Positions 1 through 64,000 of a stretch of DNA of 64,000 bases are shown one piece after another. The stretch spans positions 2,771,501 to 2,835,500 of the forward strand of contig NC_081810.1 of assembly GCF_030704535.1 (NCBI RefSeq), in the 5' to 3' direction. Both the position numbers and the translations under genes were made by a program. Position 1 is the first letter of the stretch, and each line of letters starts with the position of its first letter. The notes below the pieces were generated by a model. It was not told where the DNA came from, ran no database searches, and saw only the letters and a list, made by a program, of their open reading frames with translations. The stretch comes from Vitis vinifera. Taxonomy: Eukaryota > Streptophyta > Magnoliopsida > Vitales > Vitaceae.

Positions 1-789
1 CATTTCATAAATTAAATATAAATATGATATAACATATCTTATTGGGTATGTCATCTAAAAATATTATGTTTATAGGATATGTATCTTCAAGGATATCATA
101 TCCCATTAAAAATCATATTCTATCAAATAAAATATGGTATCCTATTTTATCCTATATCAACCAAATGTAACCTATACGTTAACGGGGATTGTGCTAATAC
201 AAAGAGGCTCATGCCTGTTTGATATCGGTTTTATTTTTTCTTTATTTATTAGACACCACAAATTCATTGGAATTGAAATAAATTATTAAGTATAACAAAG
301 GCATGAAAGCACCATATGGACTGTGCCAATGTTGAGGGCTCATGGCCTGTTTAGTATCTGTTTTATTTATTTATTTATTTATTAGAAACCTCAATGGAAT
401 TGAAATGAATTGGTAAGCACAATAAAGGACAAGGTATCTTCCCAAAAATAAATAAATAAAATAAAAATACAAAGAGTTGATTAGGAAAAAAAAAAGCATA
501 GAAAAAGAAAAAAAAAACACTAAAAAGGAAACCCAAGGATGGAGGTACATAAGTGAGATTCCTAAGAGGTAATAGTTTGTTTTGCAATGCTTTTAAAAAA
601 CACTTCAAATATAAAAAATATTTTTGGAAAAAAAATATTTAACAAAATTTAGAAACTTAAAAAAAAAATAAAAAATCATTTACAATAATTTAAAAAAAAA
701 AAACAATTTATAAGTGACTATCTCAAAGATACTTTTAAAGAATACGCTTTTACTAAAAATACTTCGAATAAAACTATTATCAAATACAC
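1..789. other. AT-rich intergenic DNA, no gene seen
   Basis: No convincing coding region is visible. The stretch is AT-rich with runs of A and T. The first 180 bases are dense in short ATATCC/GGATAT words, loosely like the stretch near 43640-43760, so both may be worn copies of one small element. The reading frames present are low-complexity and match no family I recognise. Confidence 0.5.
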
Positions 790-916
790 TCTAAAAGCCC
801 GATTGACAATGGTTTTAAAAATGTTTTTAACTTTTGTAACACTTAAATAATCAAATTTTTAAGTGTTAAAAAGGTTTAAAAACGTTTTCTAAAATCACTA
901 CCAAACGCATTCTAAA
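790..916. mobile_element. hAT-like foldback MITE
   Basis: The stretch folds on itself. A left arm with the words TTTTTAACTTTTGTAACACTT pairs with a right arm containing AAGTGTTAAAAAGGTTTAAA, and the right end reads ATCACTACCAAACGCATTCT. This is the pattern of short non-autonomous hAT-type elements common in woody eudicots, whose ends read roughly GAGTGCGTTTGGTAGTGAT. There is no coding capacity. The exact boundaries and the target-site duplication are not certain. Confidence 0.5.
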
Positions 917-1106
917 CTTAAATGACTTAGAATTTGTGTAACATTGATTTTGATTAAAACATTTTTAGTTTATAGCATTTTTAAAAATGATTTTTGAAAT
1001 AACCACCTATAAAAAAATGATTCTCTAGCATTTTAAAACTTTGTCAAACACTTAACTTTTATAAGGAATTATCAAATGTTAAAAATCACTCTTAAACACT
1101 TTTTAG

Positions 1107-1221
1107 AGTGTGTTTGAGAGTGATTTTAGGAAACGCTTTTAATTTTTTTAATACTTATAAAAACTTTCAAGTGTCAAAAAGATTAGAAATGCCTATTAGA
1201 ATCACTACCAAGCAGACTCCA
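1107..1221. mobile_element. Second hAT-like foldback MITE
   Basis: It starts GAGTGTGTTTGAGAGTGATT and ends AATCACTACCAAGCAGACTC, which are near inverse complements. The arms hold the same AAACG, TTTTTAA and AAGTGT words as the element at 790-916. Same family, different copy, about 115 bp, non-coding. Confidence 0.5.
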
Positions 1222-2739
1222 AATGAGGTAATTTGTCTCCTACAAGTTTTGCTAAAAGATTAACTTGGTGAAACCACTCATCATATTTTCTTGGACCTCT
1301 TTCCTTGTTAGCTACCCATGCTATGATAATAGAATAGTCCTGAATACAAAGATTCAAGAGACTCAAGAATTTGGTTCATAACAAAAGCTTTGGCTCTACA
1401 GCAAAATCTATTGGAACCTTTTCCAAATGTATGATCTCCAAGGGCTCTACAGTTTCCTGGCTGTCCCAGGTTACCTAATGAACATCCACCAAAAGTTTTA
1501 ACTTTATATAACCAAATTCCTACCTATTTTGGATTGCCTGATGAACATTCATCAAAATTTTAACTTCACATAACCCATAGGAGGTGTCTCCACTCCCAAT
1601 TGTTCTCTTGGAACTGTAAGTTTCATTGCAGCAAGAAGAACTCAAAAGTGTGACTTGAAGGCATCAGTAATGGAAACCCAGAGGTAGGCAAAGAAGTGTA
1701 TCCCAAATGGCTTCAATCTCCTTTTATCCTTGAAAATCCTGGCAATCCTTGTTCACCAAATAATCCATATCAAAGTGAGGTTAGCCATGTGCCAAAATAT
1801 CCTGCCTCTCAAATGACAATCAAAATTTTTAAGAAGAAAATAATCAACATATCCCCTTACTCTTAGGTTGTATTCAAAGTTCAAACAATTCCATCACTTC
1901 TAGATAAAATAACTTACGAGAATTGGTCATTTTTGGAAAATACAAAAAAGAATGTATTAAAATAAAATTTATTATCACTTTTCAAATGAAAATATTCTGA
2001 CACCACAGAAATGATAGCTGTAAAGTGCTATATTACTTAGATGCAAAGATTTCCTTTGTATAGAATTGATGAACATTCATGGATAAATATAGCTTATTTT
2101 TTACTCAGAGTTCATGTAATCTGTTCATATCATATAAAGGTCATGTCATCTTCTATCTCTAACCATGCCTTGACAGTTATGGCAATGAGCTTGCGGGTCC
2201 ATGTCCTAGTTGGCTCAATGTTTTGTTAAAGTGACAGACCATTAGGTATTTTGTTACCCTTAAATATAGCCACAATAATAGCAGACAAAGAGAAGATTGC
2301 ATCTTGGGTTCTAAATCTTCTAGTAGTCCATACTCTTTCTTTCTTTTCCCCCTCAAATTTTATCACTACTACATGAATTAGGATAAAGATGTTTATATAA
2401 AGTCAAACAATAAAGATGTCCATTAGTTAATGGGGATATGCATGAGTTCAACACTACTCATATGTGAACATATACGGCTTTTGACATCAACCTTCACTAA
2501 TTAATTATTTTGCTTTTTGATTCTCATCTAGAGTTTTTATTCATTTTTTTTCTCTACTCATATCTAGGGTTTCCAATTGACAACACTGGTCAGAAAAATA
2601 TAATAGATAACAAGGTTGCAATTAGTTTGAGTCTTCATTTTGTATCTATAGGGTTTGGAGAGCTATATATAATCAATGTAGCTCATGTAGTTTGTAAGAC
2701 TTCAAGCAATATGATTGGTGTTTTGAGAATTCTAGGGAT
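1222..2739. other. Intergenic DNA, no gene seen
   Basis: Only short open frames occur, with no domain, no splice-linked extension and no resemblance to known proteins that I can see. No structured RNA or clear repeat was found. Confidence 0.45.
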
Positions 2740-3110
2740 GTGTGAATCTTAGGTCTGCTTGCTGAAAAGATTGAACATGGTGCTGGGTTTGAGGATTTTG
2801 TTCTAGATTGGAGTTTAGAAGTTTAAATTTTTATGGATTGGGACCTCAGAATTATGGGGTTTACTAGAGTTGGGTTTCATTAAGGTTTTTTACATGAACT
2901 AGTGCTTCATTCCGTTAATTTGTGGTAATTTACTGTTAAGCATACACTAGTGTCTTGCTGGATTCAGATTTCATCTGGTCTTTACTACTGGGGATGTATT
3001 GAGGAAAAATTAGGACACATGGGGTTTGATACTTGAGCATACTAGGTTTTTGAGACTGGAGGCAAAGGTCTTGTTAGAGACATAGTTAACATATCTCCCT
3101 GTCATTATGA
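2740..3110 (+). pseudogene. Leader fragment of a Tudor-family gene copy
   Basis: This aligns by eye with 5250-5530. Shared landmarks in the same order are TTTCATCTGGTCTTTA, a CTGGGGAT word, GGGTTTGATRCTTGAGCATAC and a closing GAGACTGGAGGCAAAGGTCTT-like block. In the intact gene at 18975 the equivalent of the last block lies at the start of the coding exon (AAGCTCTTGGTTGGGAAGCATAG). The piece is therefore the leader plus the first codons of a dead copy. It ends abruptly where a minus-strand copy begins, which implies an inversion or nested rearrangement. Confidence 0.5.
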
Positions 3111-3119
3111 AGAGATATG

Positions 3120-4480
3120 ACCCATTTGGCAAACCATCTTCTTGCCCTGATTGACCAATCTTGACTGTCCTTCCAAAGATACAAAATCAGCCAACTCTAC
3201 ATTTCAGAAGGTGGGAACCTTCTTCCTGGGTTGGAACCTAGATGAATTCTCTCCAGAGATGGCAAGAAAGTCCAGTAACATTTCCTCTTCAAGGCCCCTC
3301 TATTGCTTCTTTAGAGTCCTAAGATTCTCCTAGATCAAAATATTTTCCACCTTCATAACCTCATTTCACAAATTATTCATTTTTTTCTATAGATTTCTTT
3401 CCCTTGGACTTGCCATCACTGCTGCCATCAATCTTCCCATACTTACATCATCCGACAGAGCCAATTTCTTCTCATTGCTATTTAGTATTTACAGCTACAT
3501 CTGTTTTTTCCTTTTATCTCCAATCCCCTTCTGAGTGTATCTCTCACTTTCTTTTGCTACATTTCTCAACCAAAAACTTAGCTTCCATTCTCAAAACCTT
3601 AGAACTCTGTAACTTAAAATCCTTGTGTTTAAAAATCCTCAAGAATTCCCAACAATAAATACCAAATTAGATCTAGGGCCTGCAAAACATCAATTTGTGC
3701 TCAGAAGTTAAACTGAACAAACAGAGCACTTTCATGTAAAAGGACCATAAGAAAACTAATTGACAAAAAATCAAGTAGACCCAATAACTGTAACAACCCT
3801 AATCAATAACATTTGAAACTAAAATCTCTAATCTAGAACAAAATCCTAAAGGCCCACAACCCCATTCAATCATTTCAGGCAGTAGACAACATAACTCAGG
3901 TGGTCCCTAGAGTCCTCAAAGTGCTGAATGGTAACACTTGAAGGCTTCCAAACTCCAAAAACCTCATTGATTCATTCTAATTATACAAACCTAAAAAAGG
4001 CAACAAAACTCTAATAGATACAAACAAAAGACTCAATGATATGTAACCTATTAATCTATCATATCTTTCACCTGTTTAGTGGACCAAAAACCCTAGATAC
4101 AAATAGAGAGAAAAAAAAAAAGAAGCAAATGCTGATATTGAGAAACCCTACATGATCACCACTGAAGACTAGTAAATTTACATGTAACTGAATTAACCCA
4201 TCAAAGCTCTACAACCAGTTTATGATGGAAACAAACAAAGGCATGAAGTCCCAATAATTATGAAATGGAAGAATTCAAGAACAACCTAGAAACCAAAGCT
4301 ACCGAAAGCTAAAGGTTTGATGTTAGGAAGCACTGATTTTCCAAGAAAAGCCTCTGATTCTAAAGATTAAAAAATAAATGTAAATTTCTTAAAGAATTGA
4401 AGCTACTAGGCAATGATATAGGAAAAAGAAAGATGCCATGACTTTATATATGCAAGACAGGCTGATTTTTAACAGCATGG
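3120..4480 (-). pseudogene. Degenerate Tudor-domain gene copy
   Basis: Read on the minus strand, 3340-3120 matches the segment of the intact gene running from the serine/arginine stretch through the RKDVPTFRKVELAEN region to WSGSRRW at the start of the Tudor fold; the frame is broken. Upstream on the same strand (to about 4480) the matches continue through the 5' leader and intron: 4150-4440 resembles 16500-16780 of the left arm of the inverted duplication, including a conserved AGCTACTAGGCAATGATATAG-like block. Because intronic and leader DNA are included, this is a DNA-level duplicate, not a retrocopy. It is not expected to make protein. Confidence 0.6.
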
Positions 4481-4829
4481 GATCAAACAAATACAAATGA
4501 ATGGGAGGGATAAAGGGTGCCATAGTTAGCATCTTTACGCTAGTTAATATTGTGCCTTGTGGGGAGGAAAGTGTTGCATTGAGACCGCAGAGAGCATGTT
4601 GTGTTACCTAGAAAAAGAGTGGCAATATCAAACTACCAATTTAACCCAAAAAAATCATAAGTTGTTAGGTAATGAACCAACAATATATATTAAACTGACT
4701 AATACTTAGGCTAAAATAGCCTTAACAACTCACTTTAAGGGCATCCTTCTCTCACACATGGGTTCAATAAATCAGAGGATAAACAAACTTTGAGGTTCAA
4801 ACCAAAGTTTTAACAAAAACTAAGGCTTC

Positions 4830-5225
4830 ATACCATATATATATTTTTTGATAAGCAAAAAAGAGTACATATATAAAGACACCTAAAAGGAGCATGATGT
4901 ATACAATATTCACCCAGGCTAAAAGCCTAAAACAGGGAGAGAAAAAGCAAAAAAGAAACTCTCTCCTTACTTGAAGTTCAACTACTGTACAAAATCAAAC
5001 ATTGCCAAAGGATGGTTCTGATCCTCTATATACATCCCAACCCGTCCCAAAAAAATGCACATAAAATCAGATTTGATCGTTTGATCTGACTGCTCCACAT
5101 CATTAAACACCCTCCTATTTATTTCTTTCCAAAGAATCCAAAACAAACACAAGGGGGCAGCCCTCCAAGTTTTTTTCCTCTAATTGTCAATGAATGAGCC
5201 ATGCCAACTCAGCAAATTCCCTTTA
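4830..5225 (-). mobile_element. 5'-truncated LINE, 3' end (L1-like)
   Basis: On the minus strand a frame between about 5165 and 4985 reads PLCLFWILWKEINRRVFNDV followed by residues ending LAMFDFVQ and a stop. This is the characteristic C-terminal tail of plant L1-type ORF2, the region after the zf-RVT zinc-binding domain (consensus PLCLFWxxWKERNxRxF). The minus-strand copy then runs into a short 3' UTR and ends with TATCAAAAAATATATATATG, the usual adenine-rich plant LINE tail. No reverse transcriptase core remains. It sits between two dead Tudor-family copies. Confidence 0.65.
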
Positions 5226-5239
5226 ACTGATGAGGGGAT

Positions 5240-6175
5240 GACTAGGATCCTGGTATGAAGCCTTCATTTTTGGAGGTCTTGGTTTACAAGAGCTGGGTTT
5301 TCTCAAGTTCTTATTTTTATTTTTATTTTTTACTTTTTTACATGAAGTAGTGCTTTGTTCCTTTTATTAGTGGTAATTAACTGCATTAGTATTTTGCCAC
5401 ATTATGATTTCATCTGGTCTTTATTGCTGGGGATTTATTGACAAAACTCAAAACACAAGGGTTTGATGCTTGAGCATACCAGGGTTTTGAGACTGGAAGC
5501 TAAGGTCTTGGTTGAGAAACATAGGAAAGAGTAAGTGAGATCTATGACATTCAAAGGTACTGCAGGTAAAAGCAAAATGCAAGATGCAGCTGCAAATAAT
5601 GATGCGAAGGAACTGTTTCTGAAGGATGAAGTAGAAGGTTATGGTGATAGTGGTAAGTCCAAGAGAGAGAAATTAGTAGCAGAAAAGAGGTTATTTGGGA
5701 GGTGGCCAAGGAAGGTGGTTCCTAACTTAAGGTAGAAATTGGCTGACATTTTTAGTGAAAAGGCTGTTGAAAAGAGAGTCATATTCTAATGGTCAGGGTC
5801 AAGAAGATGTGATGGTTCAAATCATTTTAATAATTGACAAGAGCAGTCACAAGATTGGGGCTGGTTAGAAAGAGGATGGTTTTGAGGCAAGCCAGGTTTC
5901 AGCTCAAATCCATGCCTGGTAATAGTTCCTCCCTGAGAACTGAACCAGAATTGAGTAGAAAGTCAAGGGTCAGGATTATGACAAAGACAGTGCAGAAGCA
6001 TTGAAAGATGGTTAAGGAGGGTGACGCTGAACAACTGAAAAAGAGTTCAGGAACTAAGAATAAAATCATCGAAAGAGGTTGTAAGAAGGGAGAGTTCAGA
6101 ATTGTGAAGGAAAAACCAGCCAGGTTAAGAAAGTGGAAGACCAAGTTGTGAAAGTTAATTAGGGGACGTGGTGGA
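5240..6175 (+). pseudogene. Degenerate Tudor-domain gene copy
   Basis: The leader at 5250-5530 matches 2740-3110. The coding part (5535-5735 and onward) has readable relics: a GKSKREKLVAEKR piece matching the GKSKGERSASKKG part of the intact protein, a RWPRKVVPNLR piece matching RPRKDVPTFRK, and a shifted WSGSRR. Near 6120-6155 is KKVEDQVVKV, which matches the end of the broken copy at 14600 (KKVEDRV) but not the intact gene, so these two dead copies share a branch. Stops and frameshifts interrupt it throughout, and several in-frame stops lie inside the Tudor region. Confidence 0.6.
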
Positions 6176-6459
6176 AGAACGGGGATGCTAGTTATACTTC
6201 TTGTAAAGGCATTATAGGTATAAATCCATCATGGAAATAACCAAGGAAGCTATTGTAATATTGAAAGCACAAGCTGGAGATGGACCCCATCTCCTAACCT
6301 AACTCTATTTCCTAAATTTGCAAAGTAGAACTGGTAGCAGAACATCATGGTTCCTTCAAATCTCAGCTGATTTTTAACCCCCAAATTGCATGATCATGAA
6401 AGAAAATGTATCCTGCCAACATATACAATCCAAGGTTAAATTTTTAGATGGTGTGAGGA

Positions 6460-6555
6460 ATATATATATATATATTTGATAACCGAGGAACCTTCCATGG
6501 CCAAGCCCTTAGGACACTCCATGGGGACCCAAACCTCGGGGTGTTGACCGCCCCC
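6460..6555 (-). mobile_element. SINE/LINE-tail insertion with target-site duplication
   Basis: The 96 bp segment is flanked by AGATGGTGTGAGGA (6446-6459) and AGATGGTGTGAAGGA (6556-6570), a clear target-site duplication. On the minus strand it starts GGGGGCGGTCAACACCCCGA and ends GGTTATCAAATATATATATA, the usual tail of plant non-LTR retroposons. It is either a SINE or a very short 5'-truncated LINE. It has no coding content. The near-perfect duplication points to a fairly young insertion. Confidence 0.65.
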
Positions 6556-6715
6556 AGATGGTGTGAAGGATATCCAAAGTAAGAGTTTAGAATCTTGACT
6601 TTGCACTCGGGAACCCAGGAAGTCAACTTAATCAGTGAAACCAAAAGATTGTGGAGACATAAATGCATCAGTTAGTATCCAATAAGGAAGAATATAAAAA
6701 ATGACATGTAATCAT

Positions 6716-6935
6716 CCAAGTGCACACCATGAAAGGAGGTAGACAAAGGAGAGAAAGGTATACGAGTGAAAAAAAAATATATTCAACCACTAAGCTGTGT
6801 CTCTCTCTACTACTACTATCATTATTATTGAACCATGAAAGCAGGTAAACAAAGGAGAGAAAGGTATACAAGGAAAAAAAAAACTATTCAATCAGTAAGC
6901 AAAACTATTCAACCATTAAGCTGTGTCTCTCTCTG
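6716..6935. repeat. Short direct repeat, two units plus a distant third
   Basis: A block with GTAGACAAAGGAGAGAAAGG and later TTCAACCA.TAAGCTGTGTCTC occurs at 6732-6815 and again at 6843-6940. A more distant relative lies at 7485-7560 (CAAGTGCACACCATAAAGGG and GTAGACAAGGGAGAGGA). Part of the second unit is itself doubled (AAACTATTCAA.CA.TAAGC). Non-coding. Confidence 0.5.
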
Positions 6936-9900
6936 CTACTAGTAGGCAACTAAGACTTTTCCTAACTTGATAAGTCAGAGAGTCATGAGTGGTGATTCTG
7001 TGGCCATTTTCTGATCTCTTGCAGGCAAGATAGTGAGGCTGCAATGAGATCAGCCTGGAGAACCAGACGAGAACCAGCCAGGAGATTTCCAGCACCTACA
7101 ATTTAGTGCCACTAGTGACAGCCTAACTTGACAAGAGGAGCACAATCTGGACACTCAGGGGTCTGCACCACAAACATGGAACCAGATCTGTTCAAGAGGT
7201 GACTATGCACACTGGAGGCTATGAAACTGAGGTGTCCACCAGTCCATGGCCCCACAGAATTGATAAGACTGCTGGATTCAAGAATTCAGTGCATATATAG
7301 CTAACTCAAGCAAAAGACTTTGGACTAGCTAGTTTGGAATATTATAAAGGGGTTAATGGCGTGCTCATTCACAATTGATATTTTAAGAGAGGAGACACAT
7401 TGGGGATATTTCATGCCAAAGTTCAATATTTAGGATGGAACTTGAGACCCTGTGAACCATGTGATGCATTCCCATCCAATAACCCAAGTGCACACCATAA
7501 AGGGGGTAGACAAGGGAGAGGAATATATGCAAGAAAAAGAAGAGATTCAACCCGTAAATGTTTTTTTTTTTTTTTTGGGCAACTAGGACTCCTCAGAACT
7601 TGATCATCAGAGTACATGAGCCATAGATGCTCTGGCTGTTTTCTGCTGATCTACAGGTAATGATGTGGATGGAAAGAGATCAGCCAGGAGAATAACCAGC
7701 CATTTTCATCTACTACATAGATCCTGACTGGGGGATCAATTAAGTCATATAGAAACCAAAAAATAAAAGCAAGAAATGGGAAAATACAGAGACAAAGGAA
7801 TTCAAGTGAGTCATTGAAAAATGTAATTAACCTTCTTCCCATTTCAAATTTGCAAGTAAATAATAAACAATCACAATTTGATGGTCTTCTAATAGAAAAG
7901 ATATTCACATTATCAAAGTTTTACATGGAGAAAATAACAAATTAATGCAAGAAAAAAATGTTCTAACCCTTTATCACCAAGTTTTGATCCATTGCTGCAC
8001 AACTATGCCTACACAGTCATAGAACTTGACAACTCAACATTGCAGTATATTTCACGTGTGTTAGGTTTTTCTAGATTTTACTAATTAAAATGTGTTTACT
8101 ACATGTCAATATTGATGAGGATGGAATCTGATAATACAGTTTGCTGCAGTTCCAATTCACTTTAGTAAGATGGCAATAGTGGATACCAACACAAAGATTT
8201 TGCATTCTTTGATCAAAACCAGAGTGGTTATATAGATATAGAAGACCTGCAGGATACATTTAACTGATGAGTGTTGCCCCATTGCCTATTAATACCCACC
8301 TAGGTCTTCTTTGATGCAGTTATAGATAATTCTAACATACTGTATTTTGTTTCTGATGCCTTCAGTGTTTTCTATGGACATGCATGTTCTGTGGCCTAGT
8401 ATTCTGTCTTTGAAGCATGAAATGGACTTCTAATCATCTTACATAATTCCCCATTAATCACACATGACTCAGAAGGCATCCTTTCAATTTGACCACCCCA
8501 TGTTCTCTTCCATGAAGCATGATTTGATCATTAAACTGTTGAAAATTTCTGCCTCAATGTGATCATACATCACTGCAATCACATTACACTCAAAAGGTAC
8601 CTCTCCCCTTCATCCTGCTCTGTCTTCCATATTGTCCTGCTCTTGTTTCTCTGCCATCTGTTCCATACCCATTTCCCATTTTCAAAGCACCTCCACAGTC
8701 AATCCTCACAATCCAAACAAAAAGGAAAAAAAAGCTCACCTTTTGGAGTCTGTTCTATCTCTTCACTATTTATCCATGCTTGCAAAAATGGTAATCCGAC
8801 CTTGTTCTCAATTTTTATTAACTTGAAGGCCACCTAAGTCATAGGATATTTCTGCAACAATCAGAACAGATTGGAGAGAAAACATCCAGGAATGTTCAAG
8901 AGTATGATTAACAGCCTCAGCTTAAAGTTGATCAGGTATGAATAGTTACAATTGGCCAATGAGGGTTGAAGAACAAAAAACTTAAAAAAAAATGTGGGAA
9001 AGAAAGAAAAGGAAAAACGATTTTCTTTATCTTCATTGAGTTTCTGAAACTATTAACATATTATTTTGAAAATTTCCCCTTTCCTTCATTTGAAGTTTGA
9101 AGTAAGATACAATCAAGGTTAGGGTCTCAATTTCTTCTCAAGTAGCTGTGTTTTCGTTTTGTTTGTTTTGTGATAGTTGTAGGATCAGGTGAGTTGCAGC
9201 CATGTGCTGTGAGTGACAGGAACTGCCATTGGCAATTGTTATATGAATCTCATAAACTGAAGTTGCACAGGCAGCTCCATTCCAGCAACATGAAGTTTAC
9301 AGAACCTCAAAGAACAAACATGTGGATCCAAACACCATTTGCACCACTTGGTAGAACCACAGCCAAGTATGGAGGATGATGAGGCTCTTTTTAGAGGAAG
9401 CTCAAGAAGGAAGAATTTAACTTTTGGAATCCAAAACAAAATTCCCCAAATGGATGAATGAATTTAAAAATATATGGTTGGAAATGGCATCAGTATCAAA
9501 TAGATTCCTTCTGAAAATGGCTTAACTACCATAGAAAATTCACTCTCTCCTTTTAACTGCAAGGTCTGTCCCCATCTTAACTCTTGCTCCACTCAAACGG
9601 CCATGAAGAATCAACCAAGCACATATGCGAATAAGTGTGGGTAATAGGACCACAGACTCCATGCGCTACTATCTCAATTTTTTATTTACTTGACAAGTAA
9701 CAGATCAAAAAGGATTTTGTTACCCTTCTAAGCTATTTCCTTGACTGTTGCAAGTAGTAAAACAGGTAAAGTATTTGATGCTTTAGGAAACAGCATGAAA
9801 TCATTACCAAACAAATGAATAAGATATCTGCTCATCACTTTATTAATGTTTCTTTCTATAAACATTTTGAATTTTCACTTTCATAATACTTTAGCTTTTA

Positions 9901-10489
9901 GTAAGAATAAAAACATTCCATGTTTTGGGTTTTCATTTGACATTCCTCTATATAGGCAAAGATAGTATATCAACAGGTGCCTAATAAAAAGAGAGCGCAG
10001 ACAACATTTATCTTTGTTGTTTGGGAATCCATGCTAAACTTCTAATTTTTTTCATTCTTCTTGGCTTTTTTGTTGCCCACATAATTCAATTTATTTTGGG
10101 TTTTAGTTATACAATTGGTATACTTCAATATAACCTGTTAAATTTGTTTTACTAAAGTTTCTTGTTAAAATACTAACTTGGTCTGTCAACTTAAGATTTA
10201 TGACTATTCTAATTTTATATTAAAGAGGAAACCCAAGTCTTGAACAGACATGTGGCAGGAAAGAGCACACTAAAAGGTCCAGGGGCTTGAATCCAAGCCA
10301 AGAAGTTGAAGTTACAAGAGTTGAAAGCTACAAACAACGCTTGTGATAATGGAATCCAACACCGCCATTTGGTGACACATGCCTTGGTCAAATTTTTGGC
10401 CTTTTACTTTAAAGAGATTAACCATGGTTTGAGGGGGCAAAGGAGGGAGAAAGCTGGCATAAAAGCTCCAAACCTAGCAAAAGAATGTA
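6936..10489. other. Intergenic DNA, no gene seen
   Basis: Apart from the third copy of the 6.7 kb repeat near 7485, nothing recognisable was found. The open frames (for example 8559-8837 plus and 9170-9379 plus) are short, have no domain and cannot be extended by convincing splice sites. Confidence 0.4.
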
Positions 10490-12240
10490 TAGACAAAAAC
10501 CCTAGCTGTTAATATATGAGAAAACCCTAGCTGCCATTTAACCATGTTTTGCCTTTTTCGATTTTGACTTTGAAGTCCACCAAAGGTTTTCCGATGTTTC
10601 TTTTCACAGTATCTGGAATGAGGTATTAAAAACTCCTATAACTGCTAAAATAAGGTATGTAAAAAACCCTAGCTACTATTTAACCCAACTCTCTTCCTTT
10701 TTTTTTAGTTTCCTGATTATGGTGTTAAAGTATGTACATTGAAACTCCTTTTATGTGATTTTTCAGGTGAGTAGCAAGGGGTATGAATCCTAAAAACCTC
10801 TCCCATCAACCAAAATAAGGTACGTGCAAAAACCCTAGCCTCCATTTCACTCACCTCCTTACCTTTTCCTGACTTGGGTGTTGGAGTGAAAAATATCATC
10901 ACCTGTGATAGCTCAAGGCCCAACATGACTCAATTGCGGAATTGGGGCATCAGGGATACAAAATCCTCTCTAACCTATCAAAATAAGGTATTCACAAAAA
11001 CCCTAGCAGCCACTTGACCTACTTTTGTTCCTTTCTCTGGCTATGACATCAGAATGCACACACCTAAGCTCCTTTAGTTTGTCTTTATAAAATATCGAAT
11101 GAATAGCGTAAAACCCCTTTAACTTTTTTTTTTTGATAGGCAAATAAGAGATTATATGATAGGCAAATAAAACCCCTTCAACTTGATAAAGCAATATGCA
11201 CAAAAACCTTAGCCACCACTTAATTTACCTCTCTTTCTTTTTCTGAATTTTGTGTTAGAGAGTACACATTAAAGCTTTTTTCATGTGACTTTTGTAGATA
11301 TCATGGTTGAAAGTATCAATTGAGACCAGTATGACTCAGCCGAGTCATATCCATCTTCGGCATGGCCATGATGAGTTTAAAGAATTGTGCTCCAAGGAAT
11401 TCGCTATGAGGTAAACAAAAATCTCTAACTTGCAAAAGTAAGTATGAGTAAAAAACCTAATCATCACCTTCCCTTTGTTATTTTAGACATGGGTGTTGAA
11501 ACTAGAACTTTCAGAATGCTTTTTGTAGGCACCTTGAGTTCAAGAAGGAGCATGACTTGATTTTGGGGCAAGGGGAAGGGGTATGGGTTGGGTTGGTAGG
11601 GATTAAGATTATAAAAACCCCTTTAACTTGTCAAAATAAGGTAAAAATCTAGTCCCTGTTTAACCTACCCTTTTTCGTTTTTTTGACTTTGGTATTTAAG
11701 CATACAATTAAAGCTCCTCTTATATGTCTTTTGCAAGTACCCAATAAAAATATAATTTTATAAGAGCCGTTTAACTTGCCAAAATACGATATACACAAAA
11801 ACCATAATTGCCATTCAATATGATTTTCTTCTTTTTTTCTTTTTGAGTTGGTGTCCATTTTATGTAAGGGCAAAGGGTACTAAGACCCTCTTAACTTGTT
11901 AATAAGCTAAGCAATAAATAAACAAATAAAAGAAACTGAAACACACTCACACACACACACACACGCCACTACTTAACCTACCTCTCTACCTTTTTCTTTG
12001 GCATCAGTGTAGACCTACTAGACCCACTTCGGGATGAGTTTTGTAGGTACCCAAACAAGATTGTAAAAACCTCTCTAACCTGGTAAATAAGGTATACATA
12101 AAACTCTAGCCACCACTGACCTAGTTCTCTTCTTCTTTTTAACTTGGGCCTCTTGTGTGTACATAGAAGCTCCTCTATTATGTCTTTATAGGTACTTTCA
12201 TGAGCTTGAGGCTTGACATGACCAAAGAAGAGTTCACCTT
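10490..12240 (+). repeat. Degenerate tandem array, about ten units of ~165 bp
   Basis: A phrase of the form AAAAACCCTAGCNNCCA(T/C)TTAACC recurs with decay near 10525, 10665, 10830, 10998, 11200, 11450, 11643, 11797, 11965 and 12103. Spacing is mostly 140-170 bp, with longer gaps of about 204, 248 and 194 bp. After each phrase the same order follows: a pyrimidine-rich CTCTCTTCCTTTTT stretch, TGACTTGGGTGTT-like, CACATTGAAGCTCC-like, a TTTTGTAGGTA-like word, then AACTTGNNAAAATAAGGTA leading into the next phrase. No open frame spans it. A small tail-like insertion containing TTTTTTTGATAGGCAAATAA sits near 11125-11180 and lengthens one unit. Confidence 0.65.
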
Positions 12241-14590
12241 CCTTATTCCTCAGGATTAGAGTACCAACAATACCAAGTTTTGCAGCATTTGATTAGGGAT
12301 TTAAATATTGATTCATTTTCTTTGAATTTAAAAAAATTTAGTGTATTCTTTCTTAATACATTTACTAGTTGTAACTCTTTAAACATTTTACTTTGTTGGA
12401 GTTAGTTTAGAAGTCAATTGCAACATTGAACTTTTTATTTTAAAATGAGTAGCATTAGAAAATAAATTTTTATGTTATCTTTATTTCCAAATTGAAAATT
12501 CTTTTTTGCTCTTAATGACCTCATATATTTAGAAAGCTCAAAGATTTAATAACAGTAAAGATCTCTCAGATTTTGTTATACATCCTTATCAATTGTTTGG
12601 TGTTCCCTAATTCTCTTTTTCTTTTTTCTTTTGTAGGGATCACATTTTTAGTATCTTTTCAAAGTCAAGATCAAGATAATCTTTTTCACCTTTCACATTT
12701 CTATCGATTGAAATAAGTGTTACCTCCTTATCAATTGTTTGATATTTTCCATAATCCTTCATTTTGTTTCGTCTTTTCTTTTGCAAGAATCAAGATTCAG
12801 ATGTTATTGAATACATAGCATCAAATAATAAAAGGTAAAAAAGAACTTTTTATTCCTCATATTGATCAAATAAAATGTTTTTTGTAGTTTTCTTTTTTGG
12901 TTTATTGATTTGATTAAGGGAATGAGACGAACACTTCTTTTTCCTCATTGTGTTTATTCAGAATTTGGTTATATGCCTATTCACATGGCATTTTGAGTTT
13001 GAGGGTTTAAAGGGGAGGGGGGGTGTGGGTTGGGTGGACGGGGTTTGCAGTTTGTGTGGGGATGGGGCTGCGCATGAATCACATGTGAGGCAGGTTTACA
13101 TGTTATTCACTGGTGGGGAAGAGCCTTGGCTTCATATACATTGTTGTTCCATCTTAGTAGTTATTTAAGGATAACTGGTGAGTTAGCCACTCCAATCAAT
13201 TGGTTCTGTTCAGGAATAACTATGGTAGCTAAACAGTGTACTTCCCCAACAAGTTACAATGTATTTACCAGGGACTATTCAATAGTTTCTATCTATTTGT
13301 TAATTTAGCACTGTAAGTGAATTTAACATTAGAACTAAGTAGGGGATTAGGCCCTGATTTGGGTGCATGAGCACCCTAGAAATCACTATTTAATTTTAAA
13401 GTTTTATATTTAATCATTTTTCATTTTTTTCTGCTCCTGTATGTTTATGTTCCTGGACTTTGCCTAAAGCCATATATTTCTTACACAAGTAACTTTATTC
13501 TAGGCATAAAGTCTTCAATCGATTGTAAACTGTAGAACAACAAATAAATTTTTTTGACAATAGAATCATAGTTCAAATCATCAAGAATAAAAGACTGAGA
13601 GAAGAATAAGTACATGAAAAAAATGCTAATACTTTATATGCATCTACTAAGAGACATGTCACTGGCCAATATTTTGTATTGATGTACATATCAAATGTAA
13701 AATTTTCTCTTGAAAATTAAAAGAGTACTCAACTAACTAATGTTTTATTTTGGGAATTTAACTTTTAGATAAAATATTTCAGTAAGAATGTTCATATTAA
13801 TGTAAGTAGTTTCTCAATATCCTTATATGCATCAATTCAGTTTTGTTACTTTTGCCAAATCCAGAAAAATAAGTGTATACTAGTATAGTTATACCAAATT
13901 TAAGAGCTAATAATTGTTTATTATGAACCCACTAAGCAAGGTTGTTCACTCAATAAAGAGGCGTATACCTTTACTCTTCATGTATAAATAAAATGAATCT
14001 TTCACAAAGTTCTGATGTTAGATCTCTACAAGAAGAGAGGAGATATTTGGTGTTCTTGTGGCTAACAGATACAACTTCAAGAAGCCCATTCAGCTTACTT
14101 CTCACAATCTCAAATGTTTAGAGGTATGCTTTCATATAATTTTGGTTATAGTAGTGAACTTGATACTCTAAATCCTCATTTATTCAATTTGGTTTTAAGA
14201 AAGAAAAGTTGGCAATATATCCATCTCTAGTTCTATCTATTGGCATATAGTTTTCAGGATTCTTAGGCGAATTTCCATGTTCATAACTGCAATCTTATTT
14301 TATGCACTGCCTTGATTTTCTTGATTAAGATTGTGCAAACCAAGCAATCAAGCAGATTTTTTAGGTCCAATTATTTGGCCTTAGGTGGAAACTCCTAGGC
14401 TAAGCAGCCTCTCACAGTTTCAATTCCAAACTTTGATTGGTCACTTCATGTTAGTAGACATTAAGATGATTATAAACATGTTTTAATCAGAGAAAAAGAT
14501 TAAACATAGACATAGATATAAACATTTTATCAACAGCGAGAAAAGACAGACAAACCATTCCAACAGAGTCTCAGGTCAAGATAAAAGAGT
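12241..14590. other. Intergenic DNA, no gene seen
   Basis: AT-rich sequence. A short open stretch at 14035-14122 ends at a GTATGC donor-like site but matches no family I recognise and has no partner exon. Nothing else is supported. Confidence 0.4.
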
Positions 14591-14599
14591 GTACATAAT

Positions 14600-17065
14600 G
14601 TTAAACTCGGTCTTCTACCTTCTTAACGTCGTTAGCTTTCCTCCTCTGTTCAGAATACAACTTTTCATCCCTCTGAGCATTTCTTATTTCATCTCCGAAG
14701 ACCTTTTTCAACTGTTCTGCATCACCCTCCTCAACAGAGTCTTCTGATTTCAATGTTTCTGCACTAAACTTACCACCATCCTGATCCTTGGCTTTCTTCT
14801 TATACTTGGGTTTAGTTCTCAGAGTGAAACAATCACCTGGAATCAATTAAAGGTCAAACCTCTATTGCCCCAATACAAATCTTCTTTCTCGTCATCTCGA
14901 AACTGAATCTTATGACACCTTTTGCTATTATCAAATGACTAACCTTGGCCAACGAACCATCTTCTTGAACCTGACAATTGACTTTCTCACCAACAATCCT
15001 TTTAATACCATTCTCAGCCAAATCTACCTTCTGGAACTTAGGAACATCCTTCCTTGGCTGCAGCCTCAGTGAACTTCTCTCTGTCCCTGACAAGAAACCC
15101 TGTCCCATTCCCCCATCAGCACCCCTCTTTAGCTTCATTGGAATCTTAGACTTCTCCCTGGATGGAGCATTATCACCCTTTCTAACTTCATCCCCACTTT
15201 CCAACTTACTCTTTTTTGCTGCAGATTTCTCTCCCTTGGACTTACTACCACCACCAACAACCTTCCTACCATCTTCATCCTTTGCAGCCAATTCCTTTTC
15301 ATCATCCTTACAGCAACATTTTTTTTTTGAATACCCCTCCTTGTGGCCGATCTTGCTTTCTTATTAATCTGCTTCTCAATCAAGACCTTAGGTTCTGTTC
15401 TCAGAACCTAGAGTCCTCAAACTACAAACCCTAGTGTTACAGTTATCTTCAAGATGTCCTAAAGAGTAAATACGCCATGAGATCTGAATCCTGAAAAAGA
15501 CGAGCAAGTGCACAAAAGCTAATATTACAAATAAAAGAAACAGAGCAATAATACATATAAAAGACCATTTAAAGAAATCCGTCATCAAACTCAAGTAAAT
15601 CGTAGAAACTCTAAAGACCTGAATCTACGATGTTTGAAATTTCCATACAACAACCCAGATGGAAAATGCAAAATCCCAACCAGCAAACCACAGAACACAT
15701 GCCATCCCTGAAGTTATCAAAACTCTGATTGAACATTTGAAAACTTCAAAACTCCACAAACCTCATAGCCCTTCTAACTGAAGACACTAACAAACCCAAA
15801 AACCCTAGTTGATAAAAAGTTAAGAATCTCAAACAACACACATCAATCTTAATGGATTCAAAATCTTAACAGAGCATGATAACAGTGACCCAGGGTTTTG
15901 AAAACCTCAGAAAGTGATGGGAATTCCCATTTCTTTCAACCTAAAAGATTCTCTTAACAGACTACCATTTAGAAGGGAAAAAAACCCTATTCATCATAGG
16001 CTACTAAACCACCTGCAACCCAATTAGTCAGTTGACCCAATCTGAACAGTGTTATGGAGGAGGGAAAACAACCCTAGATATGAAGCACCAAAAAAATAAT
16101 TCATAGCATGCAAGTAAAACACCCAAATACCAAAACCACAAACCTGAAACCCTTGCATTTGAGAAAAGCCTAGATTTTCAAGAAAACCTCTTCCATGGAA
16201 GAGAAAAATAAAAACTGAGGGGGAATCTTAATAAGAGAATTCTTCTCACCTATACAAAATCCCAAAAATGAAAACTCTCAAACTGTCCGCAACCTTATTA
16301 ATCCATTGTATCTTATCCAGTCTGAGTTGTGAATTGAAAAGATTAATAACCCATGATACAGAAAACCATTGAACCAAGGGTTTTGAAAATTTTTGGAAGC
16401 GAAGGAAAATCATCAATTCTTTCCATCCAATAGATAATCCCGAAAAAAGAAAAAATTAAACAATTTAACCAAATAGATCATGATTTAACAGAGAAAAGAC
16501 CCAATTCATACACAAGACATCTAATTGATCACACCCGAAGATTATTAAATTTATAAGCAATTCAATAGCCCATTTTAGTTATCTAACATGAAACCCAAAT
16601 GATATTGAAATGAAAAGAATCAAGAAATACTCAGAAACCAAAACCAATAAATCTGAGGCCCTGGCTTCCAAACACCCTAGTTTTCCACAAAAAAAAAAAA
16701 AAAAAAAACTCTGACCCTGAAGAGGACATACAAAACCCAGAAAAACGCTTGAGCAATTAAAGCTAGCAGGCCATGATATAGCAAGATAGAAAAAAAAAAT
16801 AAAAAAATAAAAGGGATAACCCACAATTTAGACATGCTAAAAAGCAAGGTCCAACACCTATGGGTTGTAGCCTTGAAGGAACACAGAAAATAGTAGTGAA
16901 TACCTTTGTGGCAATTGAGATTGTGCTTGGGTCTGGGCTTTAATGTGGGCAGAGATTTGCATTGCATAGAGAGCACAGCCATGACATACTGAAGAAGAGC
17001 GGGAACTGTTTGTGAGATGTTGATTTGTTGCCTACGTACACATATCCTCCTCAAGGCAGTCAACT
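14600..17065 (-). pseudogene. Broken Tudor-domain gene, left arm of inverted duplication
   Basis: On the minus strand this copies the intact gene at 17.7-23 kb, including promoter-proximal DNA (17060-16880), the leader intron (15640-15800 matches 18600-18720) and the coding exon (15383-14600). Readable parts are KQINKKARSATRRGI (first residues), then in another frame GGGSKSKGEKSAAKKSKLES, LQPRKDVPKFQKVDLAENG and RIVGEKV, then PGDCFTL matching PGDGFNL of the intact protein. The start codon is lost (CTG AGA where the intact gene has ATG AGA), a frameshift lies near residue 23, and the Tudor core is disrupted. The last part (EEGDAEQLKKVF to VKKVEDRV) resembles the dead copy at 6.0 kb rather than the intact gene. 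No coding role is expected; antisense or small-RNA effects on the partner are possible but unproven. Confidence 0.75.
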
Positions 17066-17685
17066 CTAAATTTTTCTACACTTTCACACACACCATCACT
17101 TTGGTGGGATGACGTTTTCAAACCCACACACCATAGAAAAATCGCTCATTTTTATTAAATATTTTAGTGGAATAATTTTTTTAATTTTATTAAAATTCAT
17201 TCACCATATTATGTACTTTACAGGAGAGCTATTGGTCATTTATATAATTGAATTTATTGGAAAATTATTTAGAAGAAAATCTAACTGAGAATTCAGTCAA
17301 CCTACCTCACACATAGGTCATGCTATTTTTCAAAGAAAAAATCCTTGTGCAAAGATAAAAGTACAGACCTAATAAAGACAATAGACTGCTAGAAAAAGAA
17401 GTATTTCTTGTGGGTTTATAACTCATTGAAAATCTTTGTTTTCATTTCATAGTGCAAGCCCACTCAGAGACAACACAATCCAAATATAAGCAATCAAGTA
17501 TACATGGAAAAAAGGGGGATTTGGGGAGAGAAAAAAGTTGACTGATGAATTAAAAAAAAAAAAAGGGTTTTTTTTCAAAAGAAAGTCTGTACAGTGGAAA
17601 ATATTGGGCACCAAAGAAATAGCTCAGAACTCTACTGCCACTAAGCCAAAAACCAAAGCAAATGAAGTTCACGTGTCACATCTCA
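17066..17685. promoter_or_regulatory. Spacer between the inverted Tudor copies
   Basis: These about 620 bp separate the two arms of the inverted duplication and therefore lie upstream of both copies. The sequence is AT-rich with A- and T-runs near 17550. The arm homology includes 16900-17025 and 17690-17800, so part of the ancestral promoter and 5' UTR is present on each side. I cannot identify individual regulatory sites with confidence. Confidence 0.4.
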
Positions 17686-18974
17686 CGAACAATTCCCGCT
17701 CTTTTTCAAGCTGACATGGCGTGTTCTCTGTGCTCTCAATGCAAACCTCTGCTCACATTAAAGCAGAGACCTAAGCACAATCTCAAGTCTCGACTCGCAC
17801 AACCCAGAGTTACTTATGTATTACTATAAGTCCATAACGCTCCCTTATCTCTTTCTCTCCTTTCTTTCTTAGGCTTCAAGTTGTGGCAGCTGGGAAGCTT
17901 GGCTCTTGTGCATGTAAGTTGTGGGTTGTCTTCTTCTTTGCTCTATCCTACCTTTTAAGCTTCAGATGCGTAGGGTTTTTCTGGGTTTTTTTTTCTTTTT
18001 CTCTTAAGAATTCTTCTGGGTTCTTAGTTTCTTTTAAGAATTCTTCTGGGTTTTGCTTTTCTCTTAAGAAATCGTCGGGGTCTTTTTTGCCCTTACGAGT
18101 TCTTCTGGGTTTGCTACCCGGAAAAAATTCTTTTGAGTTTTCTTCTCGGTTTGGAGTTCTTCTCGGTGTTTATTTTTCTCTTCCGGGGAAGAGTTTTTTT
18201 TTTCGGTGTAAAGCTAGGATTTCTCGAATGCAATACTTCATATCTAGGGTTACTCTTCCCATTTCAGAACCCTGTTTGGATCAGTTCAACTGGTTAATTA
18301 GCTTGTAGGTGGTTTAGTACCCTTCGATCAATTAGGGTTTCATATGTGAATTGGGTTTTCTCCCCCCTTGCTAAAATGATAGTCTGTTAGGTTAAATTGA
18401 CTACGAGCGTTTTAGGGTTTTCTTTGGGTTGAAAAAATTGGGAATTTCTTCACTTTCTGATATTTTCAAAACCCTAGGCCAATTATTTTCTACCATGCTC
18501 TGCAAGGGTTTTGAATTCGGAAAGATTGATGAGTGTTGTTTGAGATTCTGAACTTTCTATCAATTTTGTGTTTTGTGGGTCTTTTAGGGTCTGGAGAGTT
18601 AGAAGGGTTATGAGATTTGTGGAGTTTGGAAGATTTCAAACTTTCAATCAGAGTTCTGATAACTCTAGGACGACATATGGTCTGTGGTTTACTGGTTTGG
18701 CTTTTACATTTTCCATCTGGATAGTTGTTTGGAAGTTTCAAACACCATGGATTAGGGTTTTTAGAATTCTAGGATTTACTTGAATTTGATAACTTTTTTT
18801 TCCCCTTAATGGTCTTTTTATATGTATTATTGATATGTTTCTTTGCTTTGCAGCATTAACTTTCAAGTACTTGTTGGTCTTTTTGCAGGATTCACATCTC
18901 ATTAGGCATTTAATGTTAGGGATGTCTTGAAGATAATTTTAACTCTAGGGTTTGTAGTTTGAGTACTCTAGGCC

Positions 18975-21900
18975 ATGAGAATGGAACCTAAGCTCTTGGT
19001 TGGGAAGCATAGTAATAAGAGAGCAAGATCTGCAACTCGAAGGGGCATTGGTGGTAAAACAAAAAACGATGTAACCATAAGTGATGATGTAAAGGAATTG
19101 GATACAAAAGTTGAACTAGGTAGGAAGGTTGCAGTTGGTGGTGGCAAGTCCAAGGGAGAGAGATCTGCATCAAAAAAAGGTAAGTTGGGAGGTGGGGATG
19201 AAGTTTTAAAGGGTGGTGGCAAGATTCCATCTGAGGAGAATTTTAAGACTCCAATGAAGCGAAAGAGGGGTGCTGATGGGGAAATCGTACAGGCTTTTTT
19301 GTCATCTACAGAGAGAAGTTCATCTAGGCTGCGGCCAAGGAAAGATGTTCCTACTTTCCGGAAGGTGGAGTTGGCTGAGAATGATAGTGAAAGGATAGTT
19401 GGGAAGAGAGTCAAGATTTATTGGTCAGGATCAAGGAGATGGTTTGTTGGTCGTGTTAAGGCATTTGACCATGACAAAAGATGCCATACAATTCACTATG
19501 AAGATGGTGAGAAAGAAGATCTAGATTTGAGGCAGGAGAGGTTTGAGCTTGAAGTCTTTCCTGGTGATGGTTTCAACCTCATAGTTGAGCCCAAGTCTGA
19601 GAAGAAAGTCAAGGCTTGGGATGGTGTTAAGGACAGTGCAGAGAAAAATAAAGAATCCTCAAAAAAGGCTATGAGTGGGAAAAAGGTGAAAGTTAAGGTA
19701 GGAAATGCCAAACCAATGAAAAGTCCCGTGAAGTCAAAGAAAAAGAGAACAGTAAGAGCTACAAAAATGAACATGTCACTATTAAACAGAAAGGAAGAGA
19801 CCAAAGAGGAGGCAAACCTAACTGAAAGTGTTGAGGTTGATGTGGAGCATGATGAAGTCAAGACAGATACACTGCATAGTGAGATCATTACTGAAAAATC
19901 TGCGGAGGTTAATTACCTGGAGAATGACAAGGCTGACTCTCCTGTGAAAAATGCTAGTGGAAAACATGGTGAAATTTCAGCCCAAGCTACGAAACCAAAT
20001 TTCAATAGCGAGAAGGGAAAAAGCTGCTTGGATGATGGTAAGATCAGTGGAGAGGCAGGTGATGATGCAGAAAAGCAGACAGAGACTGAGAAGAAAATGG
20101 AGTTCAAAGATGCAATGACTAAGGAGTGCTCAGATACACAGGATGTAAAAGATAATATGGTGGACCTGGCCATGGATGTGGAAGTTTCTGTTCATCCTGA
20201 AGAAGTGGAGGAGAAAGTGATACGTGGAGAAACCAATGTGGATGGACCAGGGGGTGTTAATACTGAGAAAAGTGCAGATGATATCCAGGGGACCTGTGAT
20301 GTAGCTGTGGATCTGCAGGTGAGCCAGAGCAAGGAGGTAAGTGGCTCTTCTGGAGATATGCCCAAGGATGAAAGCAATGATGATGCTGAGATTCCGAAAC
20401 CCCAACCAACAGAGAATGATCCAAAATTCAAAGAAAGTGAGTGTTTTTTCCATTTTCCCCTGAAGAATTATATATGTGCGCAATTATATCTCTTGCTCAA
20501 TTGCATGTTGGGATTGGGTGTACTAATGGCTCATTTTGCACTTTGTTTTGTTTTCTGGGGTCTCTTTCTATCTCTGTGTTTTTTTAGTACACTGCCTTTG
20601 TGTTGTTTTCCTGTAAATGACCTTTCCTCAATGTTTGTCATGTATTTCGATTTATGGAAATTTTAATTGTCCAAAACCTTGAAGGTTTTTTTTTAAAGTT
20701 CCAGAAAGAATTCATTATCATGATTGTCATGGTTTATGTTGGCACATGATTTCCTGAAATTAATGTTTTTAGAGTGGCAAGCTGTCTTTGCATATATTTT
20801 CTTTCTAGCTATATGCTTGAACATTAAGCTGTCAAGTTCTGTAATTGTGTGGGCTAACTTGTGCAGTAATGTTACCAGGCATGGTCATGACCTGTTAGAA
20901 TATTTTTCCTTCACAACTTTGTCCTTTTTCACTTGTATGTGGGCATGTATGTTGGTTTTTCTATTTTACTTCAGTTATCTTCCATCCAAAAATTTAACAT
21001 CTGATTGGTTTATGTTGTCAGGATGTGTTTTCTTTTCACAATTGTAAAATCACTTTGGAATCAGAAATTTCAGTTGAGATTAGGAGATGACTTTACCCAG
21101 TTAGGTCATACAATGTACAAAAGAGAGCCCATTGTTGAAACTATATTGTCCAGTTGTTTTTATCTGTTTCTAGTGGTAAAAGGAAAGTGTCTAAACATGG
21201 ATTTTACAATTTCATGTTGTTGTTGGTCACTTCCATTTGGTGGTTCATGTGTATTATCTATTTGGTGCTTTTATTGATCTTATTCAACATTTTCCCATGA
21301 CAAAATGCTTTGTATTCTGAACCTTGATCGGAGTTGTGAGGAATGTCTGTGCAGGCTCTTTTTGGAGTTTGAGGAACCAAAATTTTGTATTGGGTCAATA
21401 GCTGGTGACCTGAGAGAATTTTATGTTCTTCAATATAAGACTGCTGTTTTGACCAATTCTGTTGAAATTTGGCATTCAAAGTTAGGGTTTTTAATTTAGG
21501 AAAGTATTTTAGGAATAAAAAAGGAGAGATCATTTAGGATGATTCAGTTTCCTAATTTTAGGAGAGAATCAAGCTAGATTGATATTTTCTTATTTAGTCA
21601 TTTGTGTATATATATGTGTATGGTGTGTACCTAAAAAATCAATAAAGGAATTCAGAAATTCTTCAAATTCCCTTGCTCATTGCAGCATCAGAATTGAGTT
21701 TCATATATTCTTTGTGCTACTACTATCACCATTCAAATATCATTCATAGTAGTCTCACTTTTAGGGAGATGCACACTTAGATCCAACTCAATAAAGCTGT
21801 ATCCCAGATACTTGGGTTCAGTCATATGAACTCTATTTTGCTATTTTGCTCTCCCACAGCTGTATCTCTTATTAAATCATATGCTCCCCCATGTCTTCTG

Positions 21901-22945
21901 CTCAGCTTAAATCACACTGTTTTATTCTGCCTCGGCACTAACAGTCTAGAACTTGAATCAAATCTGTTCCCCTTCTGCAATCGTTTTACTTCATTGCACA
22001 TCAGGAGATCATCTTGTCCTCTCTTTACACCTCATTCATCTCACCTTCCCCATTTTTATGGATAACTTTCTTAACTGCCCAACGTTTCACACCACAAAGC
22101 ATGTATGGTTTTCTTGCTGTCTTGTGAAGTGTTCTCTTTAATTTGACAGTTTTTATTGATCACACTACACTTTTGAAGCACCTCTATATTTATGCATCTA
22201 GATTTGCTCTCTATGCAGTGTTCTCTCCGATCTGCATTGCACCTTCTCATGGATGATAGATTTTCAATAATTAAAATTGGTCAGGTTTAGGCGCCTCCAG
22301 GATGACTAAAGTCTTGCCAATCTATGTTCTCATGAAACTCTTGTGTACAGTTCTGTGATGGAGTTCCCCTGGTTTATCTTTTAAGTGACCTTTAGTTGAA
22401 TGGATATACTGTCTGAATTCTACTTATCATCATACCTTTTGATTCGAAAACATCTTCCCTAGTTCTAACTTTGGATTGACCATGTGCTCAAACATCCAAA
22501 AATTTTTGCTTGCTTACTCTTAACGTAAACAATATAAATACATTAATAGGAAAAAAACATGTCAAAGCTACTGAAACACAATTTGATCAATTGGATTGTC
22601 TTTCTTGATTATGTTCCCTGTTGTAACTGATAGCTGTCCTGAGTCTTGAGATTTAAGCGGTATATTCTTTGAGGTGACCCCTTCTGCTAAACTTGTGATG
22701 TTTATCAAGATGAAAGAGGTTGTGAAGAAAGCCTCTTTTCTCTCTTGCTTGCTTCACACCCCCTTCCTCCCTCCCTTCCTTCCCCTGCCAAAATTCACCA
22801 TTACCACACTGTAAACTTGGTGTACACTTAGTATCGGTTGCAGGAAATTGTGGGTTTGCTTGCTTTAACTTGGAACTCAATGAATATGATGCTGATACTT
22901 GTTCCTTGCTCTGGTATTTCAGATGATGGTGGAGCTCCTTCATAA
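18975..22945 (+). CDS. Tudor-domain, lysine/glutamate-rich nuclear protein
   Basis: Model: non-coding exon 1 ending at 17913 (donor GTAAGT), leader intron to 18888, then coding exons 18975-20436 and 22923-22945, giving 494 aa. The last exon adds only the split Asn codon plus DGGAPS and a stop. Residues about 141-193 form a Tudor fold (RIVGKRVKIYW, then GRVKAFD, then HTIHYEDGEKEDL), close in style to the C-terminal Tudor domain of plant PDS5-like cohesin cofactors. The N-terminal 120 residues are basic (KRARSATRRG, KRKRGAD: likely nuclear localisation). The region after 200 is acidic/basic low-complexity and probably unstructured. Likely role: binding methylated histone or other chromatin ligand (inference). 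The HEAT repeats of true PDS5 are absent. Start: ATG at 18975; the ATG two codons later is equally possible. Broken relatives lie at 14.6-17 kb and 2.7-6.2 kb. Confidence 0.75.
21459..21690 (+). mobile_element. Possible solo LTR (Copia-like) in the Tudor-gene intron
   Basis: The block begins TGTTGAAATTTGGCATTCAA, holds a TATATATATG stretch and an ATCAATAAAGGAATTC polyadenylation-like word, and ends near TTGCTCATTGCAGCA. This is the general outline of short plant Copia LTRs (TG...CA ends). No second LTR or internal region is nearby, so if real it is a solo LTR fossil. I could not confirm a target-site duplication. Confidence 0.3.
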
Positions 22946-23356
22946 ATGAAGCCGGTTTGCAGCAACATGAATGGGGGGTATAAGCTGGGTTTCATCAGGA
23001 GTAGCCGATTTAGTTAGAAGATGCTTGACCTCATTCCAACTTTGATGAATCTTTGTACCATCATCACCTCTGTTTCTGCCTTTCTTTTGTTAAGTTAACT
23101 GCCTGTTTATAGATTACCAACTCTCCATTTCAGCTTCTGTGCAAAGTACAACTACCTAAGCATTAGATGTATGAATTATGAATCCTGCTAGTTTATTATA
23201 TTTATCTACTCCATTTTTGCATCATCATGAGTTTTCCCCCTGCATATTCCTGCAAATTCAGCCACTCACTGCCACTGGGAGACCAGCTTCAGATATTTTG
23301 GAGGGAGGGCTTCAATAGCCCACTCTGTTATTAAACTTATTATGAGTCTTTTGGCT

Positions 23357-23392
23357 GCTAGCCTGCTAGCCTGCTAGCCTGCTAGCCTGCTA
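23357..23392. repeat. Minisatellite, 8 bp unit GCTAGCCT
   Basis: About four and a half perfect head-to-tail copies of GCTAGCCT. The unit contains the palindrome GCTAGC. It lies in or just past the 3' UTR of the Tudor gene. Perfect units suggest length polymorphism. Confidence 0.9.
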
Positions 23393-23419
23393 CCCTTATT
23401 TATCGCTGTATAGTATATA

Positions 23420-24105
23420 CCCATTTCAAAATTCAGTTCCTTTCATTATTATTTTTTGTTATTATTATTATTGTGTGCCAATTTTTGTTGTCTTCGCTTT
23501 TACAGAAGATTAAAATTGTAAATAACTTTTATGAAATTTATATAAAGGTCCATCAGGTTCATAACAGTTAACAAGTTTATTTGGCCTCATAAGGGTATCT
23601 GTTGAGTTCTATAATCCCGATGTTGTATCTACATAAATCATTTTTTTTTAAATATTTTTTCTTTTCTTAATACTTTTCACTACCAAATATAGATGAAGGG
23701 TAAAAATACCAAAGTGAGGTTATATATGTAATTTTAGAAATATTGAATTTTTATTTTTATTTTTTAATATAACTATTATCTTATCCGTTTTCATCAAATA
23801 TGTCATATTTTTTAAATAACATTTTCAAATTTCAATTCTCACTAATCATTAATAAATTCAAAGTAAGCTTGGTTCATTGGTCTCTCAACCCAAATTACTT
23901 TTTGGAATAAATTTTAAAATCTTATCTATGATATTGACATTCTAATTTTTGGTTAATGCTAATAATTTGAAATTTACATTAATATTTGTTTTAATTATAG
24001 CATTTGGAATGACTTGTAAACTAATGCAAAATTTCGTGGAAGTGGATGAATAAATTGGATAACAAAAAAAAAAAATGAATTTATGAAGTAATATTGAATT
24101 AACAA
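23420..24105. other. AT-rich intergenic DNA
   Basis: No gene, RNA or clear element was seen between the Tudor gene's 3' end and the duplicated block at 24.1 kb. Confidence 0.45.
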
Positions 24106-24109
24106 TCTA

Positions 24110-26235
24110 AGCTACAATTCTGATTTCATTAATTTAATTATCCATGGCCTTTTCTAAGCATTAGAAGTTTATTACAATGGGGATTCGTCCACTTATTGAT
24201 TCCAAACAAGTCCAATTTACTTAATTTTTATAAAATATAAATAATAGATAAATAAATAAATATGCTGAGTAAGATGAGTGACCATAGATAGTGTTGGGTT
24301 TGTATCGTGTTGAGTCAGAAAATAATAATAATAAAAAAAATACTCAAATCCATTTGACAATAGTGTCAAAGTTGTTTAATAAATGAGTTAAAGTTGAGTT
24401 ATTTATGAATTAATCTAAATAATTATTAACACGATTATAATTTATTTAAGCTATTTTAAATTTTAAATTTATAAAAGCATTATTTTAAAATACTTTTAGT
24501 TATTTTAATTTTAAAAATCTTAATTCATTTAATTATGATATAGGCATAGTATAGAAAATAAATTTTAATTTTAATCTTATTTATTATTTTATTTAATATT
24601 AGTTATAAAATATATTTTACTAATTATAATGAAATATATAAATCTTACGTAATTAGTTATTTATTTATTTTTAAATGGTATGATCTTTATAATTAAAAAT
24701 TATCTGTTTTTAAAAAAAAATAAATTTATAAAATTAATAAATTTATATAAGTTAAATGTGTGTTAGGATTAATAGATACATTATTTTGATTTAATTAAGT
24801 AAACAGGGTTACATATGAGCCATTTTGACATGATTAAATAAATGGGTTAAAAATATTCCACTGAATAGTTAAAACTCTGAGGATTTATTAAACAAATTAT
24901 AGGGGTTAACAAAATTACAACACAAATATTATTGTACTTAATTTGAAACATTTAGATTATGATTGTTTACTATAAAGTACTATTGAAAGAAAAAAATGTT
25001 AAAAATAAATAATCTTTTTTAATGTTTGATTATATTATGAAAATTGAAAAAAATAAATAAATAAATATCACTTAAATTAGTTAAAAATTTATGTATTTTT
25101 AAATTATTTAATATTTATATCAAATAGTTCAAATAAGTGAAATGACCTTAAAGTAATATATAAAAAGGGAAACGTTAAATGCATTTATCTAAACTCTCTT
25201 TGTATTCACCTTATATACACATCTGTCTAAAATTTTTAAAACTTCTACGTACATCCATCTTATTATTTTTAAAAACTCAAAATCTTTTCTTCCTTTATCC
25301 CTCAACCCATTTAGTCTCAACTACAAACCCTAACTACAAATCGTCTTATTTGAAATTTATTTGATATTAGAAAACTATTGTAGCTATGTTCATAGCTAAT
25401 TTCATTTTTCTTTTTTTTTTGTATTTTGTTTGAATCCATATAACATAAAACATGAAAATCTTTTAGGGTTTATTCATATATAATTTTTGACAAAAACAAA
25501 TTAGGCAGGATGTAGGCTTGATTTAAAAGTGAGAAATAATAAAAAATCGTAATGAAAGTGGAGCATTAAAAAAAATAAAATTGGATACCATGGTGTTTGG
25601 TAGGCTAGACATAATTGAGAGATTGGACATAAATGAGATGCCCAATTTTTCGGTTTTGGATGTTTCAACTATGCCCATCCTTAAGTGTTGAACATGTGAT
25701 TTTTAGGATTTTCATCAAAGGGTATTTATGTTTTAAAAAATTTTATTAGAAGAGTTGATACAAAGAGTTTAGATGGTTGCATTTATAAACTCCTATATAA
25801 AAATAATTTATTGATTTTTAATTTCTTCTATTTTTTATTTTTTTTTAATTTTCTTATTATTTTCTTTTCCTAACATTTTCCCTTAAAATTTCCGAAAACC
25901 ACATGAAACCTTAAATTTGTGCTATTTTTCAATCATATTATCCTGTTAATGTAAAAATTGCCACCCTAGGACTGCCCACTTTGACTACTTTGACTATTTG
26001 TCTCTGAAGTGAAATGCATTCCGATCCGGTTTCAATGTATCATCCCATACTTAATGTATCCTAATTTGGTTTTGCCTCTTTCCCATTTTTAATTCATTAG
26101 CCTTTTTCTTTTCGCCACGCGCTACCTCCCTCTCTCTTGGCATTTTAAACTTTTACCTTTTTGTTTTCTCCCTTCTAATTTTCTGGGAAAAGACTTTTCT
26201 TAGATTCCACCCCCCTTCTTTTTTAAAAAAAAAAA
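24110..26235 (+). repeat. Duplicate of the SIR upstream region, split by ~1.7 kb
   Basis: 24110-24270 matches 27555-27675 (ATTTCATTAATTTAATTAT, then GGCCTTTTCTAAGCATTAG, then a (TAAA)n stretch), and 25950-26235 matches 27680-27860 (GACTTTGACC-like, TTCAATGTAT, TTGGTTTTGCCT, CACGCGCT.CCTCC, AAAGACTTTTCT). In the right copy these two parts are adjacent; in the left copy about 1.7 kb of very AT-rich DNA without visible genes (24270-25950) separates them. The simplest reading is a local duplication followed by insertion. Confidence 0.55.
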
Positions 26236-26695
26236 TTAAAGATTTGTTTGGTAACAATTTTTAAGAAACAGGTTTTTATTCTTTAAAATTAAAAAGAATA
26301 GAAAAATATATTTAATTACAAAAAATTGTTTTCTATTTTCTATTTTTAAGAATATAATACATAATATTTTTAGAGAACATCTTTATATTGTTTTTACTTA
26401 TTTTCTAAAAGTTGTTTTAAAAATTATTATGCAAATGTATAGAGTGATTAAAAATAAAATAATAGATATAAAAATTATTTTTAAATTATATTTAAAAGTA
26501 TTAAAAATAGGTTAAAATTATCTTAATTAAGATAAAGAAATTTAGTCATAATATTATTTTTTTTAAAATACTTTTTATAGCTCAAAATTAGTAATCACCA
26601 TAATTATCTTCTATAAATCTATTCCTTTTTTGAACTAAATTTTTCTATCCTATGACTTATTAATTTACCATAAATTTTCTTCCCTTTTAGGTAGT

Positions 26696-27145
26696 TTAGG
26701 GAGTGTTTAATTAAACTTAATACTTATTACTTAATGATTTAAGTTGATTTTAAGTTAAATTATACTTAAATGATTTACTTAAAATTTATAATTTAATTAT
26801 AATTTTAAGTATTAAGGTTATTTAATAAAATTAACTTAAAATTTATTATAAATTATCAAATTAACACATTTATTCTCATAAATTATAATTAGGTAAAAGA
26901 CATCAAGAAACGATGGAGATTATGGAGTAGTAAAAGATATCGTAGGGGTAACTAGGGTAAATGAATGTAAAAATATGAAATGAAAACATAAACTTAAAAA
27001 TAAATTAATTGTTTTTATTTATTATTTAGAATTGTTTTTGATTTCAAGTCATATCATTAAATTATTTAATCCAGCATACTTAATTTACTTAATAATTTAA
27101 ATTAAGTTATTAAATCACTTGAAACTATTAAGTTGATTTGTCATA
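26696..27145. mobile_element. TIR element (MITE), copy 1 of 3
   Basis: About 450 bp. The left end reads GAGTGTTTAATTAAACTTAA, followed by TACTTATTACTTAATG. The right end carries the inverse form (AAATCACTTGAAACTATTAAG, then GTCATACACTC). The interior holds AACTTAAAATTTATTATAAA and a GGAGATTATGGAGTAG block. It has no coding capacity. Related copies are at 27150-27545 and 51858-52312. Confidence 0.6.
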
Positions 27146-27149
27146 CACT

Positions 27150-27545
27150 CACTTAGAGGATATTTGATAAAATTTAATATTTATTATCTAATGACATAAA
27201 TTACCTTTAAGTTAAATTATACTTTAGTTATTAATTTAAAACTTATTACTTAATTCTTATTTTAAATATTAATATTGTTTGATAAAATTAACTTATGATT
27301 TATTCTAAATTATTAAATTGATGCATTTATCTTCATAAATTATAATTAGAGTAAAAGAGATCAAATTACAATAGAGGTTGTAAAGTAATAAAGAGACTTA
27401 TGGAGATGATTAAATTAAATAGAAAAAATAAAAATAAAATAAAGAGGTGGATTTAAGAATAAATTAATTATTTTTATTAATTACTTAAAATTATTAAAAT
27501 TATTTTAGTTAATAACTTATAATTATTAAGTCGGTTTATTACTAT
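27150..27545. mobile_element. TIR element (MITE), copy 2 of 3
   Basis: About 395 bp directly following copy 1. The left end is GATATTTGATAAAATTTAAT, the interior has TTATTACTTAATTCTTATTTTAA and GAGGTTGTAAAGTAATAAAGAG, and the right end is TAACTTATAATTATTAAGTC. The order of words matches the other two copies, with more decay at the right end. Side-by-side placement suggests insertion next to, or tandem duplication of, copy 1. Confidence 0.55.
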
Positions 27546-27554
27546 AAAAAGTAC

Positions 27555-27860
27555 CGATCTAATTTCATTAATTTAATTATTTTTGGCCTTTTCTAAGCAT
27601 TAGTAGTTAATTAAAATAGAGGTTGGTCCACCTTTAAGATTCTTTTAATAAAATATACATAAATAAATAAATAAATATACGGCGCAGCCCCGCTTTGACC
27701 AATGTCTCGTGGGTAAAACACATTCCCGTCCAGATTCAATGTATTTACCCCTTTCTTAATATCCCAATTGGATTTTGCCTTTTCTCCCTTTTACTTCACT
27801 CGCCTTTTTTGTTCACGCGCTCCCTCCTTCTATTTTTACTATTTCAGTTTTCATCTTTTT
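27555..27860 (+). repeat. Right copy of duplicated SIR upstream block
   Basis: Contiguous version of the block whose parts also occur at 24110-24270 and 25950-26235. It lies about 500 bp before the sulfite reductase start and contains TTCAATGTAT, CACGCGCTCCCTCC and GAAAAGACTTTTCT. It may carry distal promoter elements of that gene; this is inference from position only. Confidence 0.5.
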
Positions 27861-28211
27861 TTTTTTAGAAAAGACTTTTCTCAAAATATTTTTTTTTTAT
27901 AAAGAGAAAAATAATTCTAAATGAATATTTGATTCAATTATATCTTCAAAGATTTTATTTTTGATTATTTTAAAATCTAATTTTTAATTTTTTCATTATA
28001 TTTAAAATTTAATTTTTTTCTTGCATTTGAAATTTATTTATTTATTTGGAAAAATTTAAAGAAAATCAGAATTTTAAGCTAGTGGAGTTGAGAAGTGATA
28101 AGAGAGCGCCTGGCACTTTCATCTGAAGCCAAAAAGGACATCCCGTGTCAGGCACGTGACGGCGCACATTAGCAGAGCTCCATCTGATAAAGGACGGCAA
28201 AACATCACCAC

Positions 28212-28285
28212 ACTCTCTCTCTCTCTGGTCTTTCCACTTCATCATCCCCACCCAAAAAAATCTCAGTGACCGTTCTTATAAAAAA
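28212..28285 (+). promoter_or_regulatory. Proximal promoter of sulfite reductase: CT tract and TATA-like box
   Basis: A CTCTCTCTCTCTCT tract near 28212 is followed by TTATAAAAAA at 28276-28285, about 70 bp before the chosen ATG at 28353. If this is the TATA box, transcription would begin near 28305-28315, which would leave out the in-frame ATG at 28266 and make 28353 the first start codon. Both signals are common in plant promoters. Call based on position and sequence only. Confidence 0.45.
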
Positions 28286-28352
28286 CCGAAGCATTTTTTC
28301 TAGGGTTTTGTCGGTCGCTCTCATCCATCTAAGCTCTCGACCTTTTCCGGCC

Positions 28353-31300
28353 ATGGCGACGTCCGTCGGAGCGGCGAACGCCGCCGTCTTCAAGGATCCC
28401 AAGATTCAGACTCAGATTCAGACTTTCAAAGCATTCAAGCCTTGGACTGCTCTTCCTGTAACTACTTCACGCTCACGCCCACGCTCGTCTCCTTCAGTCA
28501 TCAGAGCTGTTTCCACGGTGAGGATTTTCATTTCTATCTGAATTTTCCGTTTGGTTGGTGAGAATTTTTTTTTGGATGAAGGAATGAGTTTGGGTTTCTG
28601 GAATCGTGAGTGTTGGAGGTTTTTCTGTTTGGTTGCTGAGAAAACATAGGAAAATGATTTTTTTTTTTTTTAAATTTTTGTGTGTGCGTGCGCGTGTGCG
28701 AGGAATGTGTTCTTGGGGTTAGTGAATGAATATTGGAAGGATTGGGATTTATTGGCAATGTAAGTACAGTTTCGTGGTAGCCAAAAGGAGTATTAAGTTA
28801 TTTGATTAGCTTTCTATTGCATGATTAGTTGTTTTCGTGGATCAAGTTTTTGAGCCCCCAACAAAAAAAGAAAAAAAGAAAAAAGAAAAAAGAAAAAAGA
28901 AAAAAGAAAAAAAGCTACTATGATTTTTCCTCTTAAAAGCAGGTAAAATTCTTTTCTTTTTGTAGGAGGAATGCTGCATTTGCTGAAGTGATTCTCCAAA
29001 CCGGTTCTCTGCTAAGATTCAGTGCACAGATTACCTTGATTTTGCAGAAAATTACATTTCATGCCACTAAATCTGTGGGGGATGAGATTTGGAGAAGCAT
29101 TCTATTCATATTTATTAAAATTTTGAACTCAATAATGTTCATATACATTTATTAGCATTAATATGAACTTTGTGCGATTATGTTTCACTCATAAACAAAT
29201 GGGAGCTGAATCTAAGAAAACTGCTGTAAGGAGAGAAAAGAAATTCAAATTTTGGATTGTGTTTCTTCTTGTTTTGGAGTTGTGAATGCTAGAAAATGGA
29301 GAATAATAAACATGAAGACTCAAAATCTTCAGTCTTCCTCTGTTCCTCTGTTTTTTCAGCAACCAAAAGTAGGTTGCCGAAAGTTATTATATATGTAAGC
29401 AAATTTTATTTTAATTTCCATCAAAGTGTAATCTATTCTAAAAGTTATTATAGGTTGATGCTGTGTTGAATGGGTTTCCATTTTGGTGTTGTTACCTGTT
29501 GTATGCAAGGGAAAAGTATTGTTTTTCCTTAGTGTGGTGCATAATTTTGTCCTGATTTTTGCTTTTTAATGGAATGGACTAGGGTTTATGAGGAAATTTG
29601 CAGGTTTCCAGCTAGATATTCTGTATATTTATGATTAAAATTTTGTGGTCTCTTCTTTTCTTAATAATTGAAAGGATCTATTTGCAGCCAGTAAAGCCTG
29701 ACACCACTACCTCTGAGCCTAAGCGTAGTAAGGTTGAAATATTCAAAGAACAAAGTAACTTCATCAGATACCCTCTTAATGAGGAGCTGTTAACAGATGC
29801 CCCGAATATAAATGAGGCTGCTACGCAATTGATTAAGTTCCATGGAAGCTATCAACAGGCTAACAGAGATGAACGTGGTCCAAAGTCGTACTCATTTATG
29901 CTTCGGACCAAGAACCCTTGTGGAAAAGTCCCTAATAAGCTCTACTTAGCCATGGATGATCTTGCTGATGAATTTGGAATTGGAACACTTCGCTTAACCA
30001 CCAGACAAACTTTTCAACTCCATGGGGTTTTGAAGAAGGACCTAAAGACAGTAATGAGCACCATCATTAGAAGCATGGGTTCAACTCTTGGGGCCTGTGG
30101 TGATCTCAACAGGAATGTTCTTGCTCCTGCTGCTCCATTTGCAAGAAAAGATTACCTGTTTGCCCAGGAAACGGCAGATAACATTGCTGCACTCCTAACT
30201 CCACAGTCAGGTTTTTACTATGATATGTGGGTGGATGGAGAGAGACTTATGTCAGCAGAACCTCCTGAAGTCACGAGGGCCCGCAACGACAATTCTCATG
30301 GAACCAATTTCCTTGACTCACCCGAGCCCATTTATGGAACTCAGTTCTTGCCCCGGAAGTTCAAAGTTGCAGTTACTGTGCCAACAGATAACTCGGTGGA
30401 TATTTTCACAAATGATGTTGGTGTTGTTGTTGTTTCTGATGCTAATGGAGAGCCTCTGGGTTTCAATATCTATGTGAGATAAACATTCACTCTACTAATT
30501 TACTTTTCTTATTCCATTTTGGAGTCTTATAATTGTCTGTTAATTTTTGTTGCAGGTTGGTGGTGGTATGGGAAGAACACATAGATTGGAGACCACTTTC
30601 CCACGTCTGTCAGAGTCATTGGGATTTGTACGAAAAGAAGATATACTGTATGCAGTGAAAGCTATTGTTGTTACCCAACGGGAAAATGGGAGAAGAGATG
30701 ATCGTAAGTATAGTAGAATGAAATATTTGATCGACTCTTGGGGGATTGAGAAGTTCAGAAGTGTTGTCGAGCAATACTATGGAAAGAAATTTGAGCCTAT
30801 ACATGAGTTACCAGAGTGGGAATTTAAAAGTTATTTGGGATGGCATGAGCAGGTTTGTCCTCTTCATGTGGATGTACAATTACTATGTGATCTGCCACCT
30901 ATCAAAAAATCTGTGATGGCTTTAATTTTGTTTTGGGGTTTTAATAATTAGATCCATCACATGATGATGTTGGGAGTTGTCATACTTCCCTTAATAATCA
31001 GATCCTACTAAAAAACCTATGGCCTCTGGCTCTCATTTCTGACTCAGTTCCATGATTGTTTGAAAATTTTTGGCAGGGTGATGGTGGTTTATTTTGTGGG
31101 CTTCATGTTGATAATGGTCGTATTGGGGGAAAAATGAAGAAGACATTAAGGGAGGTAATTGAGAAGTATAACTTGGATGTGCGTCTCACACCAAACCAGA
31201 ACATTATCTTGTGCAATATTCGCAGTGCATGGAAACGCCCTATCACTACTGCTCTTGCCCAGGCAGGTCTGCTGGTAAGATATTTACTATTTGCCATAAA

Positions 31301-33122
31301 CCTCGGTATTATTTTCTGAGAATGCAACCCTATACCAAAAAAAAAAAAAAAAAAAAAAGAAATGTCTGAGAATGCAGTTTGCAGTTTGTAAAGAAATGTA
31401 GAATTGAGATGGCATCCTCAATTAACCAGAGAATATATGATTTGTCTAATTGTTTGAAGTTGATGTTGACAAGAGTACATTGGTCATAAGAAAAGGATAA
31501 AACTGGAAATAATTTTACAGTTACTTTTGGCTCACTGTATGTGTTGATAGTTTTTAGGAAAGCTTAATGTTCAAGAAAAGTGAGTTTCATGAATGTAGCA
31601 TTGAGATGCCTTCTTTGCTTTACATGCTCATCCTGATTACTATTATTCCATGCTCTGTTTGTTATGTGGAAAAAAACATGAATTTTGTGTATAAACTTTT
31701 GTATCTCTCTCTCTCTCTCTCTCTCTCTCTATGCTTAGATAGCAGTCACCTTTTTTTTTTTCTTTATTATCTTGTGCTGAAGTCTTCCATGTATTTGCTA
31801 ATTCAAATCCTGTTTGCCTGTAGTTATGCTAGTATTTGATTCTATGATTTTTTCTTGTCTTGACCTCCATCTTGTGCTGAAGTCTTCCACGTATTTGCTA
31901 ATTCAAATCCTGTTCGCCTGTAGTTATGCTAGCATTTGTTTCTATAATTTGGCTTTTAAAGTGTCTTACTCTCCTTATAAAACTATCGTAAGAACCTCAT
32001 AGTCATAATTGAACATATCTTGATTGGTTCTGGTTGTGGACAGCATCCAAGGTATGTAGATCCCCTTAACTTAACGGCAATGGCATGCCCAGCTCTACCA
32101 CTGTGCCCTCTTGCAATAACTGAAGCTGAGCGGGGAATACCTGACCTCCTCAAGCGGGTTCGAGCTGTATTTGAAAAGGTATATTACTGGAAACACAATT
32201 CTATTAGTCCAGCAAAGCACCCTAGATGAGAAGTGGCAGATGATCATCAGGTGTAGTTTCCCATTGTTCACTCATTAACAGGATTCTCTATGATATCAGG
32301 TTGGTCTCAAGTACAATGAATCTGTGGTTATTCGGGTAACTGGCTGCCCTAATGGTTGTGCGAGACCTTACATGGCCGAACTTGGACTTGTCGGTGATGG
32401 TCCCAACAGCTATCAGGTAATTAAACCACTGACTGCATTGAATTTAAAAAGAACTATGAAGAGGTTGATTACTGCCCTTTTAGACAATATGGGATATATT
32501 TACACTAAAATATTTGTTATGGTTTTCAAACAGATCTGGCTCGGGGGAACACCCAATCAAACCTCATTGGCGAGAACCTTCATGAATAAAGTTAAGATTC
32601 AAGACCTTGAGAAGGTTTTTGAACCTTTGTTCTATTACTGGAAACGCAAGAGACAAACTAAGGAATCATTCGGCAACTTCACCAACCGCATGGTGAGCAC
32701 TTAAAACATTTTAAGAAATTTTGATCTATTCTTCCTTGGAAAATATATGGAAAAATTGATTTTTCTATCTCAGATTTCTACCTACACCTTAAATTTTTTT
32801 CTTTTTTGGTCATTAGAAAATTAACAAGAACCTGTTTATACTGACAACCAAAGTATTGAATCCCACTGTAATTGTTTTTATTGATCTGAACTCTAATTGT
32901 TGTTCTTCTTGTCAGGGATTTGAGAAACTTCAAGAGTTGGTTGACAAATGGGAAGGTCCAGTGATGTCTCCATCTCGGTTCAACCTGAAGCTTTTTGCTG
33001 ACAAGGAGACATATGAAGCCGTGGATGCACTTGCAAAGCTCCAGAACAAGAATGCCCATCAGTTAGCCATGGAAGTAATTCGCAATTTTGTTGCTGCCCA
33101 GCAAAATGGCAAAGGTGAATGA
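28353..33122 (+). CDS. SIR: Ferredoxin-sulfite reductase, plastid (complete, 8 exons)
   Basis: Exons: 28353-28517, 29688-30473, 30556-30852, 31077-31274, 32044-32178, 32300-32416, 32534-32692, 32916-33122. All introns are GT-AG in phase 0; the product is 687 aa, close to known plant enzymes. It reduces sulfite to sulfide with six electrons from ferredoxin, in plastid sulfur assimilation. Residues 1-55 or so (rich in A, T, S, R) form the transit peptide. Two ferredoxin-like/nitrite-sulfite reductase halves follow, with TTRQTFQ at 159-165 and [10 protein letters not shown] at 190-199 in the first half. The 4Fe-4S/siroheme cysteines are C497 and C503 (ACPALPLC) and C543 and C547 (TGCPNGC); spacing 6-40-4 is that of plant SiR. 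Plant SiR also compacts plastid nucleoid DNA (known of the family). Intron 4 holds a poly(A) insertion and a direct repeat. Start at 28353 gives the usual [13 protein letters not shown] terminus; an in-frame ATG at 28266 would add 29 residues. Confidence 0.97.
31327..31364 (+). mobile_element. Tail-only retroposon insertion in SIR intron 4
   Basis: TCTGAGAATGCA occurs at 31315-31326 and again at 31365-31376. Between them is ACCCTATACC, about 22-24 adenines and GAAATG. A perfect 12 bp duplication flanking a poly(A) tract is the mark of target-primed insertion by LINE machinery, here reduced to little more than a tail. It should be young because the duplication is intact. Confidence 0.6.
31704..31730. 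repeat. TC microsatellite in SIR intron 4
   Basis: About thirteen uninterrupted CT/TC dinucleotides, in an intron and so probably length-variable. Confidence 0.9.
31769..31952 (+). repeat. Two-copy direct repeat in SIR intron 4
   Basis: The block starting ATCTTGTGCTGAAGTCTTCC occurs at about 31770-31853 and again at 31868-31950. The units differ at only a handful of positions over about 83 bp (for example CCATGTATT versus CCACGTATT), so the duplication is recent. It does not touch the splice sites. Confidence 0.8.
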
Positions 33123-33245
33123 GTTGGCGATGGTAGTGGTTCAAAAATATGACAGCCCAGGGAAGTGTTTGACAAGCAGAAAAATATTGAAGGTGGATGA
33201 GGATATATATCTCTCTTGGCATGGTTACTAGACTGTAACAGCCAA

Positions 33246-33251
33246 AATAAA
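33246..33251 (+). terminator. Candidate poly(A) signal of sulfite reductase
   Basis: AATAAA lies 124 bp past the stop codon, a normal distance for a plant 3' UTR. Plant polyadenylation signals are loose, so other sites may also be used. Confidence 0.4.
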
Positions 33252-33712
33252 AGAGGAGACTGAAGTTTTTCCAAAATAAGTGGATACTTGAGAGTTTTCT
33301 CTAAATTTTATTTATGTTCATCTTTTTGTACTGTAGTTTTGCAGGAGTGGATTGTTTACAAGGATATGGTTCCTGTAGTCGATTTATCCAAGTTTTGCAA
33401 GGGTAGTTTCTCGGTTCTCAGATCGCGGCATTTGATCATCTATGTTTAGCTACAATTAGCAAGATCATTTTTGCAGGAAAGACCATGAAGCCTTCTCTGA
33501 TTGCTTCATACCTTACATTTTTTTTTTCAAGAAGAGTTTATTTTTTGCTATACTTTCTATAAAGAATCCAACTGAAATGTTCTGGTGGTTGAAGATTGAG
33601 AGAGAGATCTGGGATTGGTTAATTGGGGTACAACTTACAAGCATATGCACACATATTCTACAAGTACAATTACTCAACTCGGATAATATAGAATTTTCCT
33701 ATACTTAAATCC

Positions 33713-34038
33713 TCACTTGTGATAAATACGAGCAGTAGGCATGGTAACACAGACAGCAGCATGCTTCTTGGCTTCCGGGGTACCTACCTTTGGATCATCC
33801 GCCATTGCTATCTTCGCTACAGTGCAGGCAGCAGGAGCTGTTGCAGCAAAAACAAAATCCCTCCTCCCATTTCTTCTGTCTTCCTTGCTGCTGTTCTTCA
33901 AATTTAGACTTGGTTCTTGTCTTGAGGTCTTGGCCATGAGGAGCCCTCGACGTGCAGTGGTCGTGGTGGAGGGATGTTGCTTGGACTGGGGGTTGCACTG
34001 CTTAGGGGTGAGGCTGCCCTCATGGTCATGGTAGCCAT
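33713..34038 (-). pseudogene. Photosystem II 5 kDa protein (PsbTn)-like, frame-broken
   Basis: The minus-strand frame ending at 33713 gives RRGLLMAKTSRQEPSLNL, then GRRDFVFAATAPAACTVAKI, AMA and a mature part DDPKVGTPEAKKHAAVCVTM followed by PTARIYHK. This is the nuclear-encoded PSII 5 kDa protein: twin-arginine-like start, hydrophobic thylakoid-transfer segment, AxA cleavage site, then about 28 residues with CVTMPTAR. A good start, MATMTMRAASPLSSATPSPS, lies at 34038 but in another frame, so a one- or two-base indel in the transit peptide separates the two halves. The family normally ends ARIC plus one or two residues; here that second Cys is Tyr. Both points favour a decaying copy. A 74-residue product from the ATG at 33937 could still be made but would lack most of the chloroplast transit peptide. 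It is tail-to-tail with the sulfite reductase gene. Confidence 0.75.
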
Positions 34039-34479
34039 CTCTGATACTCTGTTTCTGTCTTCAGCCTATGAATCATAATCCTAAAGATTATTGGTTTAAA
34101 CGTGAAAGTGAGATTGAGAATAAAGTGGGTTGTTTGACGGCCAGGTCATCCATCCACCAATCCATTTGCTTATCCATTAGACACCTTCCATCCAACTGGT
34201 TATGGCCACGTATCTTGGCAAAGAGGGTGGTTCTTGAAGCTTCCTTACAGGTGATGGTGTGTATGGGATGGAAAGTTGGCAAGCCCCCATGGAATGGATG
34301 GATTTCCCATTATCTTAGTTTTCCGAAAATGGAAAAGAAAAATATCCATGGAGAATAAATTCTAAAAACTAGAATTATGAAAATTTTCTAAATACCTAAA
34401 TATACCATTCTTTTTCATTATTTAGATAATTATTTTTGCCCAAATTTTTTTTATATTAAATTAATTTAAATTTTTATTT
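34039..34479. other. Intergenic DNA upstream of the PsbTn-like copy
   Basis: Would contain the promoter of the minus-strand PsbTn-like copy. No clear regulatory motif or gene is visible; the open frame at 34068-34358 has no recognisable content. Confidence 0.35.
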
Positions 34480-35050
34480 TTAAAATTACTAAACTCACTA
34501 ATGGATTCAATATATTATCCCTTACTTGATTGGGAGTCCGTTTGTATAGTAAGAAAATTTAGGTAGAGTTGAATGTATGAAAAAACTGGCACAGTCATTC
34601 CCTAACAGTTAATTTGTTCAAGAGCAACCATGGTGGTTACTTTAGACTAGTCTTATTCTAGGAATTGCTAGTATTAGTTGACTTAAATTTTAAGTATCAA
34701 ATGATTTTTAAAAATTATTAGACTCTTTGACAAATCTAACATAATAAGTCTTGTTTGATTTGAAGTTTGTTTTCCAAATGAGAAAATTTAGAAAAATATA
34801 ATTTTATGCATAGAAGAAATTTACATGGTCATTTCATATCACTTTTCTTTGGAGATATTTTGATTAGCTCAAATTTTGAGTGTCTAAATTATTTTTTAAA
34901 AATGATTAGATTCATTAACAAATCCAACTTATTTAATGTTGATTAATTTGGAATCCATTTGCCTAATAATAAAATTCAAAATTATGTGTGCCAAATAAAT
35001 TAGCATAGTAATTTTGGATCAATTTTAGTATTAATTAGCTTAGTGTTCAT
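34480..35050. repeat. Degenerate tandem repeat, ~185 bp units
   Basis: Blocks ending GATTAGATTCATTAACAAATCCAAC-like recur: the phrase TTTTTAAAAATTATTAGACT plus TTGACAAATCTAAC ends at about 34740, and TTTTTAAAAATGATTAGATT plus AACAAATCCAAC ends at about 34928. Each is followed by a TTTGATTTGAAGTTTGTTT or TTAATTTGGAATCCATTTG block; an older unit precedes them. Roughly three units, no coding content. Confidence 0.5.
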
Positions 35051-36440
35051 TTGGATACACTTCTTGTGTGGTGACTTGTCCTAATAAGGGCTGGTAAGAG
35101 ATAGCGAGTTCACTGTAGATTGGAATCTAAAGTGAAATGACCATCCTAATAAATATATGGAGCATCAAAAGAATGAAACACAATTAGATAATACTAATAA
35201 AAAAATGATTAGATACTGTGATAGCATAAACAAAGTTTACAAAATGGGCCACATGACTAAGAAAAACTAAATTAAACAATTGAAAATAGACTAGATGTCC
35301 TATAGGTTTAACAAGGAAAACACTAGAACTAGATGCCCTCTAAAGTTGATTTTATCTCCTTAATAGGAATTTGAAAGTTCTCACTTGAAAAACATTAAAT
35401 CTACAAGGTGAATATAAAGTCCACTTAATAGTCATGATACAACAGTGTTAGAATGGTCAGTTCATACTAAAGACAGTTCTAAAATATATTTATAATAAAT
35501 TTGATAATTTGACTATAATATAGAATAATCATGATAGTATTTAAAGAACATATGAGATGTAAAACATGCAATCATAAGTTTGAACATATCTGTGATCAAT
35601 CAATAAACTATATAAAAGCCTACTACTCGTGAATCCCAATATCTACACGGTCTTTAGTGTCTCACTACCCCATATCACAATACTAAAGAACTAATCTTTT
35701 GGTCATCCCATTAGGGGCACAACATAGTGTACGTTGTTGCTTCGGGCTCTATCCCCTAGCTCGACATCATAACCCACAATCCCATTTTAAGGCCTCTCCT
35801 TTGCTACATAAATGTTATGGAGTTCTAGAACAAAATTGTATGAAACACGTCATGGATGCACGTGTTATAACGCCCATCAAATACCAATGTCCATAAAGTC
35901 TAACAATTTATTATATCATAACAAGGAGTGTAATGTGTTTGGTTGTAAATGTATGCATGGTAATAAATAATTTCTTAAAAGTAAGGTAACATTCATTTTT
36001 GCAACTTAATATAAATTATATACATTTTGACCAAATAAGAGTTCAACATATATCTTATGCCTTTAGAAAAATTAAATAAGTAATATATATAACATATGCA
36101 AGAAACATTTATTTTATGAAAAGCTTAGTAAAATCATGCATATCCTAACTACTCACAAAAATTCTGTCAATCAACACTAGAGTAGAATTTACAATATGAT
36201 GACTATAAAATCTAAATCCTCCCCTAACAAAAGAAATTTAAGTGGGTTTAGAGATTTGAAAACTCCATAAAAAGGAATTACGATTCTAAGGTTCTCTTTA
36301 ACTTTTTCTTAATCGGACAACACTCTCACTAAAATACGTAATTTTCCTAAAAATGAAAGGTTAGGCAAATGCAGTCCAATTCAGGTGAAACTTGATCCAA
36401 AGAGTGAAACTTGACCCAAAGAGTTTGTTGCTGGTCTTAT
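35051..36440. other. Intergenic DNA, no gene seen
   Basis: No domain-bearing frame was found. The stretch 35640-35930 is less AT-rich and could be part of a worn retroelement, but I recognise no diagnostic part of one. Confidence 0.4.
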
Positions 36441-36754
36441 TAGTAAAAAAAAATTATAAGAAGTGATTGATGACGTGGAAATATATAACAAGAATCTGTT
36501 AAATTTCCACGTTTTGTTGCTGGTCTTCTTCTTCTTCATCAGCAATCAGGCATCCTCGTTTCATTATTTCTCTCATTGATTTGAATTCATCAATCCCATA
36601 AATATCTTTTTAAAAGCATTTGGGATCTAAACATGCAACCCACGTCCTTCCTTCACTCTTTGTTTCTTTCTCTCTCATCAGCATGCAATATTGATATTGA
36701 AGAAGCTGATATTTCGATTCTCTTCTATTCATAAGCCTTTTGTTCCAAGTTGCA

Positions 36755-37385
36755 ATGACATCAGGGAGATCCAACTGGTGGTACTGTTGTTCGGGCTGTG
36801 CAAACAAGCTTGCTCCTTTTAGTGGTCTCTTTAAGGTATATATATACTATTTCTCTCTCTCCCTCCCTCCCTCTGTACATATAAGTAATAACATACATAT
36901 TACATTACTCTTGTAGGAACTTCTTTCGCATCGCACTCCGGAAAGTCGTCTCCTCCTCATTCGGGGTAACGGGTAGGATTTTGGATTTTCACCATTGTTA
37001 CGTACACATGCATGCGAGTTTTTTTCTTGTTAATTGCTGAATATGGCAGTGGATTGACGAATGTGAACTTTCAAGGAAAAGAGTCGATTAATCAAGTTCC
37101 AACTTGCGTTACACCTGCTCAGCTTCAAGATGAAAGTTGGATGGCTCAAACGAATCTGACCAATATCCACTGTTCTAATTGTGATACTCATGTTGGATGG
37201 AAAATTGTAAGATTCATCATTTGTTGTGGGTTTTGTGTTTTATAAATGCATATGCATGAGCCTTGGATTCATATTTACAGATTAATGAGCTCAGCAATCA
37301 CCCAATAGTCCGTCCAGGCCAATACATACTGCGGATTGATTCTGAGAATGAAATTATTTACTGGGAGAGGCCCAGGCCACGATGA
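36755..37385 (+). CDS. Yippee-like zinc-binding protein, copy Y1 (intact)
   Basis: Coding exons 36755-36835, 36917-36972, 37050-37206 and 37281-37385 give 132 aa; a non-coding first exon probably ends near 36548 (GCAATCAG). The first CxxC is C12-C15 (YCCSGC) and the second C87-C90 (NIHCSNC), followed by VGWKI at 94-98 and PGQYIL near the end. This order (CxxC, about 70 residues, IxCxxC, GWK, GxxIL) is the Yippee/CULT-type zinc-binding fold. Intron 2 uses GTAGGA; a closer GTAACG would break the frame, and the choice is fixed by alignment to the other copies. Yippee proteins are small, highly conserved eukaryotic proteins; some are subunits or substrate adaptors of ubiquitin ligase complexes. 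Outside the fold this copy is strongly diverged. Role in plants: not known to me. Confidence 0.75.
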
Positions 37386-37895
37386 ACTTGATTGAAGGAG
37401 AAATATGGCTGATGGATGTTGCTAGGTACCAAATCCAAATGGGATCGAAGCTACTGTTGACAAGTACCATTACAATTGATTCCATTCATTTCATTTGTTT
37501 TCCTATAGAATTCTTCTATTCAATGTTTATCAAGTTCTCCATAATTCCTATAGATGATATAGAAGGAAATCAATCATTCAACCAGACCAGAAGATAATCT
37601 CTAAGCACAACACCCAATATAAAAACAAATCAATCTTCCACTCCAATCACTCTAATCCCATGATTAATTACAACCTAACAATTACCTTGGACCATAAATC
37701 AGTCAGAGACATACATCCATGGTAATTATGAAATTCCATATTCAAGAATAGGCACAAATATCTCTTCCTAGTTGTACTGTATCAATTCCAGCTTTACATT
37801 CCTTTATTTTTTTCTATGTAATACCAATTCATTATTTTATAAAAATGCTAAGTCTGCAACTTCCTCATGTAATAGAGCAGTCGTTTGTTTGAAAT

Positions 37896-38105
37896 ATGAC
37901 TACTAGTGATGAACTATGTCTAACCATTCAATCAGTCCACCCATATTTGAGTTTAGTTTCGGTCAAATTGAGCTCCAACAATTTCCTTCTATGGAAAACC
38001 CAACTACTACCATTGATACGAAGTTTGAGAATAGCTCATCATATCATGATGAGTGAGATACCTGCGGCAAAAAAGAATAGACAATATAGAAGAGAAAACT
38101 CATAA
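37896..38105 (+). mobile_element. Copia-type gag fossil
   Basis: The frame carries the N-terminal part of a Ty1/Copia gag-like (UBN2/Retrotran_gag_2) region: residues of the type KLSSNNFLLWKTQLLPLIRS are diagnostic. Only this short piece is present; the element is broken, with no protease, integrase or reverse transcriptase next to it. Probably old. Confidence 0.65.
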
Positions 38106-38129
38106 TCTCTTGGCATGTAAGTTGGATAA

Positions 38130-38400
38130 ACAATGGTTGTGTTATGGCACTTTAATTTTTATTTCTAGTTAGTTTTTATTTTTATTTAGTTTCTATTTAG
38201 TTTACGGAATAAAGGATCCTTAGGATCCGTGGGGTCCCTCAATCTTTAGTTTCTATTATTTTTATTTAATTTCCTATATAAAATAAGAAGAGTGTAATGG
38301 GGAAAGGGATAAAAAAATAATTTCAATAACAAAAATTTGTTTTTTCAATTTTGCGTCTTCTCCTTGGGTCATAAGAATTGTTATTAGAGCATGGTTTTCA
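38130..38400 (+). mobile_element. Possible LTR end with primer-binding-like site
   Basis: The stretch has T-rich TTTCTA/TTTTTATTTAGTTTC repeats, a TATATAAAATAAG word and a GGTCATAAGAATTGTTATTA segment followed by GAGCATGGTTTTC, which resembles the initiator-Met tRNA primer site (TGGTATCAGAGC) just after an LTR. If so, this is a broken LTR-retroelement fossil. The family cannot be settled. Confidence 0.35.
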
Positions 38401-41014
38401 CACTAATCATGACAAAAAGGACTAGAGCGCAGGAACAATGTAGACTTAAAGATATTATTAAAAAAACGAGTCATAGGTATATATGAAAGATAAGCAACAA
38501 TGTTATGGAGAGAGTTAGAGAACAAGAAAATATGAGAAAGAAGGTTGGAGACTATAGCTTGAAGTTCAACTTGGGAATTGGAATTAAAAAATCTAGCAAC
38601 ATCACATATCTTCACTTTAAGGTGAATTATGAGGCACTTCATAGATCATTTTGAGGTAATCTATATATTGGTTCAAAACTCAGGAAGTCAGAAGTCCAAT
38701 GTTTCAAACAGTTTTTAAATCAAAGCTGAAAATAGGAAGTTATATTTGATTGAAATTAACTAGATAGAATAGGTGATTTTGGATTCAAAATGGAACTAAT
38801 GAATTTGAATCCAATTCAAACTTTCCCCAAATTTGAATTCATCCATTGCCCTTGGGAAGAAACCAAACTTGAATATTAATCCCATTTGAATTTGCACTCC
38901 CATTCAATTTGTCCATTGCCACTTCATGCTTGAACCTCCTCCAATTCAAATTTGACAGTTTTTTCACTCCACCAACTCAGGATTGGTCTGCATCATTTAG
39001 AAGCCATAATTTTTAGTATTTTAGAATTTTTTTAATAAGTTTTGAATTAGAAGATGCGACATGTCCCTTTTAAGGTCATGTATATGCTTTCTTTTAGGGT
39101 TTAAGAAAGAGGTGAAAATGTAAGGGGAGATATTGATCTCTTTTTCTTGAATTCTTGAGTAAAGCTCTAGTTTTCTTTTCCATATTTCTATTCTATTTTC
39201 TTGGAAACCAAACTTGGGTTGTGAAGAGAAATCCTTCACCATGTTTGATTAACTTGATGGAACCAAAGATGCTAACATGAAGGTGAAGAATCTAGAGAAG
39301 AAGAGAAGAAGTAATAAAAACATAATAAAGTTATAGTTTTCTTTATATTTCAAGTTTGAATTAGTAGGAATAAATCCTCTATATTAGTTCACCTCACGTA
39401 AGATACAAATGATACTTACCAAGCTACTAGTAATTCTTTGGAAGGCCTTGATCACTAGTGTACTTAGTTTGATCCTACTCTTAATGAATCAAGGGTCGAA
39501 TCTAGAGATCGATATAGGCTAGCTTTTGATTAAATAAAATTGAAAACCAAAATTAACTTTGATTGGGTTGGGAAATCCAATTTTAAAAATAAAATATAAG
39601 TTTTGGATGTAATATTGGTCCTAAGATTCAATTTGAACTTGAATTGAATTTGGTCTAGTTGATGAAGAGATAGACATGGATCTCAAATACTTTATGACCT
39701 TTTGCCCTATGGCTCTCTCTTGTACCTTGGCATGTGAGATGGTGGAATCCTCCATAAAGGGATGAAGGCTAAGGTTCTCTCTATTTGGAAGACAAAATGA
39801 TTGATGTTCTAAGGCCTAAACCCTTAAGGGGATTTATATAGAATTACTCATGAGCTTAAGTGACTTAAACTGATATTGGGTTTAGGTCATTTAATTTAGC
39901 CCATTAGGTCCTAATTAATTAGTCGAAGTCATATAAAGTTAATGAATTGGAGTCTAATAGGGTTAATTAATTAATTAGCCAAAAAAAAATAAAAATTATA
40001 AGCTATTGTGCATTTTACGTATTTACTAAAGGCCTTTATACCCACATATGAATAAAAAACTCAAATATCCCTCAAACATTGTGTCACCAAGGAATATGAG
40101 CTCAAGTAAGAACCATTGAGGCTCTTAGAAAAATTATGACTCACTCATAGTCAAATTCTGAAGTTGAATCAACATTCCACTATAGAGAGCCAACTGCAAT
40201 CTAATATCCTATAATATTAAATTGAGACACAAAACTTGGATTTGTGACCTACTAATGACTACATGCAAGCTCCCTATGAATTAGTATTTGTAATCTAATG
40301 AGATGAATGTTATAAACCTCTCAATATTACCTTTATAATTCTTTAGTCTTTGATTATCTTATTATGTGATCAATTGATATGCTATAACTCTCTAAGACCA
40401 TACTTCAAATTTCACTTAAGGAATTTCTATGGATACAAATTTTATGATCAAATATCCTTAGAATCATCCAAAAGGAAACACTATCTCAAACCCACGAGAT
40501 ATCATGGTTTCTACTTTGAGAATACTTATTGTCACTTGCCTTAATCAATAGCGGCATAATCGATAAGGAATATATAATGACCTTAAGATCTCACTAGTAG
40601 TTCAATGCCATTGGCAACCTTAGCACTAGCTCAACATTATCTTAAGGTTAAGAGCTCATGAAACATAGTAGCTTGGTGAAGTCATGACTACTAATATCCA
40701 ATGTTATGACTCACCATAGGTTATGTGCAGTTTGTAACCATACATACTAGTGCACTTATCATGAGAATCTTATCTTAATGACCAAGACAAGTTATACCTC
40801 AAATTAGGAGGTAGTGCACTGCACTTTAGATAAATTACCCGAGTCCATGAACCAATTGTGGGTTAGTAATCAATTTGCAAGGAACTTATGACTTAGAACT
40901 TTTAGGTAACTCTTAATATACCTAAATCATGTGCAATGAAAATAATGTAAGTATAAATGCTCAAAAAGAGAACTAGAATCATAACATAAATATCAATAAA
41001 ATCTATTTATTATT
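38401..41014. other. Non-genic DNA, possibly retroelement-derived
   Basis: No gene is recognisable. Its position between a possible LTR end and a Gypsy pol fossil suggests it may belong to old retroelements, but I see no diagnostic domain. Confidence 0.3.
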
Positions 41015-41950
41015 AATGAAATTTATTTATTATGACATTATATCATGCTTTTTAAGACTCTATCCTTACAATTTCATGGTCACTTTGAGCATAGTTTCAA
41101 GCCATGTTCTATTAGTTAAGGGCATTGAAATCTATAAGTATAAGGTAGAGATAATTGCCAACCTTTCCACTTCTAGGACAGTGAGAGATGCAAAATCTTT
41201 TCAAGGATATGTAGGGTTTATAAGAGGTTTATTCAAGGATTTATTATTATAGTTTGGCCATTGTGCCCATTGTTGACTAAAGATAAACCTATTGAGTGGA
41301 TCAATGAATTCCGAGAGGTATTTGAGAGGCTTAAACCTTTGTTTATCACCATATCTGTTATGTACCCATCATACTAGTGTTACCTTTTAAGTTGATGTGT
41401 GATGCTAGTGATTAAGCCATATGACACACTTGGGCAAAGAGTGGACAAGAAGCCCCATGTGATCTTCTATTATAATAAATCTCGAGATAGTACTGGAATG
41501 AACTATTCCACAATGAAAAAAAGCTCCTAGCAATGTTTTTGACTTTGTATAAGTTTTGTCCTTATCATGTAGGTTCACTGGTGTTCAACATCTACCATTT
41601 AGACTTGAAGTTTTTGCTTGCTAACAAAAATGCTAAGCATATGTAGGTTGATCAGGTAGATTTTTTTATTGCAATAGATTCATTTTATCAATAAGTATAA
41701 AGAAGTCTATAATATGGTGGTTGATCACCTTTCAAGGTTATTATTTGAGGAGAAAGAAGAGTTAATTATCATGAATGATGACTTCTCGGATGAGTAATTA
41801 CTAGTTGCCTATGTAGTGCCCTAGTATGTGCATATTGTGCCCTATGTCTTCAAATGTTACCTTGATAAGATTATTACAACGTGCATATCAAATGAGGAAG
41901 GGCCTAATATCCTTAAGATTATATAATTAACACGACTGTGTTAGTTACCT
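41015..41950 (+). mobile_element. Gypsy (Ty3) pol fossil, copy 1
   Basis: The region starts in the late reverse transcriptase/connection part (a SFQGYVGFIRGLF phrase matches the family's RSFLGHAGFYRRF motif), continues through RNase H and ends in the pre-integrase region. It is broken many times and is old. Related pieces at 48050-49030, 52880-53400 (minus) and 62940-63200 show that it was copied together with the NAC/Yippee cluster. Confidence 0.75.
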
Positions 41951-42604
41951 CTCTATTAATATTTTCAAAATATAGAGAAAAATAAATTAATAGCATTTCT
42001 CTAATACCCAATTTCATTATATTATAATTAAGTTGCCTTCTAATATAGCGACTAGTGATTCTTCTAAAAAGCTGCATTAATACCAAGCTAACCCTTTATG
42101 GTATTAGGTAACACATCTAAACAAGTTCACTTCAATAAAAATAATAATATTTTAATTAAATCGTACACTTTGAAAATTTCCTTTTTTTATTACGATGGTG
42201 TTAATGGTATTTATTAGTTACAAACATTAAATTGGAAATGATTTATCAAATAATAATTATAATTATGAATGTTTTACATGAAAATGATATTGTAGAAATA
42301 GTGATTTGAGATTTTAATTAAGAAGCTACAATTTTTTATTTTTTATTTTTTTTTGAAAAATATTTAAAGACTAGAAAATTTTCTAACAATTTAAAAACTA
42401 TAAATTACATTATTATTATTATTAAAAATAACTAACTTTATTTAAGAATTCATTACTATTATTATTAAAAATAACTAATTTTATTTAAGAATTCACTATA
42501 TGAAAGGTCCAAGAATTTTGAATGTATAAAAAATAATGCTTAATAGGGGAATTATTATATTTATTGAAATTAATAAATAAATGCTTTAGTGATCTAGTTA
42601 CAAA
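41951..42604 (+). repeat. Cluster-wide flanking repeat
   Basis: The block with GCCTTCTAATATAGCGAC, TCTAAAAAGCTGCATTAATAC, CTTTATGGTATT, then GATGGTGTTAATGGTATTTA recurs at 63290-63610, and its end (AACTTTATTTAAGAATTCAC and ATGAAAGGTCCAAG) recurs at 46135-46180. Part of it (TATAATTGAGTTGCCT) also recurs at 49565-49650. It marks one of the duplicated units. Inside it, a 60 bp ATTATTATTATTAAAAATAAC block is itself tandemly doubled at 42408-42500. Confidence 0.6.
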
Positions 42605-42679
42605 ACACCAATGTTCTTGATTAAATTTAATAAAACAACCAACACTACCTCACTCCCTTTGTCTTGCTTTCTTTCATTT

Positions 42680-42785
42680 TCCCTCGTTTTACCTGGTTGT
42701 GTCACTTTCTTTCTTGCTTTCGAGAATGGAAGTTTCCCTCGTTTTACCTGGTTGTCACTTTCTTTCTTGCTTTCGAGAATTGAAG
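42680..42785 (+). repeat. Tandem duplication in the Y2 leader
   Basis: Two near-perfect head-to-tail copies of a roughly 52 bp unit beginning TTCCCTCGTTTTACCTGG and ending CTTTCGAGAATNGAAG. It lies in the leader region of the broken Yippee-like copy Y2. Confidence 0.8.
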
Positions 42786-43113
42786 TTGGGTTCGTAGAGC
42801 TTTGAAGAAGGTGTTGGAAGTAGTAGTTGCTTTGACATTCAACGTTTTGTTGTTGGACTTCTTCTTCATCAATCAGGTATCCTTCTTTCTTTGTTAATGT
42901 CTCTCACTGATTTCAACTAAGGGGAGTTGTTTCAGAGAAGTCTTCAAGAAACTGATAGTCTCTTTCAGTTAGAGTTTCTGATTCCACTTCCTTTACTCTT
43001 CTTTGGTTCTTTCTTTCCTTCTTTCTCTCTTTCTTTCTTGCTTTTCTCAGTACTGATATTGAAGAAGCTGACACTTTAATTTACTTCGATTAGGCATCTT
43101 GTTCAAAATTACA

Positions 43114-43525
43114 ATGTATTCATCAACATCCGAAGCCGACGTGTGGTTCTGTTGTGGGGATTGCGACTTGCTCCTTTTAATGGTCTCGTATATCATATGG
43201 TAATAACGAAAGTAGTTGGCTCCTCTTTGGTGAAAACGCGTAAGATTTTGGATTTTGACACTGGTTACATATACATATATTTATGTATACCTCTTTGTTT
43301 CTTGTTAATTGCTGCGTTTCTCTGTGTACATAAAATATATGGATATGATGAATATCACATACAGGTTCACCGGTATGAAGAGACCACCCAGTGGCTGTGA
43401 AGCTTGAAGCAATCAGTCAAGCTCCAGCTAGCGTTACATTGATCCATTTAGGTTAAAGATAAAGGTCAGACGACACAAACTGATATGGCCGATATCCACT
43501 GTTCTAATTGTGATTGTGTTTTGTA
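43114..43525 (+). pseudogene. Yippee-like copy Y2 (broken)
   Basis: It starts like the intact copies (ATG, then a protein beginning MYSSTSEADVWFCCGDCD), then five bases of the AACAAG codon pair are missing and the frame shifts. The first coding intron is gone, with exon 1 and exon 2 sequence (GCGAAAGTAGTTGG-like, then CTCCTCTTT) fused, and exon 3 is partial with GATATCCACTGTTCTAATTG still readable. A stray piece with GTTCACCGGTATGAAGAG matches the last exon of Y4. The leader and its GATTCATCAATCAG donor exon (to 42876) are still present. It lies about 0.7 kb upstream of the first NAC gene on the same strand. Confidence 0.75.
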
Positions 43526-43859
43526 TACCTAGATATTCTTAGGTGGTGTTTGTTTGTTTGTTTGTTTTTTTTTTTTTTTTTGGCTGATTTTGATTTTTTT
43601 TTATTCAATTAAAAAACAAATATCATCTTCGACTATATTTGATTGATCGGCAATAATAAGAGAGATAGGATAAGAAATAAGATATTATATTATATCCAAT
43701 TGATGATAAATATGATAAATTATCTTATCACTTATCTTATCTTATATTTGATTAAATATAGGATATTATAAGTAATGAAATATATTTCCATAATTTAAAA
43801 ACTATATATATAATATTTAATATACATAAAGATTATTATTTGATGAGGCCAGTTTAAAA

Positions 43860-44244
43860 GTTGTTTTGGATTAGGGTAATGTTTCTCAACCAATTAAATG
43901 AAATTTAAAACAAAAAAGTAAAATGAAAGAAAATACATAAGATAAGCACAAATTTTCATTAAAATTTAAAATTTAAAAAAAAAAAAAAAAACAAGATACA
44001 CATCATATCTGATTAACTGAATTCCAACCAATCATAAAAATAACCTAAAAGAAAAATATTCTGTTACTTACCAGCAATCCGTTTCAAATTAGACGACTCC
44101 TTGACCTCAAATCATAGTAGTACGTAGTATATTTGGGATTTTCCCAAAAGGAGACGACAGAGTAGAGAAAACTCAGGGAAATAGACCAGAAAGAGGAGAA
44201 AACTCAAACTCAGGCTTACTCTCAATCTCAAAAAAAAAAAAAAA
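43860..44244 (+). promoter_or_regulatory. Promoter region of NAC gene A (repeated in the cluster)
   Basis: This block, with AATTTTCATTAAAATTTAAA, ATACACATCATATCTGATTA, CTGTTACTTACCAGCAATCC and GACGACAGAGTAGAGAAAACTC, recurs before NAC gene B (60960-61310), inverted at 49800-50080, and in worn form at 58790-58990. The A and B versions are nearly identical up to the ATG. Confidence 0.6.
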
Positions 44245-45695
44245 ATGAATCTTTCAGAGCTTAGTGAGGATGCAAGTCTACAAACAGTAGAGGGAAAAGC
44301 AGAAGAAGTGCAGAATAGTAGTAGTAAAGGTGGAGAGCTTTTTGATCTTAATTCTTTACCACCAGGATACAGATTTAATCCCACAGATGCAGAGATTATA
44401 GTTTTCTACTTGAGGAAGAAGATTGATCATCAGTCATTGCCACCCAACAAGATAATAGAAGTCAATCTTTATGGTTATGATCCTGATGAACTTGCAGGTT
44501 ACTTATTTCTATATTCAAGTTCAATTGCTTGTTTATATATTATTTAGTACTTTTGCTCTTTTGCTAATAATTAATGATCTCGTGAATGAGTATTGAATGA
44601 GATGTAACATGGGCTGTCATTTCTTTTTGGCTATTGAAGTTTAAATGGTTTGCAAAGATGTTTTGAATTAGGGTTTTAGTAGGGTTTTACTTCTCTTTAG
44701 TATTATTGGCATATGTGAATTGATTTTTATTTTGATTGATGTTACTCAGCGAGATACGAGCCATCCGGGAATGATGAATGGTTCTATTTCACTCCAAGGG
44801 AAAGGAAATATCGGAATGGGCAACGTCCCAATAGGTCAATTGGAGAAGGATACTGGAAGGCCACCGGAGCTGATAAAGAGATCAAATTTGAGGATCGAAC
44901 GGTGGGGTATCGGAAGGCTTTAGTCTTCTACCGAGGAAGTGCTCAAAACGGAGTCAAAACCAACTGGATCATGCATGAATTCACAGTTGCTAAACCTCCA
45001 GGGCCTCCAAGAAGAAGTGGTGTCAATGATATGAGGGTATATATTATGTCCTCTTTTCATTTATTTTATATTGTATGTTAAGACACTTGTGCAGATTAAT
45101 ATGTATCATAATGTTTCTTGTTTGTTTGTTTTTGTTGCAGTTGGATGACTGTGTTCTATGCAGAGTCTATAGAACAGACGAAAGGATCTACAAAAGATCA
45201 CGGCATGCGTCTAGGCTTGATGAATCAGGCCCATCAGGCTCTAAGATTCCGAGACTTGACCTTAACCCTAATCCTAATGGGGTCAATAATCCATATGAGG
45301 AGCAGTACTATTATAATAGCATCCAGATGCCTCTCCAAGCCCAACAGCAACAACCTAGAACTGAAATATTCCAAGCCCCTCAAGAACCAGATCATTTTGC
45401 TCTGCAAAGCAACACCCAATACCCCATCCTGGACCCTAGTGTCTTGATGCCACTGCCCACTCCTCATCAGTCTATACACTATATTGGGAACGAATTTGGA
45501 GGTCAGGGTCTAGATAACTTTGATATAATGAATGGCGCCATTGGCAACAGCAGCTTTGATGCAGGGAATAGTAATGATTTTGGCAACGTCCCTGGGTTCG
45601 ATTCAACTGATTATGTATATCCGATGATTGATTATGGCAACGATGCTGCACCGATGCCTTCAAACATGAATGGCAACTACGGCCGGCAGCTATAG
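44245..45695 (+). CDS. NAC-domain transcription factor, type I, gene A
   Basis: Exons 44245-44497, 44750-45036 and 45141-45695 give 364 aa; the two introns sit at the standard NAC positions. NAC subdomains in order: [20 protein letters not shown] (about 37-56), [30 protein letters not shown] with [12 protein letters not shown], then [13 protein letters not shown] and KTNWIMHEF, and [11 protein letters not shown] at 181-191. The tail (about 200-364) is rich in Q, N, P and D, as in NAC activation regions. NAC proteins bind CGT/CACG-core sites as dimers in the nucleus. Subdomain D has [10 protein letters not shown] where most have APKGEKTNW. Gene B at 61311 is a near-identical duplicate. The biological role cannot be told from the sequence. 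Confidence 0.93.
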
Positions 45696-45979
45696 TAGTA
45701 GTTATATATGCTGGGTTTTCTGGACATAGTAGTGTTGTTATTATTACATGTTGGTAGAATATTGCATTTCATGTCATTCATGTAATCGAAATTTTTGTAA
45801 TAGGAGTAAATACATATATACAAGTTTGAACCCCCAACACTGGGTTTTTTCCTTTCTTTTTTTTTCGGTTGAATGTCATTAAACTTTATAACTTGTTCAG
45901 AGTAACTAACAAACAATTAATGACTTAATGAAAAGAAAAATAGAGAGATGGAAAACATCACCAAATATTTATGAATAGT

Positions 45980-46700
45980 TAAGAAAATTTTAAATCATCA
46001 AATAGTCTTTTAGTTTAAAATTTTGACAGTTTTCTCTACATGTATGTATATGGCACAAATGGAGGTCCTAGATTATACATTTGTTACATTTCTAACAAAT
46101 GTAAATTCCATTATTATTATTATTAATAAAAATAACCAACTTTATTTAAGAATCCACTATATGAACGGTCCAAATGAATTTTGAATGTATATAAAATAAT
46201 GCTTAATAGGGAAGTTATTGTATTTAATGAAATTAATAAATAAGTGCTTTAGTGATCTTGTTATAAAACACCAATGTTCTTCATTAAAATTAATAAAAAA
46301 AAATTACAGAGTTGATGGATGACGTGGAAATATAACAAGAATCTGTTAATTAGTAACTAAGTAGGTAACCTTCTCAATCTGCAGTATAATTATACCAATC
46401 ATATTCACAACTGCTTCTCCAAGAAAAACAACCTACTCTCCCTCTCTCATATTCTCTTGATCGCTTTGACATTCAACGTTTTGTTCTTCTTCTTCATCAT
46501 CATCAATCAGGTATCCTTCTTTCTCTTGCTGTCTCTCGTTTTCCCTCGTATTCCCTGGTTTTCTGGCACTTTCTTTCTTGCATTCAAGAATTGAATTTGG
46601 GTTCGTAAGGCTTTGAAGAAGGTGTTGGAAGTAGTAGTTGCTTTGATATTCAACGTTTTGTTGTTGGACTTCTTCTTCATGAATCAGGTATCCTTCTTTC
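45980..46700 (+). repeat. Duplicated leader block of Yippee-like gene Y3
   Basis: 46080-46270 repeats 42400-42600. 46310-46520 carries GATGACGTGGAAATATAACA and AGAATCTGTTAATTA, also found near 36470, 52475 and inverted at about 57790. The leader exon ending CATCAATCAG before GTATCC occurs twice here (46509 and 46687), so a roughly 190 bp stretch containing the leader exon and donor is duplicated in tandem and Y3 may have alternative first exons. Confidence 0.55.
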
Positions 46701-47047
46701 TTTGTTAATTGCTCTAATTGGTTTCAATTAAGTGGCGTTGATTCAGAGAAGTCTTCAAGAAACTGATAGTCTCTTTCACTTGGAGTATCTGATTCCACTT
46801 TCCTTCTCTTTCTTTCTCTGGAGAACTGAAATGAGCTAGCATTTTCTTTTCAAACATTAGACCTTTTTTTTTTTATCATTTCAAAGCTGATAAGTATCTT
46901 TTTCAGCTCATTGAATAGGATTTGGAATCTGCAACTCACTTCCTTTTTTCTTTCCCTCTTTCTCTCTCCCTTTCTTTCTTTCCTTCTTTATCAGCATTGA
47001 TATTGAAGAAGCTGATACTTTGATTAGGCATTTTGTTCAAAATTGCA

Positions 47048-47791
47048 ATGTCTACGCCAACATCTGAAGCCTACGAGTGGTTCTGTTGTGGGGATTGTGA
47101 TAACAAGCTTGCTCCTTTTAATGGTCTCGTTAAGGTATATATATGTATGCATACCTCTGTACGTATACAGGTGCATAGTTTTAGTTAAAGTAATAACATA
47201 CATATCTTATTGTTCTTGTAGGAACTTGTTTCACAATGCAATAGCGAAAGTAGTTGGCTCCTCTTTCGTGAAAACGCGTAAGATTATGGATTTTCACCAT
47301 TGTCACACATGCATATATTTATGTGGACCTCTTTGTTTCTTATTAATTGCTGGATTTCTGTATGTGTTAGGGTTGGAAACAAGAAATAATATTCAATTAA
47401 TGCATCTTTGGCACATAGTTAATTGTGTACAAAAAATTTATGGCAGTGGCTTGAATGTGAAGTTTAAAGGAAGAAAGGCAATTAATCTACCTCCAGCTAG
47501 TATTACGTCCATTCAGGTTACAGATGAAGGTCGGATATCTCATACTGATGTGGCCAATATCCACTGTTCTAAATGTGAAGGTCATGTTGGGTGGAAAATT
47601 GTAAGAATCATCGTTCCCTTGTTGTGGATTTTATGTTTTATATATGTACGTTAGCCTTGGATATATAATCTTAAGGTACATATTTTGGTGATTTACAGAT
47701 TCACGAGCACAACGATGACCCAATAATCCATAAAGGTCAATTCATACTGCATAATTCTTTTGGGGGAGGCAGACTTTCTCTCAAGTTATAA
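47048..47791 (+). CDS. Yippee-like zinc-binding protein, copy Y3 (intact)
   Basis: Exons 47048-47134, 47222-47277, 47447-47600 and 47699-47791 give 129 aa with the same intron phases (0, 2, 0) as Y1, Y4 and Y5. Zinc ligands: C14-C17 (FCCGDC) and C88-C91 (NIHCSKC), then VGWKI at 95-99 and KGQFIL. Between them ESSWLLFRENAG and VKFKGRKAIN sit where Yippee has its AYLF and NVxxG strands. A non-coding leader exon ends at CAATCAG (46509 or 46687); the leader intron ends at about 46994 (TTTATCAG). It shares the EWFCCGDCDNKLAPFNGLVK start with the dead copy Y2 and with Y5. It is the best representative of the local family consensus. Confidence 0.78.
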
Positions 47792-48049
47792 AATGGATGG
47801 ACAAAAATATGGCAGATGGATCTACCAATTAATCAGATTTCTGATTCTGTTTGTTTTCCTATCATGGCTGTAGATGTAGGTACCAAGTCCGAATGGGATG
47901 CTGCTGTTGAGAAGTGTTATAATTGATTGGATTCATTTCTTTTCCTATAGAATTCTTCTATCCAATGTTGAGTGAAAAATTGTGATAGCTTTACTACTGT
48001 TCCATTCAGTTTGCATTTTGGAATGAATGTGTCCATGAGAAACATATAA

Positions 48050-49030
48050 AATTATAGGGATGCATGGCTCATCGTGCCATGCTTTTCAAGACCATCCAAA
48101 CAATTGCATGGTCAATTTGAGCATGGTTTCAAGCCAAGTTGTGTAAGCTAAGGGCATTGAAAAAAATAGTTTCTAACCAATCAAGGTAATTGCCAACCTT
48201 TTTACCTCTAGGACAGTGAGAGATATGAGATCTTTTAAGGCGATGTAGGGTTTACAAGAGGTTTCATTCAAGGATTTAGTAGTATTGTAGTATAGTTAGA
48301 CCATTGTGCCAATTATTGGCTAAATATAAACCTATTGAGTGGATCAATGAATTCCGAGAGGTATTTGTGAGGCTTAAGCCTTTGCTTATAACCGCACCCA
48401 TCATGTAGCCGGCAGACTAGTGTCGCCCTTTTGAGCTGACACTAGCATTAATTAAGCCATATGCAACCATGCTTGGGCAAAAAGGGACAAGAAGCCTATG
48501 TGATCTTTTGTGCTAATAAAGTTTGAGATAAAACCTGTATGAACTATTCCACAATGGAAAAAGAGCTCCTTGGAATGTGAATAAGTTTAATCCCTATCAT
48601 ATAAGTTCACTGATTATGGTGTTTCATATCTACCATTTAGCCTTGAAGTATTTCTAGCTAACAAAAATACCAAGCATAGGTTGATTCGGTAGATCTTTTT
48701 GTTACAAGAAATTCAATTGATCAATAAGCATAAAGAAATATAATGTGCTGGTTGATCGTATCTCAAGGTGATGGTTTGAGGAGAAAGAAGAGTTAATACT
48801 CATAAATTGACTCCTCAGATGAGCAATTACTAGTTTCCCATGTAGAATTTGTGCACATTGTGAACCATTTGGTAGTAGGCAATGTCTCGATGAAGTTCCA
48901 AAGATTGAAAAAGTTTCTTTTTAAAAATTAGGAATTTCTATGAGATGATCCGTATGTCTTTAAATGTTGCCTTGATAAGATTTTTACAAGGTGTATACCA
49001 AATGAGGAAGTGTCTAATGTGTCCCTACCT
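48050..49030 (+). mobile_element. Gypsy (Ty3) pol fossil, copy 2
   Basis: Same stretch of Gypsy pol as at 41015-41950, from the end of reverse transcriptase through RNase H to the pre-integrase region, with a slightly longer right side. Old and broken many times. Its place just after a Yippee-like gene matches copy 1's place after Y1. Confidence 0.7.
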
Positions 49031-49689
49031 TTTTTCATAAGGAGACTTATGGGGTCATTTCTTTTCTAATAAAACAGCTACTACATTTTCAATCTTTTGA
49101 ATATGTTACCTATCTAAGTAGGTTTTATCCACTACTTTGGTCTTAAAATTCATTAAAGACAATATATGTGCGAAGTTTGGTGTACCAAGGTGATTATTAA
49201 TAACACTATGGGTCATTTAATTTTACACTAAGTTATACCTTTTTTTTAATAGTAAAAAATTATAATAAATGGTTAACTACAAGATATGGTAACATAACAC
49301 AATTCTATTAGTCACAATAAGTTGACAGTATGTATTAGCTTTCATGGATTATTAGGTGATTATCATGCTCACCAATCTATATAAATCTGTCAAAATATAT
49401 GTACCTTAAGATTGTATAATTAACACAAATCTATTAATTACCTCCTTATTAATGTTCTTGCCTGTCTAGTATTGAGAATTTTGTCGATGTAGTTAGACTT
49501 AACATCTTTATATCTTGAAAACTTAGCGAAGAATCAAGTGATAGTATTTCTACGCAATTTCTTTATATTATAATTGAGTTGCCTAGCTTCAAATGTGGTG
49601 AAGAGTGGTTCTTTTGAAAGTTGCATTATACCAAAAATACCAAATCAAATTATGGTTTTTTTTTAAAAAAATTTGAAGGAAAATGTAAG

Positions 49690-50080
49690 GAAAAAAAATA
49701 AAAAAGGAAAGTGGAATCATCAACCATTACCACCACCACCATCAAGCAAGATTGAAACTATTAGTTCTTCACCCGTAGGACAAGATCTATACCCTGGTGG
49801 TAAAGAGTTAAAAACCAAGGAGTCTAATTTAAAAAGAACGGGTACCGTTAATAACTTACAGGTTTTATTTATTTATTTATTATGATCGGATGGAATTCGG
49901 TTAATATGTGCTTTGTTATTTTTAAAATTTAAAATTTAAAATTTTTAATGAAAATTTGTGCTTATCTTATATATATATATATATTTTTTTTTTAAAAAAA
50001 AAATTTCATTTAATTGTATTAATCTTAATTTTCATGGAAGTGGCCCAATCGAAATTGCTTGAAAAACATTACCATGATAA
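49690..50080 (-). pseudogene. NAC type I promoter and exon-1 remnant
   Basis: On the minus strand 49830-49740 reads [20 protein letters not shown], a decayed NAC subdomain A, and upstream (49840-50080) it keeps the NAC A/B promoter words (AAGGAGTCTAATTT read on plus, and AATTTTTAATGAAAATTTGTG). It stops in low-complexity GGTGGTGGTGGTAATGG. The DNA-binding part is absent, so this is a dead fragment. Confidence 0.65.
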
Positions 50081-50574
50081 AAAAAATAACGAAATTTAAG
50101 ACTAACAAGAATGATCGTTGCACCCACTTATGGCTGTTTAATTTATTTTTTTCCTAACTACAATTTTATTCCATAAAATAACTCTTACTTTATTAAAATA
50201 AAAATAACCAACTCATGTAGTATGCTCAACAGCAATCCACAGTATATGTAACAGGTGATTCCTAACTGTTTTTCTCAAAAATAAAAAAATAAAAAAAACC
50301 AACTCTCCCTCCCTCTCATTTTCTCTCCTGTTCCTCTACTTTCTTGGGAAAATTTATGGTGATAGTCCTCCAACTGAAACTCATCTTCACCTGGAATAGA
50401 ATTGTTCTTCTTGATGAATATCAGGTATTCTCTCACTTCAAATCTCCAGTTCCAAAGTATGTGCAAACTGCAAGCCTCATTAATCATCCTTCCTTTCTCA
50501 ATTTGTTAGCCCCGAATCAAGAAACTAGCAGGTATTTCTGGTTTCTCTCATTCAACAATTTTTTTCTAGTTCCA

Positions 50575-51443
50575 ATGGAAATGCCCGAGGCTGACCTTCC
50601 ACCAGAAATTCGCGAAAACCGACACCCTCTCCCACCAGAAATTCAAGAAAGCGATATTGAAGAGATTTACAATGCTATTGAATATATTCTTGATCAAGAT
50701 CAAGAAGTTCTTGCTCAGATGTTCACTTGTACGAATTGCCATACTGACTTAGCCAGCCCGAATGATTTCATTGAGGTACTTGCTGTTTTCCCTATAATGA
50801 TTTACCTGTGATTTATACTGATATGGCTACTTTATCCCCCAAGATTTCATGCTTTCGTTGCTACTTTTCCTAGGATATTTACCCATTAGACGATTCCCCC
50901 GTGCGCAGCTTACTCTTCAATAACGTGTAAGTTCTTATTTCTCATCATAGAAGTATAGGAGTGCTGCTTTTTCTTGTTCAAGGTCACCACATAAATTTCT
51001 GAAGGCACTCTGGTTGAGAAGAAGGAAATTAAAGCATTCTTCTTAGCCAGTTAATTTTCTTGATTGGTTTTCATTGGTTCTGTGATTAAAACATACTCAC
51101 TTCTTTGGGTTTTGATTGTTTATATGAACAGTAGGAATGTGAACTTTGGAGGAGTACAAGACCGAGTTTCTACGCATCTACATCAAACTGAAGTGGTCGT
51201 GAGTCATATCCACTGTAATTCATGCCAAAGTTTTGTTGGGTGGAAAATAGTAAGGACTGATGGAACATTGCCACCAGTAAGGATTTATCGATCAATCCCA
51301 TCTTACAAATTATTCTATCTTCATACATTAGCAAGCTTTAATCTTAGGGATATGATGAATATCAGATACAGGTTCACGGGTATGGAGTCCACCCAGTAAT
51401 CCGCGCAGGCCAAGCCGTGCTGCTAGTTATGACCGACGGATGA
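50575..51443 (+). CDS. Yippee-like protein with acidic N-terminal extension, copy Y4
   Basis: Exons 50575-50775, 50874-50926, 51132-51249 and 51366-51443 give 149 aa, intron phases as in the other copies. The first 48 residues form an acidic, proline-containing extension (PEADLPPEIRENRHPLPPEI, then IEEIYNAIEYILDQDQEV) not found in the others. Ligands: C52-C55 (FTCTNC) and C113-C116 (HIHCNSC), then VGWKI at 120-124. The middle of the domain is shorter by about 12 residues (exon 3 is 118 bp versus 154-157 bp). The upstream frame continues without a stop to 50344, but a donor at CAG/GTATTC (50425) and an acceptor TTTCTAG near 50570 suggest that part is leader plus intron; ATG 50575 is preferred. 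Confidence 0.7.
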
Positions 51444-51857
51444 TCTGTGCTTCTTTAAAGGAAAAAAGCTCCACTATGCCATAGATGGCTGGTTCTGCTT
51501 TTAAGCTTGCGGAAACAATGACAACATACTCTGCAACTTTAGTAGGTTTCTGTAGAATTCTTTGCTGTCTGAATGAAAAAAATTGTGAATGTAAATGAGT
51601 TTGGATCTTCGTTTCTTCTTTGCATCAGATGCCATCTATGGCATGGCTGACGGCTCCAAGGTTTTTCAAACTCAAAATGCGTCATTCATATGTGTTTTTA
51701 TGTGACTCATACATTGCCATATCGATTTTCAAAAAGTAAACACAATTATGATCTAAAATTTAAGGTTTGTTTCATTTCTCATAGCAAATCTAAAATTTCA
51801 GTGCATTGTGATCATCATATATAGAAGAAAAAAATGTTACAATATCTATGTCTACAT

Positions 51858-52312
51858 TCTTTGAATTTGATAAAACTTAATATTTATTATTTAATGACTT
51901 AAATTGACTTTAAATTAAATTATATTTAAGTAATCTACTTAAAACATATTACTTAATTCTTAAATTAATTTTTAAGGTTGTTTGATAAAATTAACTTAAA
52001 ATTTATTTTAAATCATCAAATTAATTGACATATTTATCTTTATAAATTATAAGTAGGGCAAATGAGGTTGATTAATAATGGAGGTCGTGGAGTAGCAAAA
52101 GAGATTGTGGAGGTAATTAGGGCAAATGATGATAAAAAAATAAAATAAAGATACATACTTAAAAATAAGTTAATTGTTTTTACTTATTACTTAAAACATT
52201 CTTTTAACTTTAAGTCATATTATTAAGTAATTTTACCAAACATACTTAATCTACTTATTAAGTCATTTTAAGTTATTAAGTTGGTTTATCAAACACTTAC
52301 TTCAGTTATAAT
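51858..52312. mobile_element. TIR element (MITE), copy 3 of 3
   Basis: About 455 bp. The left end is TTTGATAAAACTTAATATTT, the interior has GGTTGTTTGATAAAATTAAC, GGAGGTCGTGGAGTAGCAAA and GTGGAGGTAATTAGGGCAAA, and the right end is TTAAGTTATTAAGTTGGTTT followed by ATCAAACACTTAC, inverse of the left end. It matches copies 1 and 2 (26696 and 27150) in order and content and has the best-preserved termini. Confidence 0.65.
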
Positions 52313-52469
52313 CTATAATTTTTTTTTTAAAAGAAAGAAATTCCAATTCATTCATTTGAAGCAAGCATCAATTTATTTCATTTTAATTTGGTAAATTTGA
52401 TAATTAATCCAGACAACCAAGATTAATGTATAAAATATAATCTTAAATATTTTCATGCAGTTCGTGAAA

Positions 52470-52690
52470 AAAATGAATTGATGACGTGGAAATATAACAA
52501 GAATCTGTTAATTAATAAGCAAGTAGGACTTAATCAGCAGTATACGTGTATATAACTATCATTTATAATTAACAGGGAGAAAATGAGGGACAGCAAGAGA
52601 ATGTGACAGAGGGAGAGTTGCTTGTTTTTCTTGGATCGGGAATTATGATAGTTATACTGCAGATTGATGAGGTTATACTTGTTAATTGAC
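52470..52690. repeat. Rearranged Yippee promoter fragment (inverted halves)
   Basis: It opens with GATGACGTGGAAATATAACA and AGAATCTGTTAATTA, as upstream of Y1 and Y3, then runs into an opposite-strand copy: on the minus strand 52660-52560 gives CTGCAGTATAACTATCATAA, CCAAGAAAAACAAGCAACTC and TCCCTCATTTTCTCCCTG, the continuation of the same promoter seen at 46380-46450. The two halves face each other. No Yippee coding exon is attached. Confidence 0.5.
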
Positions 52691-52879
52691 ACATTCTTGT
52701 TAGGGTTATTTGATTAAAAGGGCCATCGAAAACCCAATTTAGAAATCTAATCCTTCATCCTTTTTTGGCCACGACAATACATTATTTTCTTATAAAAATA
52801 ATCATTTCTTTAAAACTACTTATATGCTTAATGATCAAATGAAACTCCTGCAATAAAAAAAGATTAAGCTAATCAACCT

Positions 52880-53400
52880 GTGTTTGGCATTTTTGTTAGC
52901 CACCAAATACTTCAAGGCTAAATTGTAAGTATTAAACACCATAATCAATGAACCTATATGGTAGGCATTAAACTTATACAAAGTGAACAACACTTCTATA
53001 AGCTCTTTTCCATTGTGGAATAGTTCATTTAGCTACTATATCAGACTTTATTAGAATAGAAAATCACATGAGGCTTCTTATTCTTTCTTTGTACAAGCAA
53101 TACTAGTTTGATGGATATATGATAGGTGCGGTGACAAGCAAAGGCTTAAGCCTCTTAAATGCCTTTTGGAATCATTGGTTTTCTAAAAAAAGATTATCTT
53201 TAGTCAATAATGGGCACAATGGTCAAACAATACCACTAAATCCTTAAATAAATCTCCTATAAACCTCACATGTCCTAGAAAAGATCTCACATCTCTCACC
53301 ATCCCAGGGGTGGAAGGTTGGCAAGTAGTTTTACCTTAGACTAATCAATTTCAAAGCCCTTATCTGACACAAAAGACAAATTTCTAATTGAGTACTAGTT
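52880..53400 (-). mobile_element. Gypsy (Ty3) pol fossil, copy 3
   Basis: Minus-strand copy of the RNase H/connection part of the element seen at 41015-41950. Old and broken. Its opposite orientation matches the minus-strand orientation of the following genes (NAC C, Y5, NAC D). Confidence 0.65.
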
Positions 53401-54464
53401 ATTTTTCTTGATACCTTGCCAAGATTGGGAGGGTTATGAGTAGTATATATGAGATTCAACAATTGGCTTATCGTTATCTAAATAAGTAGTTTATTGTCCA
53501 TGAGAATCAATGATGGAGTCTTATTAAACAGCGGAAATGGGTGTTGCTCACAAAGGGTGAAGTGCTAGATGGATGATAATGTAAAATTGAATTGTACAAG
53601 TGGCATCAAAGTTGACATCTTACTCGAGAGGTATATTTGGGCTTCACTTCTTGTGTAATCACTTCCTCAAGCAGCACCCTACTTATCACACGGGGCATGA
53701 GGGGACTGATCATAGCCCTCCAATGACCATTGTAGATCATCTCAAAGTGTCAGTCTTATACTAAATAATGATGAAATATTACAAAAAAAAAAAAAAAAAA
53801 ACTCTTTCCCTCTACTATATACTAATTAGTCTTGTACTAATCGTCAAGGAAAACATGATATTAAAACTTAATGGCACATGAATGAGCACATGTTCATTGA
53901 ACAATCATTACATTTGATACTAGTTGAGATCCATCATTAGAAGCCAAAGAAAAACAAGGGTAACTGTGATGGTTGTAGTAGAAACAGATTATCATAAGCT
54001 TCAAGTTCTACCTACGAATGTTGAGCCCTAGAACCCATAACATTCTGCTAGCTACCTTGAACTCCAAAATCATATGGTGGAATCAACCTCTAGGCAAAAG
54101 TTGATCAATATTTGCTGATCATGAAAACCCTTCTTTTGTTCTTATTGATAATCACAAATATCATTTAACTGAATTTTGAAAGTACTGAAACTTTCAGGAG
54201 TGACAATGATCACGATTTAAAAAAAAAAAAGAAAATATAAAAAATATGTTCAAATAATGAAAACCATTATAAATCTTTGTGATTGATGACTAAATATTTC
54301 ACAACACATTGAAAAACTGTGCATTGTATATGTATTTAATCTATATGTCATAAATTGCTAAAACTTTAATGACAAATATAATCCTATAATAACATCTAAT
54401 ACACTCATATATAACAACACTACTAAGTCCAGAAAACCCACAATATATAACTACTAGTCTACTA
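53401..54464. other. Spacer before NAC gene C (3' side), no gene seen
   Basis: No gene recognised. The last 140 bases (54320-54460) match the 3' flank of NAC gene D at 59130-59270 (TATTTAATCTATATGTCATA, AAATTGCTA, ATGACAAATATAATCC), so they belong to the duplicated NAC type II unit. Confidence 0.45.
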
Positions 54465-56023
54465 CTATAGCTGTCGATTATTGTTTCTTCCATGCAGCAA
54501 ACGACGGTCGTAGTTGCCATTCATGTTTGAAGACATTGGTACAGCATCGTTGCCATAATTAATCATCGGACATATACCCGGGTTTCCATAATCAATTGAA
54601 TCAAACCCAGGGACGTTGCCAAAATCAATATTATTCCCTGCATCAAAGCTGCTGTTGCCAATGGCGCCATTCATTCTATCGAAGTAATCTAGACCCTGAC
54701 CAATAGAGTGTATAGGCTGATGAAGTGGCATGAAGACACTAGGGTCCAGGATAGGGAATTGGGTGTTGTTTTGCAGAGCAAAATTATCCTGTTCTTGAGG
54801 GGTTTGGAATATTTCAGTTTTGGGCTGTGGCTGTTGGGTTTGGAGAGGCATCTGGCTGCTATTATAATAGCTAGCACTGCTCCTCATATGGATCAGCATA
54901 ACTTATTATTTGGTTCAGCTCCTGACCTGTGCCTTGCGTGAAAAGCCTTGTTTGACCCCATTTTGCTCCATTCCACCAGATTCAACCTTCACAGGGTGAG
55001 GAGGCTCAGGCTCGGGCTCTGGTGCATGGGTTGATGATCTTCTTCTAAGGGGTTTGTTAGGTTGCTTATAAATTTTGCTTAACACAATGTCCAACTGATA
55101 CAAATAGGAAGAGTTATCAAAAGATGAATGAAGGTTTTGGGAATAATAGTATAAAACCGTAAAGATGAAAAGGCTTCATACCCTCATGGTATTTGCACTA
55201 GGGCTTCTTGGGGGTTCCTTGCCTCTAAACTCATACATGATCCAATTGGTTTTCTCCCCCTTTGGTGTCTTTCCCCTGCAGAAAACCAACACCTTTCTGT
55301 ACCCAATGGTTTGATCCTCACATTTGATAGCCTTATCACCCCCAATGGCCTTCCAGTATCCCTTGCCAGCCCTCCTGCTGGGTCGCATCCCATTTGGATA
55401 CTTTCTGTCTCTTGGTGTAAAGAAGAACCATGCGGCAATCTCATCATTATAGTTCCCGCATGGAGGAAACAACGCTGAGAATGATATTTGAAAGGAGAGG
55501 AAAGACTAGTTATTGCTAGCTCTGAATGAGACCAGCCAGATAATTCAGACACATCAACCATCAAGAAACAAGAAAAAAAAAAACCCAGTTCTGATCATGT
55601 TGCAAGATCATCACAGGGAAGCATCAAGAAAAAGAAAAGAAGCGAATATAAATATGAATATGAATAGAAAAAAGAAAAAAAAAACGAAACAGTTCTGATC
55701 ATGTTGCAAGATCATCACAGTTTAGAAATTTCACCTGTAAGATCCTCTGGATCATACTGATAGAGATCAACTTCCACGATCCTGTTAATGGGCAATGGCT
55801 TGTTTTCAATCTTGGGCCTCAAGTAATACAAGATGACCTCTTCATCAGTAGGGGAGAACTTGTAGCCAGGAGGCATAGAATTCAGGAACTCATCTTTGTT
55901 TTTGAATCTATAATCCAGAATGCGTATTTCTTCTTCTGCTTCTTCTAGCTTTGGAATTCTAAAGCCACCAACAGGCACTTGCGTACTACCCACCATCTCC
56001 CTCTGTGTGTTTATGAAGTCCAT
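54465..56023 (-). pseudogene. NAC type II gene C, truncated by indels
   Basis: Minus-strand exons 56023-55735 and 55474-55182 are intact and code the DNA-binding part: [83 protein letters not shown]. Exon 3 starts at 55094 (LDIVLSKIYKQPNKPLRRRS). Compared with gene D it lacks one base in the AATGGGGTCAAAC stretch; translation then stops at 54915, so the product is about 253 aa. Farther on, a four-base TAGC insertion restores the phase, and the old C-terminal frame (54899-54465) stays readable to NNRQL. The DNA-binding domain could still be made without the activation tail, which might act as a dominant negative (inference). WKAIG replaces the usual WKATG. A TATA box lies at 56044-56053. Confidence 0.8.
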
Positions 56024-56043
56024 CTCAAAGAGGTGTTTCCTAT

Positions 56044-56053
56044 TTTTATATAG
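56044..56053 (-). promoter_or_regulatory. TATA box of NAC gene C
   Basis: Minus-strand CTATATAAAA, 21-30 bases before the ATG at 56023. The same box with similar flanks (AAACTATATAAAAATAGGAA) lies before NAC gene D at 60754-60763. The distance to the ATG is short, so the transcript leader would be very short or a downstream ATG (MVGSTQ) would be used. Confidence 0.5.
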
Positions 56054-56701
56054 TTTTTTTTTCTTTTTTATTTTTCTGTTTTATGATAAATTACATAGAG
56101 TTTTAGTAGCCTTTTAACTCCATCTTATCTTAGTATTTTTATTTGACTCCAACTCCAAGTCCTTTGTAGGCTTTTAACACTCCAACTCCAAGTCCTTCAA
56201 CTATAACTTAAAATGCTTCTAAGAGTTTGCATTAAAGTAAAGAATCGTTGGTGCTTTTTGAAGTTAACAATTACCGTCCATTGCAGTCAAATAAATGAAT
56301 CTGAAAATCTTCTAAAACTAATTAAAAAGACATGCAGGATGATTATAAAGCCTTTAGGATGTGGTTAAATTAACCCCATGATGAATATGAATGAATATAA
56401 TTTTCTTTAAGACACACTGGCTAACTTAAAGATTTACTTTTTAATTAATTGAAGTGATGATTTGTCTCTTGTTAAAATGATGAGTTTTTCAATTTATTTA
56501 TTTTTCTAAGTAGAGAATATTTTTTCCTTTCAGAGACACATTGGTTCCAAAATGAAAACTGAATGGAAGAGAAGTAAATCTAGTATTGCATTTCAGGTTT
56601 TGAGTTTGAGTTGCATCACTTGGTTATGGGAAAAGAAACGAATGTCAAATCTTGTCTACGTACAGCCATGATAGCAAGGAACACAAACAGAATCAGAAAT
56701 T
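56054..56701. other. Intergenic DNA between NAC C and Y5
   Basis: It holds the upstream region of NAC gene C and the 3' side of Y5. The phrase TTTTTATTTGACTCCAACTCCAAGTC occurs here (56137) and before NAC D (60867), confirming a duplicated promoter; a shorter CTCCAACTCCAAGTCC repeat follows at 56181. No gene is seen. Confidence 0.5.
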
Positions 56702-57414
56702 TCAGCCATGTTTTCTTCCTTGTGTTTTATGGCATGGAGCGAATATCTGACTCTCCCAGCTATCCTGATAAAAACTCTGCAGTATGAATTGGCCTTTATG
56801 GACTACTGGGTGATTGTTGCGCTCACGAATCTGTATATCACCATCCAATGCTATTTAATGTACATATATATAATAAAAGTAAAACACAAAATCCACATGA
56901 CCTTCATCGAATCCTTACTATTTTCCATCCAACATGACCTTCACAATTAGCACAGTGGATATCTGCCATATCAGTTTGAGTGCTCCGACCTGCATCTCTA
57001 ACCTGAATGGATGTCACACTGGCTGGCGCTTCAGTAATTGCCCTTCTTCCATCAAACCTCACATTCAAGCCACTGCCATAGATTTTATGTACACAATTAG
57101 CTATGTGCCAATTAGATGTATTAATCGAATTCTATGTCTTGTTTCCAACCCTAACACACAGAAATTCAGAAATTAACAAGAAACAAAATCTTACGCATTG
57201 TCGCGAAAGAGGAGCCAACGACTCTTGCTATTGCGATGTGAAACAAGTTCCTACGAGACAATAAACTTTAACTAAAACTATGCACATGTATATGTACAGA
57301 AGGAGAGAGAAAAATAGATACACATACATATACCTTAACGAGACCATTAAAAGGAACAAGGTTGTTATCGCAATCCCCACAACAGAACCATACGTCGGAT
57401 GTTGATGACGACAT
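56702..57414 (-). CDS. Yippee-like zinc-binding protein, copy Y5 (intact)
   Basis: Minus-strand exons 57414-57334, 57250-57195, 57072-56919 and 56830-56702 give 139 aa. It starts MSSSTSDVWFCCGDCDNNLV; ligands are C12-C15 and C86-C89 (DIHCANC), then VGWKI and HKGQFIL. The C-terminal tail after the domain is longer (to KTQGRKHG) and ends in a basic stretch. Phases and exon sizes match Y3 (56 and 154 bp for exons 2 and 3). The leader exon on minus ends at 57592 (CATCAATCAG before GTATCC) and the promoter repeats the GACGTGGAATATATATAACC theme near 57790. It lies between the two minus-strand NAC type II genes. Confidence 0.78.
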
Positions 57415-57829
57415 TGCAATCTTGAGCAAAATGCCTAATCCATGTGAATCATAGTATCAGCTTCTTCAATATCAATGCCGATAAAGCAAGAAAGAAAGAG
57501 AAAAGGAAGTGGAATCAGAAATGAAGGCTTCTCTGAAACAACACCCCTTAATTAAATTCCATGAGAGAGATTAACAGAGAAAGAAGGATACCTGATTGAT
57601 GATGATGAAGAAGAAGAACAACAACAAAACGTTGAATCTTTCTTCAAAGTTATACGTACCCAACTTCAATTCTCAAAAGAAAGTGAGAGAAAATGAGGGA
57701 AAATAAGAGAAAGCGAGAGAATGTGAGAGGAGTTGGTTGTTTTCTTGGAGAAACAGTTTTGAATCTGATAACAGATTCCGGTTATATATATTCCACGTCA
57801 TCAATCAATTCCTGTAAATTTTTATTAAT

Positions 57830-58789
57830 AAAAATAAAAAGAAATAATTTGTACCTTACATTAGATTTATCAAACTTATCAAATTAAAATGATTCTTGCT
57901 TTGAATGAATTTTTGGAAATTTTCAATTTTTTTTAATAAAAAGATTATTTATATACTTTACATTTAAAAAAAAATTATTTAGCTTATAAAAGTTTATAGT
58001 ATGTTTTATAATTAAAAAACCTTATTATAAAAACAAAAATAAAGTTATTTTTAGTTAATTAAAAATTTTAAAATATCATAATTACGTTTGATAAAATATT
58101 TTAAAGATAATATGTAGATATAAAATTGAAGATGGAAACTTGTATCTACATAAAAGATGCGTACATTTGTATAATATATACCATGGTATGGCGTAGATTT
58201 CTTTGAACTCTTTCAATGGATTTCTATATCATAGAAATTACTTATATTTATTATTCTATATCTCCTATTAAATTATGATGTTATGCCATAGAAGAGCTTA
58301 GCAAACACTAAAAGCAAAAACTTTAAGTTTTAAGTTTTGAAGAAATACAGAGAGAATTAGATTTTTAATTAATTAGAAAATTTAAAATTATTATAATTAT
58401 TTTTAGTAAAAATGTTTTTAAAATAACATCCAATTACACAATTATCTATAACAAGACTAATCATAAGATAACTAAATTTATATTGTCTTAGGTTATGTAT
58501 GATTCCGAAAAGTATTAAGGAAAGAAAAAAAAAGGTTAGGAAAATGGTATTTTTGTATTTGGTTTCATCATAAGAAATATAGAAGAAAATCAAACATAAT
58601 TAAAATTTGTCAAAAATATATATGTTTTTAAATTATTTAATATTTATATAGTGGAGAAAAATAAAGAAGAATTATTTAGTTTAAATCTATTTTTTATTTT
58701 CCTTTACATTTTATCTCTATTTTCTTTCTCTCACATTTTTCAGAGAACCAAACATAACCTTAGAGTTTTTTGAATCATGGTAATATTTC
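57830..58789. other. AT-rich intergenic DNA
   Basis: Very AT-rich, with no gene and no element I can delimit. 58560-58760 resembles 63640-63900 (TTCTTTCTCTCACATTTTTC and its inverse, AACCAAACATAA), again a shared piece of the cluster. Confidence 0.4.
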
Positions 58790-59060
58790 TCTATGAAAAT
58801 TAAGATCAATACAATTAAATAAAATTTTTAAAAAATAAAAAGAAAGAAAAAATATTAGATAAGCACAAATTTAAAAAATATATAACAAGATAAACCAATC
58901 ATAAAAATAACCAAAAAAAAAAAAAATCTGTTAGTTACCATTTCAAACTAGACACTTCCTTGATCTTAATTCTTTACTAGCAGCTTAATCACTTGATCTT
59001 AATTCTTGACGTGGAGTTGATAGTTTATTACTTGACGTGGAGTTGCTCGGTGGGAATGGC
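58790..59060 (+). repeat. Worn NAC type I promoter and exon-1 start fragment
   Basis: 58800-58960 follows the NAC A/B promoter (ATTAAATAAAATTTTT, AAGATAAACCAATCATAAAA, CTGTTAGTTACCATTTCAAA) and ends with GATCTTAATTCTTTAC, as in exon 1 of gene A. That last phrase and GACGTGGAGTTG are each doubled nearby (58990-59050). No coding potential is left. Confidence 0.45.
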
Positions 59061-59270
59061 TGATGATGAACCTTCTATTTTATAAATCTTTAAGATATAT
59101 ATATACGTAGAAGATACATAAGATATTACTTAGTTTTTGGGCTCAAAATTGTATATGTATTTAATCTATATGTCATAAATTGCTATAACATCAATGACAA
59201 ATATAATCCCATACCAACATTCATATAACAACACTACTAAGTCCAGAAAACCCAGCATATATAACTACTA

Positions 59271-60711
59271 CTATAGCTGCCGGCCGTAGTTGCCATTCAT
59301 GTTTGAAGACATCGGACATAAACCCGGGTTTCCATAATCAGTTGAATCGAGCCCAGGGACGTTGCCGAACACAATAGATGCATCCAAGTCAGGGACATTG
59401 CCAAAATCAATATTATTCCCTGCATCAAAGCTGCTGTTGCCAAAGGCGCCATTGATTATATCGAAGTTATCTAGACCCTGACCTCCAAATTCATTCCCTA
59501 TAGAGTGTATAGGCTGATGAAGAGTGGGAAATGGCATGAAGACACTAGGGTCCAGGATAGGGAATTGGGTGTTGCTTTGCAGAGCAAAATTATCATGTTC
59601 TTGAGGGGTTTGGAATATTTCAGTTGTGGGCTGTGGCTGTTGGGTTTGGAGAGGCATCTGGCTGCTATTATAATAGCACTGCTCCTCGTATGGATCGGCA
59701 TAACTTATTATTTGGTTCAGCTCCTGACCTGTGCCTTGTGTGAAAAGCCTTGTTTGATCCCCATTTTGCTCCATTCCACCAGCTTCAACCTTCACTGGTT
59801 GAGGAGGCTCAGGCTCGGACTCTGGTACATGGGTTGATGATCTTCTTGTAAGGGGTTTGTTAGGTTGCTTATAAATTTTGCTTAACACAATGTCCAACTG
59901 AAATACAAATAGGAAGAGTTATTAAAAGATGAATGAAGGTTTTGGGAATAATAGTATAAAATCGTAAAGATGAGAAGGCTTCATACCCTCATGGTATTTG
60001 CACTAGGGCTTCTTGGGGGTTCCTTGCCTCTAAACTCATACATGATCCAATTGGTTTTCTCCCCCTTTGGTGCATTTCCCCTGCAGAAAACCAACACCTT
60101 TCTGTACCCAATGGTTTGATTCTCGCATTTGACAGCCTTATCACCCCCAATGGCCTTCCAATATCCCTTGCCAGCCCTTCTGCTGGGTCGCATCCCATTT
60201 GGATACTTTCTGTCTCTTGGTGTAAAGAAGAACCATTGGTCAATCCCATCTTTGTGGTTCCCGCATGGAGGAAACAGCGCTGAGACACATCAAGCATCAA
60301 GAAACAAGAAAACAAACCCAGTTCTGATCATGTTGCAAGATCATCACAGCAAAGCATCAAGAAAAAGAAAAGAAGCGAATATAAATATGAATATGCATGG
60401 TAGAACAAAAAAAAAAAAAAAAATTATCACAGTTCAGAAATTTCACCTGTAAGATCCTCAGGATCATACTGATAGATATTGACTTCCATGATCCCGTTAA
60501 TGGGCAATGGCTTGTTTTCAATCTTGGGCCTCAAGAAATATAAGATGGCCTCTTCATCAGTAGGGGAGAACCTGTAGCCAGGAGGCATAGAATTCAGGAA
60601 CTCATCTTTGTTCTTGAATCTGTAATCCAGAATGCGTATTTCTTCTTCTTTTTCTTCTTCTGGCTTTGGAATTCTAGAACCACCAACAGGCACTTGCGTA
60701 CCACCCACCAT
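59271..60711 (-). CDS. NAC-domain transcription factor, type II, gene D
   Basis: Minus-strand exons 60711-60447, 60279-59987 and 59897-59271 give 394 aa. Subdomains: SMPPGYRFSPTDEEAILYFL (about 41-60), [56 protein letters not shown] with [15 protein letters not shown], then LDIVLSKIYKQP. The tail is rich in Q, N, P and G and ends [10 protein letters not shown], the same last residues as type I genes, so the two types share an ancestor or have exchanged 3' exons. WKAIG replaces WKATG. Gene C starts nine residues earlier (MDFINTQREM); here that ATG is lost (CTG AAA TTC), so the start is taken at the next Met, 60711. A TATA box lies at 60754-60763. It stands head-to-head with gene B. Confidence 0.92.
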
Positions 60712-61310
60712 CTCCCTCTGTGTGTTTATGAATTTCAGAGAGAGCTTTCCTATTTTTATATAGTTTTTTATTTTTTTTATTTTTATTTTTATTTTTTTCA
60801 GTTTTATGATAAATTTAAAAAATAAATTAAATTAAGTGTTTGTAGGCATTTTAACTTCGTCTTATCTTATTTTTATTTGACTCCAACTCCAAGTCCAACT
60901 ATAACTTAAAGTGGACATCCATGTGGTTTAACTACTTTTTAAATTTTAAATTTTTAATGAAAATTTGTGCTTATCCTCTATCTTTTTCTTTTTTTTTTAG
61001 TTTTTTTTTAATTGCATTAATCTTAATTTAAATTTTCATTAAAATTTAAATTTTTAATTTTAAAAAACAAGATACACATCATATCTGATTAACTGAATTC
61101 CAACCAATCGTAAAAATAACCAAAAAGAAAAAAAAAATCTGTACTTACCAGCAATACGTTTCAAATTAGACTCCTCCTTGACCTCAAATCATAGTAGTAC
61201 TACGTATTATATTTTTCCCAAAATGAGACGACAGAGTAGAGAAAACTCAGGGAAATAGACCAGAAAGAGGAGAAAACTCAAACTCAGGCTCACTCTCAAT
61301 CTCAAAAAAA
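60712..61310. promoter_or_regulatory. Shared upstream region of NAC D (minus) and NAC B (plus)
   Basis: A 599 bp interval separates the two divergent start codons. The left part (to about 60910) is the type II promoter also found upstream of gene C, including the minus-strand TATA box CTATATAAAA at 60754-60763. The right part (60960-61310) is the type I promoter also found upstream of gene A. The interval is thus a fusion of two promoters, each known from a separate locus in this window. Shared regulation is possible but not shown. Confidence 0.6.
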
Positions 61311-62757
61311 ATGAATCTTTCAGAACTTAGTGAGGATGCAAGTCTACAAACAGTAGAGGGAAAAGCAGAAGTGCAGAATAGTAGTAGCGAAGGTGGAGAG
61401 CTTTTTTATCTTAATTCTTTACCACCAGGATACAGATTTTATCCCACAGATGCAGAGATTATAGTTTTCTACTTGAGGAAGAAGATTGATCATCAGTCAT
61501 TGCCACCGAACAAGATAATAGAAGTCAATCTTTATGGTTATGATCCTGATGAACTTGCAGGTTACTTATTTCTATATTCAAGTTCAATTGCTTCTTTATA
61601 TATCCTTTAGTACTTGTGCTCTTTTGCTTATAATTAATAATGATATCGTGAATGAGTATTGAATGAGATGTAACATGGGCGGTCATTTCTTTTTGGCTAT
61701 TGAAGTTAAATGGTTTGCAAAGATGTTTTGAATTAGGGTTTTACTTCTCTTTAGTATTATTGACATATGTGATCAATTGATTTTTATTTTGATTGATTTT
61801 ACTCAGTGAGATACGAGCCATCCGGGAATGATGAATGGTTCTATTTCACTCCAAGGGAAAGGAAATATCGGAATGGGCAACGTCCCAATAGGTCAATTGG
61901 AGAAGGATACTGGAAGGCCACCGGAGCTGAAAAAGAGATCAAATTTGAGGATCGAACGGTGGGGTATCGGAAAGCTTTAGTCTTCTACCGAGGAAGCCCT
62001 CAAAACGGAGTCAAAACCAACTGGATCATGCATGAATTCACAGTTGCTAAACCTACAGGGCCTCCAAGAAGAAGTGGTGCCAATGATATGAGGGTATATA
62101 TTAAGTCCTCTTTTCATTTATTTTATATTGCATGTTAAGACACTTGTGCAGATTAATATGTATCATAATGTTTCTTGTTTGTTTGTTTGTTTGTTTTTGT
62201 TGCAGTTGGATGACTGTGTTCTGTGCAGAGTCTGTAGGACAGACGAAAGGATCTACAAAAGATCACGGCATGCGTCTAGGCTTGATGAATCAGGCTCATC
62301 AAGCTCTAAGATTCCGAGACTTGACCTTAACCCTAATCCTAATGAGGTCAATAATCCATATGAGGAGCAGTACTATTATAATAGCATCCAGATGCCTCTC
62401 CAAGCCCAACAGCAACAACCTAGAACTGAAATATTCCAAGCCCCACAAGAACCAGATCATTTTGCTCTGCAAAGCACCCAATACCCCATCCTGGACCCTA
62501 GTGTCTTGATGCCACTGCCCACTCCTCATCAGTCTATACACTATATTGGGAATGAATTTGGAGGTCAGGGTCTAGATAACTTTGATATAATGAATGGCGC
62601 CATTGGCAACAGCAGCTTTGATGCAGGGAATAGTACTGATTTTGGCAACGTCCCTGGGTTCGATTCAACTGATTATGTATATCCGATGATTGACTATGGC
62701 AACGATGCTGCACCGATGCCTTCAAACATGAATGGCAACTACGGTCGGCAGCTATAG
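61311..62757 (+). CDS. NAC-domain transcription factor, type I, gene B
   Basis: Exons 61311-61560, 61807-62093 and 62206-62757 give 362 aa. It is almost the same as gene A over exons and introns: it lacks one Glu near residue 21 and one Asn in the tail (QSTQYP versus QSNTQYP). Some differences touch the domain: RFYPTD for [16 protein letters not shown] for [17 protein letters not shown] for ELAARYE, RVCRTDE for RVYRTDE. Asp in the WKATGxDK loop is strongly conserved in NAC proteins, so D to E there could alter DNA contact (inference). The TTTG microsatellite before exon 3 has more units than in gene A. Intact and probably functional. Confidence 0.93.
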
Positions 62758-62939
62758 TAGTAGTTATATATGCTGGGTTTTCTGGACATAGTAGTGTGTT
62801 GGTATAATATTGCATTGCACGTCATTCATGCATGTAATCGAAATTTTTGTAATAGGAGTAAATACATATACAAGTTTGAACCCCAACATTGGGTTTTTTT
62901 TTTTTTCGGTTAAATGTCATTAAACTTTAGGCATAATGT

Positions 62940-63200
62940 ATCACCTTTCAAGTTTGAGAAGAAAGAAAAGTTAATTATCATAAATGATGACTTCTCCGAT
63001 GAGCAATTACTAGTTGCCTATGTAGTGCCCTAATTTGGGCATATAAATATTGGGTAGTGGGCAAGGTCTCAAGATTGGAGTGGCAAAGATTGAAAAAGTA
63101 TCTTTCAAAAATTTAGGAATTTTTATGGGATGATCCATATATCTTCAAATGTTGCCTTAATGAGAATATTACAAGGTGTGTATCAAATAAGAAAAGAATA
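62940..63200 (+). mobile_element. Gypsy (Ty3) pol fossil, copy 4
   Basis: Pre-integrase end of the same Gypsy element as at 41700-41920 and 48770-49020 (DDFSDEQLLVAYV-type phrase and CxxxC zinc-finger approach). Old, broken and short. Confidence 0.65.
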
Positions 63201-64000
63201 AATTGATAGCATTTCTACATATATTTCATAAAAATAAAAAAATAAAAAATTGTACGTAACTTATGGTACTTTTGAAATGATTGTTTCTCTAGTGCCCAAT
63301 TTCTTCATATTTTAATTGATTTGCCTTCTAATATAGTAACCAACTATTCGTCTAAAAAGCTGCATTAGTACCAAACAGACCTTTTATGGTACATCTAAAC
63401 AAGCCCACTTCAATAAAGCCAATAATATTTCAATTAAATCATACACTTTGAATTTTTTTTTTTTTTTTTTTGTTATGATGGTGTTAATGGTATTTATTGG
63501 TTACAAATATTAATTTGGGAATGATTTATCAAATAATAATTATAATTATGAATGTTTTATATGAAAATAATATTGGAGAAATAGGTATTTGAGATTTTAA
63601 AATGTTGCAAAGTCTTACTTTTTGAAAACTTATTATGTTTGGTTCTCGAAAAAATTGAGGGAAAATGCAAAGGAAAGAAAATAAAGAGAAAAAGTAAAAT
63701 GAAAGAAAAAGTGAAGGAAAATAAAAAATAGAGTTAAAGATGATAAATTATTTTTATTTTTTACTTCAAACTCATTTTATTTGTTTTAACTCATCAATAT
63801 AAAAATTAAATAATTTTAAAATGCATCCGTTTCTAACTAATTTTAATTATATTTAATTTTCTTTGGAATATTTTATAGGACAACCAAACCTGAGAAAATC
63901 ATTTTCATTAATAATTTTTTTCTTTCCTTTGTATTTTTTGGAACCAAACGTATTAAAGATTAGAAAATTTTCTAATAGTTTAAAAACTATAAATTACGTT
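63201..64000 (+). repeat. Cluster-wide flanking repeat, right-edge copy
   Basis: 63290-63610 matches 42000-42330 (TTGCCTTCTAATATAG, TCTAAAAAGCTGCATTA, GATGGTGTTAATGGTATTTA, ATTATAATTATGAATGTTTTA). In the earlier locus this block is followed by the leader of a Yippee-like copy (Y2). The window ends before that point. The last bases (TAGAAAATTTTCTAATAGTT, TAAAAACTATAAATTACGTT) match 42372-42406. Confidence 0.6.

Follow-up and report, generated by a model that had tools for sequence, protein, structure and literature searches.

Tandem arrays that evolve by birth and death are known in plant gene families. The locus described here resembles such arrays in showing repeated local duplication and inversion, damaged copies, promoters left without a gene and exchange between copies, and differs from them in that two unrelated families are interleaved within 26 kb. 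The Yippee family, to which one set of genes is related, is a partner of the CTLH/RanBPM E3 complex and has its two CxxC pairs separated by about 52 residues. One study reports that AtRanBPM co-purified plant Yippee proteins (PMC3464593). In tomato, Yippee-like genes that appear in a paper on expression changes are numbered consecutively (Solyc03g096140/150/160; PMC13161086) and thus, judged by gene numbers alone, are apparently adjacent, like those described below. No Yippee/NAC cluster was found among the literature matches listed. The second set of genes encodes NAC transcription factors, with a full NAM domain as in SNAC1 (3ulx; E 9e-50 with NAC-A1, 1.4e-42 with NAC-B2) and ANAC019 (1ut4). 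Unlike these proteins, two old NAC subtypes of the locus carry one tail.

The analysed DNA (the window) is a 64,000-nucleotide stretch of Vitis vinifera, and positions refer to it. Hand-built spliced models with GT-AG introns bore out the inventory of the preliminary description: four open and one broken Yippee-like gene are interleaved, on both strands, with three open and one truncated NAC gene of two subtypes (NAC-A and NAC-B). The NAC and promoter fragments that it had reported between the genes on both strands were also seen (n49, n58 and an orphan leader). A sulfite reductase gene adjoins the cluster. The features are as follows.

36755..37385, plus strand: Yip36, open Yippee-like gene, 132 aa, four exons (36755-36835, 36917-36972, 37050-37206, 37281-37385)
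41036..41915, plus strand: block G, degenerate, Gypsy-like, with block X to about 42345
42450..43514, plus strand: Yip43 leader and broken gene, ATG at 43114
44245..45695, plus strand: NAC-A1, open, 364 aa, three exons
46110..47791, plus strand: Yip47 leader and open gene (47048-47791), 129 aa, exons 47048-47134, 47222-47277, 47447-47600, 47699-47791
48070..49027, plus strand: block G, second copy
49698..50087, minus strand: n49, NAC 5' flank and exon-1 fragment
50575..51443, plus strand: Yip50, open, 147 aa, exons 50575-50775, 50874-50926, 51132-51249, 51372-51443
52467..52562, plus strand: orphan Yippee leader/promoter fragment
52690..53446, minus strand: block G, inverted copy
54465..56023, minus strand: NAC-B1, early stop after residue 253, in exon 3
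56702..57414, minus strand: Yip57, open, 139 aa, upstream leader to about 57861
58765..59083, plus strand: n58, NAC 5' flank fragment
59271..60711, minus strand: NAC-B2, open, 394 aa, exons 60711-60447, 60279-59987, 59897-59271
61311..62757, plus strand: NAC-A2, open, 362 aa, exons 61311-61560, 61807-62093, 62206-62757
62940..63624, plus strand: block G, partial, with block X

Both CxxC pairs and the GWK motif are invariant in the four open Yippee-like proteins (C12, C15, C86, C89, G94, W95, K96), and the CxxC pairs and following GW of YPEL5 (PDB 8qbn chain Y) align with the four-protein profile (E 0.00027). Against Pfam Yippee-Mis18 (cut-off 26.6) Yip50 alone scored above the threshold (27.9 bits); the other three fell just under it (24.8 for Yip36, 24.3 and 22.4 bits; E 1.4e-4 or better). 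By hand count on the models the CxxC pairs are 57 residues apart in Yip50 and 70 in Yip57, and because this spacing is wider than that of the family the genes are called Yippee-like. The broken Yip43 has a disrupted exon 1 and lacks the VGWK stretch; a 55-bp piece of it resembles the region of exon 4 in Yip50. Three exact copies of the leader motif GATGACGTGGAAATATA are present, whereas 100 shuffles averaged 0.29 occurrences with up to three mismatches and none reached three.

Omega was between 0.66 and 0.96 in five Yippee pairs, another departure from the family, and a value of 1 was excluded in none of them. In neutral simulations (2000 trials each, 0.075-0.12 substitutions per site) a Yippee frame stayed open in 0.15-3.7% of the trials with 0.1 indels per substitution and in 12-34% with substitutions only. 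On these two results the Yippee frames are likely to be under selection. The two NAC proteins scanned whole scored 142 (NAC-A1) and 133 bits (NAC-B2) against Pfam NAM (cut-off 27); at the same site NAC-A has WKATGADK and NAC-B WKAIGGDK. The open genes are presumed to be expressed and their products to act as zinc-fold proteins and transcription factors.

Self-comparison of 35.5-64 kb yielded 70 repeat matches of 67-1574 bits. The maximum in 896 control comparisons with reversed or complemented sequence was 67.2 bits, a ceiling that is a guide only as the controls used other tile sizes, and the weakest matches (67-75 bits) are doubtful. Many 54-60% matches that sensitive BLAST returned with low E-values in this AT-rich DNA were mostly discarded after shuffle and reversed-sequence controls, and an Rfam search gave no match. 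The copies behave as modules of one gene each, about 1-2 kb long, with edges that lie between genes: 43950-45888 / 61030-62929 for NAC-A, 54323-56238 / 59148-60964 for NAC-B and 46756-48055 / 56514-57739 for Yip47/Yip57. No above-control match in this region includes coding sequence from a Yippee gene together with coding sequence from a NAC gene. When the four NAC-Yippee spacers were paired, four of the six pairings scored below the reversed/complemented controls and two exceeded them by only 0.7 bits.

Module ages were estimated as noncoding K80 on trimmed regions. NAC-A1 and NAC-A2 differ by K 0.041 or 0.054 (upper limit 0.083) and NAC-B1/B2 by K 0.106 (0.065-0.160), the latter overlapping the Yippee copies. 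All Yippee pairs measured had K of 0.143 or more (lowest limit 0.084): three copies fall at 0.14-0.22 (Yip43/Yip47 leader, 0.160; Yip47/Yip57, 0.143 or 0.221, depending on the region), and the other two genes are much older (Yip36 pairs, 0.478 and 0.533), Yip50 being the oldest copy. Fragment n58 is separated from the NAC-A1 5' flank by K 0.179, the epoch of the Yippee copies. The 41/48 kb copies of block G (K 0.214) and the 41/63 kb copies of block X (K 0.226) delineate, with these, a burst at K of about 0.14-0.23 that took in the fossil block and a NAC fragment as well as Yippee copies.

The two families had been proposed to be amplified together as compound units. The divergences of linked copies speak against this: the NAC-A pair stands at 0.05 and the NAC-A/NAC-B split at Ks 1.5-1.9, although neighbouring Yippee copies split at K of about 0.15 (0.14-0.22), and only B1/B2 and n58 fit the Yippee ages. 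With spacers unmatched and ages differing, the proposal is partly supported, and in its favour stand the joint burst, the overlap in age of NAC-B with the Yippee copies and the head-to-head order of a NAC 5' fragment and a Yippee gene seen in n49/Yip50 and n58/Yip57. The stretches between fragment and leader in these two places do not match (21.2 bits; controls up to 23.8), and the order is compatible with one old joint duplication.

Block G occurs four times in the region, and lies downstream of Yip47, NAC-B1 and NAC-A2 in like orientation. The claim of a shared Gypsy fossil holds for a degenerate block at four sites; its Gypsy identity is weak: in a search for pol domains one of five fragments gave sub-threshold matches (RT_RNaseH_2, E 0.1; RT_RNaseH, E 0.16), and another five yielded no pol family, one of them having a sub-threshold GlpM match. 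Block X had been suspected of leading into a Yippee gene at 58 kb and of predicting another just beyond the window; this was dropped because the match between 58.49-58.93 and 63.45-63.95 kb has the look of a MITE-like element whose ends are related, and because the likeness between 41.7-42.3 and 62.9-63.6 kb ends short of the Yippee leader.

The C-terminal half and 3'UTR are common to NAC-A and NAC-B (Ks about 0.22), a feature absent from the preliminary description.

45289..45833, plus strand: shared tail in NAC-A1, breakpoint 45288
59139..59695, minus strand: shared tail in NAC-B2, matching NAC-A1 45289-45833

Silent divergence changes abruptly at one point in all three NAC pairs tested. For A1/B2, Ks is 1.50 (0.98-2.54) in exons 1-2 and 0.22 (0.12-0.35) in the tail. 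The branch between NAC-A and NAC-B measures 0.48 in exons 1-2 and 0.088 in the tail. The maximum chi-square breakpoint was at 45288 in A1/B2 and A1/B1 and at 62353 in A2/B2 (0 of 2000 permutations each, in a test presuming evenly spread differences). Ectopic exchange most likely put the same tail on two old NAC DNA-binding domains, as judged from these divergences.

Taking the module edges and ages together, the locus is a rearranging array that evolves by birth and death and contains a NAC chimera, and we consider it probable that this array was built mostly by separate single-gene copies, with one joint burst and the NAC tail exchange. Divergent Yippee-like and NAC families would have been neighbours in a rearrangement-prone plant array, where most copies may have been born at different times as modules reaching from promoter to 3' flank, and been shuffled as repeated modules recombined non-allelically and the array underwent inversion and decay. 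A single burst would have hit both families and the fossil block, and around that period recombination or gene conversion may have made the C-terminal half of exon 3 and the 3'UTR alike in the ancestors of NAC-A and NAC-B. The gene models, module edges, ages and breakpoint are direct results of the analysis; the recombination mechanism and the direction of exchange we infer.

It is rather unlikely, though worth weighing, that Yippee and NAC genes were duplicated as fixed blocks, which gene conversion, deletions and inversions later overwrote in part. The interleaved gene order, the overlapping NAC-B and Yippee ages, the NAC fragments that face Yip50 and Yip57 head-to-head (n58, derived from NAC-A, dating from the epoch of the Yippee copies) and block G beyond three genes in matching orientation would suit it. 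The last three of these also count against separate copying, an old joint duplication being able to explain the n49/n58 order, as does the fact that gene conversion could make NAC pairs seem younger than their duplication. Fixed blocks, however, leave the lack of a common NAC-Yippee spacer unexplained, and the ages do not fit the adjoining Yippee copies, the NAC-A pair being too recent and the A/B split much too ancient. An assembly artefact, with alleles or haplotigs placed in tandem as false copies, is very unlikely: it would concern chiefly NAC-A1/A2, whose 3.5% difference is within the range that a very heterozygous plant might show, but their neighbours differ on both sides, the remaining pairs are too divergent and the window contains no N. 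Strong constraint in place of exchange would suit a mostly coding tail but is highly improbable, as silent sites (Ks 0.22) and the 3'UTR (K 0.254, with a wide interval of 0.108-0.524) are close too and omega is higher in the tail (0.59) than in exons 1-2 (0.23).

Equally improbable is a selected regulatory module in which the Yippee-like proteins, as fast-evolving zinc folds, would serve as adaptors governing the turnover of adjacent NAC factors via the recently exchanged tail; if true, neighbourhood and tail sharing would be maintained together. Under the preferred reading of mostly separate copying, the cluster is a compact case in which families seem co-amplified but ages and junctions point to copies made for the most part separately, and the NAC tail exchange would be a natural domain swap in which the role of each half is directly testable.

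Gene models were assembled from conserved exons, and their introns were checked for GT-AG boundaries. The spliced models comprise four open Yippee-like genes of four exons each (Yip36, Yip47, Yip50 and Yip57), a broken fifth copy (Yip43), two open copies of one NAC subtype (NAC-A1 and NAC-A2) and, of a second subtype, one open copy (NAC-B2) and one that ends early (NAC-B1). These models reproduced the gene counts and coordinates of the preliminary description; the window has a GC content of 33.5% and contains no N. Its plant origin is indicated by the NAC genes, which belong to a plant family. NAC-A1 and NAC-B2 scored 142 and 133 bits, respectively, with the Pfam NAM profile, and both matched SNAC1 (3ulx). 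The Yippee-like proteins are divergent: one of the four passed the Pfam Yippee cut-off, with the other three slightly under it. The two CxxC pairs and GWK are nevertheless conserved without change across the four proteins, and a profile built from these proteins matched YPEL5 (8qbn_Y) with an E value of 0.00027. The following further features were recorded in the window:

29616-30951 (+): sulfite/nitrite reductase domains, in a gene that extends over about 28-33 kb and lies upstream of the cluster by a few kb
18972-20666 (+) and 14758-15945 (-): Tudor-domain (PTM/DIR17-like) reading frame
51866-52279, 26706-27113 and 27162-27490: dispersed AT-rich repeat, three copies of about 330-415 bp
58493-58927 and 63452-63953: AT-rich, MITE-like elements that are related to each other and resemble one another at their ends

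The reductase gene is a handy anchor for synteny, and the three-copy AT-rich repeat is perhaps a MITE. The stretch 18423-19642, in the region of the Tudor frame, is matched by a partial, inverted copy with 78% identity.

Comparison of the window with itself, run with controls, resolved several kinds of module. Yippee modules extend from the leader to the 3' flank, NAC modules are about 1.9 kb each, and a degenerate block (G) occurs with an adjoining block (X). No match in this comparison held Yippee and NAC coding parts together. When the four NAC-Yippee spacers were compared in six pairings, four scored below the controls and two exceeded them by 0.7 bits. Block G follows Yip47, NAC-B1 and NAC-A2 in identical orientation, and its start point after NAC-A2 differs from that of the other copies. 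Between the head-to-head genes NAC-B2 and NAC-A2 lies an AT-rich inverted repeat (60939-61057), which is a possible inversion point.

Ages of the copies were estimated as K80 on trimmed noncoding sequence, with intervals from block bootstrap. The NAC-A pair gave 0.041 (0.022-0.062) or 0.054 (0.031-0.083), depending on trimming, and the NAC-B pair 0.106 (0.065-0.160). Among the Yippee copies, the leaders of Yip43 and Yip47 differed by 0.160 (0.108-0.221) and those of Yip43 and Yip57 by 0.166 (0.084-0.271); Yip47/Yip57 gave 0.143 (0.108-0.179) up to exon 3 and 0.221 (0.151-0.303) overall, and Yip36 stood at 0.478 from Yip47 and 0.533 from Yip57. For blocks G and X, the values were 0.214 (0.178-0.256) for the G copies at 41 and 48 kb, 0.286 for those at 41 and 53 kb, and 0.226 (0.161-0.304) for the X copies at 41 and 63 kb. 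Ks ranked the gene pairs in the same order as noncoding K80: 0.046 (NAC-A1/A2), 0.128 (NAC-B1/B2), 0.296 (Yip47/Yip57), 0.407 (Yip36/Yip47) and 0.941 (Yip47/Yip50). The NAC-A duplication is younger than every measured Yippee duplication, the NAC-B duplication may be contemporary with Yippee copies, and the split between NAC-A and NAC-B is far older than the adjacent Yippee copies. Four-copy trees, one for each family, agree in depth, although support is modest at two of the Yippee nodes (0.836 and 0.637).

It had been proposed that the two families were amplified together as compound units. The proposal does not hold for NAC-A or for the NAC-A/NAC-B split, could apply to NAC-B, and may be right for one old pairing of NAC 5' fragments with their neighbouring genes. 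The fragment n49 (49698-50087, -) is arranged head-to-head with Yip50, and n58 (58765-59083, +) with Yip57. The two fragments matched with 127 bits (controls at most 20), and the Yip50 and Yip57 leaders showed a weak likeness of 59 bits (controls up to 33). No likeness was detected in the stretch between fragment and leader (21.2, with controls up to 23.8). Divergence was 0.405 (0.265-0.577) between the fragments and 0.651 (0.485-0.903) between the leaders. Since the order is shared, fragments and leaders both match and the two intervals overlap, it is possible that n49-Yip50 and n58-Yip57 derive from one old joint duplication. The divergence of n58 from the NAC-A1 5' flank, 0.179 (0.125-0.228), lies inside the epoch of the Yippee copies.

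The two NAC subtypes share a tail, the C-terminal half of exon 3 and the 3'UTR. Between NAC-A1 and NAC-B2, Ks dropped from 1.50 (0.98-2.54) across exons 1-2 and 1.38 (0.72-2.47) over the initial part of exon 3 to 0.22 (0.12-0.35) for the remainder of that exon, and the likeness extends into the 3'UTR. The breakpoint was placed at 45288 in both A1/B2 and A1/B1, and at the equivalent 62353 in A2/B2; for each pair its signal was matched in none of 2000 permutations. The tail, with a divergence of 0.168-0.176, is present in both NAC-A and both NAC-B copies. Because all four carry it, the event is older than the A1/A2 and B1/B2 duplications. The simplest cause is gene conversion or unequal recombination inside exon 3. 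A second sign of ectopic exchange is a 55-bp stretch with 89% identity between the broken Yip43 (43338-43392) and the exon-4 region of Yip50 (51345-51397), a gene much older than Yip43.

Omega was 0.70 (0.40-1.10) for Yip47/Yip57, 0.96 (0.65-1.50) for Yip36/Yip47 and 0.34 (0.14-0.85) for NAC-A1/A2. The open frames argue for some selection in simulations with indels, and less so in those without.

Among the matches listed in a literature search, which covered titles and the openings of abstracts and lay mostly outside subscription journals, no report of a Yippee/NAC cluster or of the NAC tail exchange was found. Taken as a whole, the cluster is an ordinary yet instructive mosaic array, of which the exchange of the NAC tail is the most interesting part.
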